Shown here: piece by piece, positions 1-64,000 of the stretch
Layout: each line of letters starts with the position of its first letter
Numbering within the stretch: position 1 is the first letter of the stretch
NCBI GenBank assembly: GCA_963170055.1
Contig: CAUJGJ010000304.1
Coordinates: forward strand, 504,001-568,000
DNA: 64,000 nucleotides
Origin: Halisarca cf. caerulea
Taxonomy: Eukaryota; Porifera; Demospongiae; Chondrillida; Halisarcidae
Direction of reading: 5' to 3'
Position numbers and translations under genes: made by a program
The notes under the pieces: generated by a model
Database searches by the model: none
Told to the model about the DNA's origin: nothing
Seen by the model: the letters and a program-made list of their open reading frames with translations, nothing else

Positions 1-445
1 CAAAAACATGAGATCCTCAAGGAAGATGCCCCAACAGTTTATGAATTCCTTTTTATCATAAGAAAAAAATGAAAATTGTGTTGAGAGTGCCTGCTTGAAG
101 TTTCTGTGTTGGCTACATGCTGTTAATAGGCAAAACTATGTACGTACGGTACGTATGTACTTGAATATGCATCAGATGAGACTACTGTATAAGCTACACT
201 TAAGTTCTCATGGATCTTGGATGTGAGTATTTTTGCATTTTAATACTCACAGATGGCCACATTTTGCCTTTGCATAAGAGCCCAATCTAAAATTTTCGCA
301 GGTGTAAACTTTCCTTCCAATCTGTACAATCGTGAATATAAAACCAAGCAAAAATTATAGTGTGTACCGTGTTACTGATAATTTACTGCTTTTTAGCAGC
401 TTCCTAAAACATAGCATTGATAATTTATTTCATTTGGCACATTTC
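1..445. other. AT-rich intergenic sequence, no gene seen
   Basis: No credible reading frame, RNA gene or repeat is recognised here. A short self-complementary run rich in GTAC/TACG lies near 140-160. The stretch precedes a hairpin and the first satellite C units. Confidence 0.6.
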
Positions 446-493
446 AGGGGACTGTTTTGACCACAGTGAATACTGTGGTCAAAATAGTCCCCT
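446..493. repeat. Hairpin, 22-bp arms with 4-nt loop
   Basis: Positions 446-467 are the reverse complement of 472-493 with one mismatch, around the loop GAAT. The arm begins AGGGGACTGTTTTGACC. It could be a tiny palindromic MITE remnant or the fused ends of one. No target duplication was identified. Confidence 0.75.
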
Positions 494-559
494 AAAATTT
501 ACCACATGTACCCTTTGGGAAAATGTCCTCAGTACAACTCAAACATATGGATACATGGC

Positions 560-960
560 TTTGCCCCCAAATGTAACTTTAGGATTCGGAGTATTTTAAA
601 ATGATCAGGTAAAGAAATATCTCAAGAGTTGTAAATTTGCAATTTTATTTCCTCAAGAAACATCTTAGAATTTGTGAAGTATAATGATAATTCATTAAAA
701 ATGTAAAAAATTACAAGTGTTACTTTAGGATTAGGAGTAATTTAGAATGATGAAAAAAATATCTTAAGTGTAGTGATTTGGCAATTTTAATTCCACAAAA
801 ACATATCCTTTAGAATTTCTAATGATTATTCCTTTAAAATGTCAAAGTTACTTAGTGTAACTTTAGGATACAGAGTATAATGACGAAGAAAAGGAAAATC
901 TCAAGAATAGTGATTTGGCAATTTTAATTCCACTAAGCGTACCCTTTAGAATGTGTACAC
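560..960 (+). repeat. Satellite C, block 1 (~145-bp monomers)
   Basis: Diverged tandem units each begin close to TAACTTTAGGATTCGGAGTA (near 563, 720 and 861). They continue through a GCAATTTTAATTCCACA-like segment and a TAATGATAATTCCTTTAAAA-like segment. Unit spacing is roughly 140-157 bp. The units differ from each other by many substitutions, so this is an old array. The last unit is cut short at about 955. Confidence 0.85.
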
Positions 961-1596
961 AGGTGAGTTATGTCCAATTTGGGACATAACTCAAAATGGC
1001 CGCTGCTTTCAAGGCAAACAAATTAACCCCCCTTTTTGGCTCTCGGGATAGGGTAATGTTGACATGGACGGAATATTTTACATTGCAAACACATTGACGT
1101 TATGTTGGTGTTCTTCTCAAGGCAATCTACAGGTGGAACATCTCGCTACAAGCATTTTACCTGCATATTGTCAAAAAGACAAAAAGCAAAAAATGCGGTG
1201 GTAAAAATCTCAGCTTTTTTGAACATGTCCATAGGTTCAAACAACTCCTCAGATTAATAAGTGGCCTGAAAGATTCCTTGCCAGAGCCTGGTAGCTCAAT
1301 GCACGTCTGTTATGTCTGGGGGGTTACGTTGGTTTCCGAGGTCTCCAGCCACAAAATACGGGACATAATTTGGACAGTAGTAGAAGGTACAAAGCTCCAA
1401 GAATCTTTCACCGCAGTTGGGACTATTGGGAACCTGATGGCACTATTGCCCTTGCTGCGAGTTGAGATTTTTACCACCTGCGATTTTGAAAGAAAATTTC
1501 CACTAGAACATCTCTCTTGTTCAGACTGCAGTCACATGCTGTCACATGTTCTTCGAAAGAGTCTGAACATCTTTCTCATATACTCGTGTATACATC
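961..1596. other. Non-satellite insert inside satellite C
   Basis: This segment interrupts satellite C: the unit breaks off after TTTAGAATGT and the repeat resumes at GCTGTAACTTTAGG. It holds a perfect hairpin with 12-bp arms at 964-975 and 982-993 around AATTTG. A reading frame at 1278-1703 runs on into satellite units and resembles no protein I know, so I do not call a gene. It may be a decayed mobile element, but no terminal repeats were found. Confidence 0.6.
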
Positions 1597-2365
1597 CAGC
1601 TGTAACTTTAGGATTTGGAGTATTTCAAAATGACAAAATAAAAAAAAATATCTCAAGAATTGTAAATTTGCAATTTTATCTCCTCAACAATTGTACCTTT
1701 TAGAATTTTTGAAGTAATGATAATTCCTTTAAAATGTAAAAATTACAAGTGTATAACTTTAGGGTTTGGACTATTTTCAAATGACTAAGAAAGATCTCAG
1801 GAGTAGTGATTTAACAATTTTCATTCCACAAAATGTATCTTTTAGAATTTGTAAATTGATGATAATTCCTTTAAAAATGTCAAAGTTACGTGGTGTAACT
1901 TTAGGATTCAGAGTATTTTAAAATGACGAAGAAAAAGAAATATCTCAAGAGTAGCTAATTGGCAATTTTATTTCCTCAAGAATGTACCCTTTACAATTTT
2001 TGAAGTAATGATAATTCCATTAAGAATGTAAAAATTACAAGTGTAACTGTAGGATTCAGAGTATATTGAAATGAAGAAAAAATGTCTCAAGAGTAGTAAT
2101 TTGGCAATTTTATTTCCACAGAAGCTTATCTTTTAGAATTTGTTAAGTAATGATAATTCCTTTAAAAATGTCAAAGTTACAAGTAAAACTTTAGGATTTG
2201 GAGTATTTTAAAATGATAAAGAAAATGAAATATCTTAAGTGTAGTGATTTGGCAATTTTAATTCCACAAAAACGCATCTTTTAGAATTTGTGAAGTAATG
2301 ATAATTCCTTTAAAAAAGTTAATGTTACAAGTGTAACTTTAGGATACAGAGTTTCAAAATGACAA
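1597..2365 (+). repeat. Satellite C, block 2 (about five monomers)
   Basis: Repeat starts (the AACTTTAGGATT-type motif) are seen near 1600, 1752, 1895, 2041, 2186 and 2330, giving a period of about 143-152 bp. The monomers carry the conserved TAATGATAATTCCTTTAAAA segment. The array decays after 2350. Confidence 0.88.
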
Positions 2366-2787
2366 ACGCATGTGCATGGGACATGTCCGCTCTAATTTGG
2401 AGGTGTGAAAATTTTGGTCTTTTTACATCTTCTGTTCCCAACTTGTAGTAGATGCAGAGCATCAAATATGGGATTATGATGTAGGTAGACACGTAGACGT
2501 TCAGAAAATTACCTTTTTAGAAGGCTTGCTTTAATTGCGAAGAAGCTACTGAGGTTTTCTTACCCCTACTAAAAAGTGAAACGCTTTGGGTGCTACATGG
2601 CAGAACCCTTCCAAGACTATTTTTTGACATAAATTGCTATAACAAAACATTTACTAACTTTTCCATGCGGGTGAGTTGACCATTCCTTTCCAAAGCAGAG
2701 ATCTGATCAATTGGTCCTCAAAAGCCAACATTCAAGCTCCTGTAACTTGGGAAAAAAGCTCTCTCTCACCCGCATGGAAAAGTTGTA
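2366..2787. other. Non-coding flank with 20-bp inverted repeat, site of Tigger insertion
   Basis: No gene is seen. Positions 2656-2675 (AACTTTTCCATGCGGGTGAG) are the exact reverse complement of 2765-2784. The Tigger element begins four bases after the second arm. This may be an older inverted-repeat element or a chance hairpin that became the target. The TA at 2786-2787 is the left half of the Tigger target duplication. Confidence 0.65.
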
Positions 2788-2810
2788 CAGTGAATTCTCA
2801 TTAATCCGCC
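2788..2810 (+). repeat. Tigger left terminal inverted repeat
   Basis: It matches the reverse complement of 4727-4749 with a few mismatches in the middle. CAGT at the tip and TTAATCCGCC at the inner end are conserved. Confidence 0.9.
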
Positions 2811-2975
2811 ACTGCTTTATACGCCAAACCCGCTTATCCGCCGTTAAAAGCGTGCATGAATTCACTTGTAAGGGTATACTCTTGATGTAATCCGCCAACC
2901 CGCTAATCCGCCTCCGCCATAATTTTATGACATCACTTCCTAAATTATAATGTGTTACCTAGCACTTAATCCGCC
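2801..2975. promoter_or_regulatory. Repeated TAATCCGCC motifs in Tigger 5' region (candidate transposase sites)
   Basis: The core ATCCGCC recurs at 2801-2810, 2833-2842, 2888-2896, 2903-2912 and 2966-2975. It also appears near the right end at 4695-4704 and, inverted, at 4727-4736. Motifs repeated at transposon ends are commonly transposase-binding sites, and the HTH pair in the encoded protein would suit this. Binding is inferred. The motif does not occur in the satellites. Confidence 0.5.
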
Positions 2976-2984
2976 AGCTGCAAG

Positions 2985-4511
2985 ATGGCTACATCAGTGA
3001 AACGGAGTAGATGCGAGTTAACCATCACCCAGAATAAGGAGGTATGCGCTTTCAAGGAAAAGAATAGTAATTCAACACAGGAGCAAATTTCAGAACATTT
3101 TTCAAAGAAATGGAACCTCCATATCGCAAGAAGGACAGTTGGCGATGTGTTGAAGCGTAAGGCCAACTGGGAGATCCGCGAAGCACACCAACTCTCTCAG
3201 AAACGACTGAAGAAGCCCAAGTTTGAAGTTCTAGAAGAAACTCTAGGTATGTGGTTCACGACCATGCAAGCAAAGAAAGTGATCATTTCACACACCATTC
3301 TGTCGGAAAAGGGAAAGGATTTTGCTATTCAGCTTCAGTGTGAGGACTTTACTGCTTCATCCGGTTGGCTGAGCCGCTTCAAGTCTAGACATGACATTTC
3401 TCTCAAAGTTTTACATGGAGAGGCTGCTTCAGACAATCCAGCTTCAGTTTCATCTGGTCGAAGTGAGTTGCAGTCTGTCACTGCTGCCTATGCTCCAGAG
3501 GACATCTACAACATGGATGAGACGGGTATGTTCTACAGAATGCCTCCCAGTAAGACATTAGCACAGGGCCCTAGACAAGGAACCAAGCAATTCAAGGACC
3601 GTATAACAGTAGCACTGTGTACAAATGCAGATGGTTCTGACAGCCTCAAGCCATTAGTTGGGAAAAGTGCTCAACCAAGGTGTTTTAAAGACTTCATGGT
3701 TAGTAACTATGTATCATACTACCATAACACAAAAGCTTGGATGACAGGGTACATTTTCTCTGAGTGGCTGCACCATTTTGATGACTACATCAAGAGGAAG
3801 AAGAATCGTCCTGTTTTACTGTTGCTGGACAATGTATCCAGTCATGTCACAGCTGCAGATACTCAATTACAGTGTGTAAGGTTGCACTTTCTTCCTCCCA
3901 ACACCACCAGTCATCTACAGCCTCTTGATGCTGGCATCATTAAAGCTTTCAAGGCTCATTACCGTAGATCACAACTGCAGCGCTTGATCAAATTGCTGGA
4001 AGACGATAAGAAGCCAGATATCAACCTCAAGGAAGCCATCTGCTTTCTGGCTTTTGCATGGAAGTCAGTTTCAACTACATCCATTGCAAATTGCTGGAGA
4101 CACACAAGGATCATTCCTTCACATGGTGATACGTGTACTGAAGCAGGCTATTGTGATTATTGTGTACAAAATCTGTCATCTTTACTTAGGAATGACCATC
4201 TTAGAGCATCTGAATGTATGTCAGCTGGGGCATATCTTGATGCAGATGCAAGTCTGGAGACTGAGGATTTGCCCTCAGATGATGACATCATCTCCATGGT
4301 GACAAGTGAAGGAGGAAATACCATTAAGGCAGATGATGGTGATGAGATTGAAGATGACAGTGAGATCAGAGCTCCATCACTGAAACAAGCACTAGATGCT
4401 ATGCAGTTGCTGCAGAATTATATGGACAGAACTGGGGAGCAAGACGATGTATGGATGGTTTTGCAGCTGCAAGAAAAGCTTGAAAAGAATGCTGTAAATG
4501 CGAGGGTGTAG
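2985..4511 (+). CDS. Tigger/pogo transposase, DDE superfamily with CENP-B-like DNA-binding domain
   Basis: This 508-aa protein would bind the element ends and catalyse cut-and-paste transposition. Residues ~5-60 form an N-terminal helix-turn-helix of the pogo/CENP-B type (QEQISEHFSKKW, then RRTVGDVLKR). Residues ~75-150 form a CENP-B-type second HTH, with the signature GWLSRFKSRHDIS. The DDE catalytic domain follows: first Asp in NMDETG (D178), second in LLLLDN (D282), third in LQPLDAGIIKAFK (D315), giving the DDD triad usual for pogo/Tigger. The C-terminal ~100 residues are acidic. Length matches typical Tigger transposases (about 450-600 aa). The ATG at 2985 is the first in frame and gives the full N-terminal HTH. 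No stop or frameshift interrupts it. A domesticated CENP-B-like gene is unlikely because the ORF still sits between intact inverted ends. Confidence 0.93.
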   Translation: MATSVKRSRCELTITQNKEVCAFKEKNSNSTQEQISEHFSKKWNLHIARRTVGDVLKRKANWEIREAHQLSQKRLKKPKFEVLEETLGMWFTTMQAKKVIISHTILSEKGKDFAIQLQCEDFTASSGWLSRFKSRHDISLKVLHGEAASDNPASVSSGRSELQSVTAAYAPEDIYNMDETGMFYRMPPSKTLAQGPRQGTKQFKDRITVALCTNADGSDSLKPLVGKSAQPRCFKDFMVSNYVSYYHNTKAWMTGYIFSEWLHHFDDYIKRKKNRPVLLLLDNVSSHVTAADTQLQCVRLHFLPPNTTSHLQPLDAGIIKAFKAHYRRSQLQRLIKLLEDDKKPDINLKEAICFLAFAWKSVSTTSIANCWRHTRIIPSHGDTCTEAGYCDYCVQNLSSLLRNDHLRASECMSAGAYLDADASLETEDLPSDDDIISMVTSEGGNTIKADDGDEIEDDSEIRAPSLKQALDAMQLLQNYMDRTGEQDDVWMVLQLQEKLEKNAVNARV

Positions 4512-4726
4512 ACTTCGATATTAGACTATTTCTCATAACTAGCCTGTCACTACTTATTATGCATGAACAGTTGTATAGTTGAATATATAGATACTTATTT
4601 CCATTAATATTATAATACCCTTTTTGTATTTTTACTGTTTCTACTACTGTATTACCAATTTCATTATACCAATTTCATTAATCTGTCAAACCTGTTAATC
4701 CGCCAAAAAATGTCAAAACGAATTGC

Positions 4727-4749
4727 GGCGGATTAACAAGAGTACACTG
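4727..4749 (-). repeat. Tigger right terminal inverted repeat
   Basis: This is the inverted partner of 2788-2810. It is followed directly by TA. Confidence 0.9.
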
Positions 4750-4751
4750 TA

Positions 4752-5069
4752 TATTGCAAATGGCTCGAAGTTGGCACCAATAAACTGTCTCCAGCTTGTT
4801 CCCTCACGTAGCACCCAGCCGAAAACTAAAATTCCGAAGAACATCGAGTTAGGTCACAAGCCAGCATGTGACAGAGCAACCATGATGACAGAAAACGTCA
4901 CTGAACGCAGATTCGCCATTTGTGTATGCCCGAATATTTGTCCAAATCACGAGATAACTGCGTGACTAGTAACTTGTAAGCGCTGAAAAATTACATTCTA
5001 TCGCTATGCAAACTGGGAAGTGCTATCACAGCAGATCCTGGACATATCGCACATGCCAAGTCAAGAATT
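4752..5069. other. Non-coding flank, no feature recognised
   Basis: This is the sequence to the right of the Tigger insertion. A reading frame of about 80 codons starting inside the Tigger end is open here, but it has no recognisable domain and starts within the transposon, so it is not called. Confidence 0.5.
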
Positions 5070-5267
5070 GCTAGTTTACAATTTTATTTCCTCAACAATG
5101 TACCTTTTAGAATTTTTAAAGTAATGATAATTCAATTAAACATGTAATAATTACATGTGCAACTTTAGGATTCGAAGTATTTGAAAATATAGAAGAGAAA
5201 GAAATATCCCAAGAGTAGTGATTTGGCAATATTAATTTCACAAACATACTTTTAGAATTTATAAGGT
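5070..5267 (+). repeat. Satellite C, block 3
   Basis: About one and a half diverged monomers, including AACTTTAGGATTCGAAGTA near 5160 and the TAATGATAATTC segment near 5122. The MITE at 5268-5589 interrupts the block. Confidence 0.82.
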
Positions 5268-5589
5268 CAGGGCTAGAAACAGCAGTCTGCCATCTGCTAT
5301 TTTCCAAACAAAACATAAATATGGCTGACCAAAACCAAGTTGGGTCAGCCATTTGGCTGATCAACAATTCTTTGTGTAAAGTCCTCGTAGCTACTAAAAT
5401 TGAAACCTAAGCCTCCAAAAATCAACTATTTGTTCTGCCAATCACATGGTTTAGTGTTAAAGATTCCATTGTGAGTATGATACAAAATCAATGAGCATAA
5501 ATGGCTGACCAATTTTCAAAATGTCCTACCAATATAATTCTGGGTCAGCCATTTGTCCTAGCTAAGGTCAAATGTTATTTCTACCTCTG
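5268..5589. mobile_element. 322-bp MITE inserted in satellite C
   Basis: The segment begins CAGGGCTAGAAA and ends with the reverse complement of CAGAGGTAGAAA, an imperfect 12-bp inverted end. TAAGGT precedes it (5262-5267) and follows it (5590-5595), a likely target duplication. Satellite C continues in register across the two flanks. Inside, TGGCTGACC-type motifs occur twice, each with its inverted partner GGGTCAGCCA. There is no coding capacity. CAG-type ends hint at hAT, but a 6-bp rather than 8-bp duplication leaves the superfamily open. Confidence 0.72.
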
Positions 5590-5945
5590 TAAGGTTATGA
5601 TGTGTTTCCTGAAAATATGTCAAAGTTAGAAGTGTACTTTTAGGATTTGGGCTGTTTTTAAATTACGAAGTAAAGACATATCTCAAGAGTGGTAAATTTG
5701 TAATTTTATTTCCTCAGAAAGTATCTTAAAATTTGTAAAGAAGTGATAATTCCTTTTAAAATGTCAAAGTTACAAGTGAAACTTTAGGATTCTGGGTATT
5801 TCAAAATGATGAACAATAAGATATATCTCAAGTGTAGTAATTTGGCAATTATAATGCCACAAAAACCTATCTTTAGAATTTGTAAATTAATGATAATTTC
5901 TTTGAAAATGTCAGTGTTACAAGTGTAACTTTAGGATATGGAGAA
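5590..5945 (+). repeat. Satellite C, block 4
   Basis: Diverged monomers with AACTTTAGGATT-type starts near 5633, 5779 and 5925, a spacing of ~146 bp. The block grades into satellite B-like sequence. Confidence 0.83.
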
Positions 5946-6345
5946 CAAAATAATTTTTGTTTCCAACTAATAGCAAGATTCCAAATTTGCAAAATTTATA
6001 ATTCTTTCAGCAATGAAAATGTTGGAAATTATACTGTATATTTAAGAAGAGCACGATATTACCAAAATTGCAAGTATCTTACAAACTAAATCAAGTAATT
6101 TGTCATCCAACTGATAGCTAGTCTTGTTCCCAGCCCCACTTCCATCTTATTCTTGCCGGAAAGGTGGGTCTGGCACTTATCTGCAGAATCCTTGGATGTT
6201 CGTTGGGTAAAAGTTGTACAAGACCTCGTGACTAACATGTGATATTTATTCCAATCCTTAAAAATTATAACATCTGAGAAACTAAACAAAGTAAATTTGG
6301 AATCGAACAAATAGCAAGATTTTAAATTTAAGTATTGGGACTAAA
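5946..6345 (+). repeat. Degenerate satellite B with a non-repeat interruption
   Basis: CTAATAGCAAGATT, GCAAAATTTATAA and, further on, GAATCGAACAAATAGCAAGA match the satellite B monomers seen at 6905-7386 and 9038-9945. A stretch of about 140 bp (6106-6250) does not match the satellite and breaks the register. These are among the most diverged B copies. Confidence 0.7.
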
Positions 6346-6904
6346 GTGCAGTGAAGGAATAACTCCAAAAGCAGGCTCCTAGGCTTACTTTCCCTGCACT
6401 ACATAAGTTACAGCTGCTTTTGACACCTAGCGCTAACTTCTGGAGTACCTTTAGGAGGTTTCTTTTGCCACTTCGTCAGTTTGAGGTTAACTGTTTACTG
6501 TTTTGGTCACCTCAACAAGTTCCATGAGCAAGACAACTTCGTGAGCAGAAGATTCCTATGGGGTTTCAGCATAATACTGCGCAGAATCAACATATTATTT
6601 GGCAGTGACTGAAACCAAGGACCATTATGCTTGTTCACAACCCTGAGTTTCCTTCCCTTTGTACCCATCTGTGTATTACTCTCACCTCCTCAGTTTGAGG
6701 TTCCTGTTTATTGTTTTTTATCCACATGCAACTCTCCTGTATATTCTGTATATTCATGTACCTGTAGGTTCAAGTTTTTAGCCTATACTGTGCAGCATTA
6801 TCATTCTAATGCTTTTGGCAGTGGCTAAACTTGTGACCACATGCTCACCAACTGTATCTTACTCTCACTTGTATGTCTGTATCTCTTTTAATAATAATGG
6901 TGAC
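6346..6904. other. Non-coding region with an imperfect ~215-bp direct duplication
   Basis: CAGTTTGAGGTTAACTGTTT (from about 6478) recurs as CAGTTTGAGGTTCCTGTTT (from about 6691). The order of the following motifs (ACTGCGCAG/ACTGTGCAG, then TTTGGCAGTG) is kept, so two copies lie in tandem. No protein or RNA gene is recognised. Confidence 0.6.
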
Positions 6905-7386
6905 ATGTTCGGAAAAAAAGTACTTTTGGAAATAAGAACGTTAGAAACATTACTTTAAAATTGAGAAGAACATGAAATAGTCAAAATTATAACATCTTAG
7001 AAACTCAACAAAGTAAATTTCGAATTGAACCAATAACAAGATTTTAAATTTGCAAAGTATTTAAAGTACTTTTGGAAATACAAACGTTAGAAACATTACT
7101 TTAAAATTAAGAAGAGTATGAAATAGTCAAAATTAGAACATCTTAGAAACTCAACAAAGTATATTTCGAATTAAATTGAACAAATAGCAAGATTTTAAAT
7201 TTGCAAAGTATTTAAAGTACTTTTGGAAATAAGAACATTAGAAACATTACTTTAAAATTAAGAAGAGTATGAAATAGTCAAAATTCAAACATATTGGAAA
7301 CAAAATAAAGTAAATTTGGAATCGAACAAATAGCAAGATTTTAAATTTGCAAAGTATCTAAAGTACTTTTGGAAATAAGAACGTTA
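6905..7386 (+). repeat. Satellite B, left block (~147-bp monomers)
   Basis: The landmark AGTACTTTTGGAAATA occurs near 6919, 7066, 7216 and 7361, a period of 145-150 bp. Each unit carries TTAGAAACATTACTTTAAAA, GAACAAATAGCAAGATTTTA and GCAAAGTAT segments. The block is split from 9038-9945 by the 7387-9037 element. Confidence 0.9.
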
Positions 7387-9037
7387 CCCAGGTCAAAAAA
7401 ACTTGCCACATTCTACAATGTTTCAAGAATGTTTTCAGCAATGTGGTAACAAGCTTGTAACTTGCATGTTACAGGGAACAAAACGGCAGTTAAACACCTT
7501 GAAATTGAAACTGTACTTGCCATGTTTCTCCCATGTAAATACCATGTCAACAGCAAGTAACTACCATGTTTTCTACTATACAGCTGGTATGGAATAATTT
7601 ATACTAATACATACTATATATTATATTATTAAACTATAATACTACAAAATGAAATTCAATCCCCATCAATATTGGAATTCATATTCAAACATTTACAAGG
7701 TAAAAATTTGAAAAAAGAGGTTTGCTCAACATTGACATCATACATAGGCAAGATAAGATGGTTTCGTCTACTACGGCATCTTTGCGTATCTCTCCATCCA
7801 GTATACGTTCCTTTGTTACCTCCATATTCAGCTGTTATTCGAGTAATTTAACTCGATTCAGTCATCTAGAAAAACAAACATTCGAAATGTTATAATATTG
7901 ATGGCTAAAGCCAAATAGCATCAAGCAAACCGCAGAGCAGTAACTCACTTAAGATCAAGAAGAACCAATGCCAACATCTTTATAAAATTAAAATTTCGGC
8001 TTCTCCTCTTCCACATGAACAACAACACGCGTGTTCGTTTTCAGGTTCGAGTCGCTCGGAGACAGTACGTCATACATGCCATCTTATAGAACCAAGCTAT
8101 ACGCTAGCTTTCTTTCTATGTTCTTTCTGTACCTTCGAATTTGAATGTAGCATTCCTTCGCGCATGCGTAGAAGGCACGTTGCTATCACGTGACGTCACC
8201 TTTTTCAATCCACATAATTATATAGGAAGCTAAGAACATCCTCAGACCATAAATCCTATAACACTTATGCTTAGACATGAACCCCTTGGAAATGATCTGT
8301 ATCTACAACTACTAAGATTAAGCTAAGCAAGCTGCAGACAACAAACTGTGACAGAATATAGGCCTGCAAATACCGGCAACGCTTAGCCAGGATCGGATGT
8401 ACTGGCTATGAATTGCTGGCAGCCATTAGTCCCAAAAAGTACTTCATGGTAATAAGGTGGAGATGATTGTTGCATAGGGCTACACAGACTTGTGGATGAG
8501 CATGCATGTGTTGGACCAGATGGGTCTATAGGTCTAGACATAGATAATAGATAGGTACGGACAGAGGGGCAATGGGCTAGAGATGATGCAAAGCTAGGTC
8601 TGGCATAGCCCTTTAAGACAGAGGTTTGTGCCCTGGGTGCAGTGTGAAAATTCCAATACATCCCACATTTTCAATTTAAATAGCATTGTATTATTATATC
8701 CCATATGCATGATGCAGGGATTTGTATGCTGAACCCAAGCAGTCTCGGCTGTCTAGCCTTATGCCTGTCTGTCCAGACCAATGCCCATCTTGCCTTATAC
8801 CAGTCTGCAATTTCTATACTGTTATGGACTCTATGCTTTCCTCTTCTTGGTAAATTCTGTACGATGTTAGTAAGCATACATGGCGGTTACCTGCTTGTTT
8901 CAAGCATGTAAATGGCCTGTGGATATCATATCAGTTAAAATCTTGTTTCAACAGCCATGAAACATGGTTGGAAAGTCAAATCAAGGTTGTAACATGGTTG
9001 TTTTGTCCTGCACACATGATTGTAATTTTGACCTGGG
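7387..9037. mobile_element. 1651-bp TA-flanked element with 12-bp inverted ends, non-autonomous
   Basis: The segment starts CCCAGGTCAAAA and ends TTTTGACCTGGG, with TA on both sides (7385-7386 and 9038-9039). Removing it restores a satellite B monomer (GAACGTTA followed by GAAACATTACTT, apart from a few changes), which fixes both boundaries. No transposase is recognised, and the reading frames inside are short and without domains. The TA duplication suits Tc1/mariner-like mobilisation in trans, though such short ends also occur in other superfamilies. The interior is less AT-rich than its surroundings near 8000-8200. Confidence 0.8.
8076..8200 (-). promoter_or_regulatory. Promoter-like cluster: CRE, E-box, NRF1-like and YY1-like motifs
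   Basis: Within 125 bp lie TGACGTCA (8191-8198, a perfect CRE), TCACGTGA (8186-8193, an E-box palindrome overlapping it), CGCGCATGCG (8159-8168, NRF1-like) and GCCATCTT (8078-8085, the YY1 core read on the minus strand). CpGs are denser here than around it. On the minus strand the cluster precedes an ATG at the YY1 core and, further on, a GTGAGT. It may be a host promoter captured by the transposon. Function is not shown. Confidence 0.35.
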
Positions 9038-9945
9038 TAGAACCATTACTTTAAAATTAAGAAGAGTATGAAATAGTCAAAATTATAACATCTTAGAAAC
9101 TCAACAAAGTAAATTTGGAATCGAACTAATAGCAAGATTTTAAATTTGCAAAGTATTTAAAGTACTTTTGGAAATAAGAACGTTAAAAACTTTACTTTAA
9201 AATTAAGAAGAGTATGAAATAGTGAAAATTCAAACATATTGGAAACAAAATAAAGTAAATTTCGAATCGAACAAATAGCAAGATTTTAAATTTGCAAAGA
9301 ATTTAAAGTACTTTTGGAAATAAGAACGTTAGAAACATTACTTTAAAATTAAGAAGAGTATGAAATAGTCAAAATTAAAACATATTGGAAACAAAATAAA
9401 GTAAATTTCGAATCGAACAAATAGCAAGATTTTAAATTTGCAAAGTATCTAAAGTACTTTTGGAAATAACGTTAGAAACATTACTTTAAAATTAAGAAGA
9501 GTATGAAATAGTCAAAATTCAAACATATTGGAAACAAAATAATGTAAATTTCGAATCGAACAATTAGCAAGATTTTAAATTTGCAAAGTATCTAAAGTAC
9601 TTTTGGAAATAAGAACGTTAGAAACATTACTTTAAAATTAAGAAGAGTATGAAATAGTCAAAATTCAAACATATTGGATACAAAATAAAGTAAATTTCGA
9701 ATCGAACAAATAGCAAGATTTTAAATTTGCAACGTATCTAAAGTACTTTTGGAAATAAGAACGTTAGAAACATTACTTTAAAATTAAGAAGAATATGAAA
9801 TAGTCAAAATTCAAACATATTGGAAACAAAATAAAGTAAATTTCGAATCGAACAAATAGTAAGATTTTAAATTTGCAAAGTATCTAAAGTACTTTTGGAA
9901 ATAAGAACGTTAGAAACGTTAGAAACGTGACGTGAAGTAACATGA
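9038..9945 (+). repeat. Satellite B, right block (~145-bp monomers)
   Basis: About six monomers with AGTACTTTTGGAAATAA near 9163, 9307, 9454, 9596, 9742 and 9888 (period 142-147 bp). They are more alike than the left block. At 9905-9950 the motif GTTAGAAAC is repeated several times and the sequence passes into satellite A. Confidence 0.92.
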
Positions 9946-12900
9946 ACGTTAGAAACAATAGTCAAATGTTACAAAGTTTCAATAAGTTTTATCGCAAAGA
10001 CAATAATAGAAACATGACTATAAAATTAGGCAAAGCGCAAAATTGGCAAAGTTCCTAAGATATGACAAATAAAATAGTAATTTTAACTTTCTAAGAAAGT
10101 TAAGTTTAAAATGTTACAAAATTTCAATAAGTTTTATCGCAAAGACAATAATAGAAACATAACTTTAAAATTAGGCAAAACGCAAAATTGGCAAAGTTCC
10201 TAAGATATGCCGTACAAATGAAATAGTAATTTTAACTTTCTAAGAAAGTTAAGTTTAAATTGTACTTTCAAAGTTTAAAGAAGTTTTATCACAAAGACAA
10301 TTTTAGAAACATAACTTTAAAATTAAGCAAAGCGCAAAATTGGCAAAGTTCCTAAGATATGACAAATGAAATAGCAATTTTAACTTTCTAAGAAAGTTAA
10401 GTTTAAAATGTTACAAAGTTTCAATAAGTTTTATCGCAAAGGCAATTTTAGAAAATTATCTTTAAAATTCAGCAAAGCGCAAAATTGGCAAAGTTCCTAA
10501 GATATGACAAATGAAATAGTAATTTTAACTTTCTAAGAAAGTTAAGTTTAAAATGTTACAAAGTTTCAATAAGTTTTATCGCAAAGACAATTTTAGAAAC
10601 ATAACTTTAAAATTAAGCAAAGCGCAAAATTGGCAAAGTTCCTAAGATATGACAAATGAAATAGTAATTTGAACTTTCTAAGAAAGTTAAGTTTAAAATG
10701 TTACAAAGTTTCAATAAGTTTTATCGCAAAGACAATTTTAGAAACATAACTTTAAAATTCAGCAAAGCGCAAAATTGGCAAAGTTCCTAAGATATGACAA
10801 ATGAAATAGTAATTTTAACTTTCTAAGAAAGTTAAGTTTAAAATGTTACAAAGTTTCAATAAGTTTAATCGCAAAGACAATTTTAGAAACATATGTTTAA
10901 AATTAAGCAAAGCGCAAAATTGGCAAAGTTCCTAAGATATGACAAATGAAATAGCAATTTTAACTTTCTAAGAAAGTTAAGTTTAAAATGTTACAAAGTT
11001 TCAATAAGTTTTATCGCAAAGACAATTTTAGAAAATTATCTTTAAAATTCAGCAAAGCGCAAAATTGGCAAAGTTCCTAAGATATGACAAATGAAATAGT
11101 AATTTTAACTTTCTAAGAAAGTTAAGTTTAAAATGTTACAAAGTTTCAATAAGTTTTATCGCAAAGACAATTTTAGAAACATAACTTTAAAATTAAGCAA
11201 AGCGCAAAATTGGCAAAGTTCCTAAGATATGACAAATGAAATAGTAATTTGAACTTTCTAAGAAAGTTAAGTTTAAAATGTTACAAAGTTTCAATAAGTT
11301 TTATCGCAAAGACAATTTTAGAAACATAACTTTAAAATTCAGCAAAGCGCAAAATTGGCAAAGTTCCTAAGATATGACAAATGAAATAGCAATTTTAACT
11401 TTCTAAGAAAGTTAAGTTTAAAATGTTACAAAGTTTCAATAAGTTTTATCGCAAAGACAATTTTAGAAACATAACTTTAAAATTAAGCAAAGCGCAAAAT
11501 TGGCAAAGTTCCTAAGATATGACAAATGAAATAGTAATTTGAACTTTCTAAGAAAGTTAAGTTTAAAATGTTACAAAGTTTCAATAAGTTTTATCGCAAA
11601 GACAATTTTAGAAACATAACTTTAAAATTAAGCAAAGCGCAAAATTGGCAAAGTTCCTAAGATATGACAAATGAAATAGTAATTTGAACTTTCTAAGAAA
11701 GTTAAGTTTAAAATGTTACAAAGTTTCAATAAGTTTTATCGCAAAGACAATTTTAGAAACATAACTTTAAAATTAAGCAAAGCGCAAAATTGGCAAAGTT
11801 CCTAAGATATGACAAATGAAATAGCAATTTGAACTTTCTAAGAAAGTTAAGTTTAAAATGTTACAAAGTTTGAATAAGTTTTATCGCAAAGACAATTTTA
11901 GAAAGTTACCTTTAAAATTCAGCAAAGCGCAAAATTGGCAAAGTTCCTAAGATATGACAAATGAAATAGTAATTTGAACTTTCTAAGAAAGTTAAGTTTA
12001 AAATGTTACAAAGTTTCAATAAGTTTAATCGCAAAGACAATTTTAGAAACATATGTTTAAAATTAAGCAAAGCGCAAAATTGGCAAAGTTCCTAAGATAT
12101 GACAAATGAAATAGTAATTTTAACTTTCTAAGAAAGTTAAGTTTAAAATGTTACAAAGTTTCAATAAGTTTAATCGCAAAGACAATTTTAGAAACATATG
12201 TTTAAAATTAAGCAAAGCGCAAAATTGGCAAAGTTCCTAAGATATGACAAATGAAATAGCAATTTTAACTTTCTAAGAAAGTTAAGTTTAAAATGTTACA
12301 AAGTTTCAATAAGTTTTATCGCAAAGACAATTTTAGAAACATAACTTTAAAATTAAGCAAAGCGCAAAATTGGCAAAGTTCCTAAGATATGACAAATGAA
12401 ATAGTAATTTTAACTGTCTAAGAAAGTTAAGTTTAAAATGTTACAAAGTTTCAATAAGTTTAATCGCAAAGACAATTTTAGAAAATTAACTTTAAAATGA
12501 AGCAAAGCGCAAAATTGGCAAAGTTCCTAAGATATGACAAATGAAATAGTAATTTTAACTTTCTAAGAAAGTTAAAATTAAGTTAAAAATGTTACAAAGT
12601 TTCAATAAGTTTTATCGCAAAGACAATTTTAAAAACCTAACTTTAGATTTAGGCAAAGCACAAAATTGGGAAAGTTCCTAAGATATGACAAATAAATTGT
12701 AATTTTAACTTTCTAAGAAAGTTAAGTTTAAAGTGTTACAAAGTTTCAATAAGTTTTATCGCAAAGACGATTTTAGAAACATAACTTTAAAATTAGGAAA
12801 AGCGCAAAATTGGCAAAGTTCCTAAGATATAACAAATGAAATAGTAATTTTAACTTTCTAAGAAAGTTAAGTTTAAAATGTTACAAAGTTTCAATAAGTT

Positions 12901-15900
12901 TTATCGCAAAGACAATTTTAGAAACATAACTTTAAAATTCAGCAAAGCGCAAAATTGGCAAAGTTCCTAAGATATGACAAATGAAGTAGCAATTTTAACT
13001 TTCTAAGAAAGTTAAGTTTAAAATGTTACAAAGTTTCAATAAATTTTATCGCAAAGACAATTTTAGAAAATTATCTTTAAAATTCAGCAAAGCGCAAAAT
13101 TGGCAAAGTTCCTAAGATATGACAAATGAAATAGTAATTTTAACTTTCTAAGAAAGTTAAGTTTAAAATGTTACAAAGTTTCAATAAGTTTTATCGCAAA
13201 GACAATTTTAGAAACATAACTTTAAAATTAAGCAAAGCGCAAAATTGGCAAAGTTCCTAAGATATGACAAATGAAATAGTAATTTGAACTTTCTAAGAAA
13301 GTTAAGTTTAAAATGTTACAAAGTTTCAATAAGTTTAATCGCAAAGACAATTTTAGAAACATATGTTTAAAATTAAGCAAAGCGCAAAATTGGCAAAGTT
13401 CCTAAGATATGACAAATGAAATAGTAATTTTAACTTTCTAAGAAAGTTAAGTTTAAAATGTTACAAAGTTTCAATAAGTTTAATCGCAAAGACAATTTTA
13501 GAAACATATGTTTAAAATTAAGCAAAGCGCAAAATTGGCAAAGTTCCTAAGATATGACAAATGAAATAGCAATTTTAACTTTCTAAGAAAGTTAAGTTTA
13601 AAATGTTACAAAGTTTCAATAAGTTTTATCGCAAAGACAATTTTAGAAACATAACTTTAAAATTAAGCAAAGCGCAAAATTGGCAAAGTTCCTAAGATAT
13701 GACAAATGAAATAGTAATTTTAACTGTCTAAGAAAGTTAAGTTTAAAATGTTACAAAGTTTCAATAAGTTTAATCGCAAAGACAATTTTAGAAAATTAAC
13801 TTTAAAATGAAGCAAAGCGCAAAATTGGCAAAGTTCCTAAGATATGACAAATGAAATAGTAATTTTAACTTTCTAAGAAAGTTAAAATTAAGTTAAAAAT
13901 GTTACAAAGTTTCAATAAGTTTTATCGCAAAGACAATTTTAAAAACCTAACTTTAGATTTAGGCAAAGCACAAAATTGGGAAAGTTGTTAAGATATGACA
14001 AATAAATTGTAATTTTAACTTTCTAAGAAAGTTAAGTTTAAAGTGTTACAAAGTTTCAATAAGTTTTATCGCAAAGACGATTTTAGAAACATAACTTTAA
14101 AATTAGGAAAAGCGCAAAATTGGCAAAGTTCCTAAGATATAACAAATGAAATAGTAATTTTAACTTTCTAAGAAAGTTAAGTTTAAAATGTTACAAAGTT
14201 TCAATAAGTTTTATCGCAAAGACAATTTTAGAAACATAACTTTAAAATTCAGCAAAGCGCAAAATTGGCAAAGTTCCTAAGATATGACAAATGAAATAGT
14301 AATTTTAACTTTCTAAGAAAGTTAAGTTTAAAATGTTAAAAAGTTTCAATAAGTTTTATCGCAAAGACAATTTTAGAAACATAACTTTAAAATTAAGCAA
14401 AGCGCAAAATTGGCAAAATTCCTAAGATATGACAAATGAAATAGTAATTTGAACTTTCTAAGAAAGTTAAGTTTAAAATGTTACAAAGTTTCAATAAGTT
14501 TTATCGCAAAGACAATTTTAGAAACATAACTTTAAAACTAAGCAAAGCGCAAAATTGGCAAAGTTCCTAAGATATGACAAATGAAATAGTAATTTTAACT
14601 GTCCAAGAAAGTTAAGTTTAAAATGTTACAAAGTTTCAATAAGTTTAATCGCAAAGACAATTTTAGAAACATATGTTTAAAATTAAGCAAAGCGCAAAAT
14701 TGGCAAAGTTCCTAAGATATGACAAATGAAATAGTAATTTTAACTTTCTAAGAAAGTTAAGTTTAAAATGTTACAAAGTTTCAATAAGTTTAATCGCAAA
14801 GACAATTTTAGAAACATAACTTTAAAATTAAGCAAAGCGCAAAATTGGCAAAGTTCCTAAGATATGACAAATGAAATAGTAATTTTAACTGTCTAAGAAA
14901 GTTAAGTTTAAAATGTTACAAAGTTTCAATAAGTTTAATCGCAAAGACAATTTTAGAAAATTAACTTTAAAATGAAGCAAAGCGCAAAATTGGCAAAGTT
15001 CCTAAGATATGACAAATGAAATAGTAATTTTAACTTTCTAAGAAAGTTAAAATTAAGTTAAAAATGTTACAAAGTTTCAATAAGTTTTATCGCAAAGACA
15101 ATTTTAAAAACCTAACTTTAGATTTAGGCAAAGCACAAAATTGGGAAAGTTGTTAAGATATGACAAATAAATTGTAATTTTAACTTTCTAAGAAAGTTAA
15201 GTTTAAAGTGTTACAAAGTTTCAATAAGTTTTATCGCAAAGACGATTTTAGAAACATAACTTTAAAATTAGGAAAAGCGCAAAATTGGCAAAGTTCCTAA
15301 GATATAACAAATGAAATAGTAATTTTAACTTTCTAAGAAAGTTAAGTTTAAAATGTTACAAAGTTTCAATAAGTTTTATCGCAAAGACAATTTTAGAAAC
15401 ATAACTTTAAAATTCAGCAAAGCGCAAAATTGGCAAAGTTCCTAAGATATGACAAATGAAATAGTAATTTTAACTTTCTAAGAAAGTTAAGTTTAAAATG
15501 TTAAAAAGTTTCAATAAGTTTTATCGCAAAGACAATTTTAGAAACATAACTTTAAAATTAAGCAAAGCGCAAAATTGGCAAAATTCCTAAGATATGACAA
15601 ATGAAATAGTAATTTGAACTTTCTAAGAAAGTTAAGTTTAAAATGTTACAAAGTTTCAATAAGTTTAATCGCAAAGACAATTTTAGAAACATATGTTTAA
15701 AATTAAGCAAAGCGCAAAATTGGCAAAGTTCCTAAGATATGACAAATGAAATAGTAATTTTAACTTTCTAAGAAAGTTAAGTTTAAAATGTTACAAAGTT
15801 TCAATAAGTTTAATCGCAAAGACAATTTTAGAAACATATGTTTAAAATTAAGCAAAGCGCAAAATTGGCAAAGTTCCTAAGATATGACAAATGAAATAGC

Positions 15901-18900
15901 AATTTTAACTTTCTAAGAAAGTTAAGTTTAAAATGTTACAAAGTTTCAATAAGTTTTATCGCAAAGACAATTTTAGAAACATAACTTTAAAATTAAGCAA
16001 AGCGCAAAATTGGCAAAGTTCCTAAGATATGACAAATGAAATAGTAATTTTAACTGTCCAAGAAAGTTAAGTTTAAAATGTTACAAAGTTTCAATAAGTT
16101 TAATCGCAAAGACAATTTTAGAAACATATGTTTAAAATTAAGCAAAGCGCAAAATTGGCAAAGTTCCTAAGATATGACAAATGAAATAGTAATTTTAACT
16201 TTCTAAGAAAGTTAAGTTTAAAATGTTACAAAGTTTCAATAAGTTTAATCGCAAAGACAATTTTAGAAACATATGTTTAAAATTAAGCAAAGCGCAAAAT
16301 TGGCAAAGTTCCTAAGATATGACAAATGAAATAGTAATTTGAACTTTCTAAGAAAGTTAAGTTTAAAATGTTACAAAGTTTCAATAAGTTTTATCGCAAA
16401 GACAATTTTAGAAACATAACTTTAAAATTAAGCAAAGCGCAAAATTGGCAAAGTTCCTAAGATATGACAAATGAAATAGCAATTTGAACTTTCTAAGAAA
16501 GTTAAGTTTAAAATGTTACAAAGTTTGAATAAGTTTTATCGCAAAGACAATTTTAGAAAGTTACCTTTAAAATTCAGCAAAGCGCAAAATTGGCAAAGTT
16601 CCTAAGATATGACAAATGAAATAGTAATTTGAACTTTCTAAGAAAGTTAAGTTTAAAATGTTACAAAGTTTCAATAAGTTTTATCGCAAAGACAATTTTA
16701 GAAACATAATTTTAAAATTAAGCAAAGCGCAAAATTGGCAAAGTTCCTAAGATATGACAAATGAAATAGTAATTTGAACTTTCTAAGAAAGTTAAGTTTA
16801 AAATGTTACAAAGTTTCAATAAGTTTTATCGCAAAGACAATTTTAGAAAATTACCTTTAAAATTCAGCAAAGCGCAAAATTGGCAAAGTTCCTAAGATAT
16901 GACAAATGAAATAGTAATTTTAACTTTCTAAGAAAGTTAAGTTTAAAATGTTACAAAGTTTCAATAAGTTTTATCGCAAAGACAATTTTAGAAACATATG
17001 TTTAAAATTAAGCAAAGCGCAAAATTGGCAAAGTTCCTCAGATATGACAAATGAAATAGTAATTTGAACTTTCTAAGAAAGTTAAGTTTAAAATGTTACA
17101 AAGTTTGAATAAGTTTTATCGCAAAGACAATTTTAGAAAGTTACCTTTAAAATTCAGCAAAGCGCAAAATTGGCAAAGTTCCTAAGATATGACAAATGAA
17201 ATAGTAATTTGAACTTTCTAAGAAAGTTAAGTTTAAAATGTTACAAAGTTTCAATAAGTTTTATCGCAAAGACAATTTTAGAAACATAACTTTAAAATTA
17301 AGCAAAGCGCAAAATTGGCAAAGTTCCTAAGATATGACAAATGAAATAGCAATTTGAACTTTCTAAGAAAGTTAAGTTTAAAATGTTACAAAGTTTGAAT
17401 AAGTTTTATCGCAAAGACAATTTTAGAAAGTTACCTTTAAAATTCAGCAAAGCGCAAAATTGGCAAAGTTCCTAAGATATGACAAATGAAATAGTAATTT
17501 GAACTTTCTAAGAAAGTTAAGTTTAAAATGTTACAAAGTTTCAATAAGTTTTATCGCAAAGACAATTTTAGAAACATAATTTTAAAATTAAGCAAAGCGC
17601 AAAATTGGCAAAGTTCCTAAGATATGACAAATGAAATAGTAATTTGAACTTTCTAAGAAAGTTAAGTTTAAAATGTTACAAAGTTTCAATAAGTTTTATC
17701 GCAAAGACAATTTTAGAAAATTACCTTTAAAATTCAGCAAAGCGCAAAATTGGCAAAGTTCCTAAGATATGACAAATGAAATAGTAATTTTAACTTTCTA
17801 AGAAAGTTAAGTTTAAAATGTTACAAAGTTTCAATAAGTTTTATCGCAAAGACAATTTTAGAAACATATGTTTAAAATTAAGCAAAGCGCAAAATTGGCA
17901 AAGTTCCTCAGATATGACAAATGAAATAGTAATTTGAACTTTCTAAGAAAGTTAAGTTTAAAATGTTACAAAGTTTGAATAAGTTTTATCGCAAAGACAA
18001 TTTTAGAAAGTTACCTTTAAAATTCAGCAAAGCGCAAAATTGGCAAAGTTCCTAAGATATGACAAATGAAATAGTAATTTGAACTTTCTAAGAAAGTTAA
18101 GTTTAAAATGTTACAAAGTTTCAATAAGTTTTATCGCAAAGACAATTTTAGAAACATATGTTTAAAATTAAGCAAAGCGCAAAATTGGCAAAGTTCCTAA
18201 GATATGACAAATGAAATAGTAATTTGAACTTTCTAAGAAAGTTAAGTTTAAAATGTTACAAAGTTTCAATAAGTTTTATCGCAAAGACAATTTTAGAAAG
18301 TTACCTTTAAAATTCAGCAAAGCGCAAAATTGGCAAAGTTCCTAAGATATGACAAATGAAATAGTAATTTTAACTTTCTAAGAAAGTTAAGTTTAAAATG
18401 TTACAAAGTTTCAATAAGTTTTATCGCAAAGACAATTTTAGAAAATTACCTTTAAAATTAAGCAAAGCGCAAAATTGGCAAAGTTCCTAAGATATGACAA
18501 ATGAAATAGTAATTTGAACTTTCTAAGAAAGTTAAGTTTAAAATGTTACAAAGTTTCAATAAGTTTTATCGCAAAGACAATTTTAGAAACATAACGTTAC
18601 AATTAAGCAAAGCGCAAAATTGGCAAAGTTCCTAAGATATGACAAATGAAATAGTAATTTGAACTTTCTAAGAAAGTTAAGTTTAAAATGTTACAAAGTT
18701 TCAATAAGTTTTATCGCAAAGACAATTTTAGAAAATTACCTTTAAAATTCAGTAAAGCGCAAAATTGGCAAAGTTCCTAAGATATGACAAATGAAATAGT
18801 AATTTGAACTTTCTAAGAAAGTTAAGTTTAAAATGTTACAAAGTTTCAATAAGTTTTATCGCAAAGACAATTTTAGAAACATAACGTTACAATTAAGCAA

Positions 18901-21900
18901 AGCGCAAAATTGGCAAAGTTCCTAAGATATGACAAATGAAATAGTAATTTGAACTTTCTAAGAAAGTTAAGTTTAAAATGTTACAAAGTTTCAATAAGTT
19001 TTATCGCAAAGACAATTTTAGAAAATTACCTTTAAAATTCAGTAAAGCGCAAAATTGGCAAAGTTCCTAAGATATGACAAATGAAATAGTAATTTGAACT
19101 TTCTAAGAAAGTTAAGTTTAAAATGTTACAAAGTTTCAATAAGTTTTATCGCAAAGACAATTTTAGAAACATAACTTTAAAATTCAGTAAAGCGCAAAAT
19201 TGGCAAAGTTCCTAAGATATGACAAATGAAATAGTAATTTGAACTTTCTAAGAAAGTTAAGTTTAAAATGTTACAAAGTTTCAATAAGTTTTATCGCAAA
19301 GACAATTTTAGAAACATAACTTTAAAATTAAGCAAAGCGCAAAATTGGCAAAGTTCCTAAGATATGACAAATGAAATAGTAATTTTAACTTTCTAAGAAA
19401 GTTAAGTTTAAAATGTTACAAAGTTTCAATAAGTTTTATCGCAAAGACAATTTTAGAAACATAACGTTACAATTAAGCAAAGCGCAAAATTGGCAAAGTT
19501 CCTAAGATATGACAAATGAAATAGTAATTTGAACTTTCTAAGAAAGTTAAGTTTAAAATGTTACAAAGTTTCAATAAGTTTTATCGCAAAGACAATTTTA
19601 GAAAATTACCTTTAAAATTCAGTAAAGCGCAAAATTGGCAAAGTTCGTAAGATATGACAAATGAAATAGTAATTTGAACTTTCTAAGAAAGTTAAGTTTA
19701 AAATGTTACAAAGTTTCAATAAGTTTTATCGCAAAGACAATTTTAGAAACATAACTTTGAAATTCAGTAAAGCGCAAAATTGGCAAAGTTCCTAAGATAT
19801 GACAAATGAAATAGTAATTTGAACTTTTTAAGAAAGTTAAGTTTAAAATGTTACAAAGTTTCAATAAGTTTTATCGCAAAGACAATTTTAGAAACATAAC
19901 TTTAAAATTAAGCAAAGCGCAAAATTGGCAAAGTTCCTAAGATATGACAAATGAAATAGCAATTTTAACTTTCTAAGAAAGTTAAGTTTAAAATGTTACA
20001 AAGTTTCAATAAGTTTTATCGCAAAGACAATTTTAGAAAATTACCTTTAAAATTCAGCAAAGCGCAAAATTGGCAAAGTTCCTAAGATATGACAAATGAA
20101 ATAGTAATTTTAACTTTCTAAGAAAGTTAAGTTTAAAATGTTACAAAGTTTCAATAAGTTTTATCGCAAAGACAATTTTAGAAACATAACTTTAAAATTA
20201 AGCAAAGCGCAAAATTGGCAAAGTTCCTAAGATATGACAAATGAAATAGTAATTTGAACTTTCTAAGAAAGTTAAGTTTAAAATGTTACAAAGTTTCAAT
20301 AAGTTTTATCGCAAAGACAATTTTAGAAAATTACCTTTAAAATTCAGCAAAGCGCAAAATTGGCAAAGTTCCTAAGATATGACAAATGAAATAGTAATTT
20401 GAACTTTCTAAGAAAGTTAAGTTTAAAATGTTACAAAGTTTCAATAAGTTTTATCGCAAAGACAATTTTAGAAACATAACTTTAAAATTAAGCAAAGCGC
20501 AAAATTGGCAAAGTTCCTAAGATATGACAAATGAAATAGTAATTTGAACTTTCTAAGAAAGTTAAGTTTAAAATGTTACAAAGTTTCAATAAGTTTTATC
20601 GCAAAGACAATTTTAGAAAATTACCTTTAAAATTAAGCAAAGCGCAAAATTGGCAAAGTTCCTAAGATATGACAAATGAAATAGTAATTTTAACTTTCTA
20701 AGAAAGTTAAGTTTAAAATGTTACAAAGTTTCAATAAGTTTTATCGCAAAGACAATTTTAGAAAATTACCTTTAAAATTTAGCAAAGCGCAAAATTGGCA
20801 AAGTTCCTAAGATATGACAAATGAAATAGTAATTTTAACTTTCTAAGAAAGTTAAGTTTAAAATGTTACAAAGTTTCAATAAGTTTTATCGCAAAGACAA
20901 TTTTAGAAACATAACTTTAAAATTAAGCAAAGCGCAAAATTGGCAAAGTTCCTAAGATATGACAAATGAAATAGTAATTTGAACTTTATAAGAAAGTTAA
21001 GTTTAAAATGTTACAAAGTTTCAATAAGTTTTATCGCAAAGACAATTTTAGAAACATAACTTTAAAATTAATCAAAGCGCAAAATTGGCAAAGTTCCTAA
21101 GATATGACAAATGAAATAGCAATTTTAACTTTCTAAGAAAGTTAAGTTTAAAATGTTACAAAGTTTCAATAAGTTTTATCGCAAAGACAATTTTAGAAAA
21201 TTACCTTTAAAATTAAGCAAAGCGCAAAATTGGCAAAGTTCCTAAGATATGACAAATGAAATAGTAATTTGAACTTTCTAAGAAAGTTAAGTTTAAAATG
21301 TTACAAAGTTTCAATAAGTTTTATCGCAAAGACAATTTTAGAAACATAACTTTAAAATTAAGCAAAGCGCAAAATTGGCAAAGTTCCTAAGATATGACAA
21401 ATGAAATAGTAATTTGAACTTTCTAAGAAAGTTAAGTTTAAAATGTTACAAAGTTTCAATAAGTTTTATCGCAAAGACAATTTTAGAAACATAACTTTAA
21501 AATTAAGCAAAGCGCAAAATTGGCAAACTTCCTAAGATATGACAAATGAAATAGTAATTTCAACTTTCTAAGAAAGTTAAGTTTAAAATGTTACAAAGTT
21601 TCAATAAGTTTTATCGCAAAGACAATTTTAGAAAATTACCTTTAAAATTCAGCAAAGCGCAAAATTGGCAAAGTTCCTAAGATATGACAAATGAAATAGT
21701 AATTTTAACTTTCTAAGAAAGTTAAGTTTAAAATGTTACAAAGTTTCAATAAGTTTTATCGCAAAGACAATTTTAGAAACATAACTTTAAAATTCAGCAA
21801 AGCGCAAAATTGGCAAAGTTCCTAAGATATGACAAATGAAATAGTAATTTTAACTTTCTAAGAAAGTTAAGTTTAAAATGTTACAAAGTTTCAATAAGTT

Positions 21901-24900
21901 TTATCGCAAAGACAATTTTAGAAACATAACTTTAAAATTAAGCAAAGCGCAAAATTGGCAAAGTTCCTAAGATATGACAAATGAAATAGTAATTTGAACT
22001 TTCTAAGAAAGTTAAGTTTAAAATGTTACAAAGTTTCAATAAGTTTTATCGCAAAGACAATTTTAGAAACATAACTTTAAAATTAAGCAAAGCGCAAAAT
22101 TGGCAAAGTTCCTAAGATATGACAAATGAAATAGTAATTTGAACTTTCTAAGAAAGTTAAGTTTAAAATGTTACAAAGTTTCAATAAGTTTTATCGCAAA
22201 GACAATTTTAGAAACATAACGTTACAATTAAGCAAAGCGCAAAATTGGCAAAGTTCCTAAGATATGACAAATGAAATAGTAATTTGAACTTTCTAAGAAA
22301 GTTAAGTTTAAAATGTTACAAAGTTTCAATAAGTTTTATCGCAAAGACAATTTTAGAAAATTACCTTTAAAATTCAGTAAAGCGCAAAATTGGCAAAGTT
22401 CCTAAGATATGACAAATGAAATAGCAATTTTAACTTTCTAAGAAAGTTAAGTTTAAAATGTTACAAAGTTTCAATAAGTTTTATCGCAAAGACAATTTTA
22501 GAAACATAACGTTACAATTAAGCAAAGCGCAAAATTGGCAAAGTTCCTAAGATATGACAAATGAAATAGTAATTTGAACTTTCTAAGAAAGTTAAGTTTA
22601 AAATGTTACAAAGTTTCAATAAGTTTTATCGCAAAGACAATTTTAGAAAATTACCTTTAAAATTCAGTAAAGCGCAAAATTGGCAAAGTTCCTAAGATAT
22701 GACAAATGAAATAGTAATTTGAACTTTCTAAGAAAGTTAAGTTTAAAATGTTACAAAGTTTCAATAAGTTTTATCGCAAAGACAATTTTAGAAACATAAC
22801 TTTAAAATTCAGTAAAGCGCAAAATTGGCAAAGTTCCTAAGATATGACAAATGAAATAGTAATTTGAACTTTCTAAGAAAGTTAAGTTTAAAATGTTACA
22901 AAGTTTCAATAAGTTTTATCGCAAAGACAATTTTAGAAACATAACTTTAAAATTAAGCAAAGCGCAAAATTGGCAAAGTTCCTAAGATATGACAAATGAA
23001 ATAGTAATTTTAACTTTCTAAGAAAGTTAAGTTTAAAATGTTACAAAGTTTCAATAAGTTTTATCGCAAAGACAATTTTAGAAACATAACTTTAAAATTA
23101 AGCAAAGCGCAAAATTGGCAAACTTCCTAAGATATGACAAATGAAATAGTAATTTTAACTTTCTAAGAAAGTTAAGTTTAAAATGTTACAAAGTTTCAAT
23201 AAGTTTTATCGCAAAGACAATTTTAGAAACATAACTTTAAAATTAAGCAAAGCGCAAAATTGGCAAAGTTCCTAAGATATGACAAATGAAATAGTAATTT
23301 GAACTTTCTAAGAAAGTTAAGTTTAAAATGTTACAAAGTTTCAATAAGTTTTATCGCAAAGACAATTTTAGAAACATAACTTTAAAATTAAGCAAAGCGC
23401 AAAATTGGCAAAGTTCCTAAGATATGACAAATGAAATAGTAATTTTAACTTTCTAAGAAAGTTAAGTTTAAAATGTTACAAAGTTTCAATAAGTTTTATC
23501 GCAAAGACAATTTTAGAAAATTACCTTTAAAATTTAGCAAAGCGCAAAATTGGCAAAGTTCCTAAGATATGACAAATGAAATAGTAATTTTAACTTTCTA
23601 AGAAAGTTAAGTTTAAAATGTTACAAAGTTTCAATAAGTTTTATCGCAAAGACAATTTTAGAAACATAACTTTAAAATTAAGCAAAGCGCAAAATTGGCA
23701 AAGTTCCTAAGATATGACAAATGAAATAGTAATTTGAACTTTCTAAGAAAGTTAAGTTTAAAATGTTACAAAGTTTCAATAAGTTTTATCGCAAAGACAA
23801 TTTTAGAAACATAACTTTAAAATTAAGCAAAGCGCAAAATTGGCAAAGTTCCTAAGATATGACAAATGAAATAGCAATTTTAACTTTCTAAGAAAGTTAA
23901 GTTTAAAATGTTACAAAGTTTCAATAAGTTTTATCGCAAAGACAATTTTAGAAACATAACTTTAAAATTAAGCAAAGCGCAAAATTGGCAAAGTTCCTAA
24001 GATATGACAAATGAAATAGTAATTTGAACTTTCTAAGAAAGTTAAGTTTAAAATCTTACAAAGTTTCAATAAGTTTTATCGCAAAGACAATTTTAGAAAC
24101 ATAACTTTAAAATTAAGCAAAGCGCAAAATTGGCAAAGTTCCTAAGATATGACAAATGAAATAGTAATTTGAACTTTCTAAGAAGGTTAAGTTTAAAATG
24201 TTACAAAGTTTCAATAAGTTTTATCGCAAAGACAATTTTAGAAACATAACTTTAAAATTAAGCAAAGCGCAAAATTGGCAAAGTTCCTAAGATATGACAA
24301 ATGAAATAGTAATTTGAACTTTCTAAGAAGGTTAAGTTTAAAATGTTACAAAGTTTCAATAAGTTTTATCGCAAAGACAATTTTAGAAACATAACTTTAA
24401 AATTAAGCAAAGCGCAAAATTGGCAAAGTTCCTAAGATATGACAAATGAAATAGTAATTTGAACTTTCTAAGAAAGTTAAGTTTAAAATGTTACAAAGTT
24501 TCAATAAGTTTTATCGCAAAGACAATTTTAGAAACATAACTTTAAAATTAAGCAAAGCGCAAAATTGGCAAAGTTCCTAAGATATGACAAATGAAATAGT
24601 AATTTGAACTTTCTAAGAAGGTTAAGTTTAAAATGTTACAAAGTTTCAATAAGTTTTATCGCAAAGACAATTTTAGAAAATTACCTTTAAAATTCAGCAA
24701 AGCGCAAAATTGGCAAAGTTCCTAAGATATGACAAATGAAATAGTAATTTGAACTTTCTAAGAAAGTTAAGTTTAAAATGTTATAAAGTTTCAATAAGTT
24801 TTATTGAAAAAACAATTTTAGAAACATAACGTTAAAATCAAGCAAAATTCAAAATTGGCAAAGTTCCTAAGATATGACAAATGAAATAGTAATTTTAACT

Positions 24901-25000
24901 TTCTAAGAAAGTTAAGTTTGAAATGTTACAAAGTTTCAACAAGTTTTATCTTAAAGATCATTTTAGAAACATAACTTTAAAATAAGGCAAAGTGCAAAAT
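9946..25000 (+). repeat. Satellite A, left array, 145-bp monomer, + orientation
   Basis: About 103 tandem monomers of 145 bp, for example TGGCAAAGTT at 10921, 11066 and 11211. Landmarks in order are GCGCAAAATTGGCAAAG, CCTAAGATATGACAAATG, a dyad of TTAACTTTCT and AGAAAGTTAA around a central A, TGTTACAAAGTTTCAATAAG, TTTTATCGCAAAGACAA and TTAGAAACATAACTTTAAAA. Every reading frame is closed, so the array is non-coding. Variants recur with longer periods: 290, 870 and 3625 bp, and about 1310/1165 bp. The first units (to ~10260) and the last before the gap (24780-25000) are more diverged than the interior, as is usual at array edges. Confidence 0.98.
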
Positions 25001-25200
25001 NNNNNNNNNNNNNNNNNNNNNNNNNNNNNNNNNNNNNNNNNNNNNNNNNNNNNNNNNNNNNNNNNNNNNNNNNNNNNNNNNNNNNNNNNNNNNNNNNNNN
25101 NNNNNNNNNNNNNNNNNNNNNNNNNNNNNNNNNNNNNNNNNNNNNNNNNNNNNNNNNNNNNNNNNNNNNNNNNNNNNNNNNNNNNNNNNNNNNNNNNNNN
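25001..25200. other. Assembly gap of 200 N within satellite A
   Basis: The last called bases (GCAAAAT) and the first after the gap (TTGCAAATTTCC) are consecutive in the satellite monomer. The true missing length should therefore be zero or a whole number of ~145-bp monomers, not 200. The 200 N look like a placeholder, and array length is unknown. Confidence 0.9.
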
Positions 25201-25470
25201 TTGCAAATTTCCTAAGATATGACAAATGAAATAGTAGTTTTAACTTTCTAAGAAAGTGAAGTTTAAAATGTTACAAAGTTTCAATAAGTTTTATCGCAAA
25301 GACAATTTTAGAAATATAACTTTAAAATTAGGCAAAGCGCAAAATTGGCAAAGTTCCTAAGATATGACAAATGAAATAGTAATTTGAACTTTCTAAGAAA
25401 GTTAAGTTTCAAAGATTACTCTAGAAATATAACTTTAAAATTAAGAATAGCACAAATTTGGCAAAGTTCA
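25201..25470 (+). repeat. Diverged right edge of the left satellite A array
   Basis: Nearly two more monomers in the same orientation. They decay towards 25470, where TTTAAAATTAAGAATAGCACAA gives way to non-satellite DNA. Confidence 0.9.
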
Positions 25471-25980
25471 GAACATATTACCATTTCTACTGGTGTTGCG
25501 TAGCCAAACATTTTTGTCTAAATTTTCGAAGTTCTGCAGAGAAATTGGCCTACAAAGGGTTTTAACTACTTCATCTTATAGCTAGTATACCCCCCAAAGT
25601 TAGAATGTGCAAAAACTAGTCCGGTATCACAGCCTGGGTTAAATTACCCCGAATGTTGTCCAGAGAGAAATTTATGTCCCCATATTAGTAACTATTATAT
25701 TTGTGCAATAAATCTTTTTTATCCTGTGCTGTCTTTCATGCGAGTGGCTTCTATCCTCTGGTAGCGATATCGCCAAAGTATATGCCATTTTCTTCTGACA
25801 TCACTGAGAATGTTTACTGGCTATAGTTTATCCTAAGCACTAACTATAAGAGGAGGGCTCTTGCCTCGTTCGGCATTTTAGTTTTATTTTAGTCTATAAT
25901 AATATTATAGTACTTATTATTTTATCTTTATGTATTTTTATGTAGTGTTATTATATTTTAAATTGTTGAAAAACTGTGAA
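25471..25980. other. Non-satellite shoulder, first part inverted relative to 42075-42225
   Basis: From about 25445 to 25590 the sequence is the diverged reverse complement of 42075-42225. Shared landmarks include CTGGTGTTG, TTTTTGTCTAAA, GGGTTTTAACT and TTCATCTTATAGCTAGT. Beyond 25590 no similarity to the other shoulder is seen, and no gene is recognised. Confidence 0.7.
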
Positions 25981-25986
25981 GTATAT

Positions 25987-26290
<304 letters not shown>

Positions 26291-26611
26291 TAATTCATTT
26301 ATACATTGATAAAAAACAGCATTATAATATTAATATAGCTAGTAGCGTGTTTTCTAGTATCTACGTATGCTAGTACTAAATTGTTTTTGCTAAAAAGTAA
26401 AAAGTATTAATGTAAACCACTTTTATAGGTATCTTGGACTAGTTTTTGCGTGCCAAAAGTGGTGCCAAGCATCGTCCTCGAGCTCTCTAGGACCAGTTAT
26501 TGGCAAAGGGGGACCACTTTTGGCAACTAAAACTTGTCCAGCAGGACCCCTTTGGGCAGCTAAAAATAGTCCAGGGGACCACTTTTGGCCAGGACCAATT
26601 ATCGCATGACA
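26291..26611. other. Non-coding, short imperfect repeats of GGACCACTTTTGGC
   Basis: GGGGACCACTTTTGGC occurs around 26509 and again around 26574, with a variant (GGACCCCTTTGGGC) between them and CTAAAA...GTCCAG linkers. Two or three ~50-bp units are in tandem. The open minus-strand frame here has no recognisable domain. Confidence 0.5.
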
Positions 26612-27092
26612 AGCCGTTTCGTACCTATCCAAGATTCGAGCGTGCTCAAGTAAGTGATATAAGTCACTTATGAGATTAAACATGTCTAAACTATAGACGC
26701 ATTGACGTTATAACAAGAAATATAACTACAGGCAACAACAATGTGTCAGAACGCAAATAAGTAAACGATGACAACTAAACATAAGTGACAAGCGTACCAG
26801 TAGCCTTTCTGATCCAATCACAAGCCAGTTTGGCGAATGTTCCCTCACAAATACTGCATGTGGCAACACGTGTCCGAGCGCAAATTAGTAAACAATGTTA
26901 GAATGTTGTTGTAAACAGGGTTTTTGTCTATGTTATTGTACAGTGTTCTAACCAGCCCTTTTAAGGAGGGTGGCCCACCCTCCTTAAAGTTTGGCTTAAA
27001 ACATTTTTTTCTTAAAGTAGAGTCATTTCTTCCTTGTTCAAATACATTTTTAGTCAATAGATTAGGTAAAACTGACACTGTGCATGGTGTAC
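26612..27092 (+). repeat. Left shoulder of large inverted repeat (481 bp)
   Basis: This pairs as an inverted repeat with 40001-40482 almost base for base, with scattered substitutions and small indels. The outer end is AGCCGTTTCGTACC and the inner end GTGCATGGTGTAC. It contains a 29-bp perfect palindrome at 26960-26988 (arms of 14 around one C). Inside the left arm the match stops exactly where RLE element B begins, and a further 20-bp match (28153-28172 with 39965-39984) resumes after it. Confidence 0.88.
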
Positions 27093-27919
27093 TATCTACC
27101 TGCAAAAAGTCCATTGCAAGGAAGTATTCAGCCTACTGGGAATCCCACCTTCAACAGTTAGAAGTGCAATCTAAGCTCTTGGATTTTCTTCCACTTGGCT
27201 CTGAAGACCACCTGTGGCAACGTCTCCTTTTAGGAATGCCTGAAGGCCACCTCTCTTTCATTCTTAGAGCCAGCTGTGACTGTTTGCCCAGCCCATCCTC
27301 CCTAGCACGTTGGGGCTACTTGCCAATTAGGAAATGCCCGCTATGCAGCTACCCACACTGCAAAGCTCAACATATACTCAGCAGCTGTTCTGTCAGCTTG
27401 TCCGAGGGTCGGTACACGTATCGCCATGACCTAGTGCTAGCTGAGCTTATTCCCTTTCTTCAGTAGTTTATCCCATCTGCAAAAATCTTTGCAGACTTGC
27501 CTAACCACCGTGCTGTCGAACAACCACCCTCTACTGTCCCACCATCTGTTATCAGCACCTCAGCTTGACCTGACATCTTCATCATCCAAGGCAAGCTAGC
27601 CACCATCCTGGAACTCACTGTGCCATGGAACTCTTCTTCCAGTATTGTAAATGCAAGAGTCAGAAAGCAGACCGAGGTTAGCTACCACTTCCTTGCATCA
27701 GATTTACATGCTAAGGGATTCAAGGTGAATCTCCTCACCACCGAGATTGGTTGCCTGGGTCACTACACAAACGACACCTACTCCACACTTAAGACAGCTG
27801 CACCTTCCTCATCATCCAAAGACAGCCGAGATGTACTTCAACAAGCTGCAAAAGCCGCCATTGCTGGTAGCCATACCATCTTTAAGGCTCGGCCTGTCAA
27901 CCAGTGGTGCATATAACCT
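27093..27919 (+). pseudogene. Non-LTR RT C-terminal region with CCHC knuckle and RLE nuclease, two in-frame stops
   Basis: A single frame is open across the segment except for TAG at 27464-27466 and TGA at 27566-27568. It encodes the region after the RT: a helical segment (HLWQRLLLGMP...RWGYLPIRK), then a zinc knuckle (CPLCSYPHCKAQHILSSC: two Cys, His, Cys), then GRYTYRHDLVL. A restriction-like endonuclease core follows: PD, 12 residues, E (PDIFIIQGKLATILELTVPW), then IGCLGHYTNDTY. The PD-X12-E spacing and the preceding knuckle are the hallmarks of RLE-type non-LTR elements. The second stop stands where an Arg would give RPD, so it looks like a CGA-to-TGA change. The RT itself is missing because of 5' truncation. 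Confidence 0.82.
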
Positions 27920-28153
27920 TCCTATATGTCTTTATTATTAATTAGTGTGCTCTTATCTGCTCAGTAGTATAGTATGTTCGTAGTCTCTCTCTCACGTATC
28001 TCTTAATGTATCACTCTCCATGCATTAATGTGTAGTTTTTGCCTTGCCAGGGTCTGTGTACAGCCTTCACCTGTATTTTCCCCTGAGTCCTAGGCTCTTT
28101 TTTGTATCACACCATTATTACATGATCTATAATTCAATGATGTGCCCCCCCCC
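27093..28153 (+). mobile_element. 5'-truncated RLE retrotransposon, family B copy 1, with poly-C tail
   Basis: A retrotransposon 3' portion that interrupts the left shoulder of the inverted repeat. It contains the degraded C-terminal ORF (27093-27916), a ~230-bp 3' UTR sharing TGCCTTGCC and CTGTGT/CTGTAC motifs with copy 2, and a terminal run of nine C. The uninterrupted right shoulder shows the pre-insertion sequence, with about 16 bp lost or altered at the junction. Confidence 0.8.
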
Positions 28154-28189
28154 TCCATTACAAAATATTAAATAATATAGAAGTGAAAA

Positions 28190-28366
28190 CATCATGATCA
28201 CCTATGGCAGCGCCTCCTATCAGGAATGCCTGCCGGCCAGATCTCCTTTGTACTCCGTGCTAGCTAGGATTGCATACCCTCTCCATGGTGAGATGGGGCT
28301 ACTCCTTATGCAAGAAGTGCCCTTTGTGCAACTCCTCGCTTGCAATGCACATCACATATTAAGTGA
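28190..28366 (+). pseudogene. RLE family B fragment, copy 3, frameshifted
   Basis: CACCTATGGCAGCGCCTCC and the following bases align with 27209-27370 of copy 1. Shifted frames give HLWQRLLSGMPAGQISFVLRAS, then RWGYSLCKKCPLCN and a possible AHHILS. At least two frameshifts and one stop break it. It ends abruptly at about 28366 against an unrelated reverse transcriptase, so it is a rearranged fragment. Confidence 0.75.
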
Positions 28367-28985
28367 AACACAAACAAAGCACCTGGCAATGATAATATAT
28401 GCCCTTTTATATTGAAGAACTGCTCCCTAGCCTTACTTCAACATTTAGCTCATCTATTTCACTCAAGTATTAAAAACTGTCATATTCTAACAGAATGGAA
28501 AGTACACAAGCTTTGTCCTATACACATAAGTGGTAGCAGATCTGATGTCACCAACTACAGACCTATCTCATTGCTAAATATAGTTCCTAAAGTCCTAGAG
28601 TGCATCATATACAAAAAGATCATTGATTTCATACAGCCACATATCAGTAAACATCAATATGGCTTTCTCCCAAACAGATCATGTCTATAGCAAATCCTGG
28701 CATCATATCATCACATATACTCTCAAGCTGATCATGACCTCAACTCAGATGCGATTTATCTTGATTTTAGCAAAGCATTCGATTGTATCCCCCACCCCGA
28801 ACTGTTGCACAAACTCTGGCATTTTGGAATAACAGGCCCACTCTGGTCCTGCATGGTTCAAATCTTACCTTGAAGGACGTACCCACTTTGTCCAAGTAGA
28901 TGACACTCAATCCCCAATCCTACCTGTAAGATCTGGTGTCCCTCAGGGTAATATCCTCGGTCCTCTACTCTTTCTCATCTATATA

Positions 28986-30273
28986 TTATTATTATTATTA
29001 TTATTATTAGGTCGTATTAGGCCAAAATGGCCCTTTGACCTTAAACTTGCTGCACATTACCATGCAAGCAGTACAGTGTGGGAAAAACAAAAAAAATGAC
29101 ACACATGTGAGCAAAAACAACTACTAAATGAACTCAAAATTCACAATGAAATAATTTGCATGCAAATAAAAGTGTATGTCTTGTGAGCCCATCATAAAGC
29201 ACATGTACATTATGATTGACAATAAAGTCTAAAAAGCAAAATGTAAATTACCACAAGTCGAATGGGCGCAGAACCCGACATGTCTGCAGGGGCACCTTCA
29301 CGCTGAAAAATCAAAAAGAACAAGTGTGACCTACATTTTAAAACACAGCTCTGTGGTGGATGCATGGAAATGAACATGTATGCACAAGCCTATACAGGAA
29401 ATTAATGTAAAATAATAAAGTAAAACTATAGCCCTAACAAATAATAAATAAAATAGAATTTACGGACACCTTTTGGCTTGTATAATGCCAAGAAATTAAA
29501 AGTAAACATATAACGCCATATATGCTATTATATATATATATATATTATATATATATATATAGTTGACTTAGAGTCTGGATGACAGCAAACGTTCTCTGGT
29601 GGCCATAGCAGTTTGTATAAATTTTGCTACTGGAAGTGTACCTTGATCTCTGAACAAGTTTCGAACTGCCACCCGCCACTCACCATGGGATTGACTGGAA
29701 ACCTCAGGGAGAAATTGTTCTCTTAGGGAATCATAGAGGGGGCAGACCAACAAGAAATGCACTTCGTCTTCTACCTCTCCCGTGTGGCACAATGGGCAAA
29801 CCCGATCCTTGATTGCCAATGGAGGTGAGTGATGTCTACCCTTTTCAATCATCAAGTTATGGTTGCTGATTCTAAAACGTGTGAATAGTCTCCTGGTGCT
29901 AAAGTTCTCGATTGTCAGTAAGTAATCAGCCATTTGGTGCACTTGATGCGTAATTGTAGAGTAAAATCTGAGCTTGTTCCCCCCAGATGTTGTTACTCCT
30001 GCTTGGTTGTCTATTCTATACAGTAAATCTTGTGTAAAAATGTCGTTAATTCTATAGGTTATTTCTTGGATTGGAGGAATACGATTGTAGGAGCATGCAT
30101 TGCAGGCCCAAAGTGGAGATATATGCAATGATTTGATAGAACCAGGAGTTCAGTTCCTTTTCAGCTAGTGAAATTGACAACTGGAGAGCATCATTGAGTA
30201 GCTGGCTAGATTGATGGGACATCAGGTAGAGTAGATATTCGATGGCCCGGAGTTTACAGTCACGCCCAATAGG
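28986..30273 (-). mobile_element. 5'-truncated non-LTR retrotransposon with (TAA)n tail, nested in another RT
   Basis: A 1288-bp insert in the antisense direction. Its 3' end is a TAA-repeat tail (TTA repeats at 28986-29010 on the + strand), preceded by a UTR that includes a TA microsatellite (29520-29562). Its 5' end is truncated at 30273. TATATA lies on both sides (28980-28985 and 30274-30279). Joining the flanks restores the RT reading frame LFLIYINDLP, which confirms the boundaries. TAA tails are known for some APE-type clades such as I. Confidence 0.85.
29568..30265 (-). pseudogene. C-terminal fragment of a non-LTR ORF2-like protein with CPLC...H...C knuckle
   Basis: The minus strand from about 30160 to 29568 is open for ~190 codons with no ATG at its start, as expected of a 5'-truncated copy. 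It carries RISNHNLMIEKGRHH, then a zinc knuckle CPLCHTGEVEDEVHFLLVC, followed by a helical C-terminus ending SSRL. This is the post-RT C-terminal region common in metazoan non-LTR elements. Upstream (30265-30150) related sequence (KLRAIEYLLYLMSHQSS) is in another frame, so there is a frameshift near 30150. The RT itself is missing. Confidence 0.8.
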
Positions 30274-31207
30274 TATATAAATGACCTACCAAACTATATC
30301 ACTTCATCCAAAATATACATGTATGCAGATGACACGAAATTAACCGAATCCAACGACAGACAATTAAACAGATCTTGTCTGCAGGACGTCCTGCCTGAGG
30401 TAGGCAAATGGCGCAGCCAATGGCTAATCCTTCTCAATGAGTCTAAGTGTTCATGTGTTCACTTCTCACTAAGGCATTCAAACAAAGCTAGCTCCTTGTA
30501 CTTTATGAACAATCAACCTATCAAAGTACTCTGTAAGTAAATTGATCTTGGAATTCTCATCTCATCAGATCTCACATGGTCTCACCACATACAACAAATT
30601 TATAGAAGAGCATATCATACCCTTGGATATATTAGGCGATCAATTCATTCATACACATCTACAGTTATAATAAGGAAAAACCTATACCTGATGTTAGTCA
30701 AATCGAAAATTACATACTGTTCTCAACTCTGGAGACCACTACTATTATAAAGGACATCAAAGCTATTGAATCCATACAAAAGCGAGCCACTAAACTCATT
30801 CTCTCAGATTTCACATCAGACTACAGACAGAGATTAACAAAGCTACATTTTCTGCCAATCATGTACTACTTCGAGCTACAGGACATATTATTCACTGTCA
30901 AATCCCTAAAAAACCCATCACCAAATTTTAACATTCAGGAGTATATATCATTTGCTTCCTCAAGTACAAGGCTAACCACAAACAGCAAAATGATTCAACA
31001 ATTCTCACGAACATCAACCTTCAGGCACTATTACTTCAATCGGATTTAAAGCTGTGGAACTCTATACCAACTATTGATTTGAATGAACCCTTTCCCAGTA
31101 TCAAAGAGACAATCACCACATTCTTGTGGCAGCACTTCATTGTGAACTTTAACCCTAATAATACATGCATATACCACTATATATGTCCATGCCCACATTG
31201 TCATTAA

Positions 31208-31550
31208 ATCCCAACCAATTAATTTCTATAATTTTAGCATCTATACACCTCTCAAATAAAATGTAAGTCACCATTGCTTTCTGTAAATTAATGGGTCTCC
31301 ACAGCATACACCCTTGATTGCATACAATTTTTCCACTGTACAAATACATTAGACTAAGTATTCATTATTTGCTTTTGCATATATATGTTTTGTAATGCAT
31401 GCACGAGCCATGCATTCTTCTTTTGACCTGTTATGTTGTACTGACTCCATCACATGTTGATGGTAGACCATCAGCCATACCACTCACATTTACTCCCACT
31501 TGTGCCTCATCAATATAACATTATTACACACTTCCCTTTGGCTGTAAAGC
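31208..31550. other. 3' flank of the RT pseudogene, no gene seen
   Basis: AT-rich sequence between the RT pseudogene and the first TAA tract, probably including that element's 3' UTR. No poly-A or TAA tail is clear. Confidence 0.45.

Positions 31551-31594
<44 letters not shown>
31551..31594. repeat. (TAA)n tract at the 5' junction of truncated RLE element A
   Basis: About 14 uninterrupted TAA/AAT units. Element A sequence starts directly after it. Confidence 0.95.
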
Positions 31595-32479
31595 GGTTTG
31601 AGATTAGGTGCTCCAATACTCCAACCCCACACCTGCACTCACTGTGGCAAAGATGTAGACCATCAAGCCCGCCATGGCCTGAGCTGCAGGTCAAGCCAGG
31701 GGCGGATCTCCCGGCACAATGCCTTAAATGATATCATTCATCGCTCTTTGGTTGCTGCCAAGATTCCCTCTCGATTGGAGCCATCTGGCCTTCACCGCTC
31801 AGTTGGAAAACGCCCAGATGGTATGACTATGGTCCCTTGGACAGAGGGGAAGTTCCTTGTGTGGGATGCCACCTGTGTGGACACCTTCTGTCCTTCCAAC
31901 CTCCACAGAGCATCCAGTGAGCCTGGGGGAGCAGCTGCCCATGCTGAAGTTGAAAAGGTGAAGAAATACTCACATCTCGACCGTCTTTACCAGTTTCAAG
32001 CTGTTGCTGTGGAGTCTGGTGGTACCATTGGCCCTCTTTCAAAGATCTTCCTGAGACATCTCGGTAGACGTCTCAGAATGTCCACAGGGGAGCCAAAATT
32101 GCACGATTTCCTGATTCAGAGGATTTCCATGGCGATTCAGGTGGGGAATGCAGTCTCGGTTCTGGGGTCCCTCCCTATTTCTGGCATCCCTCTTGGGGAT
32201 GTTGACATCTTAGATTAGGCTTATAATTTTTGGCATATTTTTTTTTCGTGCATACTTTTCTTTATTATTACTGCATTGTTTCTTTTATTGTATCATCTAA
32301 TATAATAATAATAATTTATGGATTATCTGCATGTGTGTATCTAGTGTTTAATTTGTTGTACATGCCTGTTTCTTGCATGTGTCACCATCATATATAATAT
32401 CAATAGTACTTTATTTACTTATCACTTTTTCATGTATCTCATCACTTTGCCCCATAATAAGTTATTATATTAACGTGTA
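31595..32479 (+). mobile_element. 5'-truncated RLE retrotransposon, family A copy 1
   Basis: It begins right after (TAA)n with the sequence encoding GLRLGAPILQPHTC and contains the last ~205 codons and 3' UTR of an element of the same family as 32561-35788. Both UTRs contain TAGTGTTTAATTTTGTTGTACA-like sequence (here 32341-32363). The right boundary is less sure: either near 32365 or at the next TAA tract at 32480. Confidence 0.8.
31596..32218 (+). pseudogene. RLE nuclease domain of family A retrotransposon (5'-truncated ORF)
   Basis: An open fragment of ~207 codons aligned to residues ~812-1015 of the full-length protein at 32579-35626. The zinc knuckle is CTHC...H...C and the nuclease core is KRPDGMTMVPW...FLVWDATCVDTF, followed by FQAVAVESGG and VQVGNAVSVLG-like C-terminal motifs. 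The frame is unbroken to its own stop, so decay is slight, but everything before the knuckle, including the RT, is missing. Confidence 0.85.
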
Positions 32480-32560
32480 TAATAATAATAATAAAAATAA
32501 TAATAACCTTTCTTCTCATTTTGCTTTTGCCATAATAATAATAGTAATAATAATAATAAT
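32480..32560. repeat. Two (TAA)n tracts at the 5' junction of full-length RLE element A
   Basis: TAA-rich at 32480-32507 and again at 32532-32560, separated by ~24 bp of unique sequence (CCTTTCTTCTCATTTTGC...). The second tract abuts the 5' end of the full-length element. Confidence 0.93.
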
Positions 32561-32572
32561 ATGATTTGACGT

Positions 32573-32588
32573 GACAAGATGGCGGCAG
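32573..32588 (+). promoter_or_regulatory. YY1-like motif overlapping the start codon of RLE element A
   Basis: ACAAGATGGCGGCAGC at the very 5' end matches the YY1 consensus (AAGATGGCGGC) and contains the ORF's ATG. YY1 sites positioned at +10 to +20 direct accurate initiation in mammalian L1, so this may be a built-in initiator. The resemblance is in the sequence; the role is inferred. Confidence 0.5.
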
Positions 32589-35500
32589 CGCCGCGCTCTC
32601 AATCATTTTCGCGGTGCTGCTCTTGTATGAAGAATGGTCGATGTGTCCGATGCGCTTGTGTGAAAAGAGGACAGATCTGTATAGATTGCTGGCCGTCAAA
32701 AATTAAGCCCAACCGATGCATGAATTCAATACATACCGCTCAAGGGTCTACGGTCAACAGCGCTCCAATCCATCCACCGGCCGCTGTTCCACAACCTGCT
32801 ATGGATCACCATTCAACGCACCAATCAACCAACGAATCCACCTACCAATTATCTACTGAATCTACTCAACAATCAGCTAGCGAATTTCACCAATCTTCCA
32901 CCGAATCCAATCAACTACAACCCGATGCTTCCACACGCGAAATCGAGTCTCTAACTTCACTCCTCAACACGCGCATTAAGGTCGTGAGGCGAGTACCCCG
33001 CCTGTCAAGGGTGACTGTCGCGCGGAAACTCGCCAATGTGGTGGAACAGGTTGTTTCACGAAATGACCTGCAATCTTGGGTGAGACTGCTCTCGTTCTCT
33101 AAGAAGTGCCTTTGCACACCTGTTAGAGGGGGCAAGCGTTGGAGTCTGGCCACCCTGATCAACAAGCAGGTGTCCCAGGAATCATCTGCATCTGAGATGC
33201 CGGCCAATCGGCCCCACTGTCCCAAACCTTTCAAAAAGGACAATCACATGGACCATCTGGCCTCCAGAGTCTCCAGCAAACTGGAAGAGGGTGACTACCG
33301 GGGAGCAGTCAGGTTGGCATGCAGTGAGGACGTTATTGCGGAGCCGAGTAGGGAGACCCTACAAGCCCTCCAGGCAAAGCATCCCGCCCCGCCTCCTGAC
33401 TCTAACATTTCCACTTTTGAACCATCATCATCACTAGCTTTTAACATTGATACTCAAATCATCATGAGGGTAATCTCATCTTTTCCCAAGGGCTCAGGCG
33501 GGGGTCCTGATGGCCTTCTCCCTCAGCACCTAAAAGACCTTACCAGTCCATCAGCAGGTGATGGGGGCACATCCCTATTGACAGCCCTAGTGGGGCTCAT
33601 CACACTGATTCTTGAGGGCAGAACTCCCACTCCCATCCGTCCCCTCTTCTTCGGTGCAAATTTGACAGCCCTCACCAAGAAGTGTGGGGGCATCCGCCCA
33701 ATTGCAGTAGGTTACACCCTGAGAAGACTTGCCTCAAAATGTGCCAGCTTACATGCTCTTGAAACCATCCCTAATTTGCTAGCCCCCTACCAACTGGGTT
33801 TTGGAATTGCTGGGGGTATCGAGGCAGCCATCCATGCCAGTAGAGTTTACCTCAACGCCCTACCCTCTGACAAAGCCTTGGTAAAAGTGGATTTTAGAAA
33901 TGCATTCAACTCCATCCGCCGGGACAAAATACTGGGTGCTGTTGAAGATCACATCCCAGAACTGCTACCATATGTTCAATCAGCTTACGCTTCTTCATCC
34001 ATCCTGATGTGGAATGATGCTCAAGTGGTATCTGCAGAGGGAATTCAGCAGGGAGATCCTCTGGCTCCTATGCTGTTTTGCTTGGGCATTCACAACATGG
34101 TATCCAGTCTTTCATCCGAATTCAAAGCATTTTACCTGGACGACGGTACGTTAGGTGGAAGTGTTGAGGATATTGTGGCAGACTTACAGAGAATTGAGGA
34201 TCAGGGAAAAGCCTTAGGACTTTTCCTGAATGTGGACAAATCTGAGGTGGTGTCTCACAGTGAGTCTGCAGTTGGTCACCTTCTGTCAACATTTCCAGGC
34301 CTGCAGTACGTTCAAGCTTCACACGCCATTTTGTTGGGTTCTCCCCTGGGAAGTGAGGCACTTCAAGTCTGCTTTGAGGAACAACTTCATCAGCTAAATG
34401 TTATAGGAAAACGGCTTTGTCACCTTCAAATGCATGACGCCATCACCATCCTGCGCCACTCCTTCTCCATCCCAAAGCTTTTGCACATCCTCCGCACCTC
34501 ACCTGCTTATTCTTCACCATTCCTGGAGTCCTGGGACCATCTACTGAAGTCCACTGTTTCTAGGATCACCAACATTGATTTCAACCATGGCAACTCGTGG
34601 CTTCAGGCAACTCTTCCCATTAAATCAGGTGGCCTTGGGTTTCGGAGTGCCTCCATCCTTGCACCATCTGCCTTCCTGGCATCTGCTGATGGAGCCTCTG
34701 ACCTAATGCAGCAACTCCTTCCTATCCATCTGCAATCCACCCCATACCTCGACAGAGACTATGCCCTGGTCAGGTGGAGAAGTGCCTTGCCTGAGGACAC
34801 ACCTCTCCCCAATGCCACAAGCCAACAAAAATCCTGGGACCGGCCATCAGTCCAGCACTTGTTTGACACCCTCTTGAGCCACTGTGCTGATGACATCTCT
34901 AGATCTCGGTTGCTGGGAGCAGCCTCACCTGAGTCTGGTGCATGGTTGAATGCTCTACCTGTCTCTTCCCTGGGCCTTCGCATGTCTAATGATACCGTCC
35001 GCATCGCCATTGGCCTCAGAGTAGGTGCACCCTTGTGCCTGCCCCACACCTGTGCCTGTTGTGGAAAACCTGTGGACAATCTGGGTCTCCATGGTCTGAG
35101 CTGTCAGTCAAGCCAAGGGAGAGTTCCCCGCCATCAGATGCTGAATAACATCATCCACCGGTCTTTGGCCTCTGCCAACATCAGCAATAGGCTTGAACCA
35201 TCTGGACTTTACAGAGCGGATGGGAAACGTCCAGATGGGGTCACTCACGTTCCATGGTCTGGCGGGAAATTCCTCGTGTGGGATGCAACATGTGTGGACA
35301 CATTCTGCAGCTCCCGCAGAAGTGCAGCAGCCAAGGAGGCAGGAGGAGCTGCAGCCATTGCTGAAAGAGAGAAGGCAAGAAAGTACGAGCACCTTGACAG
35401 GTCGTACAGCTTCCAGCCAATTGCAGTGGAAACCTGTGGATCAATGGGCCCAGAGTCATTGTGTTTCCTGCATGACCTTGGCCAAAGATTGAAATCAGCC

Positions 35501-35626
35501 ACTGGAGAGACTCAGTCCTTCAGCTATCTATTACAGCGGCTTTCAGTGGCCATACAAACAGGTAATGCCTCTTCGATTCTGGGCACCATGGATTTCTCAT
35601 CGGAGCTGCCAGATTCTATTGATTAA
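32579..35626 (+). CDS. Reverse transcriptase with N-terminal Cys-rich motif and C-terminal CCHC-RLE nuclease (non-LTR retrotransposon)
   Basis: An intact 1015-aa single ORF that should nick target DNA and copy element RNA by target-primed reverse transcription. Residues 13-47 form a Cys cluster (CCSCMKNGRCVRCACVKRG, then CIDC and NRC), probably zinc-binding. Residues 75-115 are Ser/Thr/Gln-rich. The RT spans ~295-600: motif A LVKVDFRNAFNS (D438), motif B GIQQGDPLAP (489-498), motif C FYLDDG (D521, D522), motif D LGLFLNVDKSEVV. YLDD replaces the commoner YADD/FADD but both aspartates are kept. A zinc knuckle follows (C825, C828, H838, C842), then the RLE core RPDG (P885, D886), 15 residues, D902 in WDATCVDT, and a conserved tail (PIAVET, GNASSILGT). 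The ATG at 32579 is the first in frame and starts 18 nt into the element. The clade is uncertain; R2/R4-like is my best guess. Confidence 0.9.
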   Translation: MAAAPRSQSFSRCCSCMKNGRCVRCACVKRGQICIDCWPSKIKPNRCMNSIHTAQGSTVNSAPIHPPAAVPQPAMDHHSTHQSTNESTYQLSTESTQQSASEFHQSSTESNQLQPDASTREIESLTSLLNTRIKVVRRVPRLSRVTVARKLANVVEQVVSRNDLQSWVRLLSFSKKCLCTPVRGGKRWSLATLINKQVSQESSASEMPANRPHCPKPFKKDNHMDHLASRVSSKLEEGDYRGAVRLACSEDVIAEPSRETLQALQAKHPAPPPDSNISTFEPSSSLAFNIDTQIIMRVISSFPKGSGGGPDGLLPQHLKDLTSPSAGDGGTSLLTALVGLITLILEGRTPTPIRPLFFGANLTALTKKCGGIRPIAVGYTLRRLASKCASLHALETIPNLLAPYQLGFGIAGGIEAAIHASRVYLNALPSDKALVKVDFRNAFNSIRRDKILGAVEDHIPELLPYVQSAYASSSILMWNDAQVVSAEGIQQGDPLAPMLFCLGIHNMVSSLSSEFKAFYLDDGTLGGSVEDIVADLQRIEDQGKALGLFLNVDKSEVVSHSESAVGHLLSTFPGLQYVQASHAILLGSPLGSEALQVCFEEQLHQLNVIGKRLCHLQMHDAITILRHSFSIPKLLHILRTSPAYSSPFLESWDHLLKSTVSRITNIDFNHGNSWLQATLPIKSGGLGFRSASILAPSAFLASADGASDLMQQLLPIHLQSTPYLDRDYALVRWRSALPEDTPLPNATSQQKSWDRPSVQHLFDTLLSHCADDISRSRLLGAASPESGAWLNALPVSSLGLRMSNDTVRIAIGLRVGAPLCLPHTCACCGKPVDNLGLHGLSCQSSQGRVPRHQMLNNIIHRSLASANISNRLEPSGLYRADGKRPDGVTHVPWSGGKFLVWDATCVDTFCSSRRSAAAKEAGGAAAIAEREKARKYEHLDRSYSFQPIAVETCGSMGPESLCFLHDLGQRLKSATGETQSFSYLLQRLSVAIQTGNASSILGTMDFSSELPDSID

Positions 35627-35787
35627 TTAGGCCTTGTGTGTAATGATTTTTTTTTTCTTTCATTTTGTGTTGTCTGTAATAATAATCTGTATTTAGTAAT
35701 TTCCGTTTGTGTTTGTGTCTAGTATAGTATATTAACTATCTATGTATCAAGTGTTTAATTTTGTTGTACATAATATTATTATTGTGC

Positions 35788-35788
<1 letters not shown>

Positions 35789-35818
<30 letters not shown>
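35789..35818. repeat. (TAA)n tract at the 3' end of RLE element A
   Basis: About ten TAA units separate the end of element A from RLE element B copy 2. Confidence 0.95.
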
Positions 35819-35907
35819 GTGGCTGTCCCACAGCATTGTAAGATGGCAGGTACACTTGGCGCCATGACTGGGTGTTATCCAAATTGGCACATTTCATTAG
35901 GGAATCC

Positions 35908-36356
35908 AACCCAGCAGCAAAAGTGTTTGCTGACCTTCCCAACCAAAGAGCCTGTGAAGCCCCTGTGTCCACTGTGCCCACAGACCTCACCATCACAACT
36001 GCCAGGCCAGAGATCATACTGATTGAAGACTAAACTGTCACCATTCTTGAGCTCACTGTGCCCTGGAATTCTACCAGCAGTTTGGATAATACAAGATCCA
36101 GGAAAGAGAACAAGCCAAATTACCAGCTTCTTACATCTGACCTCTCTGCTCAAGGATATTCAGCCCTCTTTTTACCAACGAGATTGGCTGTCTTGGGAAC
36201 CACACCAATGATGCCTACACCACACTCAAAGCCATTGCACCAAAGAGCACCGCCGCCCAGAGGAAAAGAACCCTGTTGGAGGTATCCAAAGCCGCCATCA
36301 CTGGCAGCTACTACATTTTTGCTGCCAGGAATCTAACAACATGGCAACAATCATAA
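35908..36356 (+). pseudogene. RLE nuclease domain, family B, with stop and frameshift
   Basis: The frame beginning NPAAKVFADLPNQRA matches PSAKIFADLPNHRA of copy 1. The nuclease core reads RPEIILIED, a TAA stop near 36031, then TVTILELTVPWNS. The catalytic PD has become PE. After SDLSAQGYSALF a frameshift near 36170 separates the continuation (NEIGCLGNHTNDAYTTLK...ITGSYYIFAARNLTTWQQS). It is clearly dead. Confidence 0.8.
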
Positions 36357-36637
36357 CCATATACACCTAGTCTAGTCTGTGTATGTATGCAATTGTTTCC
36401 CTTTCTTTCTTTTTTGTCATTAGCCTGATCTTCACTGTTATGTCACACTGTCAAGTTTTTCTCTTTTCCTTTCAGTTTTCTTTCTGCCTTGCCTGGTCTG
36501 TACACATATATTCACCTGCATGTGTCCTTTTATCCCGTGTCTGAGGTCATATATTTGTATTATACCATTATGGACAGCCACTATATTATATATTGTATAT
36601 CCTTGTGTGGTTGTTGAATAATGATGTGGTTTCTCTG

Positions 36638-36662
36638 CCCCCCCCCCCCCCCCCCTCCCCCC
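36638..36662 (+). repeat. Poly-C run (C18-T-C6) at the end of element B copy 2
   Basis: It forms the 3' terminus of the element, as a shorter C9 run does in copy 1 at 28145-28153. The complementary strand is G-rich enough to form a quadruplex. Confidence 0.85.
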
Positions 36663-36796
36663 ATATATGGCAGCTGTGCACTAGCCTACTATTGGCTTAT
36701 ACACAAATGCCACCCTCTTTCATTTTTTTTCTCTGGTGACCACCCTGTTGTAAACGATGTTAGAATGTTAGTAAGCAATGCTAGGATGCTATTATT

Positions 36797-37030
36797 GGAT
36801 CTGTATTCATTGATTTGAGCAGGGCGTTTGATAGTATTTCCACAAGTTGCTATTGTACAAGCTACGGGTTTGGTCAGGCTTCATTAAGATGGTTCCAGAG
36901 CTACCTAGAAGGAACGAAACAGAGAGTGGTACTTTCTATTTTGCAGACCATCCGCGCGGACGCGGACCCATACCAAAAGATAGGAACAATGATTAGCACT
37001 CTAAAATGCGAGCTTTTGGATACCCAATAG
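36797..37030 (+). pseudogene. Small non-LTR reverse transcriptase fragment (motif A region)
   Basis: GSVFIDLSRAFDSI, with the motif A Asp at 36812-36814, is followed by SLRWFQSYLEGTKQRVV, the usual segment between RT motifs A and B in CR1/L2/Jockey-like elements. Similarity is lost after about 36945. The segment between A and WFQSYL is shorter than normal, so there is an internal deletion. Neither end of the element is visible. Confidence 0.78.
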
Positions 37031-37410
37031 TCTATGCCTAAAACATAACAGCTCTGATGCCTTAAACCAAAAAAAGCTTTTCTAAAGGCTACGATTCACC
37101 TTAAACCAGCTCTAGAGTTCTCAATGAAACAACTAAAAAGATCGATCGTTTTCTACGCCGTGTTTCCCACACAACAGGAGGAACAGTAACAGTTTCAATT
37201 CAACAGCAGAGCTGTGCGAGCTCTATATCTGAGCGAATTGCTGTCCTACTGCAATTGCAAACATCCTGCGGTTTAGTCTGGCACTAGGTCTGGCGTAGCT
37301 GACCCAATTTCGTTCTAGTCTGGCGTAGCCGGCAGACTAATCTCGCTCAGTTCCGAACGAGAATTTGTCAACCACGCCCAGCTAGAGTAAAAAATGCCAG
37401 TTCGGCCGGA
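37031..37410. other. Non-coding, no feature recognised
   Basis: GTCTGGCGTAGC occurs twice (near 37287 and 37318), a short direct duplication. No gene or clear element end is seen before the foldback element. Confidence 0.5.
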
Positions 37411-38423
37411 TACAAATTTGGCCACCTGATACTTCATACTTATAAAGGCTATGAACTTACAATTCCTGTCAACCATAACCCTCTATATGTACTGGCTGTA
37501 GTTGGAAATTTAGGTGCTTCTGTTGTACTTTTTAGGAATAGGAGCAATTCACCTCCTGTGGCCGAATAAATGAATATTTGGCCACTTGTATGTAAAATTT
37601 GTCCGCACTTGTTTTCTCAGCCGATCCAATTCAAAAGACTCTGAAAAATTCACAGCAAATCACAATGTATGCCCCCTAATTTGGTATAAAAGTTCAGCTC
37701 CAAAGTGTTCAGGTAGGTTAGATTATAACAGACGATGTCACATACGCTTGAAATCTGGCCTTGTGCAAATGCTTATATGTATATATTTAATATTATACTA
37801 ATGAGAACATGAATTCACTGCATAGGCTGGCAACCCAGAACTATAGACACTATGCCAGAACCTTTTGCACTATTTGAATAAGCTCCTGCATGCATGAGGT
37901 GCATGAGTACCATGATCACGCACATTAAACAGTAGATTTATGTACATCAGCTAATTCTTGACAACCAACAAAAATCTTGTGTCTACAATACATAAAAGTA
38001 CAAATTCATTGCAACATGCATACAGGAGATTATCCACAATAGTGCAAAAGGTTCTCTGGCACAGGGTCTATAGTTCTACGTTACCACCCTACGTGGTGAA
38101 TTCACATTCTCATGAGTATGCATTTGCACAAGGCCAGATTTCAAGTGTATGTAACATCATCTGTTTTAACCTAACCTGCTTGAACACTTTGGAGCTGAAA
38201 TTTTACATCAAATTAGGGGATGTACATTGTGATTTGCTGTAAAAATTTTAGAGTCTTCCGAATTGAATCGGCTAAGAAAATAAGTGTGGACAAATTTTAC
38301 ATACAAACGGCCAAATATTCATTTATTCGGCCACAGGAGATAAATTGCTCCTATTCCTGAAAGGTACAACAGAACCACCTAAATTTCCAACTGCACCCAG
38401 TACATATAGAGGGTTATGGTTGA
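37411..38423. mobile_element. Foldback (long inverted repeat) element, copy 1, about 1 kb
   Basis: Positions 37469-37896 are the diverged reverse complement of 38015-38423, around a ~118-bp loop. The left tip, TACAAATTTGGCCACCTGATAC, matches the right tip of copy 2 (ending CCAAATTTGTA at 41580). The right arm here therefore lacks its last ~58 bp and stops at a separate hairpin. No transposase is recognised. Open frames in the arms are complementary shadows of each other. It is a non-autonomous foldback or long-TIR DNA element. Confidence 0.8.
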
Positions 38424-38424
38424 T

Positions 38425-38480
38425 ATCCATGGTTTCTGCAAAGGGCTGTCTGAAGGCAGCCCTTTGCAGAAACCATGGAT
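38425..38480. repeat. Perfect 24-bp hairpin with 8-nt loop
   Basis: Positions 38425-38448 are the exact reverse complement of 38457-38480 around TCTGAAGG. The arm starts ATCCATGGTTTCTGC and is less AT-rich than its surroundings. It sits exactly where the right arm of the foldback element breaks off. Confidence 0.9.
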
Positions 38481-40000
38481 TTCATTGCAATCAAGCAAAT
38501 CAAATTTAACCCTAATTAAATTTGAACCTTTGTACACAGCAGCCTATGTCACAACTGTAATTCAACCACGTGAATACTTTGAATCCACAAAATGCACATA
38601 TATGTATGAATCATCTAAATGCAATGTCATGCAGATTGGCTACACACCACAGATTCTGAAACAAATTTAATGCATGACTATAGCATTGCCAAGTTAAATG
38701 TGTAATGTATGTTCTATTGTCTAAGACTTTTTGAAGAAAACGGACTGCATGCTTGTTCTAATAGAACCAAATGATTTAATGTTTGCAACTTTGTTTTTAG
38801 CACTCATGCAGTTGTGTGGTGGTACATGAATTATATTGATGCAGAAATAAATCCAGGTCCACCAAAGTCCAGATAAATTGACAATATGGTATTTATTTTG
38901 AGGAAGCAAAATTATAATACTTCTAGGACCATGGACTGGGACTTGGTATCTTGTGCAGATTACAAGCAGTGATACATGATTGTCACATTGCTTAGTGCTA
39001 GTGCCAATTTAAATGTTCAAGCAGACCAAATTGAACCAAGCAATTGCAATTCAATTAAATCATGCATAATCATGAAATGTGACTATAACAGGTTATTTTT
39101 TAAACTGTCCAATTATTTTTGAAGGGTTTCCAAAACCACAGCTGATCTAAACAGTAAACAATTCAAGCTCAGCTTCTACTGCTCCCTTCCTATTAAAGGC
39201 TCCAAATTTGTTACCTCTAATTCTCTAACAACAACAATAATTTGTAACTATTGCACACTTGTAGCCTTCAAGTAATTGTTATTTATGCATCAAAGGGCAA
39301 GTATGGCTGAAATAGGTCAAATTGGGCATCAACATGTTTTGGTTGTCTGGAGATTTAGGCAAATCTGGTTCAATTGTGCATGGATCCAATGAAACTGGTG
39401 AGAATTGGCATCAAAACAAGCATTGTTTACGAATTTTGCTGAAATGTTATGAAAACAGTGGGAAATCCAGACTTGGTGGCATGTGACTAGATAATAATGG
39501 GACAGTTTGGAAAATAACTTGTTCTATAGTAATTTTGCATATTTAACACGCCAGAAGAAATAATATTCAATATGAACAGATTATTTTGTGTCAATCACTG
39601 ATGCATGACTCAACCAAATTGAATGTCAAATATCACAAAATTAACAAATTTAACGTTACACTGTTGTACAGTCTTATTTTGTCTCATGAGGACTGATACT
39701 GTAGTCTATAGACACACTGCATGTGTCTTGCAAGCAGCATGCGGCAAGTGAGTAAACAACAAAACTGCTAACTTAGCATCTAGCTGGCCATTATAATACC
39801 ATTACACTCAATCTAGCATTAACTCAAAGCGGCATTAGCACACACATCGATCAGTTTTGAATTCATAAGCAGCAGTCACAATGGAATTGAATACAATTCA
39901 ATTTCTATTTTAGAATTTAATTCCTTTTAACAATCGCGAGGTTCTGAACTTTGTTCACAACTAGTTTAATATTTTGTAATGGAGGAAATTCGCTCCAAGT
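38481..40000. other. AT-rich non-coding stretch with scattered ATTGAATT-type motifs
   Basis: Many CAATTGAA/AATTCAATT-like words, especially at 38998-39070 and 39880-39920. There is no long reading frame. A 2A-like peptide motif is encoded at 38838-38861 (separate entry). Positions 39965-39984 match 28153-28172 in inverted orientation. Confidence 0.5.
38838..38864 (+). other. 2A-like ribosome-skipping motif remnant (DAEINPGPP)
   Basis: The + frame through 38838 reads YIDAEINPGPPKSR then a stop. It matches the D-x-E-x-N-P-G-P consensus of 2A peptides, which occur at the N-terminus of some APE-type non-LTR retrotransposon ORFs in animals. The surrounding frame is open for only ~35 codons and I see no RT downstream, so it would be a fragment. 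A chance match is possible. Confidence 0.4.
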
Positions 40001-40482
40001 GTACACCATGCACAGTGTCAGTTTTAACTAATCTATTGACTAAAAAAAGTATCTGAACAAAGAAGGAATGACTCTACTTAGAGAAAGAAATGTTTTAAGT
40101 CAAACTTTAAGGAGGGTGGCCCACCCTCCTTAAAAGGGCTGGTTAGAACACTGTACAATAACATAGACAGTAACACTGTTTACAATAACATTCTAACATT
40201 GTTTACTAATTTGCGCTCTGACACGTGTTGCCACATGCAGTATTTGTGAGGGAACATTCGCCAAACTGGCTTGTGATTGGATCAGAAAGGCTACTGGTAC
40301 GCTTGTCACTTATGTTTAGTTGTCATCGTTGACTTATTTGAGTTCTGACACATTGTTGTTGCCTGTAGTTGTATTTCTTGTTATAACGTCAATGCGTCTA
40401 TAGTTTAGACATGCTTAATCTCATAAGTGACTCATATTACTTACTTCAGCACGCTCGAATCTTGGATGGGTACGAAACGGCT
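40001..40482 (-). repeat. Right shoulder of large inverted repeat (482 bp)
   Basis: The inverted partner of 26612-27092, including the 29-bp palindrome (40106-40134). It is uninterrupted at its inner end, so it records the sequence present before element B entered the left shoulder. Confidence 0.88.
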
Positions 40483-40574
40483 AACTTTGGGGGGGGTAAA
40501 TACAAATAGACGGGACCAACAAATCGTTCAAGTGGGGGGAGGGGGGGGGGGGGGTGCAAATAGACGGGACAAGC
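40483..40574. repeat. Poly-G runs with flanking direct repeats
   Basis: CAAATAGACGGGAC is present on both sides of a G-rich run (about 40531-40554), and a shorter G8 precedes the first copy (40489-40496). The run could form a quadruplex. Read on the other strand it is poly-C, like the tails of element B. The right arm of the inverted repeat ends just before it. Confidence 0.7.
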
Positions 40575-40942
40575 AATTCGTTAAAGTTATCTTTGCAAAG
40601 AAATTGTAAATATTTTGCAAGATTTCAAACTTAACTTTTACAGAATTAAAAATTACAATCTTCATTTTCAAAGATTTTATGAACTTTGCCAATTTCGTGC
40701 TGTTTCTAAATTTTAAGTAATCTTGCTAGCGTTATCTTTGCAAAAAGAATTGTAAATATACCTTGTAACATTCCAAACTTAGCTTTTATGGGAAATAGAA
40801 ATAGTTAATATCCTCTTTTGGAAGGATACTGTGAACTTTGCCAATTTTCTGCTGTTCTAATGTTGCTTACGTTATCCTTCCAAAGAGAATTCTGCATACT
40901 TTACAACATTTCAAACTTAACTTTTACAGAAAATAGAATTTT
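40575..40942 (-). repeat. Degenerate satellite A monomers (minus orientation)
   Basis: GAACTTTGCCAATTT, TCAAACTTAACTTTTAC and TTATCTTTGCAAA segments recur with about a monomer's spacing and match reversed satellite A, with many changes. They are outliers of the right array, separated from it by the foldback copy and unique sequence. Confidence 0.75.
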
Positions 40943-41582
40943 TTTTGCACAATTTGAATAAGCTCCTGCATGCATGAGGTGCATGAGTATACCATGATCA
41001 CGCACATTATAAACAGTATAGTTTTATGACGCATAGACGAGCTAATCCTTGACAACCTATAAAAATCTTGTGTCTACAATGTATGGTCTTAAAATTACAA
41101 ATTTATTGCAACATGCATGAAGGAGCTTATTCACAATAACGCAAAAGGTTCTCTGGAACAGTGTTTATAGTTCTAGGTTACTACCCTACGTGGTGAATTC
41201 ACATTCTCATGAGTATGCATTTGCACAAGGCCAGATTTCAAGTGTATGTAACATCATCTGTTTCAACCTTACCTGCTTGAACACTTTGGAGCTGAAATTT
41301 TATATCAGATTAGGGGATATACATTGTGATTTGCAATGAATGTTTCTGAGTCTTCCGAATCGAATAGGCTGAGAAAACAAGCGAGGACAAATATTAAATA
41401 CAAGTGGCAAAAAATATTAATTAATTTGGTCACAGGAGATGAATCACTCCTATTCCTGAAAGGTAAAACAGAAGCACCTAAACTTTTTACTTTAGCCAGT
41501 ACATATAGAAGGTTACTATTGACAGGAGATGTAAGTTCATAGCCTTTATCGGTACGAAGTGTCAGGTGTCCAAATTTGTATC
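40943..41582. mobile_element. Foldback element, copy 2 (loop and right arm only)
   Basis: It aligns in direct orientation with 37861-38423 of copy 1 (loop and right arm, e.g. CTACGTGGTGAATTCACATT) and continues to the full right tip CCAAATTTGTA, which is the inverse of copy 1's left tip. The left arm is absent. It sits within degenerate satellite A. Confidence 0.8.
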
Positions 41583-41935
41583 TGCCCCAATAAGATATTA
41601 TGACCTTTGCCAATTTTGCGCTGTTCCTACGTTTAAAGAAATGTAGCTAGCATTCTTTTGCAAAAAGAATAACCAATACATTGTAACATTTCAAACTTAA
41701 CTTTTCTAGGAAATAGAACTTGCTATCTTCATTTTATAAGCTATGATGAACTTTCCCACTTCTGTGCTTCAAAGTAATGTTACTAAAGTTAACAGTGCAA
41801 AATAGGAAAAGTTGATAATATATTACATATTATCAACTTTTCCTATTTTGCACATTTCCTAATTTTAAAGTTATGTTTCTAGCGTTCTCATTATTAAAAC
41901 TTTGTAACATTTGAAGCTTAACTTTCATTATGGAG
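41583..41935 (-). repeat. Degenerate satellite A, with an internal orientation flip
   Basis: CCTTTGCCAATTTTGCGCTG, ACATTTCAAACTTAACTTTT and AATTTTAAAGTTATGTTTCT are reversed satellite A words. A 59-bp palindrome at 41795-41853 interrupts the phase. Confidence 0.78.
41795..41853. repeat. Perfect 27-bp hairpin with 5-nt loop
   Basis: Positions 41795-41821 are the exact reverse complement of 41827-41853 around ATTAC. The left arm (GTGCAAAATAGGAAAAGTT...) resembles forward satellite A (GCGCAAAATTGGCAAAGTT) and the right arm its reverse. This is a small head-to-head copy of the satellite. Confidence 0.9.
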
Positions 41936-42175
41936 TATAGTAGTACTCCATATACAGGATTGACACAGAAGAACATGGCCACCATACACTAGTTCAAGTT
42001 TTGTTTTCATCTGAAAACTGGCGATATAGTACAGTTAGTAGCATTTAGAAGTGATATTGGTGCCTTTTGACACACTAGCTATAAGATGAAGAAGTTAAAA
42101 CCCTTCACAGGTCAATTTCTTAAAAGAACTTGGAAATTTTAGACAAAAACATATGGCTATACAACACCAGTACCA
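41936..42175. other. Non-satellite shoulder, inner edge of right array
   Basis: Positions 42075-42225 are the diverged inverse of 25445-25590. The remainder (41936-42070) has no counterpart in the left shoulder and no gene. A short hairpin (GGAGTA...TACTCC) lies at 41934-41951. Confidence 0.65.
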
Positions 42176-45100
42176 TTTGTAATATTTCATGAACTTTGCC
42201 AATTTTGTGCTGTTCTTAATTTTTACGTTATATTTCTAGTGTAATCTTTGAAATAAGATGCATAAATACATTGTAACATTTCAAACTTAACTTTAATACT
42301 AAGTAAAAACTACTATTTTCGTTTGTAAGATATTACTAGCTTCACCAATTTTACACTGTTCCTAAATTTCTAGGTATGTTTCTAACGTTCTCTTTACAAT
42401 AAAAATTATTAAAACTTTGCATCATTTGAAGCTTAACTATTTCATTTGTAAAATCTTATGAAATTTGCCAAATTTGTGCTTTACTTACTTTTAAAGTTAT
42501 GTTTCTAACATTGTTTTTACGATAAAAATTATTAAAACTTTGTAACATTTGAAACTTAACTTTCTTAGAAAGTTAAATTTACTATTTCATTTGTCATATC
42601 TTACGAACTTTGCCAATTTTGCGCTTTACCTAAATTTAAAGTTATGTTTCTAAAATTTTTTTTACGATTAAACTTATTGAAACTTTGTAACATTTTAAAC
42701 TTCACTTTCTTAGAAAGTTTAAATTCCTATTTCATTTGTCATATCTTAGGAACTTTGCCAATTTTGCGCTTTGCCTAATTTTAAAGCTATGTTTCTATAA
42801 TTATCTTTGCGATAAAACTTATTGAAACTTTGCAACATTTTAAACTTAACTTTCTTAGAAGGTTAAAATTACTATTTCATTTTTCATATCTTAGGAACTT
42901 TGCCGAATTTGCAATTTGCCTAATTTTTAAGTTATGTTTCTAAAATGATCTTTGAGATGTAACTTATTGAAACTTTGTAACATTTTAAACTTAACTTACT
43001 TAGAAAGTTAAAATTATTATTTCATTTGTCATATCTTAGGAACTTTGCCAATTTTGCGCTTTGCTTAATTTTAAAGTTATGTTTCTAAAATTGTCTTTGC
43101 GATAAAACTTATTGAAACTTTGTAACATTTTAAACTTAACTTTCTTAGAAAGTTAAAATTACTATTTCATTTGTCATATCTTAGGAACTTTGCCAATTTT
43201 GCACTTTGCTTAATTTTAAAGTTATGTTTCTAAAATTGTCTTTGCGATAAAACTTATTGAAACTTTGTAACATTTTAAACTTAACTTTCTTAGAAAGTTA
43301 AAATTACTATTTCATTTGTCATATCTTAGGAACTTTGTCAATTTTGCGCTTTGCTTAATTTTAAAGATATGTTTCTAAAATTGTCTTTGCGATAAAACTT
43401 ATTGAAACTTTGTAACATTTTAAACTTAACTTTCTTAGAAAGTTAAAATTACTATTTCATTTGTCATATCTTAGGAACTTTGTCAATTTTGCGCTTTGCT
43501 TAATTTTAAAGATATGTTTCTAAAATTGTCTTTGCGATAAAACTTATTGAAACTTTGTAACATTTTAAACTTAACTTTCTTAGAAAGTTCAAATTACTAT
43601 TTTATTTGTCATATCTTAGGAACTTTGCCAATTTTGCGCTTTGCTTAATTTTAAAGTTATGTTTCTAAAATTGTCTTTGCGATAAAACTTATTGAAACTT
43701 TGTAACATTTTAAACTTAACTTTCTTAGAAAGTTAAAATTACTATTTCATTTGTCATATCTTAGGAACTTTGCCAATTTTGCGCTTTGCTTAATTTTAAA
43801 GATATGTTTCTAAAATTGTCTTTGCGATAAAACTTATTGAAACTTTGTAACATTTTAAACTTAACTTTCTTAGAAAGTTAAAATTACTATTTCATTTGTC
43901 ATATCTTAGCAACTTTGCCAATTTTGCGCTTTGCTTAATTTTAAAGATATGTTTCTAAAATTGTCTTTGCGATAAAACTTATTGAAACTTTGTAACATTT
44001 TAAACTTAACTTTCTTAGAAAGTTCAAATTACTATTTTATTTGTCATATCTTAGGAACTTTGCCAATTTTGCGCTTTGCTTAATTTTAAAGTTATGTTTC
44101 TAAAATTGTCTTTGCGATAAAACTTATTGAAACTTTGTAACATTTTAAACTTAACTTTCTTAGAAAGTTCAAATTACTATTTCATTTGTCATATCTTAGG
44201 AACTTTGGCAATTTTGCGCTTTGCTTAATTTTAAAGATATGTTTCTAAAATTGTCTTTGCGATAAAACTTATTGAAACTTTGTAACATTTTAAACTTAAC
44301 TTTCTTAGAAAGTTAAAATTACTATTTGATTTGTCATATCTTAGGAACTTTGCCAATTTTGCGCTTTGCTTAATTTTAAAGTTATGTTTCTAAAATTGTC
44401 TTTGCGATAAAACTTATTGAAACTTTGTAACATTTTAAACTTAACTTTCTTAGAAAGTTCAAATTACTATTTCATTTGTCATATCTTGGGAACTTTGCCA
44501 ATTTTGCGCTTTGCTTAATTTTAAAGGTATGTTTCTAAAATTGTCTTTGCGATAAAACTTATTGAAACTTTGTAACATTTTAAACTAAACTTTCTTAGAA
44601 AGTTAAAATTACTATTTCATTTGTCATATCTTAGGAACTTTGCCAATTTTGCGCTTTGCTTAATTTTAAAGATAAAAATTATTGAAACTTTTTAACATTT
44701 TAAACTTAACTTTCTTAGAAAGTTAAAATTACTATTTCATTTGTCATATCTTAGGAACTTTGCCAATTTTGCGCTTTGCTTAATTTTAAAGGTATGTTTC
44801 TAAAATTGTCTTTGCGATAAAACTTATTGAAACTTTGTAACATTTTAAACTTAACTTTCTTAGAAAGTTAAAATTACTATTTCATTTGTCATATCTTAGC
44901 AACTTTGCCAATTTTGCACTTTGCTTAATTTAAGTTATGTTTCTAAAATTGTCTTTGCGATAAAACTTATTGAAACTTTGTAACATTTTAAACTTAACTT
45001 TCTTAGAAAGTTCAAATTACTATTTCATTTGTCATATCTTAGGAACTTTGCCAATTTTGCGCTTTGCTTAATTTTAAAGATATGTTTCTAAAATTGTCTT

Positions 45101-48100
45101 TGCGATAAAACTTATTGAAACTTTGTAACATTTTAAACTTAACTTTCTTAGAAAGTTAAAATTACTATTTCATTTGTCATATCTTAGGAACTTTGCCAAT
45201 TTTGCGCTTTGCTTAATTTTAAAGTTATGTTTCTAAAATTGTCTTTGCGATAAAACTTATTGAAACTTTGTAACATTTTAAACTTAACTTTCTTAGAAAG
45301 TTAAAATTACTATTTCATTTGTCATATCTTAGGAACTTTTCCAATTTTGCGCTTTGCTTAATTTTAAAGTTATGTTTCTAAAATTGTCTTTGCGATAAAA
45401 CTTATTGAAACTTTGTAACATTTTAAACTTAACTTTCTTAGAAAGTTCAAATTACTATTTCATTTGTCATATCTTAGGAACTTTGGCAATTTTGCGCTTT
45501 GCTTAATTTTAAAGATATGTTTCTAAAATTGTCTTTGCGATAAAACTTATTGAAACTTTGTAACATTTTAAACTTAACTTTCTTAGAAAGTTCAAATTAC
45601 TATTTCATTTGTCATATCTTAGCAACTTTGCCAATTTTGCGCTTTGCTTAATTTTAAAGATATGTTTCTAAAATTGTCTTTGCGATAAAACTTATTGAAA
45701 CTTTGTAACATTTTAAACTTAACTTTCTTAGAAAGTTCAAATTACTATTTTATTTGTCATATCTTAGGAACTTTGCCAATTTTGCGCTTTGCTTAATTTT
45801 AAAGGTATGTTTCTAAAATTGTCTTTGCGATAAAACTTATTGAAACTTTGTAACATTTTAAACTTAACTTTCTTAGAAAGTTCAAATTACTATTTCATTT
45901 GTCATATCTTAGGAACTTTGGCAATTTTGCGCTTTGCTTAATTTTAAAGATATGTTTCTAAAATTGTCTTTGCGATAAAACTTATTGAAACTTTGTAACA
46001 TTTTAAACTTAACTTTCTTAGAAAGTTCAAATTACTATTTGATTTGTCATATCTTAGGAACTTTGCCAATTTTGCGCTTTGCTTAATTTTAAAGTTATGT
46101 TTCTAAAATTGTCTTTGCGATAAAACTTATTGAAACTTTGTAACATTTTAAACTTAACTTTCTTAGAAAGTTCAAATTACTATTTCATTTGTCATATCTT
46201 GGGAACTTTGCCAATTTTGCGCTTTGCTTAATTTTAAAGGTATGTTTCTAAAATTGTCTTTGCGATAAAACTTATTGAAACTTTGTAACATTTTAAACTA
46301 AACTTTCTTAGAAAGTTAAAATTACTATTTCATTTGTCATATCTTAGGAACTTTGCCAATTTTGCGCTTTGCTTAATTTTAAAGATAAAAATTATTGAAA
46401 CTTTTTAACATTTTAAACTTAACTTTCTTAGAAAGTTAAAATTACTATTTCATTTGTCATATCTTAGGAACTTTGCCAATTTTGCGCTTTGCTTAATTTT
46501 AAAGGTATGTTTCTAAAATTGTCTTTGCGATAAAACTTATTGAAACTTTGTAACATTTTAAACTTAACTTTCTTAGAAAGTTAAAATTACTATTTCATTT
46601 GTCATATCTTAGCAACTTTGCCAATTTTGCACTTTGCTTAATTTAAGTTATGTTTCTAAAATTGTCTTTGCGATAAAACTTATTGAAACTTTGTAACATT
46701 TTAAACTTAACTTTCTTAGAAAGTTCAAATTACTATTTGATTTGTCATATCTTAGGAACTTTGCCAATTTTGCGCTTTGCTTAATTTTAAAGATATGTTT
46801 CTAAAATTGTCTTTGCGATAAAACTTATTGAAACTTTGTAACATTTTAAACTTAACTTTCTTAGAAAGTTCAAATTACTATTTGATTTGTCATATCTTAG
46901 GAACTTTGCCAATTTTGCGCTTTGCTTAATTTTAAAGGTATGTTTCTAAAATTGTCTTTGCGATAAAACTTATTGAAACTTTGTAACATTTTAAACTTAA
47001 CTTTCTTAGAAAGTTAAAATTACTATTTCATTTGTCATATCTTAGCAACTTTGCCAATTTTGCACTTTGCTTAATTTAAGTTATGTTTCTAAAATTGTCT
47101 TTGCGATAAAACTTATTGAAACTTTGTAACATTTTAAACTTAACTTTCTTAGAAAGTTCAAATTACTATTTCATTTGTCATATCTTAGGAACTTTGGCAA
47201 TTTTGCGCTTTGCTTAATTTTAAAGATATGTTTCTAAAATTGTCTTTGCGATAAAACTTATTGAAACTTTGTAACATTTTAAACTTAACTTTCTTAGAAA
47301 GTTCAAATTACTATTTGATTTGTCATATCTTAGGAACTTTGCCAATTTTGCGCTTTGCTTAATTTTAAAGTTATGTTTCTAAAATTGTCTTTGCGATAAA
47401 ACTTATTGAAACTTTTTAACATTTTAAACTTAACTTTCTTAGAAAGTTAAAATTACTATTTCATTTGTCATATCTTAGGAACTTTGCCAATTTTGCGCTT
47501 TGCTTAATTTTAAAGGTATGTTTCTAAAATTGTCTTTGCGATAAAACTTATTGAAACTTTGTAACATTTTAAACTTAACTTTCTTAGAAAGTTAAAATTA
47601 CTATTTCATTTGTCATATCTTAGGAACTTTGCCAATTTTGCGCTTTGCTTAATTTTAAAGATATGTTTCTAAAATTGTCTTTGCGATAAAACTTATTGAA
47701 ACTTTGTAACATTTTAAACTTAACTTTCTTAGAAAGTTAAAATTACTATTTCATTTGTCATATCTTAGGAACTTTGCCAATTTTGCGCTTTGCTTAATTT
47801 TAAAGTTATGTTTCTAAAATTGTCTTTGCGATAAAACTTATTGAAACTTTGTAACATTTTAAACTTAACTTTCTTAGAAAGTTAAAATTACTATTTCATT
47901 TGTCATATCTTAGGAACTTTTCCAATTTTGCGCTTTGCTTAATTTTAAAGTTATGTTTCTAAAATTGTCTTTGCGATAAAACTTATTGAAACTTTGTAAC
48001 ATTTTAAACTTAACTTTCTTAGAAAGTTAAAATTACTATTTCATTTGTCATATCTTAGGAACTTTGGCAATTTTGCGCTTTGCTTAATTTTAAAGATATG

Positions 48101-51100
48101 TTTCTAAAATTGTCTTTGCGATAAAACTTATTGAAACTTTGTAACATTTTAAACTTAACTTTCTTAGAAAGTTCAAATTACTATTTGATTTGTCATATCT
48201 TAGGAACTTTGCCAATTTTGCGCTTTGCTTAATTTTAAAGTTATGTTTCTAAAATTGTCTTTGCGATAAAACTTATTGAAACTTTGTAACATTTTAAACT
48301 TAACTTTCTTAGAAAGTTCAAATTACTATTTCATTTGTCATATCTTGGGAACTTTGCCAATTTTGCGCTTTGCTTAATTTTAAAGGTATGTTTCTAAAAT
48401 TGTCTTTGCGATAAAACTTATTGAAACTTTGTAACATTTTAAACTAAACTTTCTTAGAAAGTTAAAATTACTATTTCATTTGTCATATCTTAGGAACTTT
48501 GCCAATTTTGCGCTTTGCTTAATTTTAAAGATAAAAATTATTGAAACTTTTTAACATTTTAAACTTAACTTTCTTAGAAAGTTAAAATTACTATTTCATT
48601 TGTCATATCTTAGGAACTTTTCCAATTTTGCGCTTTGCTTAATTTTAAAGTTATGTTTCTAAAATTGTCTTTGCGATAAAACTTATTGAAACTTTGTAAC
48701 ATTTTAAACTTAACTTTCTTAGAAAGTTCAAATTACTATTTCATTTGTCATATCTTAGGAACTTTGGCAATTTTGCGCTTTGCTTAATTTTAAAGATATG
48801 TTTCTAAAATTGTCTTTGCGATAAAACTTATTGAAACTTTGTAACATTTTAAACTTAACTTTCTTAGAAAGTTCAAATTACTATTTGATTTGTCATATCT
48901 TAGGAACTTTGCCAATTTTGCGCTTTGCTTAATTTTAAAGTTATGTTTCTAAAATTGTCTTTGCGATAAAACTTATTGAAACTTTGTAACATTTTAAACT
49001 TAACTTTCTTAGAAAGTTCAAATTACTATTTCATTTGTCATATCTTGGGAACTTTGCCAATTTTGCGCTTTGCTTAATTTTAAAGGTATGTTTCTAAAAT
49101 TGTCTTTGCGATAAAACTTATTGAAACTTTGTAACATTTTAAACTAAACTTTCTTAGAAAGTTAAAATTACTATTTCATTTGTCATATCTTAGGAACTTT
49201 GCCAATTTTGCGCTTTGCTTAATTTTAAAGATAAAAATTATTGAAACTTTTTAACATTTTATACTTAACTTTCTTAGAAAGTTAAAATTACTATTTCATT
49301 TGTCATATCTTAGGAACTTTGCCAATTTTGCGCTTTGCTTAATTTTAAAGGTATGTTTCTAAAATTGTCTTTGCGATAAAACTTATTGAAACTTTGTAAC
49401 ATTTTAAACTTAACTTTCTTAGAAAGTTAAAATTACTATTTCATTTGTCATATCTTAGCAACTTTGCCAATTTTGCACTTTGCTTAATTTAAGTTATGTT
49501 TCTAAAATTGTCTTTGCGATAAAACTTATTGAAACTTTGTAACATTTTAAACTTAACTTTCTTAGAAAGTTAAAATTACTATTTCATTTGTCATATCTTA
49601 GGAACTTTGCCAATTTTGCGCTTTGCTTAATTTTAAAGATATGTTTCTAAAATTGTCTTTGCGATAAAACTTATTGAAACTTTGTAACATTTTAAACTTA
49701 ACTTTCTTAGAAAGTTCAAATTACTATTTGATTTGTCATATCTTAGGAACTTTGCCAATTTTGCGCTTTGCTTAATTTTAAAGTTATGTTTCTAAAATTG
49801 TCTTTGCGATAAAACTTATTGAAACTTTGTAACATTTTAAACTTAACTTTCTTAGAAAGTTAAAATTACTATTTCATTTGTCATATCTTAGGAACTTTTC
49901 CAATTTTGCGCTTTGCTTAATTTTAAAGTTATGTTTCTAAAATTGTCTTTGCGATAAAACTTATTGAAATTTTGTAACATTTTAAACTTAACTTTCTTAG
50001 AAAGTTAAAATTACTATTTCATTTGTCATATCTTAGGAACTTTGCCAATTTTGCGCTTTGCTTAATTTTAAAGTTATGTTTCTAAAATTGTCTTTGCGAT
50101 AAAACTTATTGAAACTTTGTAACATTTTAAACTTAACTTTCTTAGAAAGTTAAAATTACTATTTCATTTGTCATTTGTCATATCTTAGAAACTTTGCCAA
50201 TTTTGCACTTTGCTTAATTTTAAAGTTATGTTTCTAAAATTGTCTTTGCGATAAAACTTATTGAAACTTTGTAACATTTTAAACTTAACTTTCTTAGAAA
50301 GTTAAAATTACTATTTCATTTGTCATATCTTAGGAACTTTGCCAATTTTGCGCTTTGCTTAATTTTAAAGTTATGTTTCTAAAATTGTCTTTGCGATAAA
50401 ACTTATTGAAACTTTGTAACATTTTAAACTTAACTTTCTTAGAAAGTTCAAATTACTATTTCATTTGTCATATCTTAGGAACTTTGCCAATTTTGCGCTT
50501 TGCTTAATTTTAAAGATATGTTTCTAAAATTGTCTTTGCGATAAAACTTATTGAAACTTTGTAACATTTTAAACTTAACTTTCTTAGAAAGTTAAAATTA
50601 CTATTTCATTTGTCATATCTTAGGAACTTTTCCAATTTTGCGCTTTGCTTAATTTTAAAGTTATGTTTCTAAAATTGTCTTTGCGATAAAACTTATTGAA
50701 ACTTTGTAACATTTTAAACTTAACTTTCTTAGAAAGTTAAAATTACTATTTCATTTGTCATATCTTAGGAACTTTGCCAATTTTGCGCTTTGCTTAATTT
50801 TAAAGTTATGTTTCTAAAATTGTCTTTGCGATAAAACTTATTGAAACTTTGTAACATTTTAAACTTAACTTTCTTAGAAAGTTCAAATTACTATTTCATT
50901 TGTCATATCTTAGGAACTTTGCCAATTTTGCGCTTTGCTTAATTTTAAAGATATGTTTCTAAAATTGTCTTTGCGATAAAACTTATTGAAACTTTGTAAC
51001 ATTTTAAACTTAACTTTCTTAGAAAGTTCAAATTACTATTTGATTTGTCATATCTTAGGAACTTTGCCAATTTTGCGCTTTGCTTAATTTTAAAGTTATG

Positions 51101-54100
51101 TTTCTAAAATTGTCTTTGCGATAAAACTTATTGAAACTTTGTAACATTTTAAACTTAACTTTCTTAGAAAGTTAAAATTACTATTTCATTTGTCATATCT
51201 TAGGAACTTTTCCAATTTTGCGCTTTGCTTAATTTTAAAGTTATGTTTCTAAAATTGTCTTTGCGATAAAACTTATTGAAATTTTGTAACATTTTAAACT
51301 TAACTTTCTTAGAAAGTTAAAATTACTATTTCATTTGTCATATCTTAGGAACTTTGCCAATTTTGCGCTTTGCTTAATTTTAAAGTTATGTTTCTAAAAT
51401 TGTCTTTGCGATAAAACTTATTGAAACTTTGTAACATTTTAAACTTAACTTTCTTAGAAAGTTAAAATTACTATTTCATTTGTCATATCTTAGCAACTTT
51501 GCCAATTTTGCACTTTGCTTAATTTTAAAGTTATGTTTCTAAAATTGTCTTTGCGATAAAACTTATTGAAACTTTGTAACATTTTAAACTTAACTTTCTT
51601 AGAAAGTTAAAATTACTATTTCATTTGTCATATCTTAGGAACTTTGCCAATTTTGCACTTTGCTTAATTTTAAAGTTATGTTTCTAAAATTGTCTTTGCG
51701 ATAAAACTTATTGAAACTTTGTAACATTTTAAACTTAACTTTCTTAGAAAGTTAAAATTACTATTTCATTTGTCATATCTTAGGAACTTTGCCAATTTTG
51801 CGCTTTGCTTAATTTTAAAGATATGTTTCTAAAATTGTCTTTGCGATAAAACTTATTGAAACTTTGTAACATTTTAAACTTAACTTTCTTAGAAAGTTCA
51901 AATTACTATTTCATTTATCATATCTTAGGAACTTTGTCAATTTTGCGCTTTGCTTAATTTTAAAGTTATGTTTCTAAAATTGTCTTTGCGATAAAACTTA
52001 TTGAAACTTTGTAACATTTTAAACTTAACTTTCTTAGAAAGTTAAAATTACTATTTCATTTGTCATATCTTAGGAACTTTGCCAATTTTGCGCTTTGCTT
52101 AATTTTAAAGGTATGTTTCTAAAATTGTCTTTGCGATAAAACTTATTGAAACTTTGTAACATTTTAAACTTAACTTTCTTAGAAAGTTCAAATTACTATT
52201 TGATTTGTCATATCTTAGGAACTTTGCCAATTTTGCGCTTTGCTTAATTTTAAAGTTATGTTTCTAAAATTGTCTTTGCGATAAAACTTATTGAAACTTT
52301 GTAACATTTTAAACTTAACTTTCTTAGAAAGTTAAAATTACTATTTCATTTGTCATATCTTAGGAACTTTTCCAATTTTGCGCTTTGCTTAATTTTAAAG
52401 TTATGTTTCTAAAATTGTCTTTGCGATAAAACTTATTGAAATTTTGTAACATTTTAAACTTAACTTTCTTAGAAAGTTAAAATTACTATTTCATTTGTCA
52501 TATCTTAGGAACTTTGCCAATTTTGCGCTTTGCTTAATTTTAAAGTTATGTTTCTAAAATTGTCTTTGCGATAAAACTTATTGAAACTTTGTAACATTTT
52601 AAACTTAACTTTCTTAGAAAGTTAAAATTACTATTTCATTTGTCATTTGTCATATCTTAGAAACTTTGCCAATTTTGCACTTTGCTTAATTTTAAAGTTA
52701 TGTTTCTAAAATTGTCTTTGCGATAAAACTTATTGAAACTTTGTAACATTTTAAACTTAACTTTCTTAGAAAGTTAAAATTACTATTTCATTTGTCATAT
52801 CTTAGGAACTTTGCCAATTTTGCGCTTTGCTTAATTTTAAAGTTATGTTTCTAAAATTGTCTTTGCGATAAAACTTATTGAAACTTTGTAACATTTTAAA
52901 CTTAACTTTCTTAGAAAGTTCAAATTACTATTTCATTTGTCATATCTTAGGAACTTTGCCAATTTTGCGCTTTGCTTAATTTTAAAGATATGTTTCTAAA
53001 ATTGTCTTTGCGATAAAACTTATTGAAACTTTGTAACATTTTAAACTTAACTTTCTTAGAAAGTTAAAATTACTATTTCATTTGTCATATCTTAGGAACT
53101 TTTCCAATTTTGCGCTTTGCTTAATTTTAAAGTTATGTTTCTAAAATTGTCTTTGCGATAAAACTTATTGAAACTTTGTAACATTTTAAACTTAACTTTC
53201 TTAGAAAGTTAAAATTACTATTTCATTTGTCATATCTTAGGAACTTTGCCAATTTTGCGCTTTGCTTAATTTTAAAGTTATGTTTCTAAAATTGTCTTTG
53301 CGATAAAACTTATTGAAACTTTGTAACATTTTAAACTTAACTTTCTTAGAAAGTTCAAATTACTATTTCATTTGTCATATCTTAGGAACTTTGCCAATTT
53401 TGCGCTTTGCTTAATTTTAAAGATATGTTTCTAAAATTGTCTTTGCGATAAAACTTATTGAAACTTTGTAACATTTTAAACTTAACTTTCTTAGAAAGTT
53501 CAAATTACTATTTGATTTGTCATATCTTAGGAACTTTGCCAATTTTGCGCTTTGCTTAATTTTAAAGTTATGTTTCTAAAATTGTCTTTGCGATAAAACT
53601 TATTGAAACTTTGTAACATTTTAAACTTAACTTTCTTAGAAAGTTAAAATTACTATTTCATTTGTCATATCTTAGGAACTTTTCCAATTTTGCGCTTTGC
53701 TTAATTTTAAAGTTATGTTTCTAAAATTGTCTTTGCGATAAAACTTATTGAAATTTTGTAACATTTTAAACTTAACTTTCTTAGAAAGTTAAAATTACTA
53801 TTTCATTTGTCATATCTTAGGAACTTTGCCAATTTTGCGCTTTGCTTAATTTTAAAGTTATGTTTCTAAAATTGTCTTTGCGATAAAACTTATTGAAACT
53901 TTGTAACATTTTAAACTTAACTTTCTTAGAAAGTTAAAATTACTATTTCATTTGTCATATCTTAGCAACTTTGCCAATTTTGCACTTTGCTTAATTTTAA
54001 AGTTATGTTTCTAAAATTGTCTTTGCGATAAAACTTATTGAAACTTTGTAACATTTTAAACTTAACTTTCTTAGAAAGTTAAAATTACTATTTCATTTGT

Positions 54101-57100
54101 CATATCTTAGGAACTTTGCCAATTTTGCACTTTGCTTAATTTTAAAGTTATGTTTCTAAAATTGTCTTTGCGATAAAACTTATTGAAACTTTGTAACATT
54201 TTAAACTTAACTTTCTTAGAAAGTTAAAATTACTATTTCATTTGTCATATCTTAGGAACTTTGCCAATTTTGCGCTTTGCTTAATTTTAAAGATATGTTT
54301 CTAAAATTGTCTTTGCGATAAAACTTATTGAAACTTTGTAACATTTTAAACTTAACTTTCTTAGAAAGTTCAAATTACTATTTCATTTATCATATCTTAG
54401 GAACTTTGTCAATTTTGCGCTTTGCTTAATTTTAAAGATATGTTTCTAAAATTGTCTTTGCGATAAAACTTATTGAAACTTTGTAACATTTTAAACTTAA
54501 CTTTCTTAGAAAGTTCAAATTACTATTTCATTTGTCATATCTTAGGAACTTTGCCAATTTTGCGCTTTGCTTAATTTTAAAGTTATGTTTCTAAAATTGT
54601 CTTTGCGATAAAACTTATTGAAACTTTGTAACATTTTAAACTTAACTTTCTTAGAAAGTTCAAATTACTATTTCATTTGTCATATCTTAGGAACTTTGCC
54701 AATTTTGCGCTTTGCTTAATTTTAAAGGTATGTTTCTAAAATTGTCTTTGCGATAAAACTTATTGAAACTTTGTAACATTTTAAACTTAACTTTCTTAGA
54801 AAGTTAAAATTACTATTTGATTTGTCATATCTTAGGAACTTTGCCAATTTTGCGCTTTGCTTAATTTTAAAGATATGTTTCTAAAATTGTCTATGCGATA
54901 AAACTTATTGAAACTTTGTAACATTTTAAACTTAACTTTTCAAATTACTATTTCATTTGTCATATCTTAGGAACTTTGCCAATTTTGCGCTTTGCTTAAT
55001 TTTAAAGATATGTTTCTAAAATTGTCTTTGCGATAAAACTTATTGAAACTTTGTAACATTTTAAACTTAACTTTCTTAGAAAGTTCAAATTACTATTTCA
55101 TTTGTCATATCTTAGGAACTTTGCCAATTTTGCGCTTTGCTTAATTTTAAAGATATGTTTCTAAAATTGTCTTTGCGATAAAACTTATTGAAACTTTGTA
55201 ACATTTTAAACTTAACTTTCTTAGAAAGTTAAAATTACTATTTCATTTGTCATATCTTAGGAACTTTGCCAATTTTGCGCTTTGCTTAATTTTAAAGTTA
55301 TGTTTCTAAAATTGTCTTTGCGATAAAACTTATTGAAACTTTGTAACATTTTAAACTTAACTTTCTTAGAAAGTTAAAATTACTATTTCATTTGTCATAT
55401 CTTAGGAACTTTGTCAATTTTGCGCTTTGCTTAATTTTAAAGATATGTTTCTAAAATTGTCTTTGCGATAAAACTTATTGAAACTTTGTAACATTTTAAA
55501 CTTAACTTTCTTAGAAAGTTAAAATTACTATTTCATTTGTCATATCTTAGGAACTTTGCCAATTTTGCACTTTGCTTAATTTTAAAGTTATGTTTCTAAA
55601 ATTGTCTTTGCGATAAAACTTATTGAAACTTTGTAACATTTTAAACTTAACTTTCTTAGAAAGTTCAAATTACTATTTGATTTGTCATATCTTAGGAACT
55701 TTGCCAATTTTGCGCTTTGCTTAATTTTAAAGGTATGTTTCTAAAATTGTCTTTGCGATAAAACTTATTGAAACTTTGTAACATTTTAAACTTAACTTTC
55801 TTAGAAAGTTCAAATTACTATTTCATTTGTCATATCTTAGGAACTTTGCCAATTTTGCGCTTTGCTTAATTTTAAAGATATGTTTCTAAAATTGTCTTTG
55901 CGATAAAACTTATTGAAACTTTGTAACATTTTAAACTTAACTTTCTTAGAAAGTTCAAATTACTATTTCATTTTCATATCTTAGGAACTTTGCCAATTTT
56001 GCGCTTTGCTTAATTTTAAAGATATGTTTCTAAAATTGTCTTTGCGATAAAACTTATTGAAACTTTGTAACATTTTAAACTTAACTTTCTTAGAAAGTTC
56101 AAATTACTATTTCATTTGTCATATCTTAGGAACTTTGCCAATTTTGCGCTTTGCTAAATTTTAAAGTTATGTTTCTAAAATTGTCTTTGCGATAAAACTT
56201 ATTGAAACTTTGTAACATTTTAAACTTAACTTTCTTAGAAAGTTAAAATTACTATTTCATTTGTCAAATCTTAGGAACTTTGCCAATTTTGCGCTTTGCT
56301 TAATTTTAAAGATATGTTTCTAAAATTGTCTTTGCGATAAAACTTATTGAAACTTTGTAACATTTTAAACTTAACTTTCTTAGAAAGTTAAAATTACTAT
56401 TTCATTTGTCATATCTTAGCAACTTTGCCAATTTTGCACTTTGCTTAATTTTAAAGTTATGTTTCTAAAATTGTCTTTGCGATAAAACTTATTGAAACTT
56501 TGTAACATTTTAAACTTAACTTTCTTAGAAAGTTAAAATTACTATTTCATTTGTCATATCTTAGGAACTTTGTCAATTTTGCGCTTTGCTTAATTTTAAA
56601 GATATGTTTCTAAAATTGTCTTTGCGATAAAACTTATTGAAACTTTGTAACATTTTAAACTTAACTTTCTTAGAAAGTTCAAATTACTATTTCATTTGTC
56701 ATATCTTAGGAACTTTGCCAATTTTGCGCTTTGCTTAATTTTAAAGTTATGTTTCTAAAATTGTCTTTGCGATAAAACTTATTGAAACTTTGTAACATTT
56801 TAAACTTAACTTTCTTAGAAAGTTAAAATTACTATTTCATTTGTCAAATCTTAGGAACTTTGCCAATTTTGCGCTTTGCTTAATTTTAAAGATATGTTTC
56901 TAAAATTGTCTTTGCGATAAAACTTATTGAAACTTTGTAACATTTTAAACTTAACTTTCTTAGAAAGTTAAAATTACTATTTCATTTGTCATATCTTAGC
57001 AACTTTGCCAATTTTGCACTTTGCTTAATTTTAAAGTTATGTTTCTAAAATTGTCTTTGCGATAAAACTTATTGAAACTTTGTAACATTTTAAACTTAAC

Positions 57101-60100
57101 TTTCTTAGAAAGTTAAAATTACTATTTCATTTGTCATATCTTAGGAACTTTGTCAATTTTGCGCTTTGCTTAATTTTAAAGATATGTTTCTAAAATTGTC
57201 TTTGCGATAAAACTTATTGAAACTTTGTAACATTTTAAACTTAACTTTCTTAGAAAGTTCAAATTACTATTTCATTTGTCATATCTTAGGAACTTTGCCA
57301 ATTTTGCGCTTTGCTTAATTTTAAAGTTATGTTTCTAAAATTGTCTTTGCGATAAAACTTATTGAAACTTTGTAACATTTTAAACTTAACTTTCTTAGAA
57401 AGTTAAAATTACTATTTCATTTGTCATATCTTAGGAACTTTGCCAATTTTGCGCTTTGCTTAATTTTAAAGGTATGTTTCTAAAATTGTCTTTGCGATAA
57501 AACTTATTGAAACTTTGTAACATTTTAAACTTAACTTTCTTAGAAAGTTCAAATTACTATTTCATTTGTCATATCTTAGGAACTTTGCCAATTTTGCGCT
57601 TTGCTTAATTTTAAAGGTATGTTTCTAAAATTTTCTTTGCGATAAAACTTATTGAAACTTTGTAACATTTTAAACTTAACTTTCTTAGAAAGTTAAAATT
57701 ACTATTTCATTTGTCATATCTTAGGAACTTTGCCAATTTTGCACTTTGCTTAATTTTAAAGTTATGTTTCTAAAATTGTCTTTGCGATAAAACTTATTGA
57801 AACTTTGTAACATTTTAAACTTAACTTTCTTAGAAAGTTCAAATTACTATTTCATTTGTCATATCTTAGGAACTTTGCCAATTTTGCGCTTTGCTTAATT
57901 TTAAAGATATGTTTCTAAAATTGTCTTTGCGATAAAACTTATTGAAACTTTGTAACATTTTAAACTTAACTTTCTTAGAAAGTTCAAATTTCTATTTCAT
58001 TTGTCATATCTTAGGAACTTTGCCAATTTTGCGCTTTGCTTAATTTTAAAGTTATGTTTCTAAAATTGTCTTTGCGATAAAACTTATTGAAACTTTGTAA
58101 CATTTTAAACTTAACTTTCTTAGAAAGTTAAAATTACTATTTCATTTGTCATATCTTAGCAACTTTGCCAATTTTGCACTTTCCTTAATTTTAAAGTTAT
58201 GTTTCTAAAATTGTCTTTGCGATAAAACTTATTGAAACTTTGTAACATTTTAAACTTAACTTTCTTAGAAAGTTCAAATTACTATTTCATTTGTCATATC
58301 TTAGGAACTTTGCCAATTTTGCGCTTTGCTTAATTTTAAAGATATGTTTCTAAAATTGTCTTTGCGATAAAACTTATTGAAACTTTGTAACATTTTAAAC
58401 TTAACTTTCTTAGAAAGTTCAAATTACTATTTGATTTGTCATATCTTAGGAACTTTGCCAATTTTGCGCTTTGCTTAATTTTAAAGTTATGTTTCTAAAA
58501 TTGTCTTTGCGATAAAACTTATTGAAACTTTGTAACATTTTAAACTTAACTTTCTTAGAAAGTTCAAATTACTATTTCATTTGTCATATCTTAGGAACTT
58601 TGCCAATTTTGCGCTTTGCTTAATTTTAAAGATATGTTTCTAAAATTGTCTTTGCGATAAAACTTATTGAAACTTTGTAACATTTTAAACTTAACTTTCT
58701 TAGAAAGTTCAAATTACTATTTCATTTGTCATATCTTAGGAACTTTGTCAATTTTGCGCTTTGCTTAATTTTAAAGATATGTTTCTAAAATTGTCTTTGC
58801 GATAAAACTTATTGAAACTTTGTAACATTTTAAACTTAACTTTCTTAGAAAGTTAAAATTACTATTTCATTTGTCATATCTTAGGAACTTTGTCAATTTT
58901 GCGCTTTGCTTAATTTTAAAGATATGTTTCTAAAATTGTCTTTGCGATAAAACTTATTGAAACTTTGTAACATTTTAAACTTAACTTTCTTAGAAAGTTA
59001 AAATTACTATTTCATTTGTCATATCTTAGGAACTTTGCCAATTTTGCACTTTGCTTAATTTTAAAGTTATGTTTCTAAAATTGTCTTTGCGATAAAACTT
59101 ATTGAAACTTTGTAACATTTTAAACTTAACTTTCTTAGAAAGTTAAAATTACTATTTCATTTGTCATATCTTAGCAACTTTGCCAATTTTGCACTTTGCT
59201 TAATTTTAAAGTTATGTTTCTAAAATTGTCTTTGCGATAAAACTTATTGAAACTTTGCAACATTTTAAACTTAACTTTCTTAGAAAGTTAAAATTACTAT
59301 TTCATTTGTCATATCTTAGGAACTTTGTCAATTTTGCGCTTTGCTTAATTTTAAAGATATGTTTCTAAAATTGTCTTTGCGATAAAACTTATTGAAACTT
59401 TGTAACATTTTAAACTTAACTTTCTTAGAAAGTTCAAATTACTATTTCATTTGTCATATCTTAGGAACTTTGCCAATTTTGCGCTTTGCTTAATTTTAAA
59501 GTTATGTTTCTAAAATTGTCTTTGCGATAAAACTTATTGAAACTTTGTAACATTTTAAACTTAACTTTCTTAGAAAGTTAAAATTACTATTTCATTTGTC
59601 ATATCTTAGGAACTTTGCCAATTTTGCGCTTTGCTTAATTTTAAAGGTATGTTTCTAAAATTGTCTTTGCGATAAAACTTATTGAAACTTTGTAACATTT
59701 TAAACTTAACTTTCTTAGAAAGTTCAAATTACTATTTCATTTGTCATATCTTAGGAACTTTGCCAATTTTGCGCTTTGCTTAATTTTAAAGGTATGTTTC
59801 TAAAATTGTCTTTGCGATAAAACTTATTGAAACTTTGTAACATTTTAAACTTAACTTTCTTAGAAAGTTAAAATTACTATTTCATTTGTCATATCTTAGG
59901 AACTTTGCCAATTTTGCACTTTGCTTAATTTTAAAGTTATGTTTCTAAAATTGTCTTTGCGATAAAACTTATTGAAACTTTGTAACATTTTAAACTTAAC
60001 TTTCTTAGAAAGTTCAAATTACTATTTCATTTGTCATATCTTAGGAACTTTGCCAATTTTGCGCTTTGCTTAATTTTAAAGATATGTTTCTAAAATTGTC

Positions 60101-63100
60101 TTTGCGATAAAACTTATTGAAACTTTGTAACATTTTAAACTTAACTTTCTTAGAAAGTTAAAATTACTATTTCATTTGTCATATCTTAGCAAGTTTGCCA
60201 ATTTTGCACTTTGCTTAATTTTAAAGTTATGTTTCTAAAATTGTCTTTGCGATAAAACTTATTGAAACTTTGTAACATTTTAAACTTAACTTTCTTAGAA
60301 AGTTCAAATTACTATTTCATTTGTCATATCTTAGGAACTTTGCCAATTTTGCGCTTTGCTTAATTTTAAAGATATGTTTCTAAAATTGTCTTTGCGATAA
60401 AACTTATTGAAACTTTGTAACATTTTAAACTTAACTTTCTTAGAAAGTTAAAATTACTATTTCATTTGTCATATCTTAGGAACTTTGCCAATTTTGCGCT
60501 TTGCTTAATTTTAAAGTTATGTTTCTAAAATTGTCTTTGCGATAAAACTTATTGAAACTTTGTAACATTTTAAACTTAACTTTCTTAGAAAGTTAAAATT
60601 ACTATTTCATTTGTCATATCTTAGCAACTTTGCCAATTTTGCACTTTCCTTAATTTTAAAGTTATGTTTCTAAAATTGTCTTTGCGATAAAACTTATTGA
60701 AACTTTGTAACATTTTAAACTTAACTTTCTTAGAAAGTTCAAATTACTATTTCATTTGTCATATCTTAGGAACTTTGTCAATTTTGCGCTTTGCTTAATT
60801 TTGAAGATATGTTTCTAAAATTGTCTTTGCGATAAAACTTATTGAAACTTTGTAACATTTTAAACTTAACTTTCTTAGAAAGTTCAAATTACTATTTGAT
60901 TTGTCATATCTTAGGAACTTTGCCAATTTTGCGCTTTGCTTAATTTTAAAGTTATGTTTCTAAAATTGTCTTTGCGATAAAACTTATTGAAACTTTGTAA
61001 CATTTTAAACTTAACTTTCTTAGAAAGTTCAAATTACTATTTCATTTGTCATATCTTAGGAACTTTGCCAATTTTGCGCTTTGCTTAATTTTAAAGATTT
61101 GTTTCTAAAATTGTCTTTGCGATAAAACTTATTGAAACTTTGTAACATTTTAAACTTAACTTTCTTCGAAAGTTAAAATTACTATTTCATTTGTCATATC
61201 TTAGGAACTTTGCCAATTTTGCGCTTTGCTTAATTTTAAAGATATGTTTCTAAAATTGTCTTTGCGATAAAACTTATTGAAACTTTGTAACATTTTAAAC
61301 TTAACTTTCTTAGAAAGTTAAAATTACTATTTCATTTGTCATATCTTAGGAACTTTGTCAATTTTGCGCTTTGCTTAATTTTAAAGATATGTTTCTAAAA
61401 TTGTCTTTGCGATAAAACTTATTGAAACTTTGTAACATTTTAAACTTAACTTTCTTAGAAAGTTAAAATTACTATTTCATTTGTCATATCTTAGGAACTT
61501 TGCCAATTTTGCGCTTTGCTTAATTTTAAAGTTATGTTTCTAAAATTGTCTTTGCGATAAAACTTATTGAAACTTTGTAACATTTTAAACTTAACTTTCT
61601 TAGAAAGTTAAAATTACTATTTCATTTGTCATATCTTAGCAACTTTGCCAATTTTGCGCTTTGCTAAATTTTAAAGTTATGTTTCTAAAATTGTCTTTGC
61701 GATAAAACTTATTGAAACTTTGTAACATTTTAAACTTAACTTTCTTAGAAAGTTAAAATTACTATTTCATTTGTCATATCTTAGGAACTTTGCCAATTTT
61801 GCGCTTTGCTTAATTTTAAAGTTATGTTTCTAAAATTGTCTTTGCGATAAAACTTATTGAAACTTTGTAACATTTTAAACTTAACTTTCTTAGAAAGTTA
61901 AAATTACTATTTCATTTGTCATATCTTAGCAACTTTGCCAATTTTGCGCTTTGCTAAATTTTAAAGTTATGTTTCTAAAATTGTCTTTGCGATAAAACTT
62001 ATTGAAACTTTGTAACATTTTAAACTTAACTTTCTTAGAAAGTTAAAATTACTATTTCATTTGTCAAATCTTAGGAACTTTGCCAATTTTGCGCTTTGCT
62101 TAATTTTAAAGATATGTTTCTAAAATTGTCTTTGCGATAAAACTTATTGAAACTTTGTAACATTTTAAACTTAACTTTCTTAGAAAGTTAAAATTACTAT
62201 TTCATTTGTCATATCTTAGGAACTTTGTCAATTTTGCGCTTTGCTTAATTTTAAAGATATGTTTCTAAAATTGTCTTTGCGATAAAACTTATTGAAACTT
62301 TGTAACATTTTAAACTTAACTTTCTTAGAAAGTTAAAATTACTATTTCATTTGTCATATCTTAGGAACTTTGCCAATTTTGCACTTTGCTTAATTTTAAA
62401 GTTATGTTTCTAAAATTGTCTTTGCGATAAAACTTATTGAAACTTTGTAACATTTTAAACTTAACTTTCTTAGAAAGTTAAAATTACTATTTCATTTGTC
62501 AAATCTTAGGAACTTTGCCAATTTTGCGCTTTGCTTAATTTTAAAGATATGTTTCTAAAATTGTCTTTGCGATAAAACTTATTGAAACTTTGTAACATTT
62601 TAAACTTAACTTTCTTAGAAAGTTAAAATTACTATTTCATTTGTCATATCTTAGGAACTTTGCCAATTTTGCACTTTGCTTAATTTTAAAGTTATGTTTC
62701 TAAAATTGTCTTTGCGATAAAACTTATTGAAACTTTGTAACATTTTAAACTTAACTTTCTTAGAAAGTTAAAATTACTATTTCATTTGTCAAATCTTAGG
62801 AACTTTGCCAATTTTGCGCTTTGCTTAATTTTAAAGATATGTTTCTAAAATTGTCTTTGCGATAAAACTTATTGAAACTTTGTAACATTTTAAACTTAAC
62901 TTTCTTAGAAAGTTAAAATTACTATTTCATTTGTCATATCTTAGGAACTTTGCCAATTTTGCGCTTTGCTTAATTTTAAAGATATGTTTCTAAAATTGTC
63001 TTTGCGATAAAACTTATTGAAACTTTGTAACATTTTAAACTTAACTTTCTTAGAAAGTTCAAATTACTATTTCATTTGTCATATCTTAGGAACTTTGCCA

Positions 63101-64000
63101 ATTTTGCGCTTTGCTTAATTTTAAAGTTATGTTTCTAAAATTGTCTTTGCGATAAAACTTATTGAAACTTTGTAACATTTTAAACTTAACTTTCTTAGAA
63201 AGTTAAAATTACTATTTCATTTGTCATATCTTAGCAACTTTGCCAATTTTGCACTTTGCTTAATTTTAAAGTTATGTTTCTAAAATTGTCTTTGCGATAA
63301 AACTTATTGAAACTTTGTAACATTTTAAACTTAACTTTCTTAGAAAGTTAAAATTACTATTTCATTTGTCATATCTTAGGAACTTTGTCAATTTTGCGCT
63401 TTGCTTAATTTTAAAGATATGTTTCTAAAATTGTCTTTGCGATAAAACTTATTGAAACTTTGTAACATTTTAAACTTAACTTTCTTAGAAAGTTAAAATT
63501 ACTATTTCATTTGTCATATCTTAGGAACTTTGCCAATTTTGCACTTTGCTTAATTTTAAAGTTATGTTTCTAAAATTGTCTTTGCGATAAAACTTATTGA
63601 AACTTTGTAACATTTTAAACTTAACTTTCTTAGAAAGTTCAAATTACTATTTCATTTGTCATATCTTAGGAACTTTGCCAATTTTGCGCTTTGCTTAATT
63701 TTAAAGGTATGTTTCTAAAATTGTCTTTGCGATAAAACTTATTGAAACTTTGTAACATTTTAAACTTAACTTTCTTAGAAAGTTCAAATTACTATTTCAT
63801 TTGTCATATCTTAGGAACTTTGCCAATTTTGCGCTTTGCTTAATTTTAAAGATATGTTTCTAAAATTGTCTTTGCGATAAAACTTATTGAAACTTTGTAA
63901 CATTTTAAACTTAACTTTCTTAGAAAGTTCAAATTACTATTTCATTTTCATATCTTAGGAACTTTGCCAATTTTGCGCTTTGCTTAATTTTAAAGATATG
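42176..64000 (-). repeat. Satellite A, right array, 145-bp monomer, minus orientation
   Basis: About 150 tandem monomers whose reverse complement is the consensus of the left array. The first ~800 bp are diverged; the interior is highly uniform. Three main variants (AAAGTTATG, AAAGATATG, AAAGGTATG) are mixed. Rarer markers show longer periods: a doubled TTTGTCA at 50167 and 52639, and TTTATCATA at 51914 and 54386, both 2472 bp apart. A 25-bp deletion monomer lies at 44671, 46384, 48530 and 49230. No reading frame is open. The array continues past the window end. Confidence 0.98.

Follow-up and report, generated by a model that had tools for sequence, protein, structure and literature searches.

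In a 64,000-bp stretch of genomic DNA from the sponge Halisarca cf. caerulea (contig CAUJGJ010000304.1, positions 504,001 to 568,000; hereafter the window), a transposon-filled core separates two arrays of one AT-rich satellite with a 145-bp monomer, satellite A, which run in opposite directions. The window lies on a scaffold of 573,200 bases (C281), and the same layout, forward satellite on the left and reverse satellite on the right, was found at three loci (C281, C172 and C175), each with its own prevailing subfamily. Judged from its sequence organization, the locus is probably the centromere or pericentromere of one Halisarca caerulea chromosome.

Opposed satellite arrays and an inverted core in the window

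The first-pass annotation had claimed that the same 145-bp satellite is forward on the left and reversed on the right, and that the non-satellite shoulders are mutually inverted; both statements were borne out. Comparison of 20-mers between the left bins (10-24 kb) and the right bins (42-64 kb) gave none in common in direct orientation, and 4,469 to 19,262 per 2-kb bin pair in inverted orientation. TRF reported a period of 145 at 9,964-25,000 and, in several overlapping rows, at 42,436-64,000, with 95-97% matches; some rows of the right array had 120-bp or 435-bp periods, the 435-bp fit spanning 42,436-49,230. Segmentation resolved 104 monomers in the left array and 187 in the right one; the latter count takes in the final 5,200 bases of the scaffold, which lie outside the window and are still reverse satellite A. 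Positions of all features are listed in Table 1.

Table 1. Features of the window and copies of the core repeat on the high-identity scaffolds
Feature	Scaffold	Position	Strand	Remark
Satellite relative, ~142 bp, old, scattered	C281	568-957, 1601-2366, 5061-5264, 5606-5943	+	Outside left array
Satellite relative, 146 bp	C281	6917-7386, 9038-9921	+	Outside left array
Left satellite A array	C281	9964-25480	+	145-bp monomers; both limits approximate
200-N gap	C281	25001-25200		Satellite phase unbroken across gap
Left shoulder	C281	25483-25604	+	Holds dispersed repeat; inverted partner ~42,070-42,172
Extra left-arm sequence	C281	25605-26611		Missing in C172; another dispersed repeat and CA/GA microsatellites
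Left 481-bp core repeat	C281	26612-27092	+	Inverted repeat copy
Core centre	C281	27093-40000		Transposon fragments
Reverse transcriptase ORF	C281	32570-35626	+	1018 aa, RVT_1
Right 481-bp core repeat	C281	40001-40482	-	95% to left copy
Satellite relics	C281	40582-42438	-	~67-83% to A, among other repeats; all reverse
Right shoulder	C281	42070-42172	-	Pairs with 25,483-25,604, inverted; limits set by eye
Right satellite A array	C281	42174-64000	-	Runs 5.2 kb further, to scaffold end
Core repeat copies	C281		both	100 and 96%
Core repeat copies	C172		both	96%, and 97% over 90 bp
Core repeat copies	C150		both	93%, and 88% over ~72 bp
Core repeat copies	C175		both	93%
Core repeat copy	C260			89%
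Core repeat copy	C79			91%
Core repeat copy	C69			90%, partial
Core repeat pieces	C1			91% over 122 bp, 81% alongside

Mean identity to the consensus per bin was 0.97-0.99 on the left and 0.99 over most bins on the right, with 0.94-0.97 in the right-array bins at 43-49 kb, where 120-bp copies are present, and 0.90 in the bin at 42.6 kb. Among the near-complete monomers (102 left, 184 right), identity was 0.963 left-left, 0.970 right-right and 0.964 left-right, and the two arms have a single consensus in common. Only 2 distinct monomers occurred in both arms (47 distinct left, 53 right). One consensus with just 2 monomers in common indicates a single family whose arms were amplified separately. 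Identity was nearly flat over monomer lags 1-15 (0.961-0.971 left, 0.969-0.975 right), with no clear higher-order unit. The longest perfect palindrome arm within the monomer was 10, a length equalled in 1 of 1000 mononucleotide shuffles, which preserve base composition only.

At its two edges the core carries an imperfect inverted repeat, composed of a 481-bp piece at 95% (458 identities, 23 mismatches, 1 gap) and a shoulder at 85% (153 identities, 25 mismatches, 2 gaps). Part of the left shoulder (25,488-25,586) is a dispersed repeat, whose query gave 322 first-look candidates, 40 of them scored. The spacing between shoulder and 481-bp piece is ~1.0 kb on the left and ~1.6 kb on the right, satellite relics included. 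On C172 the two are directly joined, and the extra sequence on C281 is therefore probably a later addition. Within the extra left-arm sequence lie long CA, GA and GACA microsatellites (25987-26289). The relics at 40.8-41.9 kb have bin-mean identities to the satellite consensus of 0.77-0.79.

The nearest database relative of the 1018-aa ORF is 99% identical over 78% of its length, and from its layout we read this reverse transcriptase as one of the non-LTR type. Stretches of 835, 733 and 483 bp in the C172 core were collinear with the C281 core at ~95%, the matched parts of C281 including 28,152-28,985 and 30,274-31,003; a further stretch, of 1,144 bp, was 92% identical to sequence in the right half of the C281 core, with the order inverted. 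The collinear stretches indicate that the two cores have a common ancestry and carry different nested insertions. The core also contains a ~950-bp foldback- or MITE-like element (37469-38423), 79% identical to its own reverse complement, of which one part (37,863-38,416) has a direct second copy at 40,943-41,515 (86%).

Mirror polarity at three loci

The genome searched comprised 194.5 Mb in 454 sequences. An exact 152-bp consensus gave 37 matches genome-wide, on C281 (3 forward on the left, 14 reverse on the right) and C404 (20, all forward) only. For C172, all 85 genome-wide forward matches of a 36-mer fell inside 3,360,590-3,379,362; its reverse matches, 797 genome-wide, started at 3,390,699 among the 15 matches listed, and an edge query found reverse matches out to 3,558,501. 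For C175, whose satellite is a 123-bp variant ~75% like A, all 24 forward matches of a 47-mer fell inside 462,766-496,593. The position of its right array was predicted by symmetry, and reverse satellite was found there: of 323 reverse matches genome-wide, those listed were all on C175, from 519,850. Of the reverse arrays on C172 and C175, the analysis covered only part. Reversed control patterns for the three loci gave 0 matches each.

Dispersal of the satellite on all arms, which the first-pass annotation had named as a finding that would refute its reading, was addressed in part. The exact 152-bp sequence was confined to the two scaffolds above, and no relative of the satellite was found in the 100 kb adjoining the window, but a 35-bp satellite pattern had 436 forward and 846 reverse matches, located on C138 and C172 among the matches listed (the first ~100).

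All 10 arms in which satellite was seen beside the core repeat had the same relative polarity (both arms of C281, C172 and C175, the left arms of C150 and C79, and the right arms of C69 and C1, with C29 left out as a duplicate). These arms are related by descent, so that the 10 are not independent trials. Between the inverted arms of C172 there are 6 mismatches over the 1,725 bp that precede an N stretch of the core, and between the C175 shoulders none over 314 bp, whereas the C281 arms are 95% alike. We read the near-identical arms of C172 and C175 as a sign that, at some loci, one arm was recently converted by the other or newly duplicated.

Occurrence of the core repeat in the genome

The query for the core repeat was bases 1-319 of the 481-bp piece, which leaves out its dispersed 3' part. 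All 38 first-look candidates were scored, giving 41 matches, and copies of high identity (mostly 88-100%) were present on eight scaffolds (Table 1). The listed matches on C29 and C69 lie at one constant offset (1,722,308), two outer satellite matches excepted; this is probably a haplotypic duplication remaining in the assembly, and C29 was counted together with C69. At high identity the core repeat is found on about eight scaffolds, while the genome note puts the chromosome number at an estimated 9-17 (PMC12391866).

Diverged copies, mostly 68-81% identical, occurred on C412, C40, C1, C369, C227, C201, C246, C226 and C89, with short rows of 84% on C89 and of 89% over 56 bp on C226. The four longest scaffolds examined (C369, C290, C412 and C226) contained no long high-identity copy; diverged copies were present on three of them, in addition to the 56-bp match on C226. 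Diverged copies form clusters of nine on C40 (0.79-1.60 Mb) and six on C412 (7.93-8.53 Mb), which are possibly old centromere regions or copies of a targeted element.

Loci without the full mirror

Samples were also taken on the far side of several cores and arrays. No satellite was found in the 4 readable samples right of the C150 core (two 350-bp and two 150-bp pieces; one more was N), in 4 samples left of the C1 core, or in 5 readable samples left of the C345 array (one more was N). Right of the C79 core, all 5 samples consisted of another satellite, with mutual overlaps of 72-146 bp at 92-100%; scored in either direction, it came close to the shuffle maximum or slightly exceeded it, and the references disagreed on its direction. 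The C345 array was all reverse among the matches listed, and the genome search with the 319-bp query found no core repeat on C345. On C260, the 321 bp outward of the core copy contained no satellite. In these samples no matching second arm was found on C150, C79, C1 or C345, and the mirror is seen at three loci, not at all. The far-side satellite of C79 (C79:1,556,001-1,580,150) is AT-rich, with a unit of ~134 bp by eye, and hardly related to A. Left of the satellite on C1 (C1:865,001-871,150), two of the four samples hold another tandem repeat and are 90% alike.

The interpretation given in the first-pass annotation is supported in part. The inverted architecture is right and is seen again on C172 and C175, where the core is related and the satellites belong to other subfamilies, but some loci are unmirrored. 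Satellites often occupy non-centromeric heterochromatin, and the arrays could be heterochromatic blocks of an interstitial, subtelomeric or knob-like kind, the mirror having no role in segregation. One-sided loci fit such blocks, as do the C281 and C138 arrays, which reach a scaffold end, and the C404 array, which comes within ~2.4 kb of one. However, the C172 and C345 arrays lie deep within multi-megabase scaffolds (3.36-3.56 of 6.22 Mb and 3.02-3.18 of 5.80 Mb), and subfamilies that differ by locus, together with one high-identity core set per scaffold, are a better fit to centromeres. We therefore consider heterochromatic blocks without a centromere unlikely, while giving them some weight.

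Centromere reading and proposed origin

The centromere reading rests on features common in animal centromeres, namely homogeneous arrays of nucleosome-length monomers, subfamilies that vary from locus to locus and a position inside large scaffolds. Core exchange between chromosomes, a transposon-rich inner flank and older layers outward, as in many animals, point the same way. On this basis, CENP-A kinetochore chromatin would occupy the young arrays and the core, and the older outer satellites and transposons would form pericentric heterochromatin. A CENP-C domain search of the genome gave no match; such a search crosses introns poorly, and the control genomes also fell below the cut-off.

As to origin, an inverted-repeat seed may have been copied among chromosomes through exchange between centromeres. 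The two arms would owe their opposite polarity to stalled forks or fold-back repair at this seed, and unequal exchange would then enlarge each arm, leaving older repeats outside. More broadly, we tentatively propose, at somewhat less than even confidence, that the centromeres of this early-branching animal have in common a homologous inverted-repeat core, passed from chromosome to chromosome, with satellites pointing strictly opposite ways from it. The conserved feature would then be the mirror polarity and not the sequence of the satellite, and a plan like that of fission yeast would have evolved independently in animals.

The mirror could instead be a recombination relic, left by a single neutral inversion or fold-back duplication that was later copied with the core. 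The few differences between the C172 arms (6 in 1,725 bp) and the identity of the C175 shoulders over 314 bp do resemble fresh palindromes. The polarity persists, however, with quite different satellites (~75-92% to A), and old relics have it too. This points to upkeep or renewal of the polarity, and we regard a relic of recombination as improbable. A locus with such an origin could still be a centromere.

Foldback elements have inverted termini made of tandem repeats, and the inverted core edges would suit a giant transposon of this type, with the tandem arrays as its terminal inverted repeats. We find this very improbable in view of the unequal C172 arms (~21 kb forward, single reverse matches as far as ~168 kb out), the nesting of the left array in older satellite layers and the small number of high-identity copies.

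Gap in the left array and soundness of the assembly

The published H. caerulea assembly is scaffold-level and was built with YaHS; the genome note gives 195.70 Mb in 488 scaffolds (PMC12391866), a little more than the sequence searched here. The scaffold piece left of the 200-N gap ends exactly at base 529,000, and the piece to its right measures 44,000 bases exactly. We infer from these round lengths that a Hi-C scaffolder cut a contig at a bin edge and then rejoined it. Satellite monomers are at phase 104 of 145 on either side of the gap, so that the two pieces were very probably one contig originally. Forward satellite, both shoulders and the reverse array all lie on the 44-kb right piece, which makes the switch of polarity independent of the join. 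A right piece placed in the wrong orientation, which the 200 N in the left array and the scaffold-level YaHS assembly (PMC12391866) might suggest, is thus scarcely credible, given also the agreement in phase (chance 1 in 145), C281 core arms that at 95% are too dissimilar for a fold-back duplicate, and the recurrence of the switch on C172 and C175.

Comparison with known systems

Schizosaccharomyces pombe centromeres are bounded by tRNA genes. Unlike there, ARAGORN in its bacterial setting found no tRNA genes in the window and the adjoining 100 kb. Candida tropicalis has regional centromeres with inverted repeats, which its authors liken to those of S. pombe (PMC4741521). As described there, a core lies between inverted repeats and sequences are common to several chromosomes, which holds for Halisarca too; unlike C. 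tropicalis, Halisarca has tandem satellites of tens of kilobases or more as its outer repeats and, in place of a non-repetitive core, a transposon-filled one that includes the 1018-aa reverse transcriptase ORF (PMC4741521). The likeness to an inverted-repeat centromere drawn in the first-pass annotation thus applies to the flanks but not to the core, which consists of transposons inserted into an inverted repeat rather than unique sequence of the C. tropicalis type. We regard the Halisarca locus as analogous to the S. pombe and C. tropicalis type and at most as a candidate member of it. Among the systems consulted, C. tropicalis is the nearest with a proven inverted-repeat centromere.

Drosophila centromere islands are transposon-rich and embedded in satellite arrays, and at C281 a retroelement-bearing island likewise lies between satellite arrays. 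To our knowledge, mirror polarity of the flanking satellites is not a defining feature of the Drosophila islands, unlike at the three Halisarca loci. Drosophila centromeres have been described as islands of retroelements (PMC6516634).

The nearest animal parallel is the macro-dyad satellites of Tribolium, in which long satellite subarrays face in opposite orientation at putative (peri)centromeres; the inversion sites are conserved, and different satellites have the same layout (PMC13081366). By its authors' account, such symmetries had until then been documented exclusively within Tribolium (PMC13081366). Halisarca resembles it in the kilobase-scale subarrays of one satellite in opposite orientation (C281, C172 and C175) and in a conserved sequence at the inversion site, here a core element common to eight scaffolds. 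As reported, the inversion point in Tribolium is a degenerate subunit and the inversion sites number in the thousands (PMC13081366), whereas Halisarca has a transposon-filled core of ~9-24 kb that has an inverted repeat of its own, with one set on each scaffold that carries it.

Among the literature matches listed, none dealt with sponge centromere DNA. If the centromere reading is true, these loci are candidate centromeres for a sponge and offer a natural test of whether mirror polarity, rather than sequence, marks the centromere. Three satellites ~75-92% alike, with one layout and related cores, would be the basis of such a test, which would join fungi, beetles and sponges under one question.

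Outer layers and flanking sequence

The older layers outside the left array (0.57-9.9 kb) have the same forward polarity as the array. The 146-bp relative is 86-88% identical to the C345 array and 88-95% to C404:113-115 kb, and a search of the adjoining 100 kb, of which 2,500 bases are N, gave no satellite relatives at E 1e-4. On C404 (191,400 bp), exact satellite matches span 117,274 to 188,998, all forward, and the 146-bp family adjoins them on the outside; read backwards, C404 would fit the missing right arm of C281. A 1-kb piece of the protocadherin gene in the C281 flank occurs once in the genome, which argues against C404 as a collinear allele of the left side. A haplotype duplicate was likewise ruled out for the protocadherin part of the flank by its single copy.

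An Rfam scan gave no match. From the protocadherin gene (431-435 kb) to position 504 kb, C281 has 10 ORFs of at least 200 aa, a count that would miss spliced genes; the 5 of them that were scanned gave DDE_1, Peptidase_C48, DDE_3, Phage_integrase and RVT_1 domains. Within the window, ~5.4 kb outside the left array, lies a 513-aa ORF for a pogo/Tigger-type transposase (2970-4511, forward) with DDE_1 and HTH_Tnp_Tc5 domains, a pair that occurs in CENP-B relatives too.
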